A stretch of 64,000 nt of DNA from an uncultured Rhizobiaceae bacterium. Its GTDB lineage: Bacteria > Pseudomonadota > Alphaproteobacteria > Rhizobiales > Rhizobiaceae. Position 1 is the stretch's first letter, and every line of letters starts with the position of its first letter. Location: positions 2,728,001 to 2,792,000 of the forward strand of contig CATOTF010000002.1 of the NCBI GenBank assembly GCA_951813045.1, read 5' to 3'. Under the pieces are notes generated by a model that was not told the DNA's origin, ran no database searches, and was given only the letters and a program-made list of their open reading frames with translations. Made by a program: the position numbers and the translations under genes. Shown in pieces: positions 1 to 64,000 of the stretch.

Positions 1-63
1 AAGCAGCATAATTCAAATGACGACAACGGCGTGCTTGAATACCTGCAGAGCGACGCAGCTTAA
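1..63 (+). CDS. Possible 3' end of an upstream gene (20 codons, partial)
   Basis: Frame 1 is open from the first base to a TAA at 61-63 and encodes 20 residues ending in LEYLQSDAA. A hairpin follows about 10 bases after the stop, as would suit the end of a gene. Too little is visible to name a family. It could also be a chance open stretch. Confidence 0.3.
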   Translation, partial: KQHNSNDDNGVLEYLQSDAA

Positions 64-72
64 GAAAATTTC

Positions 73-100
73 ACAACTGCCCATATAAAATGGCGGTTGT
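73..100 (+). terminator. Hairpin after the partial upstream ORF
   Basis: ACAACTGCC at 73-81 pairs with GGCGGTTGT at 92-100 (nine pairs, one of them G-T) around a 10-base loop. No good T-tract follows on either strand, so intrinsic termination is uncertain. In the rest of the 64-269 gap I see no gene that I would support. Confidence 0.35.
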
Positions 101-269
101 CGGTTAATTCAACACTGATCCAGCTTAAATATCTGAGCGATAAACAAGACGTTCAGATACTGCAACGTTGCCATTGTTTACGCAGGATTACATCTGAATT
201 AAGAGACGATCTTGCTCTACTTTCAAATAACGGGCAAACAGCGAACAATCGTTTTCCCCGGCTGATATC

Positions 270-1160
270 ATGCATCCGCTAGCTCCACACATATCCGCGC
301 TCTCGTTTCCAACCATCGATCCAGTCATTTTCAGCGTCGGCCCAATTGCCGTGCATTGGTACGGTGTGGCTTACATCTGCGGTATTTTACTCGGCTGGTT
401 TTTCGCCAAAAAACTCGCAACCACTGCGCGCCTTTGGCTGGCAAATGGCGCCCCAATGCTGGCGGAAGATCTTGATGATTTTGTCACATGGGCTGTTGTC
501 GGCATAATTGCTGGCGGAAGGCTGGGCTACGTATTGTTCTATAATGCTTCTTATTATTTCGCGAACCCGCTTTCCATTCCTGCGGTTTGGGACGGTGGCA
601 TGAGCTTCCACGGTGGCGCAATCGGTTCTATTGTCGCGATGATCCTATTCGCAAAATCACGAAAATTTTCACCCTTTTCCATGCTGGATGTGATCGCGGT
701 CTCATCCTGTTTTGGAATTTTCTTCGGTCGATTGGCCAATTTTATCAATTCGGAACTTTGGGGCCGCACGACCGATGTGCCCTGGGCTTTTGTCTTTCCA
801 AATGGCGGTCCCGACCCCAGGCACCCAAGCCAGCTCTATGAAGGTATTCTGGAAGGGGCACTATTGTTTTCCATCCTGGCAATTTTGATTTTTCGTTTCG
901 GTAAACTTAAAACACCCGGCTTCATCGGCGGCGCCTGGGTATTTGGATATGGTATCTCTCGAATTATTGTCGAGTTTTTCCGCCAACCGGATGCCCACAT
1001 TGGATATCTTGCGGGAAATTGGATGACCATGGGAATGGTGCTTTCCCTTCCCATGCTGGCAATCGGCGCGTGGGGAATGGCAAGCGCACCCGGTCGAACA
1101 CCCTGGCACAGCAGAACATCTGAAGACGACGCACGACGCAACTCATATGAACCCAATTGA
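270..1160 (+). CDS. lgt: Prolipoprotein diacylglyceryl transferase
   Basis: Inner-membrane enzyme that transfers a diacylglyceryl group from phosphatidylglycerol to the lipobox Cys of prolipoproteins, the first step of lipoprotein maturation. The 296-residue protein has the usual length and about seven hydrophobic segments. Diagnostic motifs are visible: HWYGVAY near the N-terminus, MSFHGGAIG in the middle, and the Lgt signature [14 protein letters not shown]. The ATG start has only a weak ribosome site. The gene overlaps the next one by 14 bases, and the lgt-midA-pgeF order is common in Rhizobiales, so co-transcription is likely. Confidence 0.97.
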
Positions 1161-2247
1161 AAAAGAGATACGGTCTCGTATTCCGCACAACGGACCACTT
1201 TCAATCGCCGAATTCGTATCCCTGTGTCTCAATCACCCCAAACATGGATATTACACAAGTAGGTCACCTATAGGCGGTTCCCGTTCCACGTCCAATCTGG
1301 CCGGAGATTTCATCACCGCCCCGGAAGTCAGTCAAATGTTTGGCGAGATGATTGGCGTATGGTGCATGGAGATGTGGCAACGCCTTGGGTCACCACCACA
1401 GCTTAATCTAGTGGAGATTGGGCCCGGACGCGGCACACTCATGCGTGATCTGTTGAACATATCAAGCGCAATTCCTGATTTTGCCAGATCAGTAAATGTT
1501 TATCTCATTGAGATCAGTGACACGTTGAGCAAGCAGCAAAAACAACTTCTCTTGGAAACATCGACTGTACAATGGGTTCAAGATCTCGATGATCTTCCCA
1601 CAGCACCTACAATTATCGTTGCCAATGAATTTTTGGATGCTCTTCCCTTTCGCCAATGGGTCAAACACGATGAAGGGTGGTTTGAGCGGGCCGTCGGACT
1701 GGTGGACGAAGAACTGACTTTCGTTCTGCGTCCTAACAGACTTCCTGAAAGCGACCTCCCGGTGGGACACGTCAATGAAAATTCAGGTGCTGTTCTGGAA
1801 ACCGCGCCTGCAAGGGAAGCTTTCATCGCGAGAACGGCTGATTGGCTCACTGAGAATAAAGGAGCTGCTTTGTTTATTGACTACGGCCATTTACAAAGTG
1901 GATTTGGCGACACGTTTCAGGCAATGAGCAACCATGCCTACACAAACCCGCTCACCAATCTTGGAGAAAGTGACCTGACAAACCACGTGGATTTTGACCC
2001 GCTGATTAAGGCTGCCCGGCAGGCTGGCTGTTCAGCACCACAACCAACCACACAAGGCCAGTTCCTCACATCGCTTGGGCTTCTTGTAAGAGCGGGAAGC
2101 CTTGGCCACAACAAGAATGCAACGGCGCAGGATCAATTGCGATCTGATGTCGAGCGCCTCGCATCGGACACGCAAATGGGGCGTCTTTTCAAAGTAATGG
2201 CGTTTGGTGCACAGGTCGATCTTTCACATGGATGGCCCGGGTTTTAG
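1147..2247 (+). CDS. SAM-dependent methyltransferase, MidA/NDUFAF7 family
   Basis: 366 residues matching the class I SAM-dependent MidA family, whose mitochondrial member NDUFAF7 methylates an arginine of complex I subunit NDUFS2. The opening segment with [20 protein letters not shown], the phrase [18 protein letters not shown] and the SAM-binding loop [16 protein letters not shown] are all characteristic. The bacterial substrate is not settled; a role in respiratory complex I assembly is inferred from the mitochondrial homologue. It starts inside the end of lgt, which indicates translational coupling. A 75-base gap precedes pgeF. Confidence 0.92.
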
Positions 2248-2322
2248 AAAGTAATACGTCATTTCGCTTGCGCGAAAACGCGCTTACGATAGGCTTTGAA
2301 AAGTTGATGCGGAAATTACAGT

Positions 2323-3111
2323 ATGACAACATCTCCCTACCCGATTGAAGCGCCGCAACTGAATACGCTTACCAATATCAAACACGGGTTCTTCACTCGC
2401 GTCGGCGGCGTGTCCACTGGTATCTACGCAGGCTTAAATGCCGGCCTTGGATCGGACGACAATCGCAATGCTGTGGTTGAAAACCGGCAACGCATGGCGA
2501 CCTGGCTTGGGGTACCCAGTGATCAACTGGCCTCCCCTTATCAGGTTCATTCTGCAGATGCCGTTATTACAGATGTAGCATGGAGCAATGAACGCCCTAA
2601 AGTTGATGGCCTTGTAACCAACACGCCGGGCCTTGCCTTGGGCATAGTCACCGCCGACTGCGGCCCTGTGCTATTCGCAAACGAAAATGCCGGAGTTATT
2701 GGCGCCTGTCATGCAGGTTGGAAAGGTGCGCTCCATGGAGTGCTTGAAAACACAATAGAAAAAATGGAGGCACTTGGCGCAAAACGGTCCAGCACTATCG
2801 CCATTCTCGGGCCCACGATATCGAAACTTAATTACGAAGTCGGTCCAGGTTTCCCGGAACCATTTTTGGCGCGATCAAGTGATTGCAAAGCGTTTTTCTC
2901 CCCGTCAAACAAGTCGGAACACCATATGTTTGATCTGACCGGTTACATCGTTGATCGGCTCAACTCAGCCGGGGTTCATGCAGGCGCTGTAGAGCGGTGT
3001 ACTTATGCAGAAGAAGAAAACTTCTTCTCCTATCGTCGAACCACCCACCGCAATGAGCCAGACTACGGTCGTCAGCTTTCCGCAATTGCACTTAAAAACG
3101 GGGGTACATGA
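2323..3111 (+). CDS. pgeF: Peptidoglycan editing factor PgeF (YfiH / multicopper polyphenol oxidase fold)
   Basis: 262 residues with the YfiH/DUF152 signatures: HGFFTRVGGVSTGIYAGLN near the N-terminus, HSADAVITD, the metal-site phrase VTADCGPVLFA, and GACHAGWKGALHGVLENT. E. coli YfiH removes wrongly incorporated residues such as L-Ser from peptidoglycan precursors. The same fold has also been described as a purine nucleoside phosphorylase or laccase, so the in-vivo substrate here is inferred. Its last codon overlaps the start of the M24 gene in an ATGA arrangement. Confidence 0.93.
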   Translation: MTTSPYPIEAPQLNTLTNIKHGFFTRVGGVSTGIYAGLNAGLGSDDNRNAVVENRQRMATWLGVPSDQLASPYQVHSADAVITDVAWSNERPKVDGLVTNTPGLALGIVTADCGPVLFANENAGVIGACHAGWKGALHGVLENTIEKMEALGAKRSSTIAILGPTISKLNYEVGPGFPEPFLARSSDCKAFFSPSNKSEHHMFDLTGYIVDRLNSAGVHAGAVERCTYAEEENFFSYRRTTHRNEPDYGRQLSAIALKNGGT

Positions 3112-4262
3112 ACATGTTACATTTTTCGTCACAAGAATATGAAAATAGAAAATCCCAACTGCTTAATGCAATGAGCGAGGCAGGCCTGGATGCCATTCTC
3201 CTGTTCGCCCAGGAAAGCATGTATTGGCTGACTGGTTACGACACATTCGGTTTTGTCTTTTTCCAGTGCCTCGTAGTCAGGTCTGACGGAGAAATGGCAT
3301 TACTTACCCGTTCAGCAGATTTAAGACAGGCACAACATACGTCCAACATCGAAAACATCATCATTTGGACCGACAGCGCCACGGCCAATCCAGCCAATAA
3401 CTTGCGTGACCTGTTGTCAGATATGGATCTGTTGGGCGCAAATGTCGGTATGGAATATGACACTCATGGATTAACTGCAGCCAACGGCCGCAAGGTCGAC
3501 GAGGCGTTAAAAACATTTGCTACACTGTGCGACGCATCCGGACTGGTGCACGGCCTGCGATTGATCAAAAGCGATGAAGAAATCGAACAGGTCTATAAAG
3601 CCGCCGAATATGCAGACCTTGCGTTCGATGAAGCATTGAAGCTCACCAAATCCGGGGCGGATGAAGGCAAAATACTCGCAGCCATGCAGGGTGCAATATT
3701 AGAAGCAGGAGGAGATTACGCGGGCAATGGGTTCATCATCGGCTCTGGTGCAGACGCTCTCTTGTGCCGTTATAAATCCGGCAGGCGAAAACTATCCAAA
3801 GATGACCAACTAACGCTGGAGTGGGCCGGCGTCTCCGCACAATATCATGTCGCCATGATGCGAACCCTGATTGTCGGTAAGCCGAACCCTGAACATGAGC
3901 AAATGTTCAACGCATCACGCGATGCAATGCTTGCCGTGGAGACTGCCATGGTTCCCGGCAACACTTTTGGTGATCTGTTTGACGCTCATACGCGAACCAT
4001 GGATGAGGCCGGATTATCCCGTCATAGACTAAACGCCTGTGGTTATTCCATTGGGGCAAAATATGCCCCGTGCTGGATGGATGGCCCCATGCTCTATTCA
4101 GGTAATCAAACCAGGGTCGCACCCAATATGACACTGTTCGCCCATATGATCCTCATGGATAGCGACAGCGGTAGCGCCATGTGCCTGGGCCACACATATT
4201 TGACCACGGAAACGGCCCCAAAGCCTCTTTCCAGACACGGTTTAAATTTTGTAACGGTTTAA
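3108..4262 (+). CDS. M24-family aminopeptidase P / creatinase-fold protein
   Basis: 384 residues with the two-domain layout of the Xaa-Pro peptidase/creatinase family: an N-terminal creatinase domain (about 10-150) and a C-terminal pita-bread domain (about 160-370). The ATG overlaps the pgeF stop by four bases and is preceded by GGGGG. The usual M24 metal ligands look poorly kept: the place of the normal GxxxDG...DxTR stretch reads EWAGVSAQYHVAMMRT, and GHGIG is replaced by GYSIGAKYA. It may be a creatinase- or ectoine-hydrolase-like C-N hydrolase rather than a di-metal peptidase. The substrate is unknown. Confidence 0.85.
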   Translation: MNMLHFSSQEYENRKSQLLNAMSEAGLDAILLFAQESMYWLTGYDTFGFVFFQCLVVRSDGEMALLTRSADLRQAQHTSNIENIIIWTDSATANPANNLRDLLSDMDLLGANVGMEYDTHGLTAANGRKVDEALKTFATLCDASGLVHGLRLIKSDEEIEQVYKAAEYADLAFDEALKLTKSGADEGKILAAMQGAILEAGGDYAGNGFIIGSGADALLCRYKSGRRKLSKDDQLTLEWAGVSAQYHVAMMRTLIVGKPNPEHEQMFNASRDAMLAVETAMVPGNTFGDLFDAHTRTMDEAGLSRHRLNACGYSIGAKYAPCWMDGPMLYSGNQTRVAPNMTLFAHMILMDSDSGSAMCLGHTYLTTETAPKPLSRHGLNFVTV

Positions 4263-4287
4263 ATTTGACATGGCAGGGGATAAATTG

Positions 4288-4318
4288 ACGAAAGCGTTTT
4301 ACGAAATGGCTTTCGTAT
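4288..4318. other. Hairpin in the gap before prs
   Basis: ACGAAAGC and GCTTTCGT form a perfect 8-bp inverted repeat around a loop of about 13 bases, between the M24 stop and the prs start. No T-tract follows on the + side. It may be a weak terminator of the lgt run or a leader structure of prs. Confidence 0.35.
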
Positions 4319-4364
4319 TGCTATGACACGGCCACAAATTCAGCATGCATAGTCGCAGGCCCGT

Positions 4365-5297
4365 ATGAAGCTCTTTTCAGGAAATGCCAGCAGGAGCTTG
4401 AGCGAGGAAATCGCCCGATATCTTGACACTACTCTGGGCGAGTGCGTTGTAAAACGCTTTGCCGATCAGGAAATATTTGTCGAAATTCAGGAAAACGTTC
4501 GCGGCGAGGATGTCTTCATCATCCAATCAACTTCCTATCCTGCTAATGATCATCTTATGGAATTATTGATCATGATAGATGCTGCACGGCGCGCATCAGC
4601 AAGGCGCATCACGGCCGTGATACCCTATTTCGGATACGCGCGTCAGGATCGTAAGGCTGGTGGGCGCACGCCAATCTCAGCCAAATTGGTCGCTAATATG
4701 ATTACTGGAGCGGGAGCCGACCGTGTTCTGACGATGGATCTGCATGCCGGGCAAATCCAAGGCTTCTTTGATATACCAACAGATAATCTGTTTGCTGTTC
4801 CGGTCATGGGTCGGGATCTGAAAGCAAATTACAATGTCGACAACCTCATGGTGGTCTCACCGGACGTTGGTGGTGTTGTGCGGGCGCGTGCACTGGCCCG
4901 TCGTTTAAACGCTCCGCTTGCGATTGTTGATAAGCGGCGTGATAAACCTGGTGAATCCGAAGTCATGAATGTGATCGGTGACGTATCGGGCAAAGACTGC
5001 ATATTGATTGATGACATCATCGATTCTGGCGGCACATTGTGCAACGCGGCGGAAGCGCTACTGGCTAATGGTGCCCTTAGTGTGACAGCTTATATATCAC
5101 ACGGAGTATTATCTGGCGGTGCCGTTGCGCGCATCACATCGTCAAAACTCAAGGAGCTGGTTATCACAAGCTCAATCGAACCGACTTCTGCGGTTCAACA
5201 CGCCCACAATATTCGGGTGATTTCGATAGCTGATTTATTGGGTGAAGCGATAAACAGGACTGCTCTGGAACAATCCGTGTCAAGTCTGTTCGATTAA
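4365..5297 (+). CDS. prs: Ribose-phosphate pyrophosphokinase (PRPP synthetase)
   Basis: Makes PRPP from ribose 5-phosphate and ATP, feeding purine, pyrimidine, NAD, His and Trp synthesis. The 310 residues span the full class I enzyme. Visible motifs are [20 protein letters not shown], the ATP-side [26 protein letters not shown], and the PRPP-binding loop [14 protein letters not shown]. The ATG has AGG seven bases upstream. It stands apart from the upstream run by about 100 bases and probably has its own promoter. It converges on the diguanylate-cyclase-type gene. Confidence 0.97.
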
Positions 5298-5300
5298 CAC

Positions 5301-5317
5301 ACCAATTGTGAATTGGT
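5301..5317. terminator. Small hairpin between convergent prs and the c-di-GMP gene
   Basis: ACCAATT-GTG-AATTGGT, a perfect 7-bp stem with a 3-base loop, lies four bases after the prs stop. No T-tract follows, so it is only a candidate end of transcription. Confidence 0.3.
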
Positions 5318-5362
5318 CGGTAGTGCAAACTTCCAAACATAAAAATTGCCGATGATCTCTCG

Positions 5363-7576
5363 CTAGGCCGCTTCACTATTAATACGAACTAATTTTGCAC
5401 CTTTACTGCAGCGCACCTCGAACCCGAATTCTTCGATTGGAGCTGCAGACCCGTACAGGCACCCTTGAAATTTGGTACAGCCTGCGTCTCTTAAACGATT
5501 CTGTTGCCTATTTGTCTCGACACAATCAGCGACCGTTTCAAAGCCCAGTGTTTTAGCCATAAAGATTATGGCGCTCACAATTACCTGATCATTGGGGTTA
5601 TCAGAAAGGTCAGAAACGAGCTTTCTGTCAATCTTTAGCTCACTGAACGGCAGATCACGTAAATGCACCAAAGAGGAATAACCCGCGCCAATTTCGCAGA
5701 GTGAGAACCCGACACCAAGTTCGCGCAGCTTGCTCATTGTACTGCCCACGAGAGACGTATCTTGTTTGAAGATATCTTCAGCCATGGCAAAGATAAGATT
5801 CGATGGATCCACGCCATGAAGTTCAGCCAAATGCTCCAGATTGGAAGTAAAATTCGTGTCATGTAACTGGAACGCGCAAACTCTCACCGAGAGTTTTACT
5901 TTATTCAAACAGTCATCATCCTTCCAACACGCGAGCGTTTTGAAAGCTTCCTGCAGCACCCACTCATTCAGTGAGGCAATGTTACCACTTTGTTCGGCAA
6001 GTGTGATAAGTTGATCTACCGCAATCGAGCCATTGTTGGAGTGATGCCAATATGGCAATGCTTCGGCACCGATCAGATTCCCGTTTTTATCAACCTGCTT
6101 TTGAAAATGCAGTACTAATTCACCTTTCGAAATCGCTTGTCCTAAACGCATCGCCAGGTTAGCCGAATAATCAAGCGCCTCCAGCATTGTTGAATCATAC
6201 AAGGTTACGCAATTTTTTCCGTTTTCCTTAGACGCATACATTGCCATATCGGCACATCTTAAAACTTCGCTGGCAAGTAGATCGCTATCGTTAAACAACA
6301 TCATTCCAATGCTACCAGTCGTTTGGAAATCACCGCCCTCAAGATGACAAGGCTTATCCACCACTTCCATGACGGAGTTGGCAATAAACTCAGCCTGTTT
6401 TTTTGCCTCAACTTCGGTTCTTGCAATATTTTCAAGTAAAATTACAAATTCATCGCCACCAAACCGCGCAACAATTCCCTTATCACCGATACACGCCACT
6501 AAACGTTTGGATATTTTTTGAAGTAATATATCGCCCAACCAATGCCCGCGAGTATCATTTAAGGTTTTGAAATTATCCAAATCAATGAACATTACTGCGC
6601 TAATTTGATCACCAGCGCAGCAATTTTCCAAGGTAGATTCCAAATTTTTCAGGAACTGACGGCGATTTGGAAGTTCAGTCAACGAGTCATAAAATGCCAA
6701 ATTGTGGATGTGTTCTTCGGATGTTTTTCGGTGTGTAATATCCATTAAAAACCCATGCCAAACGCACGAACCATCCGGTTCCATTTCCGGCATGGCGTTG
6801 AGACCGAGCCAGGTTATTTTACCGTTGGGTAGAATAATCCGGTATTCATGTATCCACGGCTTCATTTCCGTGACGGATTCTTCCGCCGACGCCTGATACG
6901 CCCGGTAATCATCCGGGTGAATGATTTTAAACAACGCACTGGAATCCTGGGCAAGGGAATCATCGTAAACATCGCCTAATAATTTTCGAATTGTATTCGA
7001 TGTATATGGTAGAGAGAATTTTCCATCTGATGACCATCGCGCCTGGAATAGGACCCCAGGCACGCTCTCGGTAAATTTTCTGTACGTTTCCTCAAGTTCC
7101 AGCCGACGCATTGTGTCTGTGACTTCTCGAATTGTACCTTCAAAATGGCACGGTCGACCAGAAGGGTCGAATACCAGCCTTGCGCTCTCAGATATCCAGA
7201 TCTTTTCGCGAGTCTTATGTCGATAAATTTCAGAAGTAAAACGTTCAACCTGGCCGTTTTCATTCAATTCCTTGATGAACTCATCCCGACGGCCAGGTTC
7301 CACGTACCATTCAGATGCGATGTCATTGACAGCTGAAAGCATCTCTTCTTTGGTATCGTAACCATTTAACCGTACAAGAGCAGGATTAGCTGTGATCTGT
7401 TTACCGTCCAGTGTCGAACGGTAATATCCATCAGTCATCTGCTCAATAAATGATGAATAATCATCATTAGTCTTTGCTGATGCCCTACTTTTGATAAACT
7501 GAAAAATTCCAAAAATGGCCGCAATTCCTCCCCCTCCAAGGAAACCTCCCACTGCCATTGATAAAATATCGTACAT
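5363..7576 (-). CDS. PAS-PAS-GGDEF-EAL protein with a degenerate EAL domain
   Basis: Likely membrane-attached c-di-GMP signalling protein of 737 residues. It has one N-terminal hydrophobic segment (MAVGGFLGGGGIAAIFGIFQ), a PAS domain (about 25-145), a PAS_3-type domain (about 155-285), a GGDEF domain with intact FGGDEF (about 290-465) and an EAL domain. In the EAL domain the motif reads EALPYW, but the catalytic DDFG is CEIG and the ExxTE helix reads AMAEDI. It therefore looks like an active cyclase with a dead phosphodiesterase domain, perhaps a c-di-GMP or GTP sensor. I chose the ATG at 7576, just before the membrane segment. In-frame ATG (7609) and TTG (7633) starts lie upstream. Confidence 0.88.
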   Translation of the reverse strand: MYDILSMAVGGFLGGGGIAAIFGIFQFIKSRASAKTNDDYSSFIEQMTDGYYRSTLDGKQITANPALVRLNGYDTKEEMLSAVNDIASEWYVEPGRRDEFIKELNENGQVERFTSEIYRHKTREKIWISESARLVFDPSGRPCHFEGTIREVTDTMRRLELEETYRKFTESVPGVLFQARWSSDGKFSLPYTSNTIRKLLGDVYDDSLAQDSSALFKIIHPDDYRAYQASAEESVTEMKPWIHEYRIILPNGKITWLGLNAMPEMEPDGSCVWHGFLMDITHRKTSEEHIHNLAFYDSLTELPNRRQFLKNLESTLENCCAGDQISAVMFIDLDNFKTLNDTRGHWLGDILLQKISKRLVACIGDKGIVARFGGDEFVILLENIARTEVEAKKQAEFIANSVMEVVDKPCHLEGGDFQTTGSIGMMLFNDSDLLASEVLRCADMAMYASKENGKNCVTLYDSTMLEALDYSANLAMRLGQAISKGELVLHFQKQVDKNGNLIGAEALPYWHHSNNGSIAVDQLITLAEQSGNIASLNEWVLQEAFKTLACWKDDDCLNKVKLSVRVCAFQLHDTNFTSNLEHLAELHGVDPSNLIFAMAEDIFKQDTSLVGSTMSKLRELGVGFSLCEIGAGYSSLVHLRDLPFSELKIDRKLVSDLSDNPNDQVIVSAIIFMAKTLGFETVADCVETNRQQNRLRDAGCTKFQGCLYGSAAPIEEFGFEVRCSKGAKLVRINSEAA

Positions 7577-7727
7577 TTCGCAAAACCCGAAGTTGTCAAA
7601 ATACCTCATGGCAATGTTGTCATCGACGGGCAAAACAAACGTTAAATGTTGAAGAGCACCCTGGCATAAATAATGGCAGGGTTAACTAAACCTGCACATT
7701 CCCGCGCTGGGTTGGCTCTTCTTGGGC

Positions 7728-7756
7728 TTGCGTAAACTGATAAGCGGAGCTATAGC
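7728..7756 (+). promoter_or_regulatory. Candidate sigma-70-type promoter for rplY-pth-ychF
   Basis: TTGCGT (7728-7733), a 17-base spacer and TATAGC (7751-7756) resemble the alphaproteobacterial housekeeping pattern. It lies about 140 bases upstream of rplY, leaving a leader that includes an imperfect inverted repeat (GTTGTCATGGAAA near 7841 against TTTCCTGGCAAC). The rest of the 7577-7898 gap has no gene I would support. Confidence 0.4.
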
Positions 7757-7898
7757 AGCGCCACCGTGTCGACACCCCTGGAGGGAACGCGGGTCAATCT
7801 TATTTGCTGGCGCAGTTACCGCATCACTTTGATGGATTGAGTTGTCATGGAAACCAATTTCCTGGCAACAACCTCTGACAACGCTTTAGGAGCATATT

Positions 7899-8564
7899 AT
7901 GAGCAACGAAAACCAGCTCACGGCCCAGGCGCGTGAACGTGTAGGCAAGGGGGCCGCACGGGAATTGCGCAGGAATTCAATGGTGCCAGCCGTTATTTAC
8001 GGTGACAAAAAACCCCCACTCGGCATTGCGGTTCCCCACAAGGAAATCACAATGAAAGTCCACGCTGGTGGTTTCATGACCACTATCCTGACAATCGATG
8101 TTGACGGTAAATCCCATCAGGTGCTGCCAAAAGACTTTCAGGTGCATCCGGTGTCCGATCAGATCATCCACGTGGACCTTTTGCGCGTTTCCGGCAAGAC
8201 TGTCGTTACCGTTGAAATCCCCGTTCACTTCCTCAACGAAGAAACCTGCCCTGGCCTCAAGGCTGGCGGTGTTCTTAACGTGGTTCGCCACACAGTTGAA
8301 GTTAACTGCCCGGCAACATCAATTCCCGAAAGCTTCGAAATTGATCTTGAACCGTTCGAGGTTGGTGATTCAATCAATATTTCTTCCGTGAACCTGCCGG
8401 AAGATGTGGAACCCACCATCACCGACCGCGACTTCACAATTGCTACCATCGCAACCCCGGCTGCTCTTCGCTCCGACGGTGCGGAAGGTGAAGAGGAAGA
8501 AGAAGTCGAAGCGATCGAAACTGAAGTTACTGGTCAAAAATCAGAAACTGAAGAAGAAGAATAA
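7899..8564 (+). CDS. rplY: 50S ribosomal protein L25 / general stress protein Ctc
   Basis: 221-residue long-form L25 (CTC type) that binds 5S rRNA. The N-terminal L25 domain (about 1-95) has [24 protein letters not shown], followed by the TL5 C-terminal beta domain (about 100-185) and a very acidic tail of Glu repeats typical of alphaproteobacteria. A clear AGGAG sits seven bases before the ATG. It is followed by pth at 40 bases, a neighbour pair widely kept in bacteria. Confidence 0.96.
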
Positions 8565-8603
8565 GCGATCGTGCAACAATTTAGATGAAGGCGGGAACAC
8601 CCC

Positions 8604-9341
8604 ATGCTTCTCATCTCCGGACTGGGCAACCCTGGTCCCAAATACGCAAAACAACGTCACAACGTTGGCTTCATGGCGGTGGACGAAATCCATCGCCATG
8701 GGGATTTTTCACCCTGGAAGCCCCGCTTCCAGGCCATGTGTGCCGAGGGCAAGCTCGGTGGCGTAAAAACACTTTTGTTAAAACCCAATACATTCATGAA
8801 TGAATCCGGCAGGGCTCTTGGCGAAGCTGTACGGTTTTACAAAATAGATCTGAGTAACGTCATTGTATTATACGATGAATTAGATCTAGCTCCCGCCAAA
8901 GTGCGCATCAAAATCGGCGGTGGCGCCGGGGGGCACAACGGTATCCGCTCGATTGACGCCCATATTGGTAAAGAATACAAACGCGTCCGAATCGGCATCG
9001 GCCATCCCGGTCATAAGGACCGGGTGACGGGCCATGTGCTTGGGGATTTTGCCAAATCCGACCATGTCTGGCTGGAGCCATTGCTTGATGAATTCGGCAG
9101 AAATGCAGAGGTTCTCGCGTCGGGTGATGACGCCGGTTTTATGAATAAATTGGCACTGCGCACGCAATCAAACGAACCGTCCGGTGCAAAAGGCCAAGGG
9201 GCGCCGAAAAAAAACGCCAAAAACAAAAGTCACATCCGGCAGGCCCGTCCCAAAGGCCCCAAGCCAAATGTACCAACATCCGGCCCGATGGGCGATATGT
9301 TGAAGCGATTATTTGGTGGCAAAGACGACACTTCCGGTTAA
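8604..9341 (+). CDS. pth: Peptidyl-tRNA hydrolase
   Basis: Cleaves peptidyl-tRNA released from stalled ribosomes. The N-terminal 190 residues carry the Pth core: GLGNPGPKYAKQRHNVGFMAVDEI with the catalytic His, KPNTFMNESGRAL, YDELDLAPAKVRIKIGGGAGGHNGIRSI, and RVRIGIGHPG. After about residue 190 a basic Lys/Pro-rich tail ends in a short helix with MGDMLKRLFGG, an extension often seen in Rhizobiales Pth. It sits between rplY and ychF and is probably in one transcript with them. Confidence 0.96.
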   Translation: MLLISGLGNPGPKYAKQRHNVGFMAVDEIHRHGDFSPWKPRFQAMCAEGKLGGVKTLLLKPNTFMNESGRALGEAVRFYKIDLSNVIVLYDELDLAPAKVRIKIGGGAGGHNGIRSIDAHIGKEYKRVRIGIGHPGHKDRVTGHVLGDFAKSDHVWLEPLLDEFGRNAEVLASGDDAGFMNKLALRTQSNEPSGAKGQGAPKKNAKNKSHIRQARPKGPKPNVPTSGPMGDMLKRLFGGKDDTSG

Positions 9342-9376
9342 AAGAACTCAACAAATTCAGGATTTAGAGAACCACC

Positions 9377-10480
9377 ATGGGTTTCAAATGCGGTATCGTT
9401 GGGCTGCCAAACGTTGGCAAGTCCACCCTTTTTAATGCGCTCACACGCACGGCCTCTGCACAGGCGGCCAATTATCCCTTCTGTACGATAGAGCCCAACA
9501 CCGGTGAAGTGGCTGTTCCCGATGAGCGGCTCGGCAAAATCGCCGGCATAGCCAGTTCAAAGGAAATCATCCCAACCCGCATCTCATTTGTTGATATTGC
9601 AGGTCTCGTGCGCGGTGCATCCAAAGGTGAAGGCCTGGGCAACCAGTTTCTCGCCAATATTCGCGAAGTCGACGCCACCGTGCACGTGTTGCGGTGTTTT
9701 ATCGACGATGACATCACCCACGTTGAAGGCGCGATTGACCCCATCGCCGATGCGGAAACAATTGAAACGGAACTCATGCTGGCCGACCTCGACAGTCTTG
9801 AACGCCGTGTTGACCAAATTCGCAAACGGGCAGTAGGCAAGGATAAGGAAGCTGCCCTCATATTACCCATGATGGAAGCCGCCCTCGAATTGCTGCAAAA
9901 CGGCCAACCGGTGCGTAAACTGTTGGACGGTATTGCCGCCGAAGATTTCACCATTCTCAACGGGTTGCAACTGTTGACATCAAAACCCGTTTTATACGTT
10001 TGCAATGTGGGCGAAGACGACGCTGCAACCGGCAATGACCTTTCGGCCGCCGTTGCCGAAATGGCAGCGCAACAGGGCGCCGGCACCGTCGTTATCTCCG
10101 CCGCAATTGAAGAAGAAATCGCCCAGCTTCCCGACGAAGAACAGGCTGAGTTTCTGGAAATGAACGGGCTAAGTGAAAGCGGGTTGTCACGGCTCATCCG
10201 CGAAGGATACGACCTGCTCTCCCTCATCACCTATTTTACCGCCGGCCCGAAGGAAACACGGGCATGGACCGTGGAACTGGGCACCAAGGCACCGGGAGCT
10301 GCAGGTGTTATTCATACAGACTTTGAGCGCGGCTTCATCCGCGCGCAAACCATCGCCTATGACGATTATGTTACCCTTGGCGGAGAAGTTCCCGCCAAAG
10401 AAGCGGGTAAAGCACGCGATGAAGGAAAAGAATATATTGTTCAGGATGGCGACGTGATGCTGTTCAAATTCCACACGTAA
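9377..10480 (+). CDS. ychF: Redox-regulated ATPase/GTPase YchF (Obg family)
   Basis: 367 residues, the usual length. The G1 motif GLPNVGKSTLFNALT, switch region DIAGLVRGASKGEGLGNQFL, NxxE-type specificity region around LYVCNVGED and the C-terminal TGS domain with YFTAGPKETRAWTV are all present. The YchF subfamily hydrolyses ATP, binds ribosomes and in E. coli acts as a negative regulator of oxidative-stress defence. It follows pth by 35 bases. Confidence 0.97.
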   Translation: MGFKCGIVGLPNVGKSTLFNALTRTASAQAANYPFCTIEPNTGEVAVPDERLGKIAGIASSKEIIPTRISFVDIAGLVRGASKGEGLGNQFLANIREVDATVHVLRCFIDDDITHVEGAIDPIADAETIETELMLADLDSLERRVDQIRKRAVGKDKEAALILPMMEAALELLQNGQPVRKLLDGIAAEDFTILNGLQLLTSKPVLYVCNVGEDDAATGNDLSAAVAEMAAQQGAGTVVISAAIEEEIAQLPDEEQAEFLEMNGLSESGLSRLIREGYDLLSLITYFTAGPKETRAWTVELGTKAPGAAGVIHTDFERGFIRAQTIAYDDYVTLGGEVPAKEAGKARDEGKEYIVQDGDVMLFKFHT

Positions 10481-10634
10481 TGTGATTGCATATATGCCAC
10501 GTGCCGCAATCTACAGCTTCTTCATGCTGTTTTCTCGCTTTAAAAACTGGCTATTCCCGTTCCCATCGTGATAATTATCACTGCGTATATCATTGTTCTA
10601 CGGTACTTTATCTATCGGTTCGGAGGTACATAAA

Positions 10635-11087
10635 GTGCTGACATATGAAGATTTTCCCGTCGGAAGAGTTTTCGATTTACCGCCACAAACCATTACCAAG
10701 TCCCAAATCATTGAATTCGCAAATGAGTTTGATCCTCAGCCATTTCACATGGATGAAGATTCAGCTGAAACCCATGGTGTGGGAGGGCTCATGGCATCTG
10801 GATGGCACATGTGCAGCGTGCTGATGAAGATGTTGTGCGATGCATATTTGCTCGATAGTGCATCTCAAGGTTCACCTGGACTAAATGAAATACTTTGGAA
10901 GAAACCGGTCCGTGGCGGAGATGTTGTCTGTGGCACCGCTGAGGTCGTCGAGAGACGTAAATCCAAATCAAATCCGTCGTTGGGGCTGGTAAACTTTGCC
11001 TATACCCTCAAAAACCAACACTCGGAGACTGTTATGATTGTGCGCGGTCTCGGCATGATAAGCGCACCTCAAGGCTCTTCTAAATGA
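10635..11087 (+). CDS. MaoC-family dehydratase, first of a tandem pair
   Basis: 150 residues with a single hot-dog fold of the MaoC/(R)-hydratase type. The active-site loop reads EFANEFDPQPFHMDEDSA, with the Asp and His expected of enoyl-CoA hydratase 2 relatives, and GLMASGWHM follows as usual. I chose the GTG at 10635 because GGAGG lies eight bases upstream. An in-frame TTG at 10593 has no such site. It overlaps its partner by four bases. The acyl substrate is unknown; the pair may form a heterodimer. Confidence 0.88.
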   Translation: MLTYEDFPVGRVFDLPPQTITKSQIIEFANEFDPQPFHMDEDSAETHGVGGLMASGWHMCSVLMKMLCDAYLLDSASQGSPGLNEILWKKPVRGGDVVCGTAEVVERRKSKSNPSLGLVNFAYTLKNQHSETVMIVRGLGMISAPQGSSK

Positions 11088-11563
11088 CAAAAACGAGTTT
11101 TTTCAATCTAATTGATCCGGGTATGACGATGCAGCTTGGCCAATACACGTTTGAAAAAGAGGAAATCATTCGCTTCGCTGATAAATTTGACCCACAAAAA
11201 TTCCACCTCAGCGAAGACGGAGCGAAGACTAGCATATTTGGAAATCTTTGCGCGTCAGGCTGGCATACAGCATCCATCTGGATGCGCCAAAATGTAATAC
11301 ATGGCCGTGACGAATTAATCAGGCTGACCAAATACACAGGACCTGAACCCGAGTTTGGCCCTTCACCCGGCGTCAGAAACCTGCGGTGGGTGAGCCCGGT
11401 GTTTGTCGGAGATACAATTACGTACCAATCGACCATCATCGGAAAACGGGAACTGCCAAAACATCCCGGTTGGGGCTTGGTGACGAGTCACTCCCAAGGT
11501 ATCAATCAAAATGAGAAACCGGTGCTCGCCCTGAATGGTGCCGTATTTGTCAAATTGGATTGA
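11084..11563 (+). CDS. MaoC-family dehydratase, second of a tandem pair
   Basis: 159 residues, homologous to the preceding gene and starting within its stop codon (ATGA). The active-site loop reads RFADKFDPQKFHLSEDGA and is followed by GNLCASGWHTASIWM, so both members of the pair keep the Asp and His. Stop-start overlap suggests equal expression, which would fit a two-subunit double hot-dog enzyme acting on an acyl-CoA thioester. The substrate is not evident from the neighbours. Confidence 0.88.
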   Translation: MTKTSFFNLIDPGMTMQLGQYTFEKEEIIRFADKFDPQKFHLSEDGAKTSIFGNLCASGWHTASIWMRQNVIHGRDELIRLTKYTGPEPEFGPSPGVRNLRWVSPVFVGDTITYQSTIIGKRELPKHPGWGLVTSHSQGINQNEKPVLALNGAVFVKLD

Positions 11564-11572
11564 GATAAAGTC

Positions 11573-11977
11573 ATGGTAGCCAATCAATCATCTGTCGAAG
11601 GGGGCTGCGCCTGCAAAGCCATTCGATATCGAATATCTGGTGAACCTGGTTTCTCGTTTCATTGCCAATGCAGAGATTGCCAATACCTTTCGGGGACGGG
11701 GCATACATCAGCGATCATTTACGACAGGGACGGCATTCATATTGATGGCGAATTAAACTGGTATGAAAGAGAAGCGCCTTCGGGCAATAGAGTGAGATCC
11801 GGGTTTTGCAGCAATTGCGGGACCCATGTGATCAATCACAACTCGGGATATCCGAAAAACGCATTCATTACGGTTGGGACACTCGATGACCCTTCCCGGT
11901 TCAAGCCCACCAAAATCCTCTATCGCGAAGAAGGGCATGATTGGGACTTTGTTGACCCTGAATTAGACAACTCTTAA
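11573..11977 (+). CDS. GFA-family (CENP-V/GFA domain) zinc protein
   Basis: 134 residues of the glutathione-dependent formaldehyde-activating enzyme family, a small beta-fold holding two zinc sites. The zinc-binding motifs are visible in order: [19 protein letters not shown] and FCSNCGTHV. Most family members do not act on formaldehyde, so no substrate is assigned. It starts nine bases after the second MaoC gene and probably ends that transcript. It converges on apt, overlapping its end by four bases. Confidence 0.9.
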
Positions 11978-12519
11978 TCCCCATCAAATTCAATCAGTGT
12001 ACGCACGGGCACGCCTAGAGCTTCAATCTTTGATCGGCCACCAAGGTCCGGCAAATCGATGACGAAACATGCAGCAATAACATCGGCACCCATTTCCTTG
12101 AGCAATTTCACTGCCGCTTCCGCTGTACCACCCGTCGCAATCAAATCATCCACGAGCAAAACCTTGTCACCAGGTCGAACCGCGTCGCGATGCATCTCCA
12201 TTTCATCGACGCCATATTCAAGACTGTAGGCAATCGAGACTTTTTCGCCAGGCAATTTGCCCTTCTTACGGATCGGCACGAATCCGGATGTTAATTGGTG
12301 GGCAATTGCGCCGCCCAGAATAAACCCCCGCGCTTCAATGCCAGCAATCTGATCCAGACCAATACCGATATATGGATGCACCAGAGCGTCGACAGAGCGA
12401 CGAAACGCCCGGGCGTCTTGCAGGAGTGTGCTGATGTCACGAAACACAATCCCGGGCTTGGGATAGTCTTTAATCGCCCGAATGGCCTTATTCAATTCCT
12501 GTGTCAGCGATTCATGCAT
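11974..12519 (-). CDS. apt: Adenine phosphoribosyltransferase
   Basis: Salvages adenine with PRPP to give AMP. 181 residues, standard length, with [15 protein letters not shown] near the N-terminus, [17 protein letters not shown] in the core and the PRPP loop [16 protein letters not shown]. It follows the cytochrome c1 gene on the same strand, a Rhizobiales arrangement, but a strong intrinsic terminator lies only 28 bases before its start codon. Expression may therefore depend on read-through or on a promoter within that short gap. Confidence 0.97.
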
Positions 12520-12546
12520 TGCTCATGTCCGTCTTGTCGTTGGTCG

Positions 12547-12581
12547 AAAAAAAGGCTCCGGAATTCGCACTCCGAAGCCTT
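12547..12581 (-). terminator. Intrinsic terminator of the petABC operon
   Basis: On the minus strand AAGGCTTCGGA (12581-12571) pairs with TCCGGAGCCTT (12562-12552), 11 pairs with one G-T, loop of eight, and runs directly into a T tract (A's at 12547-12553 on the plus strand). This is the clearest terminator in the window after the trp attenuator. Confidence 0.85.
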
Positions 12582-12621
12582 GAAATTTGTATCAGTCAAA
12601 CTGCTCAATAGGCAACCCACG

Positions 12622-12700
12622 TAGTGGGTAATCCCATCTAGTGGGTAATCCCATCTAGTGGGTAATCCTACTTAGTGGGTAATCCTACTTAGTGGGCAAC
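12622..12700. repeat. Tandem direct repeat, period 17, abutting the cytochrome c1 stop codon
   Basis: Four full units start at 12622, 12639, 12656 and 12673, and a fifth, partial unit starts at 12690. Units 1-2 read TAGTGGGTAATCCCATC; units 3-4 read TAGTGGGTAATCCTACT. The fifth unit (TAGTGGGCAAC) contains the petC stop codon and its last codons, so the array looks like it grew from the end of the gene. A CCAC-GTA-GTGG palindrome marks the outer edge. Confidence 0.9.
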
Positions 12701-13561
12701 ATCCGACCAGATCTTTTTCTTAGTGAAATAGAGTAATCCGGCAAAAATCAAAAGGAACAGAATTACGATAAATCCCCGCTCTTTACGTTGGTCGAGTTTT
12801 GGATCAGCTGCCCATGCAAGAAACGCTGAGATATCTTTCGCCTGTTGATCAATAGTACCTGGGGTTCCATCATCATATTCAAATTCATCATCAATGAGCG
12901 GGGGCGACATCGCCAAAGCATTACCGGATACAAAATAAGGGTTGTAGTGCAGGCCGTCCTGAACAACTACACTGTCAGGCGCATCCTGATAACCAGTTAG
13001 CAGCGTATAAATATAATCCGGTCCATTCTCTGTATACATGGTGAATATGTCGAAGATAAATGTCGGGAAACCGCGTTCTGGCGCGCGCGCTTTTGCCAAC
13101 AAAGACATATCCGGAGGCAACGCACCGTTATTAGATGCCTTCGCTTCCTCATCATTAGCAAATGGACCGACAAAACGATCGGTCGACTTGGCTGGCCGAT
13201 CAAACATTTCACCATCTTCATTAGGGCCGTCAGTTACTTCTTTTTCCGCGGCATAGTTTTTGATTTGTTGCTCATTGTAGCCAAGCGCTGACAGATTACG
13301 ATATGACAGCAAGTTTAGGGAATGGCAGCTGGAGCAATTGTCAGTATAAACCTTCAAACCGCGTTGCAATTGAGCCTTATCAAAATGCCCAAATGGTCCT
13401 GAGAAGCTCCATTTCTGCTCAAGGGGCTTTTTCAACGGGTAATGCGGTGTGCCGCCATCTTCGGCTGCTCTTGCCCCCACCGACGAACTGGCTATCGCCA
13501 GAGTGGATGCAATAACGACAGCTGAAATCTTCGCTGCGAATTTGGTGAAAACCATCTTCAT
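12689..13561 (-). CDS. petC: Cytochrome c1 of the bc1 complex
   Basis: Membrane-anchored haem subunit passing electrons from the Rieske protein to cytochrome c. The ATG at 13561 gives 290 residues with a signal peptide (about 1-33 ending SVGARA), the haem-binding CSSCH in DNCSSCHSLNLLSYRNL, GGNAL-type loop GNALAMSPPLIDD and a C-terminal membrane anchor GFIVILFLLIFAGLLYF. An in-frame GTG at 13585 lies upstream. It is the last gene of petABC, 91 bases after cytochrome b. Its stop codon lies within a 17-bp tandem repeat. Confidence 0.95.
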   Translation of the reverse strand: MKMVFTKFAAKISAVVIASTLAIASSSVGARAAEDGGTPHYPLKKPLEQKWSFSGPFGHFDKAQLQRGLKVYTDNCSSCHSLNLLSYRNLSALGYNEQQIKNYAAEKEVTDGPNEDGEMFDRPAKSTDRFVGPFANDEEAKASNNGALPPDMSLLAKARAPERGFPTFIFDIFTMYTENGPDYIYTLLTGYQDAPDSVVVQDGLHYNPYFVSGNALAMSPPLIDDEFEYDDGTPGTIDQQAKDISAFLAWAADPKLDQRKERGFIVILFLLIFAGLLYFTKKKIWSDVAH

Positions 13562-13651
13562 TTTTCGTTCTTTCTTTGCAGTCACATCGCGTGACCTAAA
13601 TCAATTTCAACGCCGCAATAATATTTTTTTGCGGTGCCCATCCAATTCAGT

Positions 13652-14974
13652 TTATCCCTTCGCCTGCGGCTCAGCTGCGGTACCTTCAATTTGCGCGATA
13701 CTGGCACCACCATTTTTGGCCAATACCGCATCAGTGATGCTGGCTGGACGAGGTAACGGTTTTTCAAACCACCCGAGTAACGGCATGATGACGATGAAGT
13801 GGAAGAAGTACCACAGCGTGCTGGCTTTCATTAGCGGGATCCAGATGCCTTCTGCTGGACGAGAACCAAGATAACCAAGGAACACAGCATTAATGGCAAA
13901 TATCCAGAAGAAGATTTTATACATCGGACGATAGTTCGCAGAGCGCACGTCAGATGTATCGAGCCAAGGCACGAAGAACAGCACTGCAATCGCCCCAAAC
14001 ATCGCCAGAACACCACCCAGCTTCGAATCGATCAACACGATGTCAGTGAACGGAATACCAATATTAAAATCGATAGCTCGCAGCACCGCATAGAAAGGCA
14101 GGAAGTACCATTCAGGAACAATATGAGCCGGTGTTACGTTTGAGTTTGCGGGAATATAATTGTCCGCATGGCCAAGATAATCCGGCATATAGAAGACGAA
14201 ATAGCACATGATAATCATGAACACGACCATGGCGAACGCATCCTTGATGGTCGCATAGGGGGTGAACGGGATAACATCCTGTTTGGATTTCACTTCAACG
14301 CCCGTCGGATTCGTTTGCCCGGTCACGTGTAATGTCCAAACATGCAGAATAACGACGCCTGTAATCATGAACGGCAACAGATAGTGTAGTGAGAAGAAGC
14401 GGTTCAACGTAGCATTGCCAACGGCATAACCACCCAACAGGAACTCACGTACGGTATCGCCAACCAAAGGAATGGCGGAGAAGAAGTTCGTGATAACCTG
14501 CGCACCCCAATAGGACATCTGTCCCCATGGCAGAACGTATCCCATGAAGGCCGTTGCCATCATCAACAAATAGATAACGACGCCCAGAATCCAAAGGATT
14601 TCCCGAGGTGCCTTATATGATCCGTAATAGAGGCTGCGGAAAATATGGATATATACCGCGATAAAGAACATAGATGCACCAACCGCATGCCAACTTTGCA
14701 GCGTATGACCATACTCAACGTCTCTGCGCAGCAGATGGACACTATCAAACGCCATGGACGCGTCTGGTGTGAAATGCATGGCGATTACCACTCCGGTGAT
14801 GATCTGGGAAACCAGCATCACCATCAATATACCGCCAAACGTGTAGAAATTATTCAAGTTCCGGGGCACCGGAAATGATACAAAACTATCGTGAACCAGA
14901 CGCGCGATGGGCAACCGGTCGTCCATAAATTTACCAAAACCACTGGTTGGGTGATATGTAGAATGTCCACTCAT
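13652..14974 (-). CDS. petB: Cytochrome b of the bc1 complex
   Basis: 440 residues, eight membrane segments, carrying both haems b and the quinol sites. Motifs visible: [17 protein letters not shown], the haem-ligand region [11 protein letters not shown], and the Qo-site [15 protein letters not shown]. The ATG follows the Rieske stop by two bases with GGGAG about eight bases upstream inside the preceding gene, so translation is coupled. The C-terminal tail past about residue 415 is Ala-rich and variable. Confidence 0.97.
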
Positions 14975-14976
14975 AA

Positions 14977-15531
14977 TTATGCTCCCACTTTATCGGTGCC
15001 GATAATCAGCTTTTCAGCAGAAGCAAAAACCATCGGAGGCTGTGGTAAATTTACCGGTGCCGGACCTTTGGTCACACGCCCGGTAACATCGAATTTTGAG
15101 CCGTGGCAAGGGCAATTCCAGGTATCGCCACCGCCTTTGACTTCAGTTGGAATACATCCAAGGTGAGTACAATTTGCGGCATAAATGGACCAGACCGCCT
15201 CTCCGCCCTCCGGACCGGATATGCGTGAATCAGCTGCGACGAAATCTCGGAAATGCGATTGCTCCTGTTTTTCGGCAGCAGCTTTTTCTTCTTCGGTCAG
15301 ATGATAGACGAAATACTTACTGCCTCGCCATGTCACGGTGATGACCTGACCCGCTTCAATCGCGGAAATATCGATCTCGATGGGGGCACCACCGGCAACT
15401 TCCCGGGCGTTTGGTGCCAATTGGCTTACCAGCGGCCAGGCAATCCCGCCAACGGCAACAACGCCCGCGGCGCCAGTTGCCAAGTAAAGAAAATCGCGGC
15501 GGTTAACATCGCCCGCGTGTGCATCACTCAT
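14977..15531 (-). CDS. petA: Rieske iron-sulfur subunit of the bc1 complex
   Basis: 184 residues. The N-terminus has a twin-arginine motif ([14 protein letters not shown]) and one membrane segment that stays as an anchor. The [2Fe-2S] ligands are in CTHLGCIP and CPCHGSKFD. It is the first gene of petABC, with GGAGAGGA nine bases before the ATG. The promoter must lie in the 306-base gap upstream. Confidence 0.97.
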
Positions 15532-15832
15532 GGAGTAATCCTCTCCGGTATTTCATCTATTCGGTAACAAATCGCCTCTAAGCTTTGTGGCAATTGGACA
15601 AGCGCACGCTAAAGCACACCGACGACGGGCTACCCTGCGCTTCTCTAATCTTGATAGAGGCGTTTTGTCCAGTTGTTACAAGGCTGAATGTCAACTTGTC
15701 GCAAGATTTTTTGCCTTACACCCCATAAGTGGTCAATGAGCCGCAGTTTATCGGGGGAATACCGGGGTGTTTTTGATAATTTAACGCCCCCTACAATGTC
15801 ATCGATACATGCAGGTATTTATTAGCCGAGAA
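15532..15832. other. Intergenic region upstream of petABC
   Basis: About 300 bases without a gene between the petA start and the end of the isomerase gene. The petABC promoter is expected here, reading to the left. TTGACA occurs on the minus strand near 15690, but no convincing -10 element is at the right distance. I saw no hairpin or repeat worth a call. Confidence 0.4.
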
Positions 15833-15837
15833 CTGTA

Positions 15838-16233
15838 TCAGCCGCTTTTTTCACGTTTCAGGCGGTCCGCCACCCCATTACGCTTGAAACTCAATTCTGG
15901 ATTGTTGATTTCCATATCTACAGAAACAGCAAAATAGCCCGCATCGATCTCGCGAGCAAAATAGGTGCACAAACAGTCATAAATCGCCTTATTGCTCCTC
16001 TTTTGGGTTTCAACATCCCGCCCCGCGCCAATTCGGGTAATTACAGCAACAAACGCATTGTCTGGATGTCCATCAGCCATCGCAAAGATATCCACAGGGT
16101 GCATGCGTACACGTATCCCGGCGAGTGGAAATACGCCGGTTTCTATTGCTGCGGCACTCAGTTTTTGCACCAGATCACCCATATTATGGGACTTATTCAG
16201 GTTGGCAGAATGTTCAACGATTATATGCGGCAT
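15838..16233 (-). CDS. 5-carboxymethyl-2-hydroxymuconate isomerase-type tautomerase
   Basis: 131 residues of the CHMI (HpaF) branch of the tautomerase superfamily, which uses the N-terminal proline as catalytic base. The chosen ATG at 16233 gives MPHIIVEHSANL, with Pro-2 correctly placed. AGAGAA lies just upstream; the longer TTG start would bury the proline. Other family matches are RVRMHPVDIFAMADG and AVSVDMEINNPELSFKRN. No homoprotocatechuate genes are nearby, so its natural substrate is unproven. Confidence 0.85.
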   Translation of the reverse strand: MPHIIVEHSANLNKSHNMGDLVQKLSAAAIETGVFPLAGIRVRMHPVDIFAMADGHPDNAFVAVITRIGAGRDVETQKRSNKAIYDCLCTYFAREIDAGYFAVSVDMEINNPELSFKRNGVADRLKREKSG

Positions 16234-16357
16234 TAATTCTCTCAAATGTGCTTAATCTTAGCCTTGCGAGCACCATGCAAAATAGGAAATAATCAAGCAA
16301 GGAATATCCGCGCTGGTGCGGACATCCGTTCAATTTAATGTTCAAAGGTTCGATACC

Positions 16358-16969
16358 ATGGATAAAAGCCAAACGGTTGATTTCACACAAATGAAAGACG
16401 GTACTGCTGAGGATTACGCGCTTTTACATGAGTTGGAAAAGCCGTTTCTAGCTTTAACTGCTGACCGGGTATTACAGGAACTGGAACGCCAGGGGGATGC
16501 AACTCTTGAAGGGTATAAAATTACCCGTTTGGAACACGCCTTGCAATCTGCAACAAGAGCACATCTAGAAGGCGCGGATGTAGATTGGATAGTAGGTGCA
16601 TTGTTACACGATATTGGCGATGGCTTGGCCCCACAAAACCACGACCGCATGTCTGCCGAGGTCATCCGCCCGTTTGTACGTGAAGAAGTGTCCTGGGTAG
16701 TAGAGCACCACGGAATATTCCAGATGATCTATTACGCCCACCATTACAATTGGGATCAAAACGCCCGCGACAGGTTCAAGGGTCATCCCAGCTTTGACGC
16801 ATGCGCACAATTTTGCGAGCGGTGGGATCAATCCTCTTTCGATCCCAACTACGACTATGAAGCCCTGGCGTTCTTCGAACCCATGGTGCGTGAAGTATTC
16901 TCACGTAAGGCCTATGATGAAACCGTTCTAAAGCCCGGCGAGGCCGATGGCATACCGGCACTAACCTGA
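16358..16969 (+). CDS. HD-domain protein, COG4341/PhnZ-like
   Basis: 203 residues. An HD metal site is visible in GALLHDIGDGLAPQNHDRMSAEV and continues with VVEHHGIFQMIYYAHHYN, the His-rich pattern of predicted HD phosphohydrolases related to the PhnZ/myo-inositol oxygenase di-iron group. Reaction and substrate are unknown; hydrolase and mixed-valent di-iron oxygenase are both possible. ATG 16358 has AAGG about ten bases upstream; a GTG at 16316 is the alternative. A GNAT gene follows ten bases later. Confidence 0.8.
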   Translation: MDKSQTVDFTQMKDGTAEDYALLHELEKPFLALTADRVLQELERQGDATLEGYKITRLEHALQSATRAHLEGADVDWIVGALLHDIGDGLAPQNHDRMSAEVIRPFVREEVSWVVEHHGIFQMIYYAHHYNWDQNARDRFKGHPSFDACAQFCERWDQSSFDPNYDYEALAFFEPMVREVFSRKAYDETVLKPGEADGIPALT

Positions 16970-16979
16970 GGCGCCCATC

Positions 16980-17435
16980 ATGGAAATAAAAATTGACGAC
17001 CTATCGGGGCCAGAAATCGCAGAACTCTTGCAAGCACATCTGCTATTGATGCGATCACAGTCGCCTGCCTGCAGCGTCCACGCTCTTGACCTCGACGGTT
17101 TGCGCGTCCCCGACATTACCTTCTGGTCAGCATGGGTAGACGATGAACTTGTCGGTTGCGTTGCTCTTAAAGAACATGACGATAAGCTCGGTGAAATAAA
17201 ATCCATGCACACCCGCAAGGAACTGCGGGGCAAAGGTGCTGCTGCTAAATTATTGAACCACTTGGAAAACCAAGCCAGAGATAAAGGTCTGAAAAGGCTA
17301 AGCCTTGAAACCGGCAGCCAGGACGAATTCGGGCCTGCACGTTCTCTCTACGCAAAGCACGGTTATTCTCAGTGCGACCCATTTGCCGACTATTGGGACG
17401 ACCCAAACAGCTATTACATGACGAAGGTTTTGTAG
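16980..17435 (+). CDS. GNAT-family N-acetyltransferase
   Basis: 151 residues with the GNAT fold: an acceptor half (1-65), then GCVALKEHDDKLGEIKSMHTRKELRGKGAAAKLLNHL, containing the acetyl-CoA pyrophosphate loop (RGKGAA), and the C-terminal YAKHGYSQC strand. It resembles putative acetyltransferases of the YafP/PhnO type in length. GAGG sits eight bases before the ATG. The substrate cannot be read from sequence. It is probably co-transcribed with the HD gene. Confidence 0.88.
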   Translation: MEIKIDDLSGPEIAELLQAHLLLMRSQSPACSVHALDLDGLRVPDITFWSAWVDDELVGCVALKEHDDKLGEIKSMHTRKELRGKGAAAKLLNHLENQARDKGLKRLSLETGSQDEFGPARSLYAKHGYSQCDPFADYWDDPNSYYMTKVL

Positions 17436-17494
17436 CTATTGAGAGTTCGAATGGGAGAAATAATCCCTCATGCCAACTCAACCCAACTTTTGTC

Positions 17495-17514
17495 ATTGTC
17501 GCATCAGCGACAAT
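17495..17514. terminator. Hairpin between convergent GNAT and trpE(G)
   Basis: ATTGTCGC-ATCA-GCGACAAT is a perfect 8-bp stem with a 4-base loop, about 60 bases after the GNAT stop and 115 bases after the trpE(G) stop on the other strand. There is no T tract on either side, so it may act only weakly, for both directions. Confidence 0.4.
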
Positions 17515-17543
17515 CTAGGGCTGCACATTCCGAACCTACCGCA

Positions 17544-17590
17544 CTGGATTCCCGCTGCAGAGGGAACGACAAGTTGGAGTGACGACGACA
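17544..17590. repeat. REP-like intergenic palindrome
   Basis: CTGGATTCCCGC, then an imperfect complementary GAGGGAACGAC, then GGAGTGACGACGAC. This resembles the TGGATCCCCGC...GGGAATGACG type of intergenic palindromes common in alphaproteobacteria. Only one clear copy is in the window, so the call rests on general resemblance. Confidence 0.3.
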
Positions 17591-17627
17591 AATCAATCGT
17601 CGCACCACTATTCAAAATCGACCCCAT

Positions 17628-19805
17628 TCAATCCCTTTTCGCTAAATGCGCGACAACATTTTCTATCATTCTCATCCCCGCATCCTGGCCTAGGCTCATG
17701 ATGCTTTCAGGGTGGAATTGCACGGCTGCGATTGGTTCACTTTCGTGCTCGATACCCATGATAATTCCGTCAGCGGTTTCCGCAGTAATCCGAAACTCGC
17801 TCGGTAGCTCCATCTTATTCGCATATAAAGAGTGATATCGCCCGATTGTCGTCTCTTGCGAAAGGCCGGAAAACACCAGCGAGTTTTCCTGTAGTTTTAT
17901 CCGTGATGGTTTGCCATGCATGGGCACTGTCAGCTGTTCAAGTGTTCCACCATAACTCTCGGTCAAAGCCTGCAAGCCCAGACAGACACCGAAAATCGGC
18001 AGGTCAAGAGAACGGGCCGTTTTGATGGTGGTATCACAATCAAAGTCTTTTGGATTGCCGGGCCCTGGTGACAGGACAACAAGGTTTGGTTTCACTTTCT
18101 CAAACACACTTTGTGAAACAGGAGAGCGGATGGTGGTAACCGCCGCACCCGTCTGGCGGAAATAATTCGCCAGCGTATGTACAAAACTATCTTCGTGATC
18201 AACCAACAGGATTTTTACCCCCTGCCCCACAGTGGCCGTTTCGCGACCGGTCCCAGTCACGTTGCCCAGCGACGTATCGCGAATGGCGCTTAGCATTGCT
18301 GAAGCTTTGAGCTCAGTTTCCGCCTCTTCTTCCTGCGGGTCGCTATCATACAGCAATGTTGCGCCGGCCCGCACTTCAGCAATTCCATTTTTAATACGCA
18401 CGGTACGCAAAGTGAGCCCGGTATTCATGTCACCATTAAAACCGACCATGCCAATCGCGCCGCCGTACCAGGCCCGAGCGCTCTTTTCATTTTCTTCAAT
18501 AAAACGCATGGCCCACAGCTTCGGCGCACCGGTAACCGTAACTGCCCATGCGTGAGAAAGGAACCCGTCGAACGCATCCATATCCTCGCGCAAGCGCCCC
18601 TCAATATGATCAACCGTATGTATAAGCCGGGAGTACATTTCTATCTGGCGCCGACCGATAACTTTGACAGAACCAGGCTCACACACGCGGCTTTTATCGT
18701 TGCGATCAACATCGGAACACATAGTAAGTTCGGATTCATCTTTCTTGGAATTCAGCAGTTTAAGGATTTGTTCACTGTCCTCAATCGGGTCCTTTCCGCG
18801 CCTGATTGTGCCGGAGATCGGGCAGGTCTCGATGCGCCGCCCCTGTACCCGCACAAACATCTCAGGGCTGGCACCCACCAGATATTCTGCCTCGCCGAGG
18901 TTGATGAAGAAGGAATAGGGGGAAGGGTTGATCTGCTTCAACTTCTTAGAAATCGCAGAGGGCGGGTTTACACAACGTTCGGTGAACACCTGTCCGGGCA
19001 CAACTTCAAAAAGATCGCCGCATTTGAATTTCTCTTTGGCATTTTCTACCAGTTTTGCATATTCGCCTGGAACATGATCTCCCCTACCCGGTTCATGGGA
19101 AGCGGGGACAAAGGGCACATCAACACCCGTTCGTTCCAACCCCTTGGTTGTTTTACCATCCAGCGTAAACTCATAACGCTCGTGCCAGGCTTCCGCAGCA
19201 TGGTGATCGACGACCAATATCTCATCGGGTAAAAACATCACCATATCCCGTTGATCATCAGATCGTTTCTGCGCGAGTTTTATCGGATCAAACTGGAAGC
19301 AAAGATCATATCCAAAGGCACCATAAAGCGCGAGGCTAGGGTCCGCATCGCTTCGAAACAAGTCAACAATGGACCGCAACACGGAAAAAACAGTGGGTGA
19401 TCGCGAACGCAGTTCCTCCGGCACCCCCTCTGTTGGCACCTTCACTTCTAACTTGATACTATCATCCAGTAGCTCGATGGAATCCACATGGTCATTATGT
19501 TTTAGTGCTTTAAACACACCTTCAAGCAACACTTGGCCGCGTTGGTTATAAGCTTCAATATTGACAGACCGACGCTTTGAAACAATGCCCAAAGGTGGAT
19601 CAATCATCGCGGTATCCCAACGCGTGTAACGACCTGGGTATTCATAATTTGACGAAAATACAGCTCCTCGACGGGTATCAAGCTTGTCCACATATGTGGC
19701 GATCGCATTTTCATATGATGTCGGGAAACGCCCTCGCGAAATATGCACGCCCCCTTGGGTAATAAATTCAAATATGCCCTGATCGTTTTCCATCGCTGTG
19801 CTCAT
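17628..19805 (-). CDS. trpE(G): Fused anthranilate synthase TrpE(G)
   Basis: First step of tryptophan synthesis, chorismate plus glutamine to anthranilate. The 725-residue chain joins the TrpE chorismate-binding part (about 1-510; [48 protein letters not shown]) to the TrpG glutamine amidotransferase (about 535-725; nucleophile in [13 protein letters not shown]). The fusion is typical of Rhizobiales. I chose the ATG at 19805 ([10 protein letters not shown]); the ATG at 19829 directly abuts the attenuator T tract and has no room for a ribosome site. Regulated by the leader described next. Confidence 0.97.
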
Positions 19806-19829
19806 CGTTGCGCCGTTAATTCTGGGCAT

Positions 19830-19892
19830 AAAAAAACCGCCCGATAATCAGGCGGTTTGGGTTAAATTATGCAAATAGCTCCCGTGACCGCC
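19830..19892 (-). promoter_or_regulatory. trp attenuator: mutually exclusive antiterminator and terminator
   Basis: On the minus strand the terminator stem is ACCGCC (19856-19851) with GGCGGT (19841-19836), followed by seven T's ending at 19830. An upstream GGCGGT (19892-19887), just after the leader-peptide stop, can pair with the same ACCGCC to form the antiterminator. A ribosome stalled on the Trp codons would favour the antiterminator; one that reaches the stop codon would cover the first GGCGGT and allow termination. Classic trp attenuation logic, as known for Rhizobium/Sinorhizobium trpE(G). Confidence 0.92.
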
Positions 19893-19893
19893 T

Positions 19894-19935
19894 TTAGCGA
19901 GTCCACCACCAGGAGTTTTTGCAAATCATGTTCAT
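19894..19935 (-). CDS. trpL: trp leader peptide (MNMICKNSWWWTR)
   Basis: ATG at 19935 (or in-frame ATG at 19929) encodes 13 (or 11) residues with three consecutive Trp codons before the TAA at 19896-19894, two bases ahead of the antiterminator arm. This matches the Rhizobiales peptides, which also end in a WWW run plus Arg. In Sinorhizobium meliloti both the released leader RNA (rnTrpL) and the peptide (peTrpL) are reported to act in trans; whether that holds here is unknown. No strong Shine-Dalgarno is visible; GGGGGA lies about 20 bases upstream. Confidence 0.9.
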   Translation of the reverse strand: MNMICKNSWWWTR

Positions 19936-19965
19936 GGGATACGTCTAACCGTCAATTCCCCCAGA

Positions 19966-20003
19966 AGCAAGCGGGCGATTGGTGACAGCGATGCCCGCTT
20001 GCT
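19966..20003 (-). other. Long hairpin in the trp leader region
   Basis: AGCAAGCGGGC (19966-19976) and GCCCGCTTGCT (19993-20003) form a perfect 11-bp inverted repeat with a 16-base loop, between the small ORF and trpL. No T tract follows on the minus strand. It may terminate or stabilise a transcript that starts upstream. Confidence 0.7.
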
Positions 20004-20009
20004 GGTGGG

Positions 20010-20153
20010 TTAACGAGGGTTTAATGTAGGGTGAGAGCTCAGTCCGGGCGGATTGGACTGAGCTCTCGAAGCGCCCGTTTTCGCGGGCATGACACCACCT
20101 CTGAGGAAAAGCAGGGGGATCAAAAGCGGTGTAACTTTCATGGTTCGAATCAT
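20010..20153 (-). CDS. Possible 47-residue small protein upstream of trpL
   Basis: ATG at 20153 has GGAGAG six bases upstream. The ORF begins MIRTMKVTPLLIPLLFLRGG, a basic-hydrophobic start like a short signal or membrane peptide, and ends ...SSHPTLNPR. It runs through two hairpins (20033-20067 and 20073-20088), so it may be an upstream regulatory ORF or chance. I recognise no family. Confidence 0.35.
   Translation of the reverse strand: MIRTMKVTPLLIPLLFLRGGVMPAKTGASRAQSNPPGLSSHPTLNPR
20033..20067. other. Perfect 13-bp inverted repeat
   Basis: GAGAGCTCAGTCC (20033-20045) and GGACTGAGCTCTC (20055-20067) with a 9-base loop. A smaller GCCCG/CGGGC hairpin follows at 20073-20088. Neither has a T tract. 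Together with 19966-20003 they make the stretch before trpL heavily structured as RNA. Confidence 0.75.
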
Positions 20154-20311
20154 TTGATTCTCTCCATGGTTGTTAAATACAAATATAGGTTGTAAATGTG
20201 AACAAATTACTACTTAACCTAGATTAAATTTTCTAATATACACGTTTAAGTTGCAATCAAAGCGCGAACTGCTTTCAAGTTTCATCAGATTGTGCCGAGA
20301 CTGAACTTCCA

Positions 20312-20414
20312 GCGCGTCGCGCCCATCCGTCCTCACGCATGAACGATGCAGGCTCGTACAAAATTAGAGCTCAAGCGCGTTTCGATAAATCACACTAACG
20401 AAACGCGCTTTAGG
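20312..20414. repeat. Dispersed repeat, copy A (with a 12-bp stem)
   Basis: About 100 bases aligning with copy B at 54486-54588 without gaps over most of the length. The shared core is ACAAAATTAG followed by R-GCTCA-R-G. Copy A ends in a perfect 12-bp stem AAGCGCGTTTCG (20373-20384) / CGAAACGCGCTT (20399-20410). It lies beyond the 3' end of the DUF2333-type gene. The rest of the 20154-20616 gap shows nothing I would call. Confidence 0.75.
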
Positions 20415-20616
20415 TAATAAAACTACCACAGCTTATAAACCGCTCTTGCGCTAACGTTTCAAGATACCAGCTTACTCTGGTCACTGATAGTCACACCAAC
20501 CTTGTCGCGGACGAAATCAGTCTCGTTGAATAAATCTCGGGCTACAGGCGGAACAGCGGCAACTTTCTTTTGTAGAATTCGCCACGGGAAACCTGGATCA
20601 ATCCAGCTGAATAGAT

Positions 20617-21726
20617 TTAGCGATCAAGGACGTCTCGTAACTCAACAAGATTGGAACGCACTCGTAAAAGATCGAATCCAATCGTTTCCAAATGCGACTT
20701 AATAATACTGGACGGTGATCCGTTCACAACCATAAACGGATTGACGTTCAATGCATTGGAAAGTTGCTTGTCGATTCTCACCCAAAGCGCATCAAGATTA
20801 CGCTGTTGGAAGACCTTACGAAAATCGTTGCGCGCAGCAGTCAATATACCGTGGTACGCATAGAGCTGACCATAGGTGAACCAGAAGCGATCATCGGCCC
20901 TGCGGTCAAAGCCAGTAAAGTTACTCAGCTCCATACGGCTTTGAAGAATATCAGAGGTACCACCGATATCACTCGTCACCCGGTCTAAAAACTGCAGCAA
21001 ATTATCGGCACGCGCGTCAAAATCAGCTGAACATGTGGCGAGTTCAACATTAAAATCCCGAAAGTGTTTCCTCGCTTCATTGAGGCGACTGGACGTAGAA
21101 GGCTGAATGAAGGGCCATGCGAATGTAATCACCCAGGCATCTTCGCGATAATTGGCCGATTCACGTGCTTTTTGAAGGTTAGCGTTTACCGACGAGGTGC
21201 CTCGCACCCTTCCCAACCGGTCAACCAGTTCAATAGCTGTTCGCCGTGTGGCCTGATTGATGCCCAATTGAAACGCGGCCTTGTTATCCATGAACGGTGT
21301 ATATTTCCAATCCAGACCAAAAAACCCGGATTTATATAATGGCAGGGATGGGACCCAACGGTTCTGGTTTATATTGAAATCAATCAATGCACCGGTCACC
21401 TGTACCATGGCGGATGGAGCGCATGTGCTTGAGCCCTCTCCGCCCAGTTTTTCACCCGCAGATACTGAATTCTCGTCTAAACTCAGACCTGCAACATAAT
21501 CAGGATTCCAACCTGTCCACCTCTGAGTGGTCCATGTCAGATGGCTGTATCCAATTATCAGCAACAGCAAAACAACAATGACAGGTATCTTGATAAACCA
21601 GCCACGGCCTCGCACCCATTTGGTGAATGCCACAAATGGCCAAAGAAGCCCTGCAATTACCCAGCCTATTCCACGCCCGGCGTAATTGAACATTCGCACG
21701 AAAAAATTCACGATCGGATCCAGCAT
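20617..21726 (-). CDS. DUF2333-type membrane protein
   Basis: 369 residues, function unknown. One membrane segment near residues 48-68 (FIKIPVIVVLLLLIIGYSHL) follows a short amphipathic region with a second hydrophobic stretch (about 18-36), and a roughly 300-residue periplasmic part follows. The sequence fits the DUF2333/COG5345 family as I remember it (RWTGWNPDYVAGL, DIGGTSDILQSRMELSNFTGFDRRADDRFWFTYGQLYAYHGIL). ATG 21726 has GGAAGGG five bases upstream. It is the last gene of the long minus-strand locus. Confidence 0.75.
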   Translation of the reverse strand: MLDPIVNFFVRMFNYAGRGIGWVIAGLLWPFVAFTKWVRGRGWFIKIPVIVVLLLLIIGYSHLTWTTQRWTGWNPDYVAGLSLDENSVSAGEKLGGEGSSTCAPSAMVQVTGALIDFNINQNRWVPSLPLYKSGFFGLDWKYTPFMDNKAAFQLGINQATRRTAIELVDRLGRVRGTSSVNANLQKARESANYREDAWVITFAWPFIQPSTSSRLNEARKHFRDFNVELATCSADFDARADNLLQFLDRVTSDIGGTSDILQSRMELSNFTGFDRRADDRFWFTYGQLYAYHGILTAARNDFRKVFQQRNLDALWVRIDKQLSNALNVNPFMVVNGSPSSIIKSHLETIGFDLLRVRSNLVELRDVLDR

Positions 21727-21852
21727 CAATGCCCTTCCAGCTTAATAAACTATGCGTTGTCAGCGTAAAATCATCGCAACGCTTTTGAATTCAGATACCG
21801 TGCGGGCATTCCAACAAATCCAGGAATTGAGCAAGCACGATATGTATCAATA

Positions 21853-23139
21853 TTATTGGTGCATACCAAACATATCCGATCGGTAGCGCGATTTATTTGA
21901 TAAATAGGTATCTCTAACCTGTTCGACAACGGCTTCTTTTAACGGCTCACCCCAAGTTTGATAATCAGCGTAAAACGACGGTTTATTGAACACATACCGC
22001 GACAGATAATCAAAGGGAACGTAATCGGATATCAACCTGTTCACCAACCACTGATCTTCGTGCCCGGGTTTTGCTCTGGTTAGAATAAATCGGCCCCGAT
22101 CATCAATTTCATCCAAGTCCACATTATTCCAATTTTCATATTCTCGTTTTGCCCATAAAAGAAACGGCAAAGTCCCCTCTTCTTCCACCATTCGGGAATT
22201 CGAGTTCATCCAGGACTTCATCCAACGCTGGCTGGTAATATCATGTTTTTCTTTTGGATCGGCATGGTGAGCAAGCATCGCCACCAAAGTGCGAATGCGT
22301 TGATCGATATAACCGGACGGTTCGATCCACGATCCTCGGGGAATATCTACCCGTTCCGTCTCCACAAGAAACCGGTACACAAGCTCCTTGTCTTTACGAT
22401 CAATATAACTCACCTGCCAAGGGCGCGAACGGCGGAACCCGGGCGCTGATGGATCACCAATTACAGTCGTTTCACGTTCGTCAATAAAAACATAAACCCC
22501 GCCAAAATGGCTTGACCAGAACGTGTTGTGGCGAAAAACAAGCTCCGTGGGGACAAGATCATTTGTGCGGATATCACCTGTTTTCTGCGCAAGATCGACC
22601 ATACGTTGAAGCATGGCGTCATCCCGCCAAGCATTGGGTTCCTTACGCAACCTGTCCATAAGAAGCCGAAGATCGAGCGCCTTTTGCGCCAGATTCTGTC
22701 CGGTAAAAACCTTAAACTCCACCTGTTCTATCGATAATAGGTCTTCGATATCCCGTGCTTCCAATATAGGATCATCAATCTCCCCATAAATTACATCCTT
22801 GATCGTCAGCGCATTGATTGCTTTCGCATTACCGTCAAAAAACTGATGCATCAGTTTCCCGGTATTCGAAAACTCCGTGTGTACCACCGGCAGTTCCAAC
22901 TGTTGCGGTGACAGAATAATAAATCGACGGTTTACTCCGCGCGGATCAAGATACTGATTGTCATCCAACTCCACCGCTACTTCCGGCGAGAATCCGGTCA
23001 TATCAATACGGAAAGTTTTCAGTTTTGTCGGCTTCAGCCCAAACCCCTTAAGCGCCTGATTATAACGCTCGATTAGATGCGGTTCAGAAACCCGCATCAT
23101 TCGACCAAAAATCAACTCGGACTGTTCAAGGCGTTTCAT
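21853..23139 (-). CDS. Conserved protein of unknown function (possibly DUF6638)
   Basis: 428 residues without signal peptide or membrane segment, so probably cytoplasmic. It is Arg- and Trp-rich with an even mix of charged residues. It resembles proteins annotated DUF6638 that accompany AAA ATPases in marine alphaproteobacteria; this is from memory and unverified. It follows the AAA ATPase gene by 76 bases and precedes the DUF2333-type gene by about 125. No catalytic motif is evident. Confidence 0.65.
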   Translation of the reverse strand: MKRLEQSELIFGRMMRVSEPHLIERYNQALKGFGLKPTKLKTFRIDMTGFSPEVAVELDDNQYLDPRGVNRRFIILSPQQLELPVVHTEFSNTGKLMHQFFDGNAKAINALTIKDVIYGEIDDPILEARDIEDLLSIEQVEFKVFTGQNLAQKALDLRLLMDRLRKEPNAWRDDAMLQRMVDLAQKTGDIRTNDLVPTELVFRHNTFWSSHFGGVYVFIDERETTVIGDPSAPGFRRSRPWQVSYIDRKDKELVYRFLVETERVDIPRGSWIEPSGYIDQRIRTLVAMLAHHADPKEKHDITSQRWMKSWMNSNSRMVEEEGTLPFLLWAKREYENWNNVDLDEIDDRGRFILTRAKPGHEDQWLVNRLISDYVPFDYLSRYVFNKPSFYADYQTWGEPLKEAVVEQVRDTYLSNKSRYRSDMFGMHQ

Positions 23140-23215
23140 AGAATATGCGTCTCAAAAATGCATGACAAAAACACGAATAGGTTGCGAGGAATTGCATTTA
23201 AAAACCCAAACCTCA

Positions 23216-25120
23216 TCACCAGCGCCCGTCTTTTTTCATCGATTCCATCTCACCAATCGCTTTTTCGCGTTGGCGTTCGCGGCGGATGATGTCTTCGACG
23301 GCGGCGTTGTCCGATTTATCGGTGTAGCGGAATTCGGAATCGGCATATCGGTTGATCTCCTGCATCACCATATTCATCGTGAAGGGTGAGCGCAGTTCGG
23401 CTATCATATCTCTTTTGATATCGTAGTCATGATGCAGGAAGACTTCTGGAGCTTCGAACCATTCATCAGGCAATTCGATATCCATCGCCCGCATTTTGAT
23501 GGCATCAGTAATATTCTTAATCGCGCGGCCGGTGAACCGGGGTTCGGCGGTCTTGATCATGTGCAGATAAGTACCGACGTCAGCCAATGATTTCGGGTCG
23601 CCCACATCATTCATGAAGCGGTCATACACCGTCTTTAATCCGTCTTCCTGCGGTTTGGACAATTCCTGATAAGCCTCGCCAACAGCTTTTTGAATCACCT
23701 GCGCATCGAACAGCTCATGATCACCCAGCGGAATGTCGTGGTTCTTACCGGCAAGCAGGGCAAAGATGTCGATATAGTCGTCCCGGGTCTGCGGCCCATC
23801 GACCAGCCAACGGGCTCCTGCCCTTTGGCGCAGCGCATCGTCAACGTTCTCTGGATAGTTTGAGAACATGCCGAATGAGCAATTGCCCCGCACGACCGTA
23901 TTGGCCCCGGCAAAGCTCTCCATCAAAACGGCCGTAACTTCCTGTTGACCGGCGGACGCGCGATCATCGGACCGTTTGGCGGCGATCTGATCGATATCGT
24001 CGACCGTGCCAAAACCGATTGTCTTGGTGTTCAGAACGTTGGAGACAAATTGTTTGCAGTTCTGCCCGGACTTACCCTGGTAGGACGAAATCTCATCTAC
24101 ACCAAAATTCTGATAGGTAAATCCGTAGCCAGCGACCTCACAATAGTCATTGATCATACCCGCAATCATTTGAATAAGGATCGTTTTCCCCGTTCCCGGC
24201 GAGCCATCGCCGATGAATGTAAACAGGAAACCACCCAGTTCCACGAACGGATTCGTCTGACGTTCAAAATCATAGGCCATCAGCATTTTCGATAGTTTTA
24301 TTGCCTGATATTTTGCAATGTGATTGCCGATAATTTCGTTAGGTTTTTTAAACTGCATCACCAGTTTGGAGCGTTTTGCGCCGGGCGCGACATCAAAGCC
24401 GTTCAGTTCGAACCCATCACTTTCAAGCCGCAAATGTGTCTGTTCAAAAGAGCCAAGTGCCGTGAAACGGGAACGACGTTGAAGGAGTTCATCCATCGCC
24501 AGACGCGCAGCTTCCCGTGCCCGCGAAGTCATAACCTTATCGTCCGGTGCGTCTTCTATTGCCGTATCCAACCCTGCGACCAGCCCCTTCAAAACATCCT
24601 GCGGTGTATCAAACAGGAAGTCTGGCTCTTCCACATCACTTGCGGGCTCTCCTTCTTCAGCCAGCATTTGCAACAAATACGCGGAAGCAGAAAAAGCCGC
24701 GATGTAGGATGATGATTCTACCAGTGCGCGAAATCGATCAGTCTCAACGGCAGAAAGGTCTCCACTCACATTCTTTTTTGTAAGGGCATCAAGGCCAGTT
24801 TGTTCAGCAAACAGATCACTCACTGCCAAAGCAACGGCAAGTGCACGACGGGTTTTATAGACAAGACCGTGTTGCGCCAAAGATAACATGGCGTCACCGG
24901 CATTAATCGTTTCGACCGTCTTGAGAAACTCGACCTTGTTGGTTGCCTTGGTGCCAGCCGTTGAAACCGTCGACACAAACCGTCGGCGCGTCCCCGCCAA
25001 TTCCGTTTTGCTTTGCGTATTGCCGGTAACCAGTTGAACAAAGTTCGTCACCAATGACTGGGCAACTGGGAGATGCTCTTCAATGTCAGATTCTTTTAGA
25101 GTCGTGAGTGCTGCATCCAT
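23216..25120 (-). CDS. AAA-family ATPase
   Basis: 634 residues. An N-terminal helical region of about 225 residues precedes the ATPase core. Walker A is GDGSPGTGKT (about 304-313) and the Walker B region reads TIGFGTVDDIDQIAAKR, with Asp-Asp-Ile-Asp instead of the common DExx. An arginine-finger-like stretch DDALRQRAGARWLVDGP and a C-terminal AAA lid follow. ATG 25120 is preferred; a TTG at 25126 overlaps the stop of the gene before it. It likely works with the two flanking cytosolic proteins as an energy-providing module, which is an inference from linkage. Confidence 0.85.
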   Translation of the reverse strand: MDAALTTLKESDIEEHLPVAQSLVTNFVQLVTGNTQSKTELAGTRRRFVSTVSTAGTKATNKVEFLKTVETINAGDAMLSLAQHGLVYKTRRALAVALAVSDLFAEQTGLDALTKKNVSGDLSAVETDRFRALVESSSYIAAFSASAYLLQMLAEEGEPASDVEEPDFLFDTPQDVLKGLVAGLDTAIEDAPDDKVMTSRAREAARLAMDELLQRRSRFTALGSFEQTHLRLESDGFELNGFDVAPGAKRSKLVMQFKKPNEIIGNHIAKYQAIKLSKMLMAYDFERQTNPFVELGGFLFTFIGDGSPGTGKTILIQMIAGMINDYCEVAGYGFTYQNFGVDEISSYQGKSGQNCKQFVSNVLNTKTIGFGTVDDIDQIAAKRSDDRASAGQQEVTAVLMESFAGANTVVRGNCSFGMFSNYPENVDDALRQRAGARWLVDGPQTRDDYIDIFALLAGKNHDIPLGDHELFDAQVIQKAVGEAYQELSKPQEDGLKTVYDRFMNDVGDPKSLADVGTYLHMIKTAEPRFTGRAIKNITDAIKMRAMDIELPDEWFEAPEVFLHHDYDIKRDMIAELRSPFTMNMVMQEINRYADSEFRYTDKSDNAAVEDIIRRERQREKAIGEMESMKKDGRW

Positions 25121-25122
25121 AT

Positions 25123-26307
25123 TCAAAAATCCCTCAATACCTGACCACCGGATACGACGTGGGTTTTATATCCGGCAAAGATTTCATCCGGTTTTCCGCT
25201 GGCATAAATTGCCTGATAGGCTTCGTGTGGAATCAGGGCATGCCTTTCATAGGCGCTAACGCCCTGACGGACGGCTTCCAGATCGTTGGTTTCAATGTGA
25301 TAAGCCTGTTTAGCGGGTGCTGATCCAAATAGTCCCCATTTTGCGGGCGTTTCGGAAATCGAAAACAATTCCTGTACAGTCCAGGATAGCATCCAGGCGC
25401 TTTCTGCTCGGCTGACATTCTCCAAAATATTTTCGACCACCCGCCCATGACTGGTAACACCCGCGGAATAAAACGGCCCCATAACGATACGACGAATCTG
25501 GGTTGGGTGCAGGGAATCAAAATCCCTATCCATATTATCGGCTATTGTCGCCAGGGTCAGGCTGTAGCTTGAGTTTTTCTCACAAAAATCATCGAACTGG
25601 TGCGCCAATTCTGGATTGAGCAAGCCGCCGATCGGGAATGGAATATCAAGGTCTTTTTTGATCTCGATTCCATCCATCAAAAGCTTCTTCATATTCGGCG
25701 ATGAGTCTTCGATCACTGCCATATAAACCAGTGGTAAATTGGCGGTGCCATCAAACGCGCCCCAGTGAACCACATAAAACGGTCGGCCCGTTTTCGGGTT
25801 CACTGATACCTTTACCGACTTCGGCAGGGTTAGCGGTTGAAAGACGTCACCTTTCTGCACTTCATCAAGGTAAAGCCGCTTCGCCATGGATTTCTGCATG
25901 GGCTCCGGAAACTTTTTCTTAAGCAAAATATAGTCGATCATCTCCTGACGAAGTTCATCAGATGACGGCATTTTCGCCAGTTGAGCACCGGCTGTACGCG
26001 CATCAGTATCAAGGTCCAAGACATTTTGGAAAAGCGGGTACCCACTTTCCGCCTGATTGATACGGAAACGTTTTGCAAAGCTCACGCGGTTTCGCCAAGC
26101 GTCGAATGAATGTTGCAACCGCCCGATATATTCGGTCAACACCTTGCCAGTTAGTTGATGGTGATAAAGCGGGGAGTCATCTTCGCGTAAATAGACATCC
26201 AAGCCATCAAGTGCAGATTCAATCGCATCAAAGTAGCGACGTGAAGCATCAGCGCTCGAATGGTTTAAAGTAGACTCAGCCGTATCAGTATCATCTTGTA
26301 CAGGCAT
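25123..26307 (-). CDS. Unrecognised conserved protein upstream of the AAA ATPase
   Basis: 394 residues, no signal peptide or membrane segment and no HExxH or other obvious catalytic motif. The N-terminal 110 residues are helical. A central beta-rich part carries VNPKTGRPFYVVHWGAFDGTANLPLVYMAVIED, and the C-terminal part includes a phrase on GPFYSAGVTSHG. The stop codon touches the start region of the AAA ATPase gene and the gene follows the coiled-coil gene by 20 bases, so the three are probably co-translated. I cannot name a function. Confidence 0.6.
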   Translation of the reverse strand: MPVQDDTDTAESTLNHSSADASRRYFDAIESALDGLDVYLREDDSPLYHHQLTGKVLTEYIGRLQHSFDAWRNRVSFAKRFRINQAESGYPLFQNVLDLDTDARTAGAQLAKMPSSDELRQEMIDYILLKKKFPEPMQKSMAKRLYLDEVQKGDVFQPLTLPKSVKVSVNPKTGRPFYVVHWGAFDGTANLPLVYMAVIEDSSPNMKKLLMDGIEIKKDLDIPFPIGGLLNPELAHQFDDFCEKNSSYSLTLATIADNMDRDFDSLHPTQIRRIVMGPFYSAGVTSHGRVVENILENVSRAESAWMLSWTVQELFSISETPAKWGLFGSAPAKQAYHIETNDLEAVRQGVSAYERHALIPHEAYQAIYASGKPDEIFAGYKTHVVSGGQVLRDF

Positions 26308-26327
26308 ATTGTGGCTCCAGAGACCGC

Positions 26328-27416
26328 TTATGCCTGACCCACATAGTCCGCTTTACTGTGTTTATCCATAACATCCTGAAACCGGCGTGCAAAAGCATCA
26401 TCGGCCAATTGTTTGCGCCGTTGAATATCTTTAGTTGAAACCATGTTTTTTTCATGCATTTCGAGCAGGTCGCCAATATGGCTTTGGGCTGCAGCACCAA
26501 TGCCGGCCATCGTACTTTCCGCAGCTGTGTCGACCTGATTACCCAGCGTGTTGATCTTATGGGCAACATCCTGTTGTGCCGCGGTCTTCAAGGAATCTTC
26601 TAAAGCCTTGTAAAGAACAATACGTTGTTCGGTATCAATCGTCAGCTTGTTGATCAATGTCGCCTGCGCCGCTTTTTGATTGTTCAATGAATCTACGAAG
26701 GTCTGGAACATAGACGTATACCGTTCAAGCGTTTGGCTCTCCGCCAATAGTTCCTGCTCTTTTGCCTGCATGGCGTTATATTCGGTCGCCATTTTTGACC
26801 GTTCGCCTTCGAGGTCAGCTCTTTTTTGCTGATCACTGGTAACAGAAATCTGGTTTTCAAGGTCAAGCAACATTGGGTTGAGTTCTTCGATCCGACCCTG
26901 AGTTTCCTCCAAGTTCGCAATCGTTCCTTTACGGCGTTCAATTACCTCACGAAGGCTCGCTTCCGATGTCTGATAACGTTCTGTCAACACCGCTTCCTGA
27001 TCCTGCAAGATGCCGGTAATCGTATCCGACTTGGTCAGCAATTCTTGAAGATTTCCTGCAAGTGACATGTTACGCACCCGGTCAGTGCGCATACGTTGGG
27101 CTTTCTGTTTGGAAAATATTCCCACGAAACTTTCCCAAGATGTATAGCTTTTCATCGATTCAAATTCGGCACCAAAAACATTGGTGGCGTCTTCCAGCCC
27201 GATAATAAGGTCGGCAATATTACCTTCCATCGTTTTTTGCTGACGCAGTACATCCTCAATCCGTGCGTCCTCAATATCGAAATCGGCATCACCAACGGTT
27301 TTTGCCTTGGCAACTTCCTCAAGCAAAACGCCGCTCTGCTTAATTTTTTCGCGCATCTCCGAAACCGTGCTCTTGGTTTTCTCGATCTCACGATCAAATT
27401 TGCTCATACTGGCCAT
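26328..27416 (-). CDS. Coiled-coil protein (TelA/KlaA-like layout, unconfirmed)
   Basis: 362 residues, almost wholly helical with long heptad-rich stretches, for example IANLEETQGRIEELNPMLLDLENQISV, then Gln/Glu-rich segments and AAQATLINKLTIDTEQRIVLYKALEDSL. The general layout recalls the TelA/KlaA toxic-anion-resistance family, but I do not see enough conserved motif to assign it. GAGAGGA sits about five bases before the ATG. It is the first gene of the downstream cytosolic module. A 134-base gap separates it from the M50 fusion gene. Confidence 0.6.
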   Translation of the reverse strand: MASMSKFDREIEKTKSTVSEMREKIKQSGVLLEEVAKAKTVGDADFDIEDARIEDVLRQQKTMEGNIADLIIGLEDATNVFGAEFESMKSYTSWESFVGIFSKQKAQRMRTDRVRNMSLAGNLQELLTKSDTITGILQDQEAVLTERYQTSEASLREVIERRKGTIANLEETQGRIEELNPMLLDLENQISVTSDQQKRADLEGERSKMATEYNAMQAKEQELLAESQTLERYTSMFQTFVDSLNNQKAAQATLINKLTIDTEQRIVLYKALEDSLKTAAQQDVAHKINTLGNQVDTAAESTMAGIGAAAQSHIGDLLEMHEKNMVSTKDIQRRKQLADDAFARRFQDVMDKHSKADYVGQA

Positions 27417-27466
27417 GAAGTCCTCTCCCGAAATTGACGGATCATCGTTCGTTTATTCGACGACTT

Positions 27467-27489
27467 ATCCCCCCTTTATATAGGGGGAT
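27467..27489. other. Hairpin between the M50 fusion gene and the coiled-coil gene
   Basis: ATCCCCC (27467-27473) and GGGGGAT (27483-27489), a perfect 7-bp stem with a 9-base AT-rich loop containing TATATA. It may process or attenuate the long minus-strand transcript, or belong to a promoter for the second half of the locus. Confidence 0.45.
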
Positions 27490-27550
27490 GGGCGCAAATT
27501 TCCAGCACAGGCCGTTAGATTACGAGGAAACTTATCTATAAAACGGGGAT

Positions 27551-29695
27551 TTATACACCCATTTCACGAACCAACACTTTTAACACCTGACGCTTTGCAC
27601 GCGAGAAAAAGCTCTGCGGTTCACCCTGGATAATGGCGACACCGCGGACCACTTTTTGTGGCACGACAATTGTTTCATTTTCATTTGGTTGAAGGGCTAC
27701 AGAATATGCCGCCTCGATTGGGCGTAGTTTGTCTTTGTCGGCTTCTTCAATTGCAATTGAACCACCAAATGGCAGAGCCAGGTATGGCTCATCTAACTGT
27801 TCGTTGCTTGCCTCCGCCACTTCAGTCACACGCACATCAACAATCGGCAATTCGAGGTTTTCGGGAACAAATTTTGCCTCGGTTCCAGCAGCGAACCTAA
27901 AGACATTTTGTTCGCCGACATAACCCTTAATTCTTGGAGCATTACCAGCTTGTAGCACTGCCATAGGTGCATTCGGGTTTACCCAAAGGCCCGGGTGAAG
28001 CTCAGAATCCATATCCGCAATCTTACCGTTAAACGGCGCACGAACCATCAGTTTTGATTTAATCCGCTGCAACCCTTGCAGTTCTTCGCGCACTTCTTTG
28101 AGTTCATTTTCCAACACGATCAACGACGCACGATCTTCGTCATCGGAACCAGTTCGATCAATTCGACTTTCAATCAATGCCTGACGTTCATTCGCCAAAA
28201 CAATGCTGTTTTCCAGCTGGGGCGCCGCAAGTTGAAACAGTAATTGGCCCTGTTTCACATTCGAACCATTCTTGATGTCAAACGACGTTATTTGGGCCGG
28301 GAATGGAGCAAATATCGATTGCTCCTTTTCCGCGGTCATCATCGAGGGAATAGAAATCTGTGTAGACCACGGAATAATTGCCAATGTCGCTAAGCCACCC
28401 GCAACAAGCGAGGAAACCCAAAAACGTTTTGAAGACATAATCTTTCCTTTAATCGACCACCAATGTTTTATTTCCCGCCATATCGGCATCAAAATGAACC
28501 AGAGAATCTCCACCACAAACAGCAGGATGCCGACGATTTTGATGAAGAATGCGTAAACAAGAATCGCAATGCCGAGGAACAGGAAAAAGCGGTAAATCCA
28601 GGTTGCCCAAGCATGGAGAATAATAATACGCCGCAAGTTGGGCGGAAGTGGTTCCGGCGCAGGTTCCCCCAATCCGAACAATATCTCACGCATACGCCAG
28701 CGTGCCATTTCAAAACCACGGCTCTGCATGTTTTGAAAGCCAAGAGTGTCGGAAAGAATATAATATCCGTCAAACCGCATGAGCGGGTTCAGGTTTACCG
28801 CCAGCGAGGTAATCCAGGACGTGGTTGCAATCGCAAATACACAAAGCCTAAGGCCACCATCCGGCAGGAACGCCCATAACAGTGTTGCCAGAGCTGCTAA
28901 CCCGAGTTCAGTGAATATCCCCGCACCATCAATCATCAGTCGTTTTCGGCGTGAGGTAAGCCGCCAAGCGCCGCTTGTGTCGGTGTATAAAACCGGCATC
29001 AACACCATGAAGGCAACACCAATGGTTGGCACACGCAGTTTATAGCGCACGCTCATATAGGCGTGACCCAACTCATGAATAGATTTCACAAAAACCAAGC
29101 TCAAACCATAAAGAGCGGCACCCTGCCACGACAGCATAAACTGAAAAGTACCGGTAAAGTGTTCCCATTGGCGGGAGACCAGATACACCCCAAAGACACC
29201 GCATAACACAATGATCCACACCGCAGCTCGGGTGAATAACGGACTGACCAGCCACCACGTGGCGTGCAAAAACTTATCGGGTCGAAATAATGGAATTCTA
29301 AAAAACAGATAGGAATGCATTACTGTCGATAGGATCGACCTCTTGTCGGATTCCACCTTGGCCGCCATGGCCTTAAAATCATTGTTAGGGATATCGCGCA
29401 CCAACGCGTTCGAAATCAGGAAATGCGTTGCCTGCCCGATTTCTTCCTCGGTAATCTCACGACCGAATTCCGCACGAACGCGGCGAACGAGTTTATCAAC
29501 AGTGCCCACCCGCCAGAGCATAAGCATATCAAGCAGTTCACGACCAATTTCGAAATATCGATTGGAGACTGAATCATAGATTACCCAAGCCGGTGCTCCA
29601 CATGATTGAGCAGCGGTCGGGACAATTTCAAGATCGTCCCTGAGAATTGGAAGGGGTAAGTCTTCCTTTTCCTGTTCTTTTAATAACCCGTCCAT
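27551..29695 (-). CDS. PqqD-like / M50 site-2 protease / HlyD fusion protein
   Basis: 714 residues with three parts. A PqqD-like domain (about 35-100; YDSVSNRYFEIGRELLDML) comes first. It is followed by a multi-pass M50 membrane metalloprotease with HELGH (207-211) and the second motif LNPLMRFDGYY (about 302-312). Last comes a membrane-anchored HlyD/biotin-lipoyl adaptor (about 440-700; APFPAQITSFDIKNGSNVKQGQLLF). Such fusions occur beside HlyD and TolC genes in several phyla, but their role is not established to my knowledge. It may cleave or guide the N-terminal signal of an exported protein. Its start overlaps the HlyD gene by 16 bases. Confidence 0.85.
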   Translation of the reverse strand: MDGLLKEQEKEDLPLPILRDDLEIVPTAAQSCGAPAWVIYDSVSNRYFEIGRELLDMLMLWRVGTVDKLVRRVRAEFGREITEEEIGQATHFLISNALVRDIPNNDFKAMAAKVESDKRSILSTVMHSYLFFRIPLFRPDKFLHATWWLVSPLFTRAAVWIIVLCGVFGVYLVSRQWEHFTGTFQFMLSWQGAALYGLSLVFVKSIHELGHAYMSVRYKLRVPTIGVAFMVLMPVLYTDTSGAWRLTSRRKRLMIDGAGIFTELGLAALATLLWAFLPDGGLRLCVFAIATTSWITSLAVNLNPLMRFDGYYILSDTLGFQNMQSRGFEMARWRMREILFGLGEPAPEPLPPNLRRIIILHAWATWIYRFFLFLGIAILVYAFFIKIVGILLFVVEILWFILMPIWREIKHWWSIKGKIMSSKRFWVSSLVAGGLATLAIIPWSTQISIPSMMTAEKEQSIFAPFPAQITSFDIKNGSNVKQGQLLFQLAAPQLENSIVLANERQALIESRIDRTGSDDEDRASLIVLENELKEVREELQGLQRIKSKLMVRAPFNGKIADMDSELHPGLWVNPNAPMAVLQAGNAPRIKGYVGEQNVFRFAAGTEAKFVPENLELPIVDVRVTEVAEASNEQLDEPYLALPFGGSIAIEEADKDKLRPIEAAYSVALQPNENETIVVPQKVVRGVAIIQGEPQSFFSRAKRQVLKVLVREMGV

Positions 29696-31176
29696 TGCCG
29701 GATCGCCGAAAGAGGTTTGCGCATCAAGTAGTATCCAAGTGAAACATCATCACCATAGACCTTCGCAGTGCCACGAAGACCAATACGTGGGTTTTGATCT
29801 TCCATATCTGCGGGGAATGCGGCGCGCACCCGGTAACTCAGAACACCCTCGCCATCGGGCTGCGCATGGAAACTGGCGCTGACCACATTTGCCTCAATTG
29901 CCTTCAACGGGTCGCTGTCCAGATAGAGCTCCACTAACGCATCTTCCTTCAAAATTATTGAATCAGACACGGGCAGGTTGATCGTGACCTCCACTTTGGA
30001 TGGATCAGCAATCCGCATAATACGCTCTCCAGTCGACACAGGTCGGCCTGTCCATGTGTCTTTATCCGGAAAGATAACAAGTCCGGATGCACTCGCTGTC
30101 ACCCGTGTGTGGCTGAGCAGTTCTTTCGCGTAGTCGTACTCGCCCGCCTTCAGTTGAAGTTCGGATTGAGCAATCGACAGTTCACGCTTTGCTTTTGAGT
30201 CCGAGAACGACGTGCGAAGGCTTTGCTGATAGCGTGCTTCCGCTACACTCACCGCTTGGCCAGCCAGTTTAAGTCGGTTGCGCAAATCGGTGTCATTATA
30301 CGTAAATAATGGCGTACCATTTTTTACTGTTGTATTCGGCTCCACCAAAATTGTTTCAATGGTTCCATCGATTGGAGAAGCAACTACAAATGGGTCGGAA
30401 GGTGTCACTTCCGCTGGTGCCAAGACAGATAACGGTAAGGGAATGAATCCAGCCACCCCAATTGCCGTAAATGTAAGGAGCCATAGTACAGACCTTGTCT
30501 GCATTTTTCGTTTGGCACGCTTGGGCCCTGTCAGAGCCTCCCAAGCATGGGAATAGGTTTCGCACAAACGCGACCCCGCAGCCAAACCGCGCTCATCCCA
30601 ACTGCTCTCACGCGTAAATATCACGTGGGCAAATACCGTACCGTCCCTGAGTTGAAGCGGAAATATTGCAATTTGAGAAAAGGGATAAGTGCTGGCATCC
30701 AGATCTTTATCAGTCGCAGTTTCGCGCACATCAAAAGAAATTACTTTTGCCATATTCTCGCCGGCGAGTTTTTCTTTCGCCAGGCTTTCTATCCAACGAA
30801 TAAATGTTGAATTACGATCAATTGCAGACAAAGATGAAACCGCAACGGTGCGGTGTTTTTTCGGCCCGGACCGCATGAGCAGAAGCGCTTGACGGTACTG
30901 CACCGCCACGCGAGAGCCGTTGACAATAAGATACCCGAGTTCCGCTTCACTTTCCGCTTTTCGCGTTTCCCGCTCAAGGTTGAGAAGTGAATTCGCCAAG
31001 TCTGATTCACGCGACGGTTTCGGCTTTGGTGGATTGGCCTTTGCCTCACGACCTGTCTGTATCTTTACACCAGGTGATGCTTGTAGAGTAGCAGGATTGA
31101 CAACATTCCCGGTCTGGGCGTTCCGTCTTGAGTGGTCTTGCGGTATTGCCTGAGCAGCCCTGTTTTGGGTCATCAT
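29680..31176 (-). CDS. HlyD-family adaptor with N-terminal GAF-like domain
   Basis: 498 residues from ATG 31176 (an ATG at 31215 would add 13). After a Pro/Lys-rich start, residues about 70-220 form a soluble GAF-like domain. A membrane segment (LLTFTAIGVAGFIPLPLSVLA, about 235-255) follows, then a HlyD periplasmic part with two biotin-lipoyl halves (VASPIDGTIETILVEPNTTVKNG and VTASASGLVIF) flanking a short hairpin. It is probably an inner-membrane adaptor partnering the M50 fusion and the TolC-type channel. The cytosolic sensor-like domain on an adaptor is unusual. Confidence 0.82.
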   Translation of the reverse strand: MMTQNRAAQAIPQDHSRRNAQTGNVVNPATLQASPGVKIQTGREAKANPPKPKPSRESDLANSLLNLERETRKAESEAELGYLIVNGSRVAVQYRQALLLMRSGPKKHRTVAVSSLSAIDRNSTFIRWIESLAKEKLAGENMAKVISFDVRETATDKDLDASTYPFSQIAIFPLQLRDGTVFAHVIFTRESSWDERGLAAGSRLCETYSHAWEALTGPKRAKRKMQTRSVLWLLTFTAIGVAGFIPLPLSVLAPAEVTPSDPFVVASPIDGTIETILVEPNTTVKNGTPLFTYNDTDLRNRLKLAGQAVSVAEARYQQSLRTSFSDSKAKRELSIAQSELQLKAGEYDYAKELLSHTRVTASASGLVIFPDKDTWTGRPVSTGERIMRIADPSKVEVTINLPVSDSIILKEDALVELYLDSDPLKAIEANVVSASFHAQPDGEGVLSYRVRAAFPADMEDQNPRIGLRGTAKVYGDDVSLGYYLMRKPLSAIRQWTGY

Positions 31177-31266
31177 GTTCCGGTTCACAAGTTGGATTGC
31201 TGCTTGAAAAAACATACAGCAATACGATCAATATTCAGTGTCGAACCCCACCAAAAAAGATGCGGT

Positions 31267-32109
31267 TCAATTGGATGGTGGCGCAAACGTTGCAGTTCCG
31301 CTCATGCCCGCCAGAACATTATTAGGGCGAATGGAAAAGACGCCAGTAATTTTGATTGTTTGACTGACGGCATCAACCTTTGCACCCAATCGATCGACGC
31401 GCGCTTTAAAAGTCCGGCCCAGTTCATCGACTGCGAACTCAAAGTTTGTTCCCTTTTGAACCCAACGCAGCCATGTGGATGGCACAATCAGGTCCAACTC
31501 CAGTGCACTGTCATCAACCACAGTCATAATGGGTGCATTGGCGGCAGGAATTTCATGGGTCTCCGCATGACGTTCAACAATACGTCCGTTGAATGGCGCG
31601 TTAATTTTGCACAGGTTTAATACTTCTTCTAAACCATCAACCGTGGCGCGCGCGGTGGCGACATCCGCAGCAGCTTCACGAACCTCTTGCGAACCCGCGG
31701 CACCGCGAGATTGAAGACGTTTCTTAACATCGTAAAACGATACCGTTTTGCCAAGGCTTGCCTTGGAACCACGTAAATCTGCCTCTTGTCGTGCGCAGTC
31801 GAATACAACCAGAGACTCACCTTTTTTGAAAGACTGACCGGCTTTAAACGGCATCGTCTTAATCTTCGCCGCAAGGCCAGCGCCCAATGTGATTTCTGCA
31901 TTCGGCATCACAACGCCTCTGGCGTCGAATTCGCTGGAAGATTTAATAGATGCAGTTGGCATTCTATCAATTTGGGATTCTATCTTTTCAGCATATTTAG
32001 CCATTTTCTTAACCGCGTCAGAGGCGGAGCCAGCGAAAGTTGGTGTGGTCGTAAATACCATTCCAACTGATAGAGCCAGTGAAGAAAGTGTCATCAAGCG
32101 TGTCATCAT
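31267..32109 (-). CDS. Periplasmic adaptor (RND/HlyD membrane-fusion type)
   Basis: 280 residues. The signal peptide is MMTRLMTLSSLALSVGMVFT followed by TTPTFA. A short lipoyl-hairpin-barrel adaptor follows: GAGLAAKIKTMPFKAGQSFKKGESLVVFDC, helical hairpin about 100-150, and NAPFNGRIVERHAETHEIPAAN. AAGGA lies four bases before the ATG. It has no RND pump partner in the window, so it probably serves the TolC/HlyD/M50 set on either side. Confidence 0.85.
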   Translation of the reverse strand: MMTRLMTLSSLALSVGMVFTTTPTFAGSASDAVKKMAKYAEKIESQIDRMPTASIKSSSEFDARGVVMPNAEITLGAGLAAKIKTMPFKAGQSFKKGESLVVFDCARQEADLRGSKASLGKTVSFYDVKKRLQSRGAAGSQEVREAAADVATARATVDGLEEVLNLCKINAPFNGRIVERHAETHEIPAANAPIMTVVDDSALELDLIVPSTWLRWVQKGTNFEFAVDELGRTFKARVDRLGAKVDAVSQTIKITGVFSIRPNNVLAGMSGTATFAPPSN

Positions 32110-32180
32110 TCAGTCCTTTTTAAGTACGCGTGTGCATCCGTCCGCGTAATAAGTGTCGTTTAAAAATCGTGACATCCCGG

Positions 32181-32681
32181 TTAACGATCACTTGGTTTTT
32201 TAATCAATTTTTGCCCGGTCTCGCCGCCCCGTAGTAATGAGGACAGGAAGTCGGTTTGCTTTTTGTTTTGAACATGAACAATTTGGGTATTGTACTGCTG
32301 TTTCTTTTCTTGGTCTTCTTTCAAACCTTTCCATCCAATCGTTTCTGTCACGAATGGGTCGGTAGCCAGCTTTTTTGCAGGTTTCTTGATGGACCCCGTT
32401 ACGACGTGATCTACCGCAGAGCTTTTTGCGCGTACTGTACCCGAGCGATCACCTCGTTCGATCCAGACTTGTTGAAGCGTGTGCGCCAAACCATCAATAT
32501 TATCAGATGCTTTCAGGTCATTCGCATACGGATCGATACCCATAGATGCGAAAATATTGGCATATGCGTTTTGAAGATCAGCATATGCAATATCCGACGA
32601 CACTTGGCTCGCCAGAGTATTCATCTCTTCGCGGATTAGTGTCTGCTCACTTGCCTTGTTCGTAGTCAGGGTATTTGAGAC
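32181..32681 (-). pseudogene. TolC-type outer-membrane protein, C-terminal remnant
   Basis: About 166 codons remain. The segment SDIAYADLQNAYANIFASMGIDPY is the usual end of the second TolC repeat, followed by a C-terminal extension with basic residues. The 5' part is gone: the reading frame enters the left end of an IS3 element at 32681. After removing the IS and one copy of its 3-bp target repeat, the frame continues for four more codons (34742-34752) and then meets the next IS. The nominal start codon is inside the IS and is not native. Confidence 0.75.
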
Positions 32682-32744
32682 TGGACTTGTCACGGTTTAG
32701 TTCCGTGTCCTTGAATTGGATTAATCCCATCAAGGAGAACTATT

Positions 32745-33020
32745 ATGGCACGAGGCCACACAGACGAATTCAAGCGTGAAGCGGTGCGTATTGCGCTGAC
32801 CAGCGGACTTACCCGGAAACAAGTGGCATCAGATTTGGGGGTCGGCTTTTCGACGTTATCGAAATGGATACAACAATCCCGGCCTGATGACCTTCCACCA
32901 TCGGTTGATATTGATCTGGCCAAAGAGAATGAGCGGCTTCGCAGAGAGGTTCGTCTCCTCACGGAGGAGAGGGAGATATTAAAGAAGGCAACAGTGTTCT
33001 TCGCGGGTCAAAGCAAGTGA
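32745..33020 (+). CDS. IS3-family OrfA, first copy
   Basis: 91 residues: an HTH_Tnp_1-type helix-turn-helix (KREAVRIALTSGLTRKQVASDLGVGFSTLSKWIQ) followed by a leucine-zipper region (ENERLRREVRLLTEEREIL). It binds the IS ends and regulates transposition together with OrfB. AAGGAG lies eight bases before the ATG. It is identical in sequence to the copy at 33571 and overlaps the start of OrfB by four bases. Confidence 0.92.
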   Translation: MARGHTDEFKREAVRIALTSGLTRKQVASDLGVGFSTLSKWIQQSRPDDLPPSVDIDLAKENERLRREVRLLTEEREILKKATVFFAGQSK

Positions 33021-33550
33021 GATTTGCGTTTGTCGAAGAACACAGGAAACACGTTCCGGTGGATCGGCTTTGCCATATTCTGAATGTTACATCGCGTGGT
33101 TATCGTGCCTGGCACAACCGCCCTGTTAGTCAACGGCAGCGCGATGACATGGTGGTTCTGGCGCACATCCGTGAACAGCATCACTTGAGCCTTGGCAGTT
33201 ATGGTCGCCCGAGAATGACGCAGGAGTTGAAGGAAGCCGGCCTTGCTATTGGTCACCGCCGTGTTGGCCGCCTGATGCGCGACAACGGCATTCGAGTGGT
33301 CAGAACACGCAAATACAAAGCTACGACCGATAGCAATCACCGCTTCAACATTGCGCCTAACTTGCTGGGGCGGAACTTCCAAGCGGATAAACCCAACCAG
33401 AAATGGGCAGGTGACATCAGCTACATCTGGACCCGTGAGGGCTGGCTGTATCTGGCAGTGATGATCGATCTACATTCACGCCGTGTGGTGGGTTGGGCTG
33501 TCAGCAATGGACTTGTCACGGTTTGGTTCCGTGTCCTTGAATTGGATTAA
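33017..33550 (+). pseudogene. IS3-family OrfB, truncated first copy
   Basis: Matches the intact OrfB at 33843-34700 as far as HSRRVVGWAVSN, losing the rest of the DDE catalytic domain, including the final Glu. The frame then runs for a short way into the left end of the second IS copy and stops at 33550. It cannot be an active transposase. Confidence 0.9.
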
Positions 33551-33570
33551 TCCCATCAAGGAGAACTATT

Positions 33571-33846
33571 ATGGCACGAGGCCACACAGACGAATTCAAG
33601 CGTGAAGCGGTGCGTATTGCGCTGACCAGCGGACTTACCCGGAAACAAGTGGCATCAGATTTGGGGGTCGGCTTTTCGACGTTATCGAAATGGATACAAC
33701 AATCCCGGCCTGATGACCTTCCACCATCGGTTGATATTGATCTGGCCAAAGAGAATGAGCGGCTTCGCAGAGAGGTTCGTCTCCTCACGGAGGAGAGGGA
33801 GATATTAAAGAAGGCAACAGTGTTCTTCGCGGGTCAAAGCAAGTGA
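33571..33846 (+). CDS. IS3-family OrfA, second copy
   Basis: 91 residues, identical to the product at 32745-33020, with the same ribosome site (AAGGAG) and the same four-base overlap with OrfB. It belongs to the complete IS copy. Confidence 0.92.
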   Translation: MARGHTDEFKREAVRIALTSGLTRKQVASDLGVGFSTLSKWIQQSRPDDLPPSVDIDLAKENERLRREVRLLTEEREILKKATVFFAGQSK

Positions 33847-34700
33847 GATTTGCGTTTGTCGAAGAACACAGGAAACACGTTCCGGTGGATCGGCTTTGCC
33901 ATATTCTGAATGTTACATCGCGTGGTTATCGTGCCTGGCACAACCGCCCTGTTAGTCAACGGCAGCGCGATGACATGGTGGTTCTGGCGCACATCCGTGA
34001 ACAGCATCACTTGAGCCTTGGCAGTTATGGTCGCCCGAGAATGACGCAGGAGTTGAAGGAAGCCGGCCTTGCTATTGGTCACCGCCGTGTTGGCCGCCTG
34101 ATGCGCGACAACGGCATTCGAGTGGTCAGAACACGCAAATACAAAGCTACGACCGATAGCAATCACCGCTTCAACATTGCGCCTAACTTGCTGGGGCGGA
34201 ACTTCCAAGCGGATAAACCCAACCAGAAATGGGCAGGTGACATCAGCTACATCTGGACCCGTGAGGGCTGGCTGTATCTGGCAGTGATGATCGATCTACA
34301 TTCACGCCGTGTGGTGGGTTGGGCTGTCAGCAACCGGTTGAAGAAAGACTTGGCATTGCAGGCTCTCAACCGGGCTTTGGCCCTTCGAAACCCACCGCCG
34401 GGCTGCATTCATCATACGGACCGTGGCAGTCAATACTGCTCTCATGATTATCAAAAACGAATGCGTGAACTGAAGTTTAAAGTGTCCATGAGCCGAAAAG
34501 GCAATTGCTGGGACAACGCCGTGGTCGAGACGTTCTTCAAAACACTCAAAGCCGAACTCATCTGGCGCGGCACATGGCAAACACGACAGCAAGCAACCGA
34601 CGCCCTGTTCCAATACATCAACGGCTTTTACAACAGCCGCAGAAGACACTCAGCAATAGGAGGAATGTCGCCCATCAAATTTGAACGAAAAACGAGTTAA
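33843..34700 (+). CDS. IS3-family OrfB transposase (intact)
   Basis: 285 residues starting at GTG 33843. An N-terminal HTH_21 region (YGRPRMTQELKEAGLAIGHRRVGRLMR) precedes the rve DDE integrase core: KWAGDISYIWT (first Asp), HTDRGSQYCS (second Asp) and NCWDNAVVETFFKTLKAEL (Glu). OrfA-OrfB fusion by frameshifting is typical of the family. Intact reading frames suggest recent arrival or activity. Confidence 0.93.
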   Translation: MRFAFVEEHRKHVPVDRLCHILNVTSRGYRAWHNRPVSQRQRDDMVVLAHIREQHHLSLGSYGRPRMTQELKEAGLAIGHRRVGRLMRDNGIRVVRTRKYKATTDSNHRFNIAPNLLGRNFQADKPNQKWAGDISYIWTREGWLYLAVMIDLHSRRVVGWAVSNRLKKDLALQALNRALALRNPPPGCIHHTDRGSQYCSHDYQKRMRELKFKVSMSRKGNCWDNAVVETFFKTLKAELIWRGTWQTRQQATDALFQYINGFYNSRRRHSAIGGMSPIKFERKTS

Positions 34701-34789
34701 ACGAGAACAGGATGCGGAATTAATACGGGACAAGTCCAGACAGATGGTGGTCTGATTTAAGAGAGACTCTAGCTCATCTGTTGTTTGTA

Positions 34790-35770
34790 TTATGCGGCTT
34801 GTTTGCGGTGTTGCAAGCGCCGCGTTTCGATGGTTTTTTGTTTGATCCTTTCTCTTCGCTTCAATATCTCATTTTTGCGCCCGAAGTAGACGTCCGCAGG
34901 CGTGAGATTACTCAGGCTCTCGTGGTATCTGTGATGATTATAATGTTCGATGAAAGCTTCGATCTGCCGGTTTAAGTCACTTGGTATGAAGTAGTGTTCC
35001 AGCAAGATGCGGTTCTTCAGGGTTTGATGCCAGCGTTCAATCTTGCCTTGGGTTTGCGGGTGATAAGGCGCACCGCGAACATGACCCATGCCTTTGCCAT
35101 CCAACCACTCTGCCAGATCACTGGATATGTAGCAGGGGCCATTATCAGATAGTAGCCGGGGTTTATGCGCAACGTTGGCCCTGTCGCAGCCTGAGGCCTG
35201 AAGCGCCATTTCCAATGTATCGGTCACATCCGATGTGTTCATGGTGGTACACAGCTTCCAGGCAATGATGTATCGCGAATAATCATCAAGGATCGTACTG
35301 AGATAGAACCAACCCCAGCCAATGACCTTCAGATAGGTGAAGTCTGTTTGCCACAGCTGGTTGATGGCTGTGGTCTTGTCGCGGAACTCACTGGCAGCTT
35401 TCATGACGATAAATGCCGGGCTGGTGATCAGGTCCAGGGCCTTGAGCAGTCGGTACACTGAGCTTTCCGATACAAAATAGGCCTTCGTGTCTGTGAATGT
35501 CACAGCCAGTTCACGAGGAGACAGTTCCGGTTGATCAAGGGCCAGATCAATGATCTGTGCCCGTATATTTTCTGGCACGCGGTTCCAGGCTCTGTTGGGA
35601 CCAGAACGTTTGTCTTCCAATCCTGTCTCACCCAATCGCTGATACAAATCATACCAGCGATAAAAAGTTGGCCGTGAGACGCCAAGCTTATCAAGTGTCA
35701 CCTTGGCTGGCAGATGTGATTGTTCAACAATTCGGATGATTTCCAGTTTCTCAGATGCTGGGTATCTCAT
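34790..35770 (-). CDS. IS3-family OrfB transposase
   Basis: 326 residues. N-terminal HTH_29-like part (EIIRIVEQSHLPAKVTLDKLGVSRPTFYRWY), then an rve DDE core with QTDFTYLKVIGWGWFYLSTILDDYSRYIIAW, LLSDNGPCYIS and PQTQGKIERWHQTLK. It overlaps OrfA by four bases (ATGA). The sequence is clearly different from the first IS element, so the two elements are unrelated insertions. Confidence 0.92.
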   Translation of the reverse strand: MRYPASEKLEIIRIVEQSHLPAKVTLDKLGVSRPTFYRWYDLYQRLGETGLEDKRSGPNRAWNRVPENIRAQIIDLALDQPELSPRELAVTFTDTKAYFVSESSVYRLLKALDLITSPAFIVMKAASEFRDKTTAINQLWQTDFTYLKVIGWGWFYLSTILDDYSRYIIAWKLCTTMNTSDVTDTLEMALQASGCDRANVAHKPRLLSDNGPCYISSDLAEWLDGKGMGHVRGAPYHPQTQGKIERWHQTLKNRILLEHYFIPSDLNRQIEAFIEHYNHHRYHESLSNLTPADVYFGRKNEILKRRERIKQKTIETRRLQHRKQAA

Positions 35771-36141
35771 TCGATATCCTCCCCATCCGCGATCATGCTT
35801 TTTTTAAGAAGACGGTTTTCCAGCGTGAGATCTGCCACGCATTCCTTCAGATCACGGGCTTCACGGCGCAGACCTTTGACCTCATCGGTGGAAGCCTCAC
35901 GCACTATATCGCCTGACAGACGCTTTTTACCGGCCTCCATAAACTCCTTCGACCATTTGTAGTACATGCTTTCAGCAAGACCTTCACGGCGGCACAGTTC
36001 AGCTATGCTGTCTTCACCGCGCAAGCCATCAAGCACAATGCGGATCTTTTCCTCCGCACTATACTGACGGCGGGTCTTGCGTTTGATGGTTCGGATCAAT
36101 TTCTCTGAACCTGATCCTTGGGTTCCTGATTTATGTCTCAT
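35767..36141 (-). CDS. IS3-family OrfA
   Basis: 124 residues from ATG 36141, opening MRHKSG. A helix-turn-helix (RRQYSAEEKIRIVLDGLRGEDSIAELCRREGLAESMYYKW) is followed by a coiled coil ending LTLENRLLKKSM. A longer frame from 36177 would begin in the IS end and is unlikely. It pairs with the overlapping OrfB. Confidence 0.9.
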   Translation of the reverse strand: MRHKSGTQGSGSEKLIRTIKRKTRRQYSAEEKIRIVLDGLRGEDSIAELCRREGLAESMYYKWSKEFMEAGKKRLSGDIVREASTDEVKGLRREARDLKECVADLTLENRLLKKSMIADGEDIE

Positions 36142-36190
36142 CTTCGCTCCATAAGGGCTACGATGAACCAAAATCATCTCTTAAGAAAAA

Positions 36191-39100
36191 TCAAACCTCT
36201 GTCTCATGAATGCTGACGGGGAACAGATTAAGCGGCGTTCCTGTTGGCGAGATATCAATGAAACCAGGCCCAACCGGTTCATATTCGGACGTGTAGTTTA
36301 AAGACGGTGCTGAGTACGTTAGTGTTGTGCCGTTAAATGAGAAGTCGTCCTGGCCGAACCGGGCAATGCTGGTATTGATCGCATCGGTTAATGATTGATA
36401 ATCGCCAGCATCAGTCGTTCCATCCTGAAGCGTCAGGTCAGCACTGATAGTATCACCCTGATTTACACCACCTTCAATTGTCAGAGTAAACCGTGCATCG
36501 GTTCCTTCGACTGCGGCGGTGTCACTGGAAAGCGTCCAGCGGGGTAAAATCTGAACCGTGACTGTCCCCGTATCAACACTCAAATCTACGTCCTGAACCG
36601 TGTATTCGAATTCCACTTCACCGGCAAACGTAGTCGATGCTTGAAAAATCAAAAACCCGAAAGGGCTCAAAGAAACAGTACCCTGTCCACCTGGAAGGAT
36701 AACCGGCAATCCAACGTCAATGGGTAGGCCATTGATCTCAGTAACAAGTGGTGTTCCGTCCGGAATAAAGTCGTTTTCCAAAACATTGATATTTACAGAC
36801 TCGCCAGCGAATGTGGATACTTGGTCATCAACCGCAACGACGGGATCATTTTCATCATTGAGTTCAATCAGAAGTCCAACATTCGCACGTTCAGCAGTCG
36901 CGATTGTGACGCCATTTTCCGGCGACACTTCCGTTGTCATCGCTGAAACATTCAAATTATAAATCGCATCCGTTCCCGTCTGCGGGGGGCGAAACACGAG
37001 GCTTGGAATGTCCAGAGGGCCAAAAACAGCTTCACCGCCGACTATCGGAATTGGAACACTATTCACCAGTATCTGGGCACCATCTGGTATATCCGATAAT
37101 TTAACCTCGGTAATTTCTTCGGAACCGTCGATATCAAACAGCTGCACTGATATTGTATTGGCAAGCAGTACGTCCTCATCGATTTCGCCGAACGCCTGCT
37201 GTACGATCAGCAAAGGCACATCGGCCACCGCATCAACCTCAAACGTCACGCTTTGGCTATCCACACTGACAGAGCCATCAACTTCAAAGTTCGTTGTCAG
37301 GAATGCAATGGTGACATCTTGATCTGAGTTTTGTACCGGAAGGATTCTGATAGCCGACCGTGTCCACGCCGTTATATCCACCTCTGTCTCATCAGCGTTG
37401 GCTTCAAAACTGAAGGTTCCATCGGTGATAATGACACCAGGTGGGATATCGAATGCGAGCACGGACTGGTTTTCCAAATCGTCTTCTGAAAATGCCGACA
37501 CGTCAATAATCTCGGTTGCCGTATCCTCATCCGAAGTAGGGTCGGGCTGGGTGATCACGAGTGTTACATCATCCACAACTGGTTGAATATCAAACGTAGC
37601 GAAGCTTGAAGTTGCAGCCGTACTGTCACTAACTGTATAGGTAATTGTTTCATTACCGGAGTAGTTTGGTGCTGGAATATAGGTGAAACTACCATCAGCA
37701 TTAATGGTTAATGCTGCGCCAACCGGCGTTACGTGGGTCATCCCGATAGGAATTGCCGTTCCAGAAGAATCCCGGGCACCAATCACGGTCAGTGCACCAC
37801 CCTGCGGATCAGCATCATCCGAAATTAATCCGTTTGCAATTGAAGCAACAATTGTAGTGTCTTCATCTTCTACATAAACATTTGAACCAGCAACTGGACT
37901 GGTTCCAGCGGCTGCAAACGATATCGTTGTTGTCACCCCAGCGGTCGAAATCACGCCGTCTGAAATTTCAAAATTGAATGTGCGGTCATCAACGCGGTTG
38001 AAAAACGCATCTGGATTATCGTTTGAATAGCTAAGTGACCGTAACGCGGTCTCATAGTTGGAAATCAGCGCAAAACCATCAAGTTCAAGGGATATCTCGG
38101 ATCCAGTATCCTCATATGTAGCAAAAATACCCAATTGGTCTAACATCACCGTATCAAAATTAATTTGATCACCGGGGTGAGGGTTTGATAGCGTAACCTT
38201 TGCAGAGCTCAAGAAATCACTGTCAAAATCCTCAATCTGCATATCGACATCGACAATCGACACAGGAACATCGCTATTTGTTCCCACTTTTGCACCATTG
38301 ACGTAAATTGCATTGTAATCATCACCGGCATCAGTCCCGTTCAAGTCCAGGCTTTGAGTTGGTGATGTAATGGGAGTTGGAAACGAAGCCACTCCGGTGT
38401 CTCCGTCCATGTCAAAATTCGTAAGCAATGTATGCGACGTATAAGTAACGATAAACTGGTTGGTACTGGCCCAGGCCAACCCGATTTGTGAACCGATCGC
38501 GCCCGTTCCCGGCTGTGTGCCAACCGCTGTTAACCCATTATCGCCGGAACTGACCTCAAGGTCAGTGCTGGCATTTACAGTATAGGAAACAACTTCGTCA
38601 CTGATTACCGCAACACTCTCGCGTGTGTCCGGCAAACCAGCCAGTCCTTCGATGTCCTTGAAAACGAGATTGACCATATTGGGTGGCGCCAATGTATCGG
38701 TGCCCGATACAAATATACCCCAACTGACAGACACTGAGCCTGGTGCCAGCACATCTTGCCCATCCTCATTGCCAATCACTTCGCCAATGTTGGTCACAAC
38801 AACCCGAAAGTCATCCATAGACCCATCACCGGATGCGACGGTCTCAAAAGTAGCTGAAACATCGTCGGTAAGACCAACCAACGTCGCCCTTAAATCAAAT
38901 GTTTGGACCGGGTTTCCATCTTCAGGGTCGAATTGAACAGCGCCTGACCATGTTGCAGTTGTGTTAGCTGTGCCAACAACTCCGTCATCAAGGTGCCCGA
39001 TAATCGGCTGCCCTGTGGGCTGAAGTTCAAATCCTTCAAGAATTCCCTGCCAGTCTGGAAGAGTGAACGAGGCGGATTGAATTTCTCCCGATTGCACTTC

Positions 39101-39856
39101 GAGGTTCCAGTCTCCGGAAAGGGGTTCCGACCCGGTGATATCATCCGAAGCAGCGATATCCGCACCGGTAGCCTGAGCAAGCAGATTTGCCGCGCGCTGC
39201 CCCACAATCCCTTCACCAAAGTTACACCCATAAATAAGGATGTCCCCTTCTTCACTCAAAGCTGAACCAATTTGCTTCAATGCTTCCGCGTGCTGACCAC
39301 GGATAGATCCTGCATCCAAAACTGAATTTCCCAACTGAAGCGCGCCTGCTGCCCCATGTGAAAAAATGTGAACGGCGTCATAATCATCCGATTGGGATAA
39401 TATGTCTGCTATTTGCAGGATTCCGTCGGAATCACCTTCCAACATATGAATGGTCACGCCTGGTTCAAGTGACGCAATTAACGTATCCAGCCCCTCAATT
39501 CCTGCATCGATAAAAACGATTTCGCGGTCTGTACGCCGCTCCGGCGGTCCGTCGATCCCATCTACATCACTGTCAGTCTCTAAACTTGGAGTTTCAGTTT
39601 CCAAAGCAGGTGCGTCCTCGATCATTTGGCGACCGGGCGATCCGTCACTTTGAATATCGGACTGGTTCTGTTCAAGATATTCGTCCGCGAACTGGGCGTG
39701 AGCGGATTGGCCTGCAGTATCCATCGCGGTCTCCAGCGCCGCTGCGTCCAATAGGAAGCGAGGCTCAAGAGCCCGCATCAAATAATCGCTGTTTTCTGGT
39801 GGAAGCAGGCTAGGCGATCTGCCTTTCTTGAAAATAGAATTGAAATTTCCCGGCAT
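36191..39856 (-). CDS. Truncated LEPR-x-LL / DUF4347 / cadherin-like surface protein
   Basis: 1221 residues from ATG 39856 (AGGTG upstream). There is no classic signal peptide. Near residue 30 it has RALEPRFLLDAAA, the LEPR-x-LL motif found at the start of very large repetitive surface proteins. A DUF4347 domain follows (about 110-270; REIVFIDAGIEGLDTLIASL, IFSHGAAGALQLG, DILIYGCNFGEG), then cadherin/Ig-like Asp-rich repeats (about 400-1090) and the start of a Calx-beta-like domain. The protein stops in mid-domain at a TGA supplied by, or next to, the IS end, so the C-terminus is missing. It is probably an exported adhesin, the likely cargo of the adjacent HlyD/TolC set. Confidence 0.85.
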   Translation of the reverse strand: MPGNFNSIFKKGRSPSLLPPENSDYLMRALEPRFLLDAAALETAMDTAGQSAHAQFADEYLEQNQSDIQSDGSPGRQMIEDAPALETETPSLETDSDVDGIDGPPERRTDREIVFIDAGIEGLDTLIASLEPGVTIHMLEGDSDGILQIADILSQSDDYDAVHIFSHGAAGALQLGNSVLDAGSIRGQHAEALKQIGSALSEEGDILIYGCNFGEGIVGQRAANLLAQATGADIAASDDITGSEPLSGDWNLEVQSGEIQSASFTLPDWQGILEGFELQPTGQPIIGHLDDGVVGTANTTATWSGAVQFDPEDGNPVQTFDLRATLVGLTDDVSATFETVASGDGSMDDFRVVVTNIGEVIGNEDGQDVLAPGSVSVSWGIFVSGTDTLAPPNMVNLVFKDIEGLAGLPDTRESVAVISDEVVSYTVNASTDLEVSSGDNGLTAVGTQPGTGAIGSQIGLAWASTNQFIVTYTSHTLLTNFDMDGDTGVASFPTPITSPTQSLDLNGTDAGDDYNAIYVNGAKVGTNSDVPVSIVDVDMQIEDFDSDFLSSAKVTLSNPHPGDQINFDTVMLDQLGIFATYEDTGSEISLELDGFALISNYETALRSLSYSNDNPDAFFNRVDDRTFNFEISDGVISTAGVTTTISFAAAGTSPVAGSNVYVEDEDTTIVASIANGLISDDADPQGGALTVIGARDSSGTAIPIGMTHVTPVGAALTINADGSFTYIPAPNYSGNETITYTVSDSTAATSSFATFDIQPVVDDVTLVITQPDPTSDEDTATEIIDVSAFSEDDLENQSVLAFDIPPGVIITDGTFSFEANADETEVDITAWTRSAIRILPVQNSDQDVTIAFLTTNFEVDGSVSVDSQSVTFEVDAVADVPLLIVQQAFGEIDEDVLLANTISVQLFDIDGSEEITEVKLSDIPDGAQILVNSVPIPIVGGEAVFGPLDIPSLVFRPPQTGTDAIYNLNVSAMTTEVSPENGVTIATAERANVGLLIELNDENDPVVAVDDQVSTFAGESVNINVLENDFIPDGTPLVTEINGLPIDVGLPVILPGGQGTVSLSPFGFLIFQASTTFAGEVEFEYTVQDVDLSVDTGTVTVQILPRWTLSSDTAAVEGTDARFTLTIEGGVNQGDTISADLTLQDGTTDAGDYQSLTDAINTSIARFGQDDFSFNGTTLTYSAPSLNYTSEYEPVGPGFIDISPTGTPLNLFPVSIHETEV

Positions 39857-39923
39857 ACTCAAACGCACCTATAAATCGCCACACTCAACCATCGCCCAAG
39901 CGCGCCCGCGGGAGCACGCATTT

Positions 39924-39978
39924 GAGGTGTTAAGCAACCAAAATGGATGAATTATAGTTAGGATGGCGTTAACACCTC
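39924..39978. promoter_or_regulatory. Perfect 10-bp inverted repeat upstream of the surface-protein gene
   Basis: GAGGTGTTAA (39924-39933) and TTAACACCTC (39969-39978), 35 bases apart, lie about 70-120 bases before the ATG at 39856. The spacing suits a looped operator or a long hairpin; I cannot tell which. Confidence 0.45.
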
Positions 39979-40035
39979 GCCTTTTCTGGCAGTTTTCATG
40001 CAAGAGGATAACGTGGTGTAAATCTGATGGTGAAA

Positions 40036-40269
40036 TTATTCGTTCAATTCCCGTCCATCTCGGGCGAGTTTATCTTTCATATCTTCGGCATCTGGATGCC
40101 CGCTTTCAAGTGCAAACACATATGCATGGGTGAGCAGAAAACCAGCCGCATTCAGGTTCCCCTGATGCTCTTCCAATGCGCTGGCCCGGCGGTATAGTTG
40201 CGCTAACTGGTAGCTATCCGCCTTCGAATGCGCATCAAGAATACATTTATCTAGTTCATCACGTGTCAA
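40036..40269 (-). CDS. Small helical protein following the Rieske oxygenase
   Basis: 77 residues, helical, with a TPR-like pattern (AQLYRRASALEEHQGNLNAAGFLLTHAYVFAL). It starts at a TTG that overlaps the oxygenase stop codon (TTGA), so translation is coupled. No family recognised. It may be an accessory subunit of the oxygenase, inferred only from the overlap. Confidence 0.6.
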   Translation of the reverse strand: MTRDELDKCILDAHSKADSYQLAQLYRRASALEEHQGNLNAAGFLLTHAYVFALESGHPDAEDMKDKLARDGRELNE

Positions 40270-41423
40270 CGGGATTGATCATATCCTAGCAGTTGTGACG
40301 CAACCCAGTGGTGAAAGACCCACGTTGGTTCATCCATGACCGGTGAGAATTTTCCACCGTCAAAATACCTCCCGTGGCGCCCGGATTGCATGCCCTCTAC
40401 AACGAAGATATCTTCTTCGAACACCTCTTTCCAAAGAGCTGTATTCATTTTTCGTAGGTCTGCAAATTCATCACCGGTCATTCCTTCTTCGGCATAATAG
40501 ATTGCCACCCGTTCAGTCGTCTCTTCGTAGGAATCCGGAACGAGGATAATTGCAAACCGGTGATCCCGGTGTACACCGAGCAACACATTTGGAAACAACG
40601 CTATATATTCTGCCTGCTTTTCCCAAATATCTGACAAGCCGCCATAATCGCAAAATGACTGGTTTTCAGACAGATTAGGGTTATAGACCCGCGTTCCCTG
40701 GCCGGCAAAATGCCCTTTGTCGATGATGTGATAATGATCTTCGAGTTTAGAGTAGGAATTCAATCCTGGGTGAACCCAGGGTAGATGATAGCTTTCGCAA
40801 TAATTTTCGACGGCCAGTTTCCAATTTGATTTCACCGTCAGGTCAAAACAGGAATCGGCGCCGCCAAAATACGCAGGTTTTTCAAATTCTTTCCAGCGCT
40901 CGCGAACGGACGCTGCATAGGTTTCAAATGGGTCTGCATCTCCAGACATATTAACAAAGATTATACCCTGCCAGACGTGGCTTCTAATCTCGATCAACCC
41001 GAGGTTATCCCGCTCAATGTCATCGTGAATATTTTGACCGGGTCCACCCACGTGCGGCGTAGTTTTTAATTTTCCTGCAAGATCATAGCACCAGGAATGA
41101 TAAGGACAGCGGATTACTCCGCGCAACTTTTTAGATTCATCAACGAGGATCATGCCCCTGTGGCGACAGGTGTTCTGGAATACCCGAACCTGATGGTCTC
41201 GGCCATGTACCAGCAGCAACGGCATGCCTAAAAACGTCAGCGGTTTAGCGTCAGCCTCCTCGGGTACATCCTTAGTGAATCCAACGGCAGCCCAGTTTTT
41301 GAAAAATACCGCCTCACGCTCAATATTGAAAGTATCCTCATCAATATAATGTTCATTTGGCAGACCCTTCGCTTTTGAAACCGGTCGAATGACGCCATTT
41401 AGTCCTTCAACATCAATACCCAT
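40266..41423 (-). CDS. Rieske non-haem iron oxygenase, alpha subunit type
   Basis: 385 residues. The N-terminal Rieske domain has CRHRGMIL and CPYHSWCYDLAGKL. The C-terminal catalytic domain has NWKLAVENYCESYHLPWVHPGL with the His ligands of the mononuclear iron. The sequence resembles the group acting on quaternary amines (choline or betaine-type monooxygenases) as well as ring-hydroxylating enzymes, so the substrate is open. GGAGG is eight bases upstream of the ATG. Reductase partners are not adjacent, though the ferredoxin-reductase at 45892 could serve. Confidence 0.88.
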   Translation of the reverse strand: MGIDVEGLNGVIRPVSKAKGLPNEHYIDEDTFNIEREAVFFKNWAAVGFTKDVPEEADAKPLTFLGMPLLLVHGRDHQVRVFQNTCRHRGMILVDESKKLRGVIRCPYHSWCYDLAGKLKTTPHVGGPGQNIHDDIERDNLGLIEIRSHVWQGIIFVNMSGDADPFETYAASVRERWKEFEKPAYFGGADSCFDLTVKSNWKLAVENYCESYHLPWVHPGLNSYSKLEDHYHIIDKGHFAGQGTRVYNPNLSENQSFCDYGGLSDIWEKQAEYIALFPNVLLGVHRDHRFAIILVPDSYEETTERVAIYYAEEGMTGDEFADLRKMNTALWKEVFEEDIFVVEGMQSGRHGRYFDGGKFSPVMDEPTWVFHHWVASQLLGYDQSR

Positions 41424-41496
41424 GGTCTACACCTCCATTGTGCTCTACAGGTTATTGTACAGTTCGATTTCTCAATTCCTCTATAATGGAATACGT

Positions 41497-41535
41497 CATC
41501 AATTGAGTTTCTGTGTCGCGTTTGCGACTGCTCAA
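41497..41535. other. Nested inverted repeat after tdk
   Basis: Outer arms AATTGAG/CTCAATT enclose GTCGC-AAAC-GCGAC, between the tdk stop and the oxygenase start. No T tract follows on the minus strand. Candidate transcript end for tdk or an operator for the oxygenase. Confidence 0.4.
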
Positions 41536-41552
41536 TTATAAAGGCCTATCAG

Positions 41553-42158
41553 TTACAGGAACATTTTTAGTTGATTTGACGGCCCTAAATCACGGTCCTC
41601 CCAATGGCGTCTGCAAAGGGAAACATAACTTTCCTCTCCGCCTATCGCCACTTGATTCCCTTCATTGATTACCGCTCCGTTAGCATCTCTACGAACAACC
41701 ATTGTAGCCTTTCGACCACACCAGCAAATTGTGCGAATTTCTCTCAGTGAATCGGCCAGTGCCAGAAGTGCAGCACTGCCGGGAAATGTCTTTCCCTGAA
41801 AATCGGTCCGTAATCCATAACACATCACTGGAACACCGAGGCGGTCAGCGACCCGGCACAATTGCCAAACCTGTTGTTCGTTTAGAAATTGAGCCTCATC
41901 CACCAAGACACAATTGAGGCCGTTATTTTCCTGACGGGATTCAACGCGCGCGAATAGATCATCACCATCGGAAAAAGTTTCTGCTTCCGCATCCAGACCA
42001 ATTCGAGAACTGATAATGCCAAGCCCTGCGCGGTTATCAAGCGCAGCGGTCAGCAATAACGTATTCATTCCGCGCTCGCGATAGTTGTGAGACGCTTGAA
42101 GCAAGACTGTCGACTTGCCCGCATTCATTGCGGAGTAGTTGAAATAGATTTTTGCCAA
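41553..42158 (-). CDS. tdk: Thymidine kinase
   Basis: Phosphorylates thymidine to dTMP in salvage. 201 residues of the bacterial type II kinase: P-loop MNAGKSTVLLQASHNYRERGM, Walker B-like VLVDEAQFL, and the zinc/lasso region ICWCGRKATMVVRRD with a later VSLCRRHW. Translation appears to start at TTG 42158 (MAKIYFNYSAMNAG), preceded by GGTGA and six T's; no ATG is available before the P-loop. It diverges from the EAL gene across a 166-base gap. Confidence 0.96.
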   Translation of the reverse strand: MAKIYFNYSAMNAGKSTVLLQASHNYRERGMNTLLLTAALDNRAGLGIISSRIGLDAEAETFSDGDDLFARVESRQENNGLNCVLVDEAQFLNEQQVWQLCRVADRLGVPVMCYGLRTDFQGKTFPGSAALLALADSLREIRTICWCGRKATMVVRRDANGAVINEGNQVAIGGEESYVSLCRRHWEDRDLGPSNQLKMFL

Positions 42159-42324
42159 AAAAAGGTCACCACAGTCGCTATTTTCGCCTCTGGTGTACCG
42201 GTGCCGGCCAAGTGAGCCAAGAAGTTAGATTACACAATCCACAAGCAGGGTATCAGCGATCTGTTTATATATTATTCAACTTATAGTTGTATTTTCAAAA
42301 TTCACCCATTTATAGGATTGCACC

Positions 42325-44037
42325 ATGCAACTCAAGTTATTTCCGCAAATCCGGCGTAATCGAGAATCTTCGTGGTTGAGAAAATCAAAAGTCGACCTGC
42401 TGAAGACGTTTGAACGCGCCTATGAAAGCGTTAATACACCAATCTGCCTCTGCAACGGGTTGGAAGTTGTTGCTTGCAATGCAAGTTTTACCGAGCTCCT
42501 GGCGTTGGCTTCGGACAAAATTAACGGCAGTTTAATCAATACCTATTTCGCCAATCCCATCGAGACTGAACAAGCGTTTCAGGCTGATGCAGATGGCATC
42601 GAGCTCAATATCGTCCGAAATGATAGTTCCGTTAGTGTCCCCGTACATATGAGGTTCTCCATATGGCGTGAACACCCACATTACAAACTCCTGCAATGGC
42701 AGGAACTTAGCGCTGTTAAATCCCTACAATCTGAGCTTCAATTGGCTAAAGAAACGGATGCTCCAACCGGTGCGTTGCTACCAGGAGGATTTACACGGTT
42801 CCTTTCCCAAAAACTATCCGTTCTAAAAGAAAAACACCGATCCGGTGTGCTCGTATGGATCGATCTACAGCAGAACTCAGGGGATGCGGAGACTGAAAAT
42901 GACATCGTAACGACAATTGCACACTCGATTTTTACAGAACTGGGGAACAAAACACTCGTATGTCGTTGTCAGTCCACGGGACTTAAAGTTTTTACGGAAA
43001 CGTCCGCCGATGAAAGGGAGGCACAATATGTACTGCGACAAATCTCCCGACTATGCCGAAAACTTAATCTGGAACCAAAAATATGCGGCAGCATCTTTCC
43101 CTCCCATGGCGACAGTCAAGCAACGTTAGAAGCAGGCCTGGAGCTTACCCGAAAAGCCATGAGTGATGATCAGGAACCACGGCTGTTCGAAAGCAAATAC
43201 CGTGATGATGAAAATCGACGATCAGGCCTCGCTCACGATATGGCCACCGCAATTCAACAAAACGAAATCACGCCATTTTACCAACCCGTGATTCATTCAC
43301 GAACCGGAAAAATTAAAGGGTTTGAAGCGCTTATTCGCTGGATTCACCCGGAATTTGGTTATGTTATCCCACCCGAAATCATCGCCATTGCGATGGAAAC
43401 CGGACAATTGGATACGCTTACCAAACACGTAATCCAGCAAACGCTGCATCAAATCAAAGATTGGCCCGATGACATTCAATTCGCAGTCAATGTCACACCG
43501 TCTCAACTCACCAGTGACCTTGTCGACCTTGTTCGCCAATCCGTTCGCGATGCGGACATTGACCCTTCCAGATTGGAAATCGAAGTTACCGAAGATGCGT
43601 TGATCAGCGACTTTACAGCATCATCCAATATACTTGCCCGTCTTCGCGCAATTGGCGTTGCGGTTGCCATGGACGACTTTGGTGCGGGCTACACGTCAGT
43701 GGGTAACCTACGAAAGTTGGAGTTCACAAAATTCAAAATCGATAAAGTGATCTCTGATGGTCTTCCCCATGACAAAAGATCCGTCGCAATCGTAAAATCA
43801 TTGATGTTCATGGCAAAAGAACTCGAAGTTGAAATTACCGTTGAAGGAATTGAGGAGCAGGAACAACTGGACCTTTTGCGGCAATATGATTGCGGCATCC
43901 AGGGTTATGTATTCAGCCCGCCTGTACCGGCTAGCGCTCTCAGCGATATGAAAAAGTTCCGTGCGTCCTCATCCATCTCCCACAATTCTTCAGGAGATTC
44001 GCTCAAAAAGATGACAGCAAAAGCACAGGCACATTAA
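42325..44037 (+). CDS. EAL-domain c-di-GMP phosphodiesterase with degenerate GGDEF
   Basis: 570 residues with no membrane segment. A PAS-like region (about 25-130) and a GGDEF-like region without the GGDEF motif (about 145-290) come first. The EAL domain (about 300-555) keeps FEALIRWIHPEFG, EVTEDALI and AMDDFGAGYTS, so phosphodiesterase activity is likely. AGGA is eight bases before the ATG. This mirrors the 5363-7576 protein, where the cyclase is intact and the EAL is not. No operon partner; a short gap leads to the cytochrome gene. Confidence 0.9.
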   Translation: MQLKLFPQIRRNRESSWLRKSKVDLLKTFERAYESVNTPICLCNGLEVVACNASFTELLALASDKINGSLINTYFANPIETEQAFQADADGIELNIVRNDSSVSVPVHMRFSIWREHPHYKLLQWQELSAVKSLQSELQLAKETDAPTGALLPGGFTRFLSQKLSVLKEKHRSGVLVWIDLQQNSGDAETENDIVTTIAHSIFTELGNKTLVCRCQSTGLKVFTETSADEREAQYVLRQISRLCRKLNLEPKICGSIFPSHGDSQATLEAGLELTRKAMSDDQEPRLFESKYRDDENRRSGLAHDMATAIQQNEITPFYQPVIHSRTGKIKGFEALIRWIHPEFGYVIPPEIIAIAMETGQLDTLTKHVIQQTLHQIKDWPDDIQFAVNVTPSQLTSDLVDLVRQSVRDADIDPSRLEIEVTEDALISDFTASSNILARLRAIGVAVAMDDFGAGYTSVGNLRKLEFTKFKIDKVISDGLPHDKRSVAIVKSLMFMAKELEVEITVEGIEEQEQLDLLRQYDCGIQGYVFSPPVPASALSDMKKFRASSSISHNSSGDSLKKMTAKAQAH

Positions 44038-44130
44038 TACTCGTTAACCGTGTGTTAATTATAATATTGCAACTTTAAGGATTATTTGAGACAATAACAA
44101 CCAAACGCAATCCCCTAAAGGAGATCAGCA

Positions 44131-45858
44131 TTGGTTGATACCACTTCTGTCAGAAACCCAAGTTCAGTATCGCTTACCCCCAACACTTCCGTAAAAGCCC
44201 GAAGCGATGGCGGGACAATATTTCTTCATTGGACAACTGCCATATCCATGGTGGCGAGCCTTCTTACCGGCTTGCGCATTTCGGCGGATGGAATCCACAC
44301 ATCCTGGGCACAGGCAATATCTCCAATTCTACCATCAGGTGAAATGTGGACATGGCACATACTTGCCGGATTGTTGCTGTTCTTCTGCACGATCGCTTAT
44401 TTCGTATATCTCAACCGCGCTGCTCTTGGGGGTAGAAACAGCAGCACGAGATTACGAACTATTAGACCACCGACCACATCAAAACTGCGGTGGCGTGCGA
44501 TCAACGTTGCATTGCACTGGTTCGCCTATGCAGCAATCACAATCCTGACAGTTACCGGTGTCGCCCTATATCTGGGCTTCAGCGATCTGTTCGTTACAGT
44601 CCATCGTGCACTCGCATGGGCGATGTTGTTCTACATTGTTGTCCACACAATTACTCATTTTTTATATGGTGGTCTCGAGCAATTACTGCGCGTATTTCGA
44701 CCTCAAGCGCTTCAGGCATATAGTAGCAGCGGTTCCTGGCCCGTCGCAATAGCTGTGTCTTGCGGCTTGGTATTTGCAGTTGCCGCATACGCATTGGATG
44801 AAACGACTAAACCCATTCTTTCCATTAGCAAAGTCCAGACCGATCCGACACTTGACGGAATTCTTGATGAGGCCATTTGGCAAGGCACAAAAAGCATCAC
44901 AATCAACACACATCAAGGTGCGAACCTTGGTGAAACCGGTTCATCACAAGTAACCGTACGGGCTGTGAGAACTGAGCAAGACATTCATTTTGCGTTCCGC
45001 TGGTGGGATCCAACCCTGTCTCTTATGCGTTCACCAACCATAAAACGTGGAGATGGTTGGTACGTAATGTCGACGAACGCCGCAATCGCAGATGTTAACG
45101 ATTTCTACGAAGACAAATTTTCGGTTCTGTTTTCCCACAATGATGCGCTGGGAGGCGGAGGCTCCACTTTTTTGGGGGATAAACCCCTGTCTGCATTCCC
45201 GAAATCGCCCCACGGCCGCGGGCTGCATTACACAGACGACGGTAGAATTCTTGATCTATGGCAATGGAAGTCTTCACGCGGCGGCATGTTGGGGCACGTC
45301 GATGACATGCATTTTGGGCCACCAAAAATTCCAAGTGCAAAAGAAGCCTCCGGGAAAAAAAGATATGCCGCCGGTTATGCGTCCGACCCTGGTAAGGCCA
45401 TCTATGAGTATAATTATATAGCAGATGGAAAAAATGGCTACAACAGCCCGGTAACGCTCAAACGATTGCCAAAAAACCTAGCGTCAACCGTCACGGAACT
45501 GGGTAATATTCCGGATTCTGCCGATGGAAGTAATGACCCTGAAAGTATCTGGTGGATGGCGCCAGAAACCTCGGTCCCCTACTCCGAAGACCTCGACCGC
45601 AGGATCCCTAACGGCACCATTTTACCGTCAACATTGAATATCCATAGCTACAAGGGTGACCGTGCTGATCTTAGGGGCGGCGCCAAATGGAAAGACGGGT
45701 ACTGGACACTCGAAGTTTCTCGGAAACTGACCACCGGCAGTCCATATGATTTGGACTTCCATCCGGGGACTCAAATCTTCCTGTGGGCATCGGTATTCGA
45801 TCACAATCAGACCCGCCATACCCGCCACCAGCGCCCAATCATTCTCAACATTCAGTAA
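44131..45858 (+). CDS. Cytochrome b561-type membrane domain fused to an ethylbenzene-dehydrogenase-type haem domain
   Basis: 575 residues from a TTG start with AGGAG eight bases upstream. Residues about 25-230 hold membrane segments of a cytochrome b561/b6-like domain with His residues in FLHWTTAISM, WTWHILAGLLL, ALHWFAYAAI and FYIVVHTITHF. Residues about 235-575 match the EB_dh/DMSO-reductase-gamma haem-binding domain (DPTLDGILDEAIWQGTKSI, EDKFSVLFS). It probably moves electrons between quinone and a periplasmic partner. The catalytic partner is not in the window. The ferredoxin-reductase gene follows by 34 bases. Confidence 0.82.
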   Translation: MVDTTSVRNPSSVSLTPNTSVKARSDGGTIFLHWTTAISMVASLLTGLRISADGIHTSWAQAISPILPSGEMWTWHILAGLLLFFCTIAYFVYLNRAALGGRNSSTRLRTIRPPTTSKLRWRAINVALHWFAYAAITILTVTGVALYLGFSDLFVTVHRALAWAMLFYIVVHTITHFLYGGLEQLLRVFRPQALQAYSSSGSWPVAIAVSCGLVFAVAAYALDETTKPILSISKVQTDPTLDGILDEAIWQGTKSITINTHQGANLGETGSSQVTVRAVRTEQDIHFAFRWWDPTLSLMRSPTIKRGDGWYVMSTNAAIADVNDFYEDKFSVLFSHNDALGGGGSTFLGDKPLSAFPKSPHGRGLHYTDDGRILDLWQWKSSRGGMLGHVDDMHFGPPKIPSAKEASGKKRYAAGYASDPGKAIYEYNYIADGKNGYNSPVTLKRLPKNLASTVTELGNIPDSADGSNDPESIWWMAPETSVPYSEDLDRRIPNGTILPSTLNIHSYKGDRADLRGGAKWKDGYWTLEVSRKLTTGSPYDLDFHPGTQIFLWASVFDHNQTRHTRHQRPIILNIQ

Positions 45859-45891
45859 TCGTCGACTGACTCAAAATTCAGGTATTTCTCA

Positions 45892-46899
45892 ATGCAACAT
45901 ACTCTCAACATCAATGGTAAAACTGTGTCTGCTACCAGCCAGGAAACTTTGGTAGACGCGGCACTAACTGCGGGGATACTCATTCCCCACGATTGTGCTA
46001 CGGGCCAATGCGAAACGTGTAGAGTGCGTATTCCCTGGGGTAACGTTGATGACGCAGGTACAGCCTATGGCGACACAGTTCTTGCCTGTCAGGCAAAGGT
46101 TGCCGGGGATGCAACCTTAACATTTGAAACAGCCCCGATCGTTGGTAAAACCAACGGATTTGTCGAAGAATTAAATGAACTTTCCAACGACGTTCTGGAG
46201 CTTGTTATTCGCGTAAAGGAGCCGATGAGATACCGCCCGGGCCAATATGCAAAACTGACATTGGATGGATATCCGGCACGGGAGTATTCCTATTCAGCGC
46301 GCATGGATGGTACGGAGGCACCTGATCAACTTGTGTTCCAGATTAAGCGCCTAAAGTCTGGAGAAATATCATCGGCACTTGGGAATTCTATTCGGATTGG
46401 CCATAAAGCACAGATCTCCGGCCCGTTTGGCAGCGCATTTCTAAGGGTGCAGGAAACCGGGCCCCTTGTTCTCACCTGTTCCGGCACCGGCTTTGCCCCG
46501 ATATGGTCGTTGGCAAGGGCCGTCACCCTGGCAAACGATAATAGACCGCTGACAATTATCGCAGGCATTCGAACTCCACAGGACCTGTATATGGAAAACG
46601 CTTTAGGCTGGCTCAAAGATCACAAGCGGGATCAATTCACCATCGTGTCGAGAGCAAATCCAGACGGCCTGTTCAAACATGGAACTCCGGACATGCACCT
46701 GCCCGATCTCAACGATGACACATCGGTTCATGTGGCCGGTGGTCCCGAATTAGTAGAGCGTGTCCGGGAAAAGGCGTTGCTGGCTCAGGCTCGCTGCTAC
46801 AGCGACCCGTTTACACCCAGCGCTAATGTTTTGGGTTGGTCAGGCAGAGTTAAACGGTTGTTCTCGCCTAAACGCATGCCCAAACGTGTGCCAGCTTAG
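45892..46899 (+). CDS. Ferredoxin-NAD(P)H reductase (2Fe-2S plus FAD/NAD domains)
   Basis: 335 residues. A plant-type [2Fe-2S] domain comes first (CATGQCETCRVRI, with a fourth Cys in VLACQ). An FAD domain with REYSYSARMDG and a NAD(P) domain with VLTCSGTGFAPIWSLAR follow. This is the reductase layout of oxygenase electron chains (CDP-6-deoxy-glucose reductase and phenol/benzoate reductase types). AGGT precedes the ATG. The tight link to the cytochrome fusion suggests they share an electron path; it could also serve the Rieske oxygenase at 40266. Confidence 0.9.
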   Translation: MQHTLNINGKTVSATSQETLVDAALTAGILIPHDCATGQCETCRVRIPWGNVDDAGTAYGDTVLACQAKVAGDATLTFETAPIVGKTNGFVEELNELSNDVLELVIRVKEPMRYRPGQYAKLTLDGYPAREYSYSARMDGTEAPDQLVFQIKRLKSGEISSALGNSIRIGHKAQISGPFGSAFLRVQETGPLVLTCSGTGFAPIWSLARAVTLANDNRPLTIIAGIRTPQDLYMENALGWLKDHKRDQFTIVSRANPDGLFKHGTPDMHLPDLNDDTSVHVAGGPELVERVREKALLAQARCYSDPFTPSANVLGWSGRVKRLFSPKRMPKRVPA

Positions 46900-46956
46900 C
46901 CATTATAACCGAAAGCGGGCATCTTTATTTGCGCTACCGAAAATTGGCACAGAGCT

Positions 46957-48579
46957 CTAACCATCCACTTTGGCAGGATCGGATATCTGTTTGTCCGCCA
47001 GTGAAATTCGGTCGGCAAATTCTTTGATTACCCTATCGAGCAACCCTATTTCTGGCCCAAGCTTGTTGACGGTTTCATTCAACTCGATCGTCTCTGAATT
47101 GATGATGGATATCGTTTCCGCCAATCGGTCAATCGATCCGATTGCATCACTTCCAAGCTCGTTCTCAGCATCATCAGATTGTTTCAAGCTCACGTTTTTC
47201 AACGCACGCAGGACGACCAACCTGGCCTCATCGGTTTCGCCTTCAGCAAGTCCCACATTACTCGACAACCGTTTGCTCTCTTCCATGATCCCGTCGCCAA
47301 ATTCAGAGATTGAAAACACCTGCTTACGAAGTGCATGGGCACAATTCACAGTTGCTTCCTCCAGCCGCTGCCGCTCACCGCGGACATCATCGATATCTGC
47401 GACGTCTGCCTTCAGCCTTTCCCTTTCTTTCATGGAACGCTGGAGAACAACCACAGCACGGGCAATCTCGCCAACTTCATCCTTACGCCGTTGTCCAGAC
47501 ACATGGGCAAGCCAGTTGCCACGCGCCACAGACCGTACCGCATCTCGAATTTGGTACAGCGGCGCAATTACCCGTTTTGTCGCCATAAAAGCTATGAGCA
47601 ATGCCAGCAACGATGAGATACCTGTAAAAACCACCAGCCAAGACAAAAGCGAAGTTTTTTCATCACGGATGAACTGAACCAGTTTGGATGTCAGTCCTTC
47701 CAGTTCCTCTGCCGGCTGATAAACACACATCCGCCAACCCTGACGAAACACATTACACTGCAATAAGTGACTTCCACTGTCAGTTTTCGTCATCTTCAAT
47801 AATGGTGAAGACATTGAACGTGTATCACTACCGATATCGGACCCCGAGCTAAACAGAATCTCGTCGTGATCTATGACACGAACCCCCATATGCTCCTGTT
47901 CCACCAATGTTTGAATACTGGTGTTGTCAGGCCTGATTTGCCGGTGGGCGACCAAAAGGCCAATCGGGTCACCGAAATCATCCAAGACTGCAGTGAGACT
48001 TGCCAGGGTGAGTTTGGAGTTTTCAATATTAGAAAACCCAAGTGCGGCGCTATACGAAGGGTCCACAGCGGAAAACTCAATGAGAGATTCATCAGACTCT
48101 GGATCTGCAGATGCGAAAAACTCCTTTGCTTTTTTCGAAATTGACGATCGGCTGAACGCAATATTTGCGGCCAGAACCGGCAAGCCCGGTTTATGAGAAC
48201 CTATGGAGCGCAGATCACCATCCATCGCAATCAAACTACTTAAACCGCTCATTGATGCTGCTTTTTTCAACGCCTGATCGATCGCCACAATATTACCGGT
48301 GCCAATGGCGTTAATTACTTCACTAGATGCTGCAATTCCAGCAAGGTCGCGCTTCATCTCTGTTTGAATTCTAAGGAATTCTGAGGAGATAAGGCGCGAT
48401 TGCAGACGCAGCTGCTCACTGAGCCTCTCATGGGCCAGCTGGGCAACAGCAGTTTCCTGCGCGATGACCCCTTTGTTGAGTCTATGAAAGGTCAACGCAG
48501 AAAAGCTAAACAGCGACAGGCCTGTAACGAGCACAACCAACAGAACCAGTCGCCATAATAGAGTTAAATGGAATGTCAT
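46957..48579 (-). CDS. HAMP-containing membrane receptor without a recognisable output domain
   Basis: 540 residues. A membrane segment (about 8-30), a periplasmic region of about 270 residues, a second membrane segment (about 312-332), a HAMP domain (VIAPLYQIRDAVRSVARGNWLAHV) and a coiled-coil tail of roughly 150 residues. There is no His kinase, GGDEF or clear chemoreceptor hairpin tip. It starts three bases after the stop of the substrate-binding protein gene, so the two are coupled, and the binding protein may present ligand to this receptor. Confidence 0.8.
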   Translation of the reverse strand: MTFHLTLLWRLVLLVVLVTGLSLFSFSALTFHRLNKGVIAQETAVAQLAHERLSEQLRLQSRLISSEFLRIQTEMKRDLAGIAASSEVINAIGTGNIVAIDQALKKAASMSGLSSLIAMDGDLRSIGSHKPGLPVLAANIAFSRSSISKKAKEFFASADPESDESLIEFSAVDPSYSAALGFSNIENSKLTLASLTAVLDDFGDPIGLLVAHRQIRPDNTSIQTLVEQEHMGVRVIDHDEILFSSGSDIGSDTRSMSSPLLKMTKTDSGSHLLQCNVFRQGWRMCVYQPAEELEGLTSKLVQFIRDEKTSLLSWLVVFTGISSLLALLIAFMATKRVIAPLYQIRDAVRSVARGNWLAHVSGQRRKDEVGEIARAVVVLQRSMKERERLKADVADIDDVRGERQRLEEATVNCAHALRKQVFSISEFGDGIMEESKRLSSNVGLAEGETDEARLVVLRALKNVSLKQSDDAENELGSDAIGSIDRLAETISIINSETIELNETVNKLGPEIGLLDRVIKEFADRISLADKQISDPAKVDG

Positions 48580-48582
48580 GCT

Positions 48583-49377
48583 TTATTCTTGGATGTTTTT
48601 AGCAGGCACGGCACCCAAAGACATGAGCAGGTCATAGGCTTTTTTTGAACCGGCAAAATCTACAAAAGCTTGCACATCATCCGCAATATCCCCCTTGCGC
48701 CACACATAGGCCACAGTCACTGCTGTTGGGTATTGGCCGTCAGTTGGATAACTCCCGTCGATAGACAACACTTTTGTACTGGCCTCCAATTTTCTGGAAA
48801 ATGGGCCAAATCCGATGGCACCAACAACAGACTTTACTGTTTCCACTGCATCCTGCGTTGTGACGGCTGTTTTTGATCGGCTGGTAATCTCAATATCATT
48901 CCAGCCGGGCATGGATTTTCGCAACACACCGAGTGAAGAATCTGTATCTTCTCGGCGAACCACGCGCACACGAATATCCGGTCCACCCACTTCACTCCAG
49001 TTTCGAGTTTTACCTTCATATATTGCTTTGAGCTGTTGATGTGTGAGGCTATTAACCGGCAGACCTGCATTGACATAGATTGCGGTTGGCAGGCGAAACA
49101 CCGGTTGTTCAACCAGGCCGGAATCCACTTCAGATGGCTTCAATGCCCGCGCGACCCTGGCAATATCTGCTTTTCCCGAACCAACTGCTGCAATTCCACC
49201 ACCTGATCCAATACTTGGTGGAACATGAATTACACTATCTGGGTTTTGCGCTGTAAACGCTGAGCCAACAGCATTTACAAGTTCCATACCGTCACCGGTA
49301 CCGACAACTTTGATTTGACGGGCATCTGCGACTGATACTCCTGTAGATAAGAGCAATGCAGCAATGTAACGGATCAT
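48583..49377 (-). CDS. PstS-like periplasmic substrate-binding protein
   Basis: 264 residues with a signal peptide (MIRYIAALLLSTGVSVADA). The phosphate-binding-like fold is seen in GTGDGMELVNAVGSAF, PSIGSGGGIAAVGSGKADIARVAR and RREDTDSSLGVLRKSMPG. GGAGAG lies five bases before the ATG. No ABC permease or ATPase is nearby. Being coupled to a HAMP receptor instead, it probably senses an oxyanion such as phosphate rather than transporting it; the ligand is inferred. Confidence 0.85.
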   Translation of the reverse strand: MIRYIAALLLSTGVSVADARQIKVVGTGDGMELVNAVGSAFTAQNPDSVIHVPPSIGSGGGIAAVGSGKADIARVARALKPSEVDSGLVEQPVFRLPTAIYVNAGLPVNSLTHQQLKAIYEGKTRNWSEVGGPDIRVRVVRREDTDSSLGVLRKSMPGWNDIEITSRSKTAVTTQDAVETVKSVVGAIGFGPFSRKLEASTKVLSIDGSYPTDGQYPTAVTVAYVWRKGDIADDVQAFVDFAGSKKAYDLLMSLGAVPAKNIQE

Positions 49378-49462
49378 AATTCTCTCCTGGTTGAATCGAT
49401 ATTAGATGCAACCCATAATTGAATTACTAACCTTCTCTAAACGCACTGGTTGAATTGCAACT

Positions 49463-49810
49463 TTATCGCGTCAAACCGGCTTCACTGAGTTTATTGAGAT
49501 AATTGTACATCAACTCATCTGCGTTCTCACCCAGACGAAGCAATGTGTCCCAGGAGTATATGCCCGTATCGTGCATATCATCGAATACCAGCCTGACGGC
49601 ATAATTGCCCACAGGTTCAATATTCACGATCTCGATGTTTGACTTTTCTGGCACCAATTTCTTCTGGCTGGGATCATGTCCCTGTACCTCAGCGGAAGGA
49701 GATTCTACCCTTAACAACTCTGCAGTAAGTTCAAACCTGCGACCATCATTGAACATCACGGTCAGGAGTTTCTTGTCTTTTGACAGGAGAATTTCAGTTG
49801 GTGTCGACAT
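49463..49810 (-). CDS. DUF971-family protein
   Basis: 115 residues from ATG 49810 (MSTPTEILLSKD); an ATG at 49819 is in frame. The fold matches the gamma-butyrobetaine-hydroxylase N-terminal-like domain, with FNDGRRFELTAELLRVESPSAEVQGH, and GNYAVRLVFDDMHDTGIYSWDTLL at the expected place. Stand-alone DUF971 proteins are often linked to iron-sulfur cluster metabolism, but a specific function is not established here. Confidence 0.9.
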   Translation of the reverse strand: MSTPTEILLSKDKKLLTVMFNDGRRFELTAELLRVESPSAEVQGHDPSQKKLVPEKSNIEIVNIEPVGNYAVRLVFDDMHDTGIYSWDTLLRLGENADELMYNYLNKLSEAGLTR

Positions 49811-49893
49811 GGGGCACATTTCAAATGGGTGGACTTGTGCTTAAATGATACCAGATATCCCCTGTGGCAAGCCAGAAAGTGTATTGCGCTGCA

Positions 49894-51156
49894 ATGTCCA
49901 CCGAACCGTCAAAAATCCGCCAAGAACTAAACGACCTGTTTACTGCGGCCGTAGCATCCGCCGATCCAATGAATTGTCTTGCTACTCACCTTCCCCAGCC
50001 ACCGAAGGGTCGAACTTTAGTCGTTGCAGCAGGCAAAGCAGCAGCATCCATGGCGCGAGCGGTGGAATTGGCCTGGCCAACCAACGAGCCTTTATCCGGA
50101 GTGGCACTGACACGTTATGGCCATGGGCAGCATTGTGAGATTGTTGAAGTGATCGAAGCCGCGCACCCTGTCCCTGACAATCGAGGGTATGAAGTCGCCC
50201 AACGCCTTCTTGTAGATGTATCCAACCTCACAAACGATGACTTGTTGCTTTGCCTGATATCGGGAGGCGGGTCCGCACTTTTGGCACTTCCGGCGGATGG
50301 AATTTCGCTTGCCGAAAAAAGGGAAATAAACAAGGCTTTGCTGATGAGCGGCGCTCCCATCGGCGAAATGAACACCGTACGCAAACACCTGTCCGCAATT
50401 AAAGGTGGGAGGCTAGCTCAAGCTGCCCATCCCGCTAAAGTAGTCACTCTAGCAATTTCCGACGTTCCATTCGACGCCCCCAGCACGATAGCATCCGGCC
50501 CCACGGTGCCAGACCCGACAACGACCCGAGATGCGGTTGATCTTCTCAATCGATATTCCATTAAGGCACCTGCGTCAGTCCAAGCACATCTTTCATCGGC
50601 AACCGCGGAAACACCAAAATCTGAAAACAAAGTTTTTGACGGTTTTGATTTTCGTATGATCACCAAACCGTCCGATATGATTAATACAATGGTCGCCAAT
50701 TGCCGCAATCGCGGATACGCGGTCAATTCGCTTGGTGCAGACATTGAAGGCGAATCCCGCGTCGTCGCTGCTGAACACGCTGAGCTGGCTCTAAATTCCG
50801 CACCAGGCCTCATACTCTCAGGTGGAGAAACGACTGTTACCGTCAGTGCGGAAACAGCAACCGGCAAAGGCGGACGTAATTGCGAATACCTATTGGCACT
50901 TGCAATCGCCTTGAACAGCGCGCCAAACATCTACGCTCTTGCCGCCGATACAGATGGTATAGACGGTAGCGAAGATAATGCCGGTGCCATCATAACACCG
51001 GATACCTTAGCCCGCGCAAAATCCAGAGGTATAAACCCGAAGGAAATGCTGGATAATCATGACGCCTATACTTTTTTCAATATACTAGGTGACCTCATCA
51101 TAACCGGTCCAACTCGAACAAACGTGAACGATTTTCGCGTTATCTGGGTAAAGTGA
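49894..51156 (+). CDS. Glycerate 2-kinase / hydroxypyruvate reductase-type (DUF4147-MOFRL)
   Basis: 420 residues from ATG 49894 (a GTG at 49864 is upstream). Two domains: DUF4147 (about 10-240; VVAAGKAAASMARAVE, LLCLISGGGSALLALPADGI) and MOFRL (about 300-415; LSGGETTVTVSAETATGKGGRNCEYLLALA, AADTDGIDGSEDNAGA). This family is called GckA/TtuD; biochemistry supports glycerate 2-kinase for many members. It would feed glycerate from glyoxylate or tartrate into glycolysis. It diverges from the DUF971 gene. Confidence 0.93.
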   Translation: MSTEPSKIRQELNDLFTAAVASADPMNCLATHLPQPPKGRTLVVAAGKAAASMARAVELAWPTNEPLSGVALTRYGHGQHCEIVEVIEAAHPVPDNRGYEVAQRLLVDVSNLTNDDLLLCLISGGGSALLALPADGISLAEKREINKALLMSGAPIGEMNTVRKHLSAIKGGRLAQAAHPAKVVTLAISDVPFDAPSTIASGPTVPDPTTTRDAVDLLNRYSIKAPASVQAHLSSATAETPKSENKVFDGFDFRMITKPSDMINTMVANCRNRGYAVNSLGADIEGESRVVAAEHAELALNSAPGLILSGGETTVTVSAETATGKGGRNCEYLLALAIALNSAPNIYALAADTDGIDGSEDNAGAIITPDTLARAKSRGINPKEMLDNHDAYTFFNILGDLIITGPTRTNVNDFRVIWVK

Positions 51157-51326
51157 GCTAGCGATAAACAATTTCAAACCGCGAGAATCTCACGAAATGT
51201 AATATTCCTTCGGCTGGTTTCCAACTGCCCTGAGCTTCAAATTCGCAATCCTGTTCAGATTTGCGCGCTTTGATGCGAAACTTCCATTTGCTAATGTGCT
51301 GCTGCGCATCTGAGAGGAATTAAGCC

Positions 51327-51953
51327 ATGTATTTCACCATAATATATGACTGTGAGTTTGTCGTCACACAGGGGGCACAGCAACGATTTTGGTGTGGACC
51401 ATTCGATCCTGACCCGGTGATTGCACAAATCGGCGCTGTTAAAATCGGGCTAGATAACGATTTTCCGATCCTCGACACTTTAAAACTATATGTCATACCA
51501 AAGACCCGCGAGGGATCGGTTTACAATATCGAACCTTTTTTTACCCAGCTCACCGGCATCACTGCTCAAACTCTTACAGAAGAGGGGATAGAGCTGACGG
51601 ACGCTATTTCTCGCATGGCAAATTTCTCCGAGAACGAAACTCTTTGGTCTTGGGGTAAGGATGAACTGAACATGATGGCCATTAGCTGTTACGTGGAAGG
51701 TGTCAAACCCGAGATTCCGGCAAAAAGATTTGGAAATGCATGCAAACTATTGCTTGAAGCGGGGATGCCCCTGGAAGATTTGAAGGTTACACGCAGCACT
51801 GGATTGGTTGATTATTTTGGTATTGAGCATCCGCCGTTGAGGGGGCACGACGCGTTGGATGATGCCCTATCCATTTCATATACTATTCAGCATCTACTTC
51901 AGACCGGAAAACTATTTCCAAAGCACTTTAAATCCGATGACGGTGCATCGTAA
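51327..51953 (+). CDS. DEDDh-type 3'-5' exonuclease-domain protein
   Basis: 208 residues of the RNase T/DnaQ-like exonuclease fold. The first catalytic pair is in IIYDCEFVV (Asp-x-Glu). The HDxxxD-type ending is in RGHDALDDALSISY. A further Asp in the middle region around WSWGKDELNMM would complete the site. GAGAGGAA is about seven bases before the ATG. The substrate, DNA or RNA, is not decided by sequence. Stand-alone gene with gaps on both sides. Confidence 0.8.
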   Translation: MYFTIIYDCEFVVTQGAQQRFWCGPFDPDPVIAQIGAVKIGLDNDFPILDTLKLYVIPKTREGSVYNIEPFFTQLTGITAQTLTEEGIELTDAISRMANFSENETLWSWGKDELNMMAISCYVEGVKPEIPAKRFGNACKLLLEAGMPLEDLKVTRSTGLVDYFGIEHPPLRGHDALDDALSISYTIQHLLQTGKLFPKHFKSDDGAS

Positions 51954-52198
51954 GTTAATCTCGCATTACAACAACATAAATAATATCACTGCTTCGAGGG
52001 CAGGAAATATTTAATCCGCAATTTATCAATCCTAGCGCCCGTAGTAGAACAGGTTTTGTCTGCTACATTCTACCATCAGAAGTTTTCAGGATTACCAAAT
52101 TCAAGTTTGCGGCAATTTTGGTCGCATATCATCCTCGTTTTCCGGTTCAGCCCGGCACACGATCATATTGACTTCAACTCACTGTAAGCGGCTTGAGA

Positions 52199-53119
52199 AT
52201 GAGCGTAATTCGTGGCGCCGCCACAGATAAAACCGGTCAGGGAATTACGATAATTCTGGCTTCGGTTATCACCATGGCATTTGCCGATGCCGTGGTGAAA
52301 CTGTTCAGTTCTGATCTTACGGTATGGCAGATTTTCGCGACCCGCTCGTTGATCGCCATCCCTTTATTGCTGGTAATTTTAATACTGGTCGGAACGCCGC
52401 TTCGCGTTATTTCACTCCAATGGGTTATCATCCGAAGCACACTTCTGGTGGCAACCTGGTTGATTTATTACGGATCTTTCCCCTTTATCAGCCTGTCTGT
52501 TGCAGCGGTGGCCGTCTATACCAACCCGATCATGACGACCCTGTTGTCGGCGGTGATGCTTGGCGAGAAAGTCACCACCAAACAATGGCTGGGAGTATTT
52601 ACTGGGTTTCTTGGGGTTGTTGCCATCCTCAAACCGGGTAGCGATGCATTTTCTTGGGCTGTCGCATTGCCACTGGTTGCAGCGTTTTTATATTCGACAT
52701 CCATGCTGCTCACCCGCGCCAAATGTCAAAACGAGGAACCTCTGATATTGGGGCTTTCGTTGCATGTTGTTTTTGTCATCATTGGCGGTATCGCCATCAC
52801 GATATTATCTACAACGCTGGTTCACTCAGACACACAGAACCTTTTCCCATTTCTATTGAAAGGTTGGGCGCCCATGGATATACAAGCATGGATAGTAATG
52901 GCAGTTTTAGGAATACTGTCTGCTGCATATTTCGTTGGCGTTGCTCGAGCCTACCAAATTGCCGCACCATCTATTATTGCGACATTCGATTACATGTATC
53001 TTGTCTCGGCGGCGGTCTGGGGTTTTGTGTTTTTCGCAGAATCCCCGGACACCTATACCGTCTTGGGTATGGTATTAATAACAACTGCTGGATTACTGGT
53101 CTCGATTAGACGGTCTTGA
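52199..53119 (+). CDS. DMT-superfamily (EamA) transporter
   Basis: 306 residues, ten hydrophobic segments in two EamA repeats (about 15-140 and 155-300). The second ends with the common PSIIATFDYMYLVSAAVWGFVFFAE. ATG 52199; a TTG two codons earlier is possible. Family members export amino acids or metabolites, and the substrate is unknown. The stop codon lies inside a hairpin shared with the convergent gene. Confidence 0.9.
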   Translation: MSVIRGAATDKTGQGITIILASVITMAFADAVVKLFSSDLTVWQIFATRSLIAIPLLLVILILVGTPLRVISLQWVIIRSTLLVATWLIYYGSFPFISLSVAAVAVYTNPIMTTLLSAVMLGEKVTTKQWLGVFTGFLGVVAILKPGSDAFSWAVALPLVAAFLYSTSMLLTRAKCQNEEPLILGLSLHVVFVIIGGIAITILSTTLVHSDTQNLFPFLLKGWAPMDIQAWIVMAVLGILSAAYFVGVARAYQIAAPSIIATFDYMYLVSAAVWGFVFFAESPDTYTVLGMVLITTAGLLVSIRRS

Positions 53120-53132
53120 CCTTGCAAGACCG
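53111..53132. terminator. Hairpin at the end of convergent transporter and acyl-CoA dehydrogenase genes
   Basis: CGGTCTTG (53111-53118), loop ACCTTG, CAAGACCG (53125-53132): a perfect 8-bp stem that includes the transporter stop codon and ends 12 bases before the dehydrogenase stop. Likely bidirectional, though without T tracts. Confidence 0.55.
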
Positions 53133-53143
53133 CCAATGGGATA

Positions 53144-54394
53144 TCAGGTAAATGCCTGAATACCGGTCTGTGCGCGACCCAGAATCAAGGCATGGATATC
53201 ATGCGTGCCTTCATAGGTGTTGACGGCTTCAAGGTTCATGACGTGGCGGATAACACCATATTCATCAGACACCCCGTTACCACCGTGCATGTCACGGGAC
53301 ACACGGGCGATATCGAGCGCCTTGCCGCAATTGTTCCGTTTCATCAGCGAGATCAGTTCAGCCGGTGAATTGTGCTCATCCATCATCCGCCCCAGCCGCA
53401 AAGAACCCTGGAGGCCAAGGGAAATCTCGGTTTGCATATCCGCCAGCTTTTTCTGGATTAACTGGTTGGCCGCAAGCGGTTTTCCAAACTGTTTGCGGTC
53501 CAGCGTATATTGCCGCGCCGCGTGCCAGCAGAATTCAGCCGCCCCCATGGCACCCCAGGAAATGCCGTAGCGGGCTTTGTTCAAACACCCGAACGGTCCC
53601 GCAAGACCGGAAACATGGGGCAGAAGGTTTTCTTCCGGCACGAATACATCATCCATCTGGATCATGCCGGTCACGGAAGCGCGCAGTGAGAACTTGCCCT
53701 CAATCTTGGGCGTTTCCAGCCCTTTCATGCCCCGTTCAAGAATAAAGCCTCTGATCTTTCCATCATGGGCATCAGACTTTGCCCAGACCACAAGAACATC
53801 CGCGACGGGCGAATTTGTAATCCAGTTTTTGGAACCTGACAGGGAATAACCGCCCTCAACTTTCTTGGCCCGTGTCAGCATCGCGCCGGCATCTGACCCG
53901 TGATCTGGTTCGGTGAGGCCAAAACAACCAATTGTCTTGCCGCTTGCAAGACCGGGCAGGTATTTGTTGCGCTGATCTTCCGACCCGTAGGCGAAGATCG
54001 GATGCATCACCAGTGAGGACTGGACAGACATGGCTGACCGATAACCGGAATCAACCCGCTCAACTTCGCGGGCCACAAGCCCGTAGGACACATAATTCAC
54101 CCCGGCCCCACCGTAGGCTTCGGGAATGGTTGCGCCCAACAGACCAAGGGCACCCATTTCTTCCATGATGGCCGGGTCAAATTTTTCATGTCGGTTGGCT
54201 TCGGTTACCCGTGTGGCAAGGCTTTCATCGGCGTATGAGCGGGCGGTATCGCGGATAAGGCGTTCATCGCCGCTCAATTGATCATCAAGCAAAAACGGGT
54301 CTTCCCACGTCAGGGCAACAGGCTTTGCCCGTGCAATTTCAGGGGTGTATGGATGATTTTCGTTTAAATCCCCGCCATCTGTTTTTGTAAGCAT
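53144..54394 (-). CDS. gcdH: Glutaryl-CoA dehydrogenase
   Basis: Oxidises and decarboxylates glutaryl-CoA to crotonyl-CoA in lysine and tryptophan breakdown; FAD enzyme, four-helix acyl-CoA dehydrogenase fold. From ATG 54394 (AAGGAG eight bases upstream) it has 416 residues. Signatures: [51 protein letters not shown], and the catalytic Glu in [18 protein letters not shown] longer frame to 54472 lacks a ribosome site. Confidence 0.94.
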
Positions 54395-54485
54395 TTTTCG
54401 TTCTCCTTGCCCGTCTTTTTGTGGTTCTACCACCGCTTTGGCAACTTGTGAAACTGTGTTCGAATAATTCAACCATCAAATTAAT

Positions 54486-54588
54486 GCGTGTCGCACTTAT
54501 TCGTCCTCGCAAATGAGCGAAGAAGACCCGCACAAAATTAGGGCTCAGGTGCATTACAATGAACCAAATGAAGCGAAATGCACTTTAG
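54486..54588. repeat. Dispersed repeat, copy B
   Basis: Aligns with copy A at 20312-20414. CGTCCTC, ATGA-R-CGA and ACAAAATTAG are kept. The terminal stem is kept in a different sequence: GTGCATT (left) and AATGCAC (right) here, against GCGCGTT and AACGCGC in copy A. It sits between gcdH and the divergent dioxygenase-like gene. Confidence 0.7.
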
Positions 54589-54638
54589 TGTTCGAATTCG
54601 ACATTAAACGCTTGTGATCGGGATAAAACTTTTTAATA

Positions 54639-54654
54639 TTGCAACCGGTTGCAA
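54639..54654. promoter_or_regulatory. LacI/GalR-type operator palindrome
   Basis: TTGCAACCGGTTGCAA is a perfect 16-bp palindrome that fits the LacI-family core TGnAAnCGnTTnCA. It lies 17 bases before the ATG at 54671. The sequence differs from the palindromes beside the lacI-type gene at 61708, so a different regulator may bind. Confidence 0.65.
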
Positions 54655-54670
54655 AATGGAACGCCCCCTC

Positions 54671-55795
54671 ATGGCAAATATCGATCAACTCAAAAAGCTC
54701 ACCAGCCAACAGTTACAAAGGAGCGATGTTCCATTGGCTTTCGCGGTCGACAAAAATGTCGCTCAATATGACTGCGCTTCCTTAACCACAGCGCTGGAGC
54801 AAGGGGACGCGCGTGATGCGCTAAAGGCCGAACTTGCATCTATTCTGTTGTCGGGCGGCGGCGCATTTGTGCTCAAAGGCGCATTTTCCGACACATCAGT
54901 CGTTGATGAGGCAACCGGTGTTTTTAAATCCATCATCGCCGAAGAAAAGCTTGTTGCAAACGGTGGTGCAGACCATTTTGCCGCGTCGGGGGCGAATGAC
55001 CGTATTTGGAACAGCCTGGAGAAACTGGCCATGGCCGACGCTAACGCCTTCGTGCGCTACCACGCCAACCCGTGGATTGCGCTGGCGAGTGACGCCTGGC
55101 TTGGCCCGGCCTATCAAGTCACCGCACAGGTAAACCTCGTACGCCCCGGCGGCAAGGCACAGGAAGCCCATTGCGATTACCATCTTGGTTTTATGAGGCA
55201 GGATCAGTTGGAGACTTATCCGCCCCACGTTCACGCCATGTCCCACCAACTCACCTTGCAAGGGGCGGTTGCCCATTGTGATATGCCGATTGAATCGGGC
55301 ACCACCAAACTGCTCCCCTTTTCGCAGAACTGGTCGCAAAATTACACAATGTTCCGTGACCCGGATGTGCGGGCATGGTTTGACGAAAACCACGTGCAAT
55401 TGCCGTTGGAAAAAGGCGACCTTCTATTCTTCTCCCCCGGCCTGTTGCACGGGGCGGGAGACAACACCACGTCGGACGTAGAGCGTATGGCAAACCTGCT
55501 TCAGGTATCTTCTGCGTTTGGTATCGCGCTTGAAACCATTGGCCGAACGAATATAAGCAAGCAGATATTCCAGTCCCTCAAGTCGCTGCCTCTATCGGAC
55601 ATAGAGCGCCGTTCGGCAATCGCAAGCGCGGGCCACGGCTACCCCTTCCCAACCAACCTTGACACCGACCCACCCGTCGGCGGCCTCGCCCCACCAAGCC
55701 AGCAAGACCTGCTAACCCAGGCCGTCGCCGAAGACTGGTCGCAGGAAAAATTCGACGCCGAACTGGATGCACGGGAAGCGAAAAGGCCAAGTTAA
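54671..55795 (+). CDS. Phytanoyl-CoA dioxygenase-like Fe(II)/2-oxoglutarate oxygenase
   Basis: 374 residues from ATG 54671 (MANIDQLKKLT); ATG 54656 and GTG 54614 are upstream in frame. The iron-binding triad is seen as HCDYHLGF (His-x-Asp) and, about 100 residues later, the His in SPGLLHGAGDN. An Arg that could bind 2-oxoglutarate follows in VERMANLLQ. The substrate is unknown. The LacI-type palindrome at its start suggests sugar- or polyol-linked control. Confidence 0.82.
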   Translation: MANIDQLKKLTSQQLQRSDVPLAFAVDKNVAQYDCASLTTALEQGDARDALKAELASILLSGGGAFVLKGAFSDTSVVDEATGVFKSIIAEEKLVANGGADHFAASGANDRIWNSLEKLAMADANAFVRYHANPWIALASDAWLGPAYQVTAQVNLVRPGGKAQEAHCDYHLGFMRQDQLETYPPHVHAMSHQLTLQGAVAHCDMPIESGTTKLLPFSQNWSQNYTMFRDPDVRAWFDENHVQLPLEKGDLLFFSPGLLHGAGDNTTSDVERMANLLQVSSAFGIALETIGRTNISKQIFQSLKSLPLSDIERRSAIASAGHGYPFPTNLDTDPPVGGLAPPSQQDLLTQAVAEDWSQEKFDAELDAREAKRPS

Positions 55796-55830
55796 ATAAT
55801 ACTTAATTTCAATGAATACCTTTAGCTGGA

Positions 55831-55962
55831 ATGACGGCTTCGAGCCCATACCTCGTCATTGATATGCTGTCGCAAACGGAACCGCACGACTTCCAAGGTG
55901 TCGTCAAAGATGAACTGAAACAGTCCTTGACCAACGTTCGCCACTACCAACAACGCGAATAA
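55831..55962 (+). CDS. Possible 43-residue small protein
   Basis: ATG at 55831 opens an ORF starting MTASSPYLVIDMLSQTEPHD and ending in RHYQQRE, with a protein-like mix of residues. The TAA is two bases before the end of the convergent glycoside hydrolase gene. There is only GGA directly upstream, so the ribosome site is poor. It may be a remnant of a longer gene. No family recognised. Confidence 0.3.
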   Translation: MTASSPYLVIDMLSQTEPHDFQGVVKDELKQSLTNVRHYQQRE

Positions 55963-55964
55963 TG

Positions 55965-57299
55965 TTACTTTACGATGGGAATCTCATTCGGATTGGTCAA
56001 TCCAGATGCCGCTTTCAAATCCTCTAAGGTTGTTGCAGACAATGAAAGAAATTCGATCACCATCGCGGCAGTCCAGGTGAATTCCAGACCGCCACAGGGT
56101 TCACCTGTTATCGGGTCATAGTATTCGGCAAACCCGCTGTCTTCAATAAGTGATATACTGCTGTTGACGATACTTTCCGCGACATCCGTCTGATTTTGAC
56201 GGGCAAGTCCATCCGCAATCATATAATTCACGATCAACCAGACCGGCCCGCGCCAATATCGCGCGCCATCGAATCTCGGGTCAGCGGGGTCGTGGCTGGG
56301 GACGGCGTAACGGGATGTTTGCGCCAGTTTTCGGATCCTGCTTGCCAACCCTTGCATCCGTTCTTCTGGAATTGGCGCAAATGCAGCCAGTAGACCAGCC
56401 ACCGAAGCGCTTTTTATCTGCTCGCCCGCCACGCGGTCGTAACAGACATATTGACCCAGATCGTCATTCCATAGCGCTTCCAGAGCCGACGCGCCGGCTG
56501 CAACCCGCTGTCTGGATTGTTGTGCAATCTTTATCTCCCCCAGTTCTTCAGCAAGAGCCGCGATATCAGAACACGACCGCAGGAGTATTGCGTTAAAGCC
56601 CGGGTCAACGACCCTGAAAGGTGAATGATCGTGCAGAACAGTATTGTCCCAATTCAGATTTCGAAACGCCTGAACCAACCAGATATATCGCTCATATTGG
56701 TCCTGCGTTGGTCGATGGTCCGGATTGGCGTGTTGAGTGTCGCGGCGGATGAAAGGCACTACACCATCGGTTGGTACCTTGGAGAACGCATCGTCCCAAT
56801 CAATGGAATTGTCCCGCCCTGTCTCCCATGGGTGAATAACGGCAACGACGCCGGTTTTCTGCGGGTCCCGGCAGCGGTAAAACCATTCGTGCCACGCATG
56901 AATTTTTGGCAAAAGGGCGCGCACTTTACGGTCGGCAAGGTCGCGGTCGCGCGCCCGTTCAAATAATCTGCGCACGGTAAAACCGGCCACCGGGGGTTGT
57001 GTGATGCCGGATGTGGGAACCGGCCGCTTGGTGTTCCAAACATCGGGGCCTGGGAAATAGCCCTCATCTTCCTTGTGGAAAACGATGTGCGGCACCATCC
57101 CGTCTTCCCACTGGTGTTCAAACAGCGTCTCAATTTCGGTCCAGGCGCGCGCTTCATCAAAATGGGCCTGCCCAAGCGCGGTGAGACAACTGTCCCAATT
57201 CCACTGGAATGGATACAGACCATGGGTGGGTACCGTATAGGTGCCCAGGTCATTGGCCTTCAAAATATCACGGGCCCGGGAGAGCAATGGGTTTGGCAT
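55965..57299 (-). CDS. GH63-like glycoside hydrolase (mannosylglycerate hydrolase-like)
   Basis: 444 residues from ATG 57299 with GGAGG five bases upstream. An (alpha/alpha)6-barrel enzyme of the GH63/MGH type: YPFQWNWDSCLTALG near the N-terminus, HPWETGRDNSIDWDDAF, and ARYWRGPVWLIVNYMIADGL with EFTWTAAMVIEFL near the end. No signal peptide, so it acts in the cytoplasm on sugar brought in by the ABC transporter encoded upstream. The compatible solutes mannosylglycerate or glucosylglycerate are plausible substrates, inferred from the family. Confidence 0.87.
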   Translation of the reverse strand: MPNPLLSRARDILKANDLGTYTVPTHGLYPFQWNWDSCLTALGQAHFDEARAWTEIETLFEHQWEDGMVPHIVFHKEDEGYFPGPDVWNTKRPVPTSGITQPPVAGFTVRRLFERARDRDLADRKVRALLPKIHAWHEWFYRCRDPQKTGVVAVIHPWETGRDNSIDWDDAFSKVPTDGVVPFIRRDTQHANPDHRPTQDQYERYIWLVQAFRNLNWDNTVLHDHSPFRVVDPGFNAILLRSCSDIAALAEELGEIKIAQQSRQRVAAGASALEALWNDDLGQYVCYDRVAGEQIKSASVAGLLAAFAPIPEERMQGLASRIRKLAQTSRYAVPSHDPADPRFDGARYWRGPVWLIVNYMIADGLARQNQTDVAESIVNSSISLIEDSGFAEYYDPITGEPCGGLEFTWTAAMVIEFLSLSATTLEDLKAASGLTNPNEIPIVK

Positions 57300-57312
57300 A
57301 GTGTCCTCCAAA

Positions 57313-58407
57313 TCACACAACCGCTTTGGTGCTTTGCCGGTTGAACCAACGGATACGGTCCGGTTGCGGGGCAAGGGTAATCGTCTCGCCTGGATTTATT
57401 TTTAGATCGCTGTCGAGCACCGCGCGAAACAATGCCCCCGCAATGTCGCAGGTCACCAGCAAATGCGGCCCCAAAGGTTCGATGACCTTTACGGTTACGG
57501 TCAACCCTATTTTGGCAGGCGCAATATCTTCGGGGCGGATCGCGAATTCCAGCGATTTAATATCCGTATTTGGCCCGTCGAACATCTGTCCGGCGACCTT
57601 CCATTTACCGTTACCCTGGGCGGCGGCGGGAATGAAGTTCATCGGCGGATTGCCAATGAAACTTGCAACAAAGCGTTCAGCGGGATTGCGGTAAACTTCA
57701 ACCGGGGTCGTCGCCTGAACAATCCGGCCCTCGTGCATAACACTAATCCGGTCCGCCATACTCATCGCTTCGACCTGATCGTGGGTAACATAAATGGTGG
57801 TGGTTTTGCTCTGCGCCAAAACACCCTTGAGCTCCGCCCGCATTTCCATGCGCAGCAATGCATCAAGGTTAGAAAGCGGTTCATCCATCAAGATCACATC
57901 AGGTTCCATCGCCAGGGCGCGAGCAACCGCAACACGCTGACGCTGACCACCCGACAGTTCACCTGAATAACGTTTCAATAATTGTTCGATATGCATCAGC
58001 TCGGCGGTGCGTTCAACGCGCCGGGTCACGACCTCATTGGCAAGCTTTTGCATCCGCAGGCCAAAACCAATGTTTTCAAACACGGTCAGATGCGGAAATA
58101 CGGCGTAGTTCTGAAACACCATAGCGATGCCGCGATCCTTGGGGGAAAGGTGGTCAATGCGGCGACCACCAATCCATACTTCACCTTCATCTGCGGTCTC
58201 CAGCCCCGCTATTATGCGCAGAAGAGTGGATTTCCCGCACCCTGAGGCACCCAACAAAACCATGAATTCCTGATCATCTATGGTCAGGTTGATGTTGTTC
58301 AACGCCTGATAATCTCCAAAATGCTTGGCGATGTTTTTGATCTGAATCTCGGCTATGACATTGGCTCCTTTGATTGCACCGCGACCTAACGGTTGGCGAT
58401 GCCCCAC
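57313..58407 (-). CDS. Sugar ABC transporter ATP-binding protein (UgpC/MsmK type)
   Basis: Up to 364 residues. Walker A GASGCGKST, signature LSGGQRQRVAVARAL, Walker B VILMDEPLSNLD and a C-terminal TOBE/MalK-like regulatory domain. The start is odd. The best ribosome site (AGGAG) leads to ATA at 58356, giving the usual opening (M)AEIQIKNIAKHF, whereas the only in-frame standard start is a GTG at 58407, inside the previous gene. It forms a transporter with the two permeases. Confidence 0.93.
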   Translation of the reverse strand: MGHRQPLGRGAIKGANVIAEIQIKNIAKHFGDYQALNNINLTIDDQEFMVLLGASGCGKSTLLRIIAGLETADEGEVWIGGRRIDHLSPKDRGIAMVFQNYAVFPHLTVFENIGFGLRMQKLANEVVTRRVERTAELMHIEQLLKRYSGELSGGQRQRVAVARALAMEPDVILMDEPLSNLDALLRMEMRAELKGVLAQSKTTTIYVTHDQVEAMSMADRISVMHEGRIVQATTPVEVYRNPAERFVASFIGNPPMNFIPAAAQGNGKWKVAGQMFDGPNTDIKSLEFAIRPEDIAPAKIGLTVTVKVIEPLGPHLLVTCDIAGALFRAVLDSDLKINPGETITLAPQPDRIRWFNRQSTKAVV

Positions 58408-59222
58408 ATCGCAAATAGATATTTGCGAACGGCGAAAATGAAGATGAGGGCTGGAACGACCAGAATGAAACCCCCGGCGAACTTCAAGTGTAGCGGTGAG
58501 GTGTCGAGGTTTTGTAATAGGAAGGCGGTCAACGTGCGGTTTTCAATGGTCAATACGGCGGCTGCGAAAACCTCATTCCATGAAATCACGAAAGCAAAGA
58601 TTGCCGACGCGGTAATGCCGGGAAGAACGAGGGGCAGGATCACCTTTTGAAACGCCGTTAGCCGGTTGCAGCCCAGGGTCCACGCGGCTTCTTCAAGTTC
58701 AATCGGGATGCCGGAGAACAGTGAAAAGGTGATGAGCACCGCAAAGGGGATTGCCAGTGTCGTGTGAACCAAGGCCAGCCCGAAAATAGAGTCATCAAGT
58801 CCCGTGCGAATGAACATAACTGCCAATGGCAGTGCCAGTAACGGTAAAGGGAAAGCTCTCGTTAACAGGATCAGGAATCGAAATAACCCTTTGCCGGGGA
58901 AATCAAACCTCGACAGGGCATAGCCTGCCGGTGCGCCAATGGTGATTGACATTATCATCGTCAGGCCCGCCACAAGAATTGAATTCTTGAGCGCTGACAA
59001 CATGCCGGCAAAATTTGCAAAGAAAGTCAGACTGCCGAGGTCAAAATCCGGAACGAATGACTTTGGAAAACTGTTCACCGCTTCGGGTGATGAAAGCGTG
59101 TTGATGAGCAGAAAATACAACGGAACGATCACCCAGGCGCAGAGCAGGATAACCGAAGCAATATAAACGTAGCGGCCCGATTTGCGCGTATCTGCGGACA
59201 CCTCCGGGGAGGCAATGGTCAT
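58386..59222 (-). CDS. Carbohydrate ABC transporter permease (MalG type)
   Basis: 278 residues, six membrane segments. The EAA loop for contact with the ATPase is visible in ELEEAAWTLGCNRLTAFQKVILPLVLPG. The ATG overlaps the stop of the partner permease by four bases, so the two are translated together. Confidence 0.94.
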   Translation of the reverse strand: MTIASPEVSADTRKSGRYVYIASVILLCAWVIVPLYFLLINTLSSPEAVNSFPKSFVPDFDLGSLTFFANFAGMLSALKNSILVAGLTMIMSITIGAPAGYALSRFDFPGKGLFRFLILLTRAFPLPLLALPLAVMFIRTGLDDSIFGLALVHTTLAIPFAVLITFSLFSGIPIELEEAAWTLGCNRLTAFQKVILPLVLPGITASAIFAFVISWNEVFAAAVLTIENRTLTAFLLQNLDTSPLHLKFAGGFILVVPALIFIFAVRKYLFAMWGIANR

Positions 59223-60064
59223 ATCGTTGCTCCTTTGGGGACGCGCAACAGGCGCATGATGAGAAGTGTGAAGGCTATGGATATGCCGAGAATGATCAAT
59301 GCAATCGCGGCAGCACCACCACCATTGAGAAGTTCAAACTGGTATTTATAGGTCTCACCCATAAGAACCGGGAAGAGGGTTCCGCCAAGGGCCTGAACAA
59401 CTGCAAATATTTCAAATGCGAGGATCACCCGAAGCACGAGTGCTGTAGATAGGGACGGGCGAAGCAAGGGCAGCGTAATGCGCAGGAACCGTTTCCACGG
59501 AGACGCGCCAAATACTTCCGCCGCTTCGTAATATTCCTTGGGGATAAGCCCGATACCCGCCACGAGGATGACCAGCATTATCGCGGTCGCACGCCAAATT
59601 TCGGCCAGCGCAATGGCCAGAAATATAAGGCCCGGGTTTTGATAATTCATCAGATTGGCGGGCCGGTCTATAACACCCAGACCGCTCATCATCGAGTTTA
59701 AAAACCCCGATTGCTCAAAGATCGCCAGCCAGATGATACCGGCGGCAAGGTCTGAAATGCCAAGCGGAATGGTCCATATATAAAGGACAAGATCGCGACC
59801 CTTGCCCATTCCATTGACCATCGTCGCCATCAATAGGGCGAGAGCTAATTGCACGGGAACCACGGCTGCAGCTAGGTAGAGTGTGTTCTTCAAGGAGATC
59901 GGGAACTTCCAGTGGCCCGTGACATCGTGGAAGTTTTCCAATGTAAAGCCAGCGCCCGTCGTAAAAGCCTGCTGTGCCACAAGGACAAATGGATAGAGAA
60001 AGAACAGGCACAAAAACAACGTGACCGGGAAAATGAGAATGTAGGGAAGGTACCGTGCGCTCAT
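59219..60064 (-). CDS. Carbohydrate ABC transporter permease (MalF type)
   Basis: 281 residues, six membrane segments, EAA loop EYYEAAEVFGASPWKRFLRITLPLLRP. GGAG lies eight bases before the ATG. It follows the binding-protein gene after a 90-base gap holding a strong stem-loop, the usual arrangement for making more binding protein than permease. Confidence 0.94.
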   Translation of the reverse strand: MSARYLPYILIFPVTLFLCLFFLYPFVLVAQQAFTTGAGFTLENFHDVTGHWKFPISLKNTLYLAAAVVPVQLALALLMATMVNGMGKGRDLVLYIWTIPLGISDLAAGIIWLAIFEQSGFLNSMMSGLGVIDRPANLMNYQNPGLIFLAIALAEIWRATAIMLVILVAGIGLIPKEYYEAAEVFGASPWKRFLRITLPLLRPSLSTALVLRVILAFEIFAVVQALGGTLFPVLMGETYKYQFELLNGGGAAAIALIILGISIAFTLLIMRLLRVPKGATI

Positions 60065-60109
60065 GTGACCGCTCCGCCATGTCGTCGGGCTGAAATTGTT
60101 GAATAAAGT

Positions 60110-60132
60110 GTCCGGGCCCTTATGGCCCGGAC
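60110..60132 (-). terminator. Intercistronic stem-loop after the binding-protein gene
   Basis: GTCCGGGCC (60110-60118), 5-base loop, GGCCCGGAC (60124-60132): a perfect 9-bp GC-rich stem, followed on the minus strand by ACTTTATTC. It probably gives partial termination or 3' protection of the binding-protein message, as in malE-malF. Confidence 0.7.
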
Positions 60133-60153
60133 TGACGTTTCAAACCAGTGGTC

Positions 60154-61416
60154 TTATTCGACCGGGCAAGGACCGTTTGACGGTGCGTCCGGTGCCCAGC
60201 ATGGGGCGCCGCTTTCATTCATGATGGCCTGAAGGCGTATTTTATGCTCGTCCAGTACCGTGCGAATGTCCTGACCGGCAAGAACGATCCGTTCAAATGT
60301 CTCGGTATAGAGCTGGCTGAATTCGCCACCCTTAGCACCAAGACCGGCTGGTAAAAGCCCAGGGTTAGCGTCAGCAGAACCGGACATTTTGGCAACTGCA
60401 TTGCCCGCAGCCTGCACAGCTGGCGGCAGATCGCTTGGAAGCTCCACATCAACAACCGGGAAGAAGTTGGTTGCACGAAGGGTTGCAATCTGCGTTTCGG
60501 GTTTCAACATGTGCTGGACCAAAGCTTTCGCCGCATCCATATCTGGCGCTGTGCGCGGGATCGCGACCCCGGCCAGTACGGGCATGAAACCACGACCGGT
60601 TGGACCAGCGGGCGCAGGAAATGCGATAAAGTCATCAGGCCGGTCGTTAAAGGCCTGTGCAACACGGCTTGTGTGGTCAAACACGACCCAGGCGTCGCCG
60701 TTCAGCAACTGCTCCTGAAGAAAGCTGAAGTTCGTTGAAGCAGGGTTTGTAACGGCCCAAAGCTCACGCATTTTTTCCCAGGCTGTCACCGCATCGTCCG
60801 AGGCAAATGTGCGCACAACACCATTGGTGTAGGATGGGTATAGATAGCCCTGAAAGAAACGGTGTTTCAGACCCTTGGGTCCCGCCGGGAAACCGAATTT
60901 CGCTTCGCCTGTGGCTTCCATCATGTTTTTGCCCCATGCGATCAGTTGATCATAGGTCAGGGCGTCGATGTTCGCGCCCTTGGGCAGATGTGGGAGCGCC
61001 TTTTTGTTCGCCGCCATAATGTAGGATGCCTGCATCCACGGTATATATTGCATTTTACCGGTGCCGAGTTTGGCAAGGCTGTTGAATGTGCCGGATGCCG
61101 ACAGGCCAAGGCCGTCCAGATCAACAAGATCATCCGGGTCCATGGCGGAATAGTCACCGTGCAGGGCGCCGAGCACACCAATCGAACCAGAACCGGCTTG
61201 CAGTTCCGCTTTCAAACGCGTCAGCCATGGGCCACCGTCATTTGGCTGATAATCGACATTACCCGCACCTGACAAAACCTGTTCGCGCATCGCCTGTGCT
61301 TCTTCGACCGGCTTGGCCTGGGTCGACCAGAACAGAACTTCTGCCTGCGCCGTCACGGCCGATAATAGGACGGCTGCTCCTGAAATAGCGCCCATCAATT
61401 TAAGGTTTACTGACAT
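60154..61416 (-). CDS. Extracellular sugar-binding protein of the ABC transporter
   Basis: 420 residues from ATG 61416 (GGAGG five bases upstream). The signal peptide is MSVNLKLMGAISGAAVLLSA followed by VTAQA. The fold is family 1 solute-binding (MalE type): MREQVLSGAGNVDYQPNDGGPWLTRLKAELQAGSG, then PAGPTGRGFMPVLAGVAIPRTAP near the C-terminus. A longer frame reaching 61587 runs through the operator region and is not native. First gene of the transport operon. Confidence 0.93.
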   Translation of the reverse strand: MSVNLKLMGAISGAAVLLSAVTAQAEVLFWSTQAKPVEEAQAMREQVLSGAGNVDYQPNDGGPWLTRLKAELQAGSGSIGVLGALHGDYSAMDPDDLVDLDGLGLSASGTFNSLAKLGTGKMQYIPWMQASYIMAANKKALPHLPKGANIDALTYDQLIAWGKNMMEATGEAKFGFPAGPKGLKHRFFQGYLYPSYTNGVVRTFASDDAVTAWEKMRELWAVTNPASTNFSFLQEQLLNGDAWVVFDHTSRVAQAFNDRPDDFIAFPAPAGPTGRGFMPVLAGVAIPRTAPDMDAAKALVQHMLKPETQIATLRATNFFPVVDVELPSDLPPAVQAAGNAVAKMSGSADANPGLLPAGLGAKGGEFSQLYTETFERIVLAGQDIRTVLDEHKIRLQAIMNESGAPCWAPDAPSNGPCPVE

Positions 61417-61557
61417 TGGTTCCTCCACAATCTGATACTTGCCGGTTTTACCGGCCCATGAATTTAGGTTGGCGTCCGATTTGAAATCGGTGCGCCCTAC
61501 TGCCACGTACAAAGTTAACGCGCTCCAAGACGGTACCTTGATCGTGTCGGGTGTACT

Positions 61558-61577
61558 TTGGTATATCGTTATACCAA
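61558..61577. promoter_or_regulatory. LacI-type operator O1 in the divergent promoter region
   Basis: TTGGTATATCGTTATACCAA: 8-bp arms around TCGT. It lies about 140 bases before the binding-protein ATG and 130 before the regulator gene. Related to O2 (61678-61696) and to a half-site at 62850-62863. Confidence 0.7.
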
Positions 61578-61677
61578 GAGTCAACACCCGTTACCCACGT
61601 TTGTTCCGCTGTTTGTATAGGGTGATTAAGGTCAAGAGCGCCATAAGGGTTGAAATTTAAGGAAGGTTCTTGAATAC

Positions 61678-61696
61678 TGGTATAACGAAATACCCA
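61678..61696. promoter_or_regulatory. LacI-type operator O2 just upstream of the regulator gene
   Basis: TGGTATAACGAAATACCCA, an imperfect palindrome with the TGGTAT/ATACC arms of O1, ends 12 bases before the regulator ATG. The pair O1/O2, about 120 bases apart, suits autoregulation and looping. Confidence 0.6.
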
Positions 61697-61707
61697 AAAG
61701 AAACTGT

Positions 61708-62760
61708 ATGAACAGCAAACCAAAACTCGAAACCGTTGCGAAGGCGGCAGGTGTTTCCACCGCGACAGCCAGTCAGGTGATGCGCGGCGTCGGCCGGATT
61801 TCAGAGGCGACACGCAAGAAAGTTGTCGCTGCAGCAAAACGGCTGCACTACGTCCGTGACGGGCGCGCGGCATCGATGCGGTCCGGCGAAAATCGTGAAA
61901 TTGGCTTTGTTATTCATCAGATTGCAAACCCGTTTAATGCGGAAGTCATCAGCGGGGTAACGGACCAGCTGGAGTCTGACGGATATCTTGTATCAATCCT
62001 CGACAGCAGAGACGACCCTGAACGGCAGCGCAAAAACCTCGAAGCGTTTATTCAAAGTTCGCGGGGCGGTTTAATTTGGGTTCCGGCGCAAAATACCAGT
62101 GATGAGACATTTGACCTGTTGGCCGCTAACGGCATGCCAACTGTCACCTTTCTGCGCCGGTCGGGCAAAGGCCGGTTTGACCATGTTGGCATCCAAAATG
62201 CCGAGGCCTGCGGGATAGCCACCCGATATCTGGCATCCCTTGGCCACAGGCGCATTGCCTACCTGGGCGGCGAAGCAAATTATGGGGTCAGGACGGAACG
62301 GATTGCGGGCTACAAGGACGCATTGAAACAATTAGGCCTGAACGGCCCATTGGTATGTGAATCCCCTGACGATAAAATTTCCGGCATGCGGGCCATGGTC
62401 GAATTGCACAAAACATCACCGGACGTCACGGCGGTGGTTTGCAATGGTGATATGGTCGCAATTGGTGCCTGTTCGGCAATCAATCAAATGGACATGACGC
62501 CGGGCTGCGAAATCTCTGTGACCGGATTTGACGACATTCAGGATGCCGCTATCGCCTCGCCGCCCCTGTCAACCATGGCCGTCTCTCCCTATCAGCTTGG
62601 CCGAAAACTGGCGCGCGTTGTCCTGGATCGAATTCAGGAGCCACAAATGCCAACTGCCGTCTCTCTGGTTCCAGCAGAATTGGTCGTGCGGGATACAACA
62701 GGTGCGCCGCAAATTCATGAATGGATCGGGGATAGTGATAGCGGCATTTGTAATATCTGA
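61708..62760 (+). CDS. LacI-family transcriptional regulator
   Basis: 350 residues. N-terminal helix-turn-helix and hinge (TVAKAAGVSTATASQVMRGVGRISEATRKKVVAAAKRLHY), then a type 1 periplasmic-binding-like effector domain (about 65-340; GFVIHQIANPFNAEVISGV, RIAYLGGEANYGVRTERIAGYKDAL, CEISVTGFDDIQDA). It is divergent from the sugar transport operon and is probably its repressor, released by the transported sugar or a derivative. Operator-like palindromes lie between the two. Confidence 0.95.
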   Translation: MNSKPKLETVAKAAGVSTATASQVMRGVGRISEATRKKVVAAAKRLHYVRDGRAASMRSGENREIGFVIHQIANPFNAEVISGVTDQLESDGYLVSILDSRDDPERQRKNLEAFIQSSRGGLIWVPAQNTSDETFDLLAANGMPTVTFLRRSGKGRFDHVGIQNAEACGIATRYLASLGHRRIAYLGGEANYGVRTERIAGYKDALKQLGLNGPLVCESPDDKISGMRAMVELHKTSPDVTAVVCNGDMVAIGACSAINQMDMTPGCEISVTGFDDIQDAAIASPPLSTMAVSPYQLGRKLARVVLDRIQEPQMPTAVSLVPAELVVRDTTGAPQIHEWIGDSDSGICNI

Positions 62761-62849
62761 CCCACGAATGTGCTTTGAGGTGAGTTCTTTTATGGTCACA
62801 ATTGGCACATTTTACCGATCCTTGCGCTGTCGCATACTGAACACAGGGT

Positions 62850-62863
62850 CTTGATATACCAAG
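62850..62863 (+). promoter_or_regulatory. Third LacI-type half-site, upstream of a broken gene
   Basis: CTTGATATACCAAG is a near-palindrome containing TATACCAAG, identical to nine bases at the right arm of O1. It lies about 45 bases before the ATG of the gene fragment at 62906, suggesting that gene belonged to the same regulon. Confidence 0.45.
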
Positions 62864-62905
62864 TCGGTTTGTCCCCTCACCTGACATACACCAAAGGAGC
62901 CACCA

Positions 62906-63019
62906 ATGGCTGCAACGATGCAGGTTTCTCGGACGCCACGCTCGAATTTTGAGTCGCGGGTAGTGATTGTCTGGCGTCGGAGAAGCGCTCAAGCACGGAA
63001 TCGCATGAGGTTTAGCTGA
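62906..63019 (+). pseudogene. 5' fragment of a gene cut by an IS91-type element
   Basis: A strong AAAGGAG seven bases upstream leads to an ATG opening MAATMQVSRTPRSNFE. The frame ends after 37 codons, and within it the sequence changes to what looks like the flank of the IS91-type element. The exact junction is not clear. It is too short to name. Confidence 0.4.
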
Positions 63020-64000
63020 GATGGTTCAGCGGGTTCTATGGGGATTTGGGCGGCATTGTGGGGTTTGGATTGTCTGACAGGGTAGAGTTACCACCGAACT
63101 GATGCCGGTTTTGGAGGCCATTTGGGCACGATTTCGCCTCGGTTTCTTCCGTTTAGGCAGATCGGGGCATAGCGTTTTGGTTCTGCCGTTTGTTTTGCAC
63201 ATATCGGCAGTGTCGTCTGCCATTCGGCGGACGGTTAGGCAGGTCTGCTGATATGTGCGCGCCGTGTTCTGGGCCATGATTTGGATTGTCATGCGGCGGT
63301 CTTCTTTGATTTTGGTGGTGCTCTTGGTTGCTGTTTAGGCGCGAAAGCCTTGCCGATGATCAATCGTCCGCCGCAGCATGGGCAGGGCAATGCAAGAACA
63401 CGGGGTTGTTCATCGGCACCTTCGACGGGATCGCCATTATCATGATCCGTGTCTGGCGCTTTGGCTTTGAGCAGGTTCCTGATCAGGGTGATATTGTTGG
63501 CTCGATTGCCGTTTCCCAAGAAGCCGTAATGGCGGATGCGATGCTGGCCTTTTGGCAGGACATGGATCAGGAACCGCCGAATGAACTCATCGGTCTTGAG
63601 GGTCATGGTTTTGTGTCTGCACCTTGCGTTCGGGGGACCATCGACGCGGTAATCCTTGACGCGGAAAGTGACATGATTTGCGTCGAAACGGATCAGGCGA
63701 CTATTTGAGATCGCAACCCGGTGGGTATAGCGCGACAGATATGCCAGCACCGCTTTAGGTCCGGCAAATGGCTCCTTGGCATAAACGACCCATTCGATTT
63801 TGCGCAAAGGTTTGAGGAAAGCATCAAAGGCGGGCTTATTGACAAGGTGGGCGTGATCGCCAAAGAAACGCATCTTCCCGGCGTTGTGCAACCTGACCAG
63901 TTCTTCCAAAATGAGACGCCGGTACAAGCGAGACAGAACACGCACGGACAGGAAGAAGTTCTTCCGGCTCGCTATCCATGCGCTCCGATCCGGTGATAGT
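63020..64000 (-). mobile_element. IS91-type element, terminal part (continues past the window)
   Basis: Comprises the transposase below and about 270 bases of downstream non-coding DNA (63020-63288), the place of the terminus in IS91-type rolling-circle elements. The outer boundary is approximate; no inverted repeats are expected for this family. Several short ORFs in the non-coding part are not supported. Confidence 0.6.
63289..64000 (-). CDS. IS91-family transposase, C-terminal part (partial)
   Basis: The frame is open to the window edge; the visible part has about 236 residues. It includes RKNFFLSVRVLSRLYRRL, WVVYAKEPFAGPKAVLAYLSRYTHRVAISNSRL, a conserved region with the Tyr-containing IS91 motif, and the C-terminal FIRRFLIHVLPKGQHRIRHYGFLGNGNR, followed by a Cys-pair (CPCCGG). 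This HUH-type enzyme mobilises DNA by rolling-circle replication. The GTG at 63945 is an internal codon, not the start. Confidence 0.9.
   Translation of the reverse strand, partial: LSPDRSAWIASRKNFFLSVRVLSRLYRRLILEELVRLHNAGKMRFFGDHAHLVNKPAFDAFLKPLRKIEWVVYAKEPFAGPKAVLAYLSRYTHRVAISNSRLIRFDANHVTFRVKDYRVDGPPNARCRHKTMTLKTDEFIRRFLIHVLPKGQHRIRHYGFLGNGNRANNITLIRNLLKAKAPDTDHDNGDPVEGADEQPRVLALPCPCCGGRLIIGKAFAPKQQPRAPPKSKKTAA

What the first reader, a model, noticed from the sequence alone, without database searches (positions are those of the whole stretch)
20617..39856. Candidate ABC-less export or surface-attachment machine for a giant LEPR-x-LL protein
Ten minus-strand genes or remnants, several overlapping, combine a LEPR-x-LL/DUF4347 surface protein, a TolC-type channel, two HlyD-type adaptors, an M50 protease-HlyD fusion and a cytosolic module (coiled coil, unknown, AAA ATPase, unknown, DUF2333 membrane protein). 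No ABC transporter, as a type I system would need, is present. The AAA protein could supply energy and the M50 enzyme could handle the N-terminal LEPR signal. Seen: gene content, order and overlaps. Inferred: that they form one system.
Basis: partly seen in the sequence, partly recalled or inferred. Interest (0 to 1): 0.8.

Follow-up and report, generated by a model that had tools for sequence, protein, structure and literature searches.

The report
ABC-less exporter for giant LEPR proteins
The window holds a transposon-damaged copy of a widespread bacterial gene module that probably sends giant surface proteins carrying a short N-terminal tag out of the cell without the usual ABC pump; a second cluster of unknown genes beside it, including an AAA ATPase, is mostly found on its own elsewhere.

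Summary
The genes are there, with corrections: a two-IS insert (32657-36225) truncates the giant LEPR protein and leaves only the last ~157 codons of the TolC-type channel. In relatives the first half recurs as a module: giant protein, TolC-type lipoprotein, short HlyD, GAF-HlyD, PqqD-like-M50-HlyD; an ABC gene lies within 5 kb in 3 of 80 loci. Of N-complete ORFs in 89 loci, the motif LExRxx[F/L]D[A/G]A is in 39 of 49 big adjacent ones and 0 of 418 small or mid-sized non-module ones. Four of 30 module genomes have no type I ABC exporter by three family models. The AAA/DUF half is separate: of 398 genomes 26 have the AAA protein, 89 an M50-HlyD, 3 both. A sister type carries a SecA-like ATPase in 15 of 19 loci chosen by M50; Kamneva et al. 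2015 described that locus, role unknown. New here: the SecA-less branch and a likely substrate whose leader differs between types. Most likely: a leader-guided, ABC-less, perhaps Sec-powered exporter of giant surface proteins; the inner-membrane step is inferred.

The parts
36191..39856 (-). giant LEPR-XLL/DUF4347 surface protein, C-terminally truncated; leader motif LEPRFLLDAA about 30 residues from the start; Big_9/cadherin repeats
32657..36225 (.). nested insertion sequences: ISb left end 32657-32681 and body 34738-36225; ISa 33508-34738 plus a partial duplicate (300-nt repeat 826 nt apart)
32181..32656 (-). C-terminal remnant of the TolC/OEP-type outer-membrane lipoprotein channel
   Evidence: (relatives)
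31267..32109 (-). short HlyD/RND-type periplasmic adaptor; N-terminus looks like a Sec signal peptide (read by eye; group hydropathy)
29680..31215 (-). GAF-HlyD: GAF-like N-terminal domain, helix, HlyD domain
27551..29695 (-). PqqD-like domain (my reading of the model) + M50 site-2 protease (HELGH at residue 207, D309) + HlyD
26328..27416 (-). neighbouring block: coiled-coil protein (linked to the module in one group of relatives; not a core part)
25123..26307 (-). neighbouring block: protein without a Pfam family
23216..25126 (-). neighbouring block: AAA ATPase
21853..23139 (-). neighbouring block: DUF6638
20617..21729 (-). neighbouring block: DUF2333 membrane protein

Best explanation
The first half is a damaged member of an ABC-less, leader-guided tripartite export module for giant surface proteins. 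Shown by sequence: the module's parts and order, a conserved leader motif in the giants beside it, and the absence of a conserved ABC gene. Inferred: the cytosolic PqqD-like domain of the M50-HlyD protein binds the LExR leader and the site-2 protease cuts it at the inner membrane; the chain crosses the inner membrane through the Sec channel driven by SecA (the housekeeping SecA here, a dedicated SecA-like ATPase in the sister type); the three HlyD-type proteins and the TolC-type lipoprotein carry it to the surface. The CC-unknown-AAA-DUF6638-DUF2333 block is a separate operon that came to lie beside the module in one group of relatives. My split: the module serves LEPR giants 0.88; PqqD-M50 reads the leader 0.6; Sec-powered 0.4. 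The figure given is for the main claim, a dedicated ABC-less exporter of LEPR giants.
For: Module: in 80 loci found with the M50-HlyD protein, OEP in 69, short HlyD in 67, GAF-HlyD in 78, a giant beside it in 58. Nine type 1 loci picked from the 89 genomes give OEP 8, short HlyD 9, GAF-HlyD 7, giant 9. In 190 class genomes the 7 genomes with a DUF4347 hit of 155 bits or more (line drawn after seeing the scores) are all among the 10 with the M50-HlyD protein, and the 9 with weaker hits are not. Leader: of N-complete ORFs in 89 loci the motif is in 39 of 49 big adjacent, 4 of 34 big non-adjacent, 0 of 418 small or mid-sized and 0 of 342 module or block genes (43 and 800 are the same ORFs). T at +13 (46 of 50 giants) was not part of the search pattern. 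Leader and machine: residue +7 is D in the 39 type 1 giants, and in none of 6 sister-type ORFs read with a broad pattern (S in 4, N in 1, A in 1). No ABC: within 5 kb in 3 of 80 loci; G070, G109, G200 and G206 have no hit over cut-off to TIGR01846, TIGR03375 or TIGR01842 and none to the last two at E 1e-120 and 1e-100. Motor: SecA-like ATPase in 15 of 19 sister-type loci chosen by their M50 protein, and a sister-type module in 3 of 3 loci fetched for a second SecA; Walker A TGEGK[TS] in 16 of 18.
Against: No experiment. Type 1 genomes show no dedicated SecA: of 24, 22 have one full SecA_DEAD match (over 200 bits) and the other two (G494, G190) a second one that lies in a separate sister-type cluster; some also have 19-31-bit partial matches. 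The giants' N-termini are not hydrophobic like an ordinary Sec signal: best 11-residue hydropathy over 2.0 in 6% of 50, against 84% of 87 short HlyDs and 6% of 200 GAF/M50 N-termini. 24 of 30 module genomes have a type I ABC exporter over cut-off elsewhere. Pfam PqqD is weak: 1 of 58 type 1 proteins at E 0.067, the one sister-type protein scanned 22.9 bits, cut-off 23.4. 22 of 80 loci show no giant beside the module, two of them (L031, L067) with about 22 kb in hand. Three of the 10 class genomes with M50-HlyD have no DUF4347 hit (G050, G109, G147). 10 of 49 big adjacent ORFs lack the motif; by their N-termini I take them for unrelated genes, but this was not tested. Four of the 19 M50-chosen sister-type loci lack the SecA-like gene, and two of the 18 SecA-like proteins lack the ATPase motifs. 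Many sequences counted are close kin.
Confidence: 0.68

Rival explanations
1. An unlinked type I ABC exporter powers the export and the module only supplies adaptors, channel and leader processing.
For: 24 of 30 module genomes have a HlyB, LssB or PrtD protein over cut-off, two more (G028, G208) have full-length matches below it, and G000 has a PrtD over cut-off. A Vibrio LEPR-XLL giant with C-terminal RTX is in print (one passage of PMC10868602).
Against: Four module genomes have none at the thresholds used (G070 and G109 rated 100% and 99% complete; for G200 and G206, the latter a single-chromosome MAG record of Nitrospira sp. UBC2, no rating was shown). No GGxGxD in the last 300 residues of any of the 50 large ORFs beside the module whose C-terminus was in hand; sister-type giants do have RTX repeats. 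A generic MsbA- or MacB-type protein is not excluded.
Confidence: 0.15
2. The module does not export the giants but cleaves, tethers or releases them at the envelope after export by another route.
For: The M50 protease motif is kept; large adhesins such as LapA are handled by a dedicated periplasmic protease (passages of PMC7730722).
Against: A linked TolC-type channel and three adaptors are more than processing needs; the sister type carries a translocation-type ATPase.
Confidence: 0.15
3. The M50-HlyD protein itself forms the inner-membrane pore, with a SecA-like or other ATPase pushing (the proposal of Kamneva et al. 2015 for the SecA type).
For: Many-helix membrane domain in the model; proposed in PMC4452313.
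Against: Intact HExxH and NPxxRFDG point to an enzyme; no pore was seen or tested.
Confidence: 0.15
4. The two halves form one machine and the AAA protein gives the energy.
For: Ten-gene order in L028, L029 and L033, and linkage in 9 of 80 loci, kept down to 46-47% M50 identity (L035).
Against: 86 of 89 M50-HlyD genomes lack the AAA protein and 23 of 26 AAA genomes lack the M50-HlyD protein; the block stands without the module in 8 fetched 20-kb stretches and in L023 and L024. The M50-to-CC gap (76-217 nt in 8 loci) is wider than the gaps inside the block (-4 to 27 nt, one of 384), though not wider than some gaps inside the module (up to 175 nt).
Confidence: 0.07

Closest known systems
Secondary SecA_DEAD / Peptidase_M50-HlyD / GAF-HlyD / HlyD (OEP) locus, Kamneva, Poudel and Ward 2015 (PMC4452313)
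   Same: Same M50-HlyD, GAF-HlyD, HlyD and OEP parts and no ABC gene; I take my sister type (L135-L137, L139-L154, L156-L158) to be this locus.
   Different: The window's type has no SecA-like gene. The main text of that paper does not hold the words LEPR, DUF4347, cadherin or adhesin and, in the parts read, names no substrate. Here a giant LEPR protein is tied to the module.
Type I secretion system (HlyB/HlyD/TolC; LapA, SiiE adhesins)
   Same: TolC-type channel, HlyD adaptors, giant repetitive surface protein.
   Different: No linked ABC exporter, a conserved N-terminal leader, no RTX found at type 1 C-termini.
Accessory Sec system (SecA2/SecY2) for serine-rich adhesins of Gram-positives (recalled)
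   Same: A second SecA used for large repetitive adhesins resembles the sister type.
   Different: No dedicated SecA in the window's genome; SecY2 not searched; HlyD and OEP parts.
Daptide leader protease (NCBIfam NF041824) and PqqD-type leader-binding domains (latter recalled)
   Same: N-terminal domain plus M50 protease; 138 bits over residues 38-395.
   Different: Below the family cut-off of 300; fused to HlyD; a giant protein instead of a small peptide beside it.

Membership tests
Type I secretion system | ABC exporter | tested here: not met
   None linked in the window; within 5 kb in 3 of 80 loci; none over cut-off genome-wide in 6 of 30 genomes, 4 of them without even a full-length weaker match. 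G000 itself has an unlinked PrtD over cut-off
Type I secretion system | HlyD-type adaptor | tested here: met
   Three HlyD-type proteins
Type I secretion system | TolC-type outer-membrane channel | tested here: met
   Remnant only in the window; OEP in 69 of 80 relatives
Type I secretion system | C-terminal signal / RTX repeats in the substrate | tested here: inconclusive
   Window C-terminus lost; no GGxGxD in the last 300 residues of 50 large ORFs beside the module; other C-terminal signals not tested
Secondary SecA_DEAD module (Kamneva 2015) | M50-HlyD, GAF-HlyD and HlyD genes together | tested here: met
   GAF by homology only
Secondary SecA_DEAD module (Kamneva 2015) | linked SecA_DEAD protein | tested here: not met
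   None in the window; one SecA_DEAD match in G000
LEPR-XLL proteins (NF012209) | LEPR-XLL domain over cut-off | tested here: met
   17.7 bits, cut-off 17
M50 site-2 protease | HExxH and NPxxxxDG in a membrane domain | tested here: met
   H207, E208, H211, D309 invariant in 58 sequences; Pfam M50 in 58 of 58 at E up to 0.1, window 22.7 bits, under the 27.2 cut-off
PqqD-like leader-binding domain | three strands then three helices; Pfam PqqD | tested here: inconclusive
   Order of elements seen in the model, no fold match to PqqD shown; Pfam weak
Accessory Sec system | dedicated SecA2 | tested here: not met
   One SecA_DEAD match in G000; SecY2 not searched

The most novel reading that the evidence does not exclude
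LExR leaders define a secretion route in Gram-negative bacteria of its own kind: a cytosolic PqqD-like domain picks the leader, a site-2 protease fused to a periplasmic adaptor cuts it, SecA (housekeeping in one type, dedicated in the other) drives the chain, and a HlyD/TolC duct places proteins of up to 10,000 residues on the surface, each machine type reading its own leader dialect.
Probability: 0.3. Interest if true: 0.92.

Novelty: new variant of a known kind. Interest (0 to 1): 0.72.

Why it matters
It offers a substrate and a testable leader for a widespread module whose broader role was called completely unknown in 2015 (PMC4452313), and a possible answer to how some of the largest bacterial proteins leave the cell without an ABC pump. 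It also sets apart a second conserved operon (CC-unknown-AAA-DUF6638-DUF2333) that still has no function.

Tried and rejected
Rejected: AAA as the motor. Rejected: giant-OEP fusions in two Azospirillum loci, which were over-long ORF starts. Rejected as real LEPR giants: four of the LEPR-8K hits in class genomes without the M50-HlyD protein (G056, G182, G169, G137); the stretches fetched around them held no module and no giant with the motif. Of 13 of 190 genomes over that model's cut-off, 7 have the M50-HlyD protein; G035, G036, G079 and G095 were not looked at. A 24-position model is noisy in six frames, and it also rang in one control genome.

Without result: VIA-align (library absent). The 50 Foldseek rows shown for each model are HlyD/MacA/MexA-type adaptors, so they say nothing on the PqqD, M50 or GAF parts. 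A profile search of PDB sequences gave MJ0392 (site-2 protease) at 2.1e-4 and RseP at 0.011 over the HExxH stretch. Paper searches (10 of 10); in their listings I saw no paper that names a LEPR substrate for this module. Read: PMC4452313 (outline, parts 2-4 of 7, term search); PMC12153261 (abstract and passages); PMC7730722 (passages); PMC10868602 (one passage); the rest in listing only.

Limits and slips. The genome samples are drawn by the tool and hold much close kin. One search scored two candidates per genome, so further copies are missed. The sister type was told apart by bits to A2 (273-366); G482 (partial) and the 521-bit hit in G253 were left out. L156-L158 were fetched because a second SecA lies there, so they are kept out of the 15 of 19; with them it is 18 of 22. 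L138 and L155 are not in that count. In one search L143's 794-aa ORF is a mislabelled GAF-HlyD and is left out (HExxH 21 of 21); the three HExGH misses of 85 in type 1 were not looked into. Alignment A4 holds one short HlyD row (L063) by mistake; OEP rang in 24 of 25 rows. The L028, L029, L033 and 16 other giants of the 80 run off the fetched DNA at their N-terminus.
Full report
What is there. The window is part of a 4.84-Mb two-contig genome whose M50 protein is nearest to those of Rhizobiaceae-group, Aurantimonadaceae and Ahrensia genomes. On the minus strand lie a LEPR-XLL/DUF4347 giant (39856-36191), two nested insertion sequences (32657-36225), the C-terminal end of an OEP-type channel, a short HlyD, a GAF-type HlyD, a PqqD-like-M50-HlyD fusion, then coiled coil, unknown, AAA, DUF6638 and DUF2333, followed by a fused trpEG. 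The locus is damaged: the giant lacks its C-terminus and the channel about its first 400 residues. The IS stretch has 70 matches in this genome, itself and fragments included. The genome's two other DUF4347 genes each lie against or are split around a 2.47-kb element, the two copies 99.96% identical.

Intact relatives. In L028, L029 and L033 a large ORF cut off at its N-terminus, OEP, short HlyD, GAF-HlyD, M50-HlyD, CC, unknown, AAA, DUF6638 and DUF2333 stand on one strand in the window's order, followed by a trpEG homologue, with no ABC gene. So the part lost in the window probably held no ABC exporter.

The module. In these 80: OEP 69, short HlyD 67, GAF-HlyD 78, giant beside the module 58, motif seen 38, CC/AAA block 9, ABC ATPase anywhere 6, within 5 kb 3 (ABC by a home-made profile). 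Short contigs and my ORF picking explain some of the misses. Nine type 1 loci picked from the 89 genomes gave OEP 8, HlyD 9, GAF 7, giant 9, ABC anywhere 2, within 5 kb 1. The longest open frame with DUF4347 is 10,025 codons. GAF-HlyD and M50-HlyD genes overlap or lie within 30 nt in 83 of 86 adjacent pairs.

The leader. In 89 loci, LE.R..[FL]D[AG]A within the first 200 residues is found in 39 of 49 big N-complete ORFs beside the module, 4 of 34 big ones elsewhere in the locus, 0 of 418 small or mid-sized ORFs and 0 of 342 module or block genes; the 10 big adjacent ORFs without it show not even a loose LExR and look like other genes. In the nine phylum loci it is in 4 of 7 big adjacent ORFs, a fifth has MYDAA for MFDAA, and one 293-aa ORF has it. 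In 50 giants the context is hydrophobic-x-LExR-hydrophobic-x-FD[A/G]A followed by A/G, small residues and T at +13 in 46. It is not a usual Sec signal by hydropathy. Six sister-type ORFs read with a looser pattern have LEPRLLFSA, LEERLLLSA, MEPRLLLSA, IEPRLLLSA, LEPRVLLNS and, in a 690-aa Nitrospira ORF, LEARVLLAG. Two of these six come from loci without the SecA-like gene (L137, and L166 beside L150).

The sister type and the motor. Weaker M50-HlyD hits (273-366 bits to A2) sit with a GAF-HlyD (GAF E 6.6e-12 in L135), a PqqD-like-M50-HlyD, a HlyD, sometimes SapC, an OEP protein in six of the loci scanned, often RTX giants, and a SecA-like ATPase with no match to the SecA wing-scaffold domain in the two proteins scanned. 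The SecA-like gene is in 15 of 19 loci chosen by M50, and all 3 loci fetched for a second SecA hold a sister-type module. By Pfam domain it lies within about 1.1 kb of the M50 gene in 14 of 19 genomes. Walker A is kept in 16 of 18. Of 24 genomes with type 1 only or found by type 1, 22 have a single full SecA_DEAD match; the second one of G494 and G190 lies in a sister-type cluster. Kamneva et al. 2015 found this SecA locus, noted the lack of an ABC gene, proposed SecA_DEAD as ATPase and M50 as pore, and called the broader role completely unknown.

ABC exporters elsewhere. Of 30 module genomes, 24 have a HlyB, LssB or PrtD protein over cut-off; G028 and G208 have full-length matches below it; G070, G109, G200 and G206 have none at the thresholds used. 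So a type I ABC exporter is common in these genomes but seems not to be required.

The other half. The AAA protein is in 26 of 398 sampled Pseudomonadota genomes (11 in the window's family, 13 in family f24, one each in two more), an M50-HlyD protein in 89; 3 have both, G387 and G390 on different contigs. The block stands without the module in 8 fetched 20-kb stretches and in L023 and L024. In the M50 tree the window and five linked rows form a fully supported group; the seventh linked row, L035, falls near it in an unresolved group with three unlinked rows; L030, L033 and L034 were not in the tree. So one joining event, or two, fits.

Structure. AlphaFold models of the M50-HlyD (pLDDT 86) and GAF-HlyD (pLDDT 88) proteins show a bbb-aaa start, a many-helix part and HlyD, and a mixed a/b start, one long helix and HlyD. 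Reading the starts as PqqD-like and GAF-like is mine, helped by Pfam hits in relatives, not by a fold match.

Verdict. A real, widespread ABC-less module with a likely substrate and leader; the energy source and mechanism are inferred; the AAA half is separate.

Noticed in passing
L025 12612-15084 and L026 11483-13955 (G000): A 2.47-kb element with 502- and 258-aa ORFs, 99.96% identical in both places, lies against one and within the other of the genome's two further DUF4347 genes, so all three giants of this genome look damaged by insertions.
   Followed up: partly
window 32657-36225: Two IS types, one nested at the end of the other, with 70 genome matches (itself and fragments included); the genome is IS-rich.
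   Followed up: partly
L023, L024, L119-L125, L128: A CC-unknown-AAA-DUF6638 operon, with DUF2333 in five of these ten loci, stands without the export module; function unknown.
   Followed up: partly
L039, L073: Nitrospirota giants end in a hydrophobic stretch followed by LPAW(G/R)HFDPLPVL, a possible C-terminal anchor.
   Followed up: no
L158 12488-14557, L174 4569-14729: A sister-type locus lies next to a ShlB/FhaC-type protein and a 3,386-aa ORF with a signal-peptide-like start, perhaps a two-partner secretion pair.
   Followed up: no
window 42325-44037: EAL-domain protein a few kb from the giant gene, on the other strand; c-di-GMP control is possible but untested.
   Followed up: no
L135, L136, L140, L147: SapC-domain protein inside several sister-type loci.
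   Followed up: no
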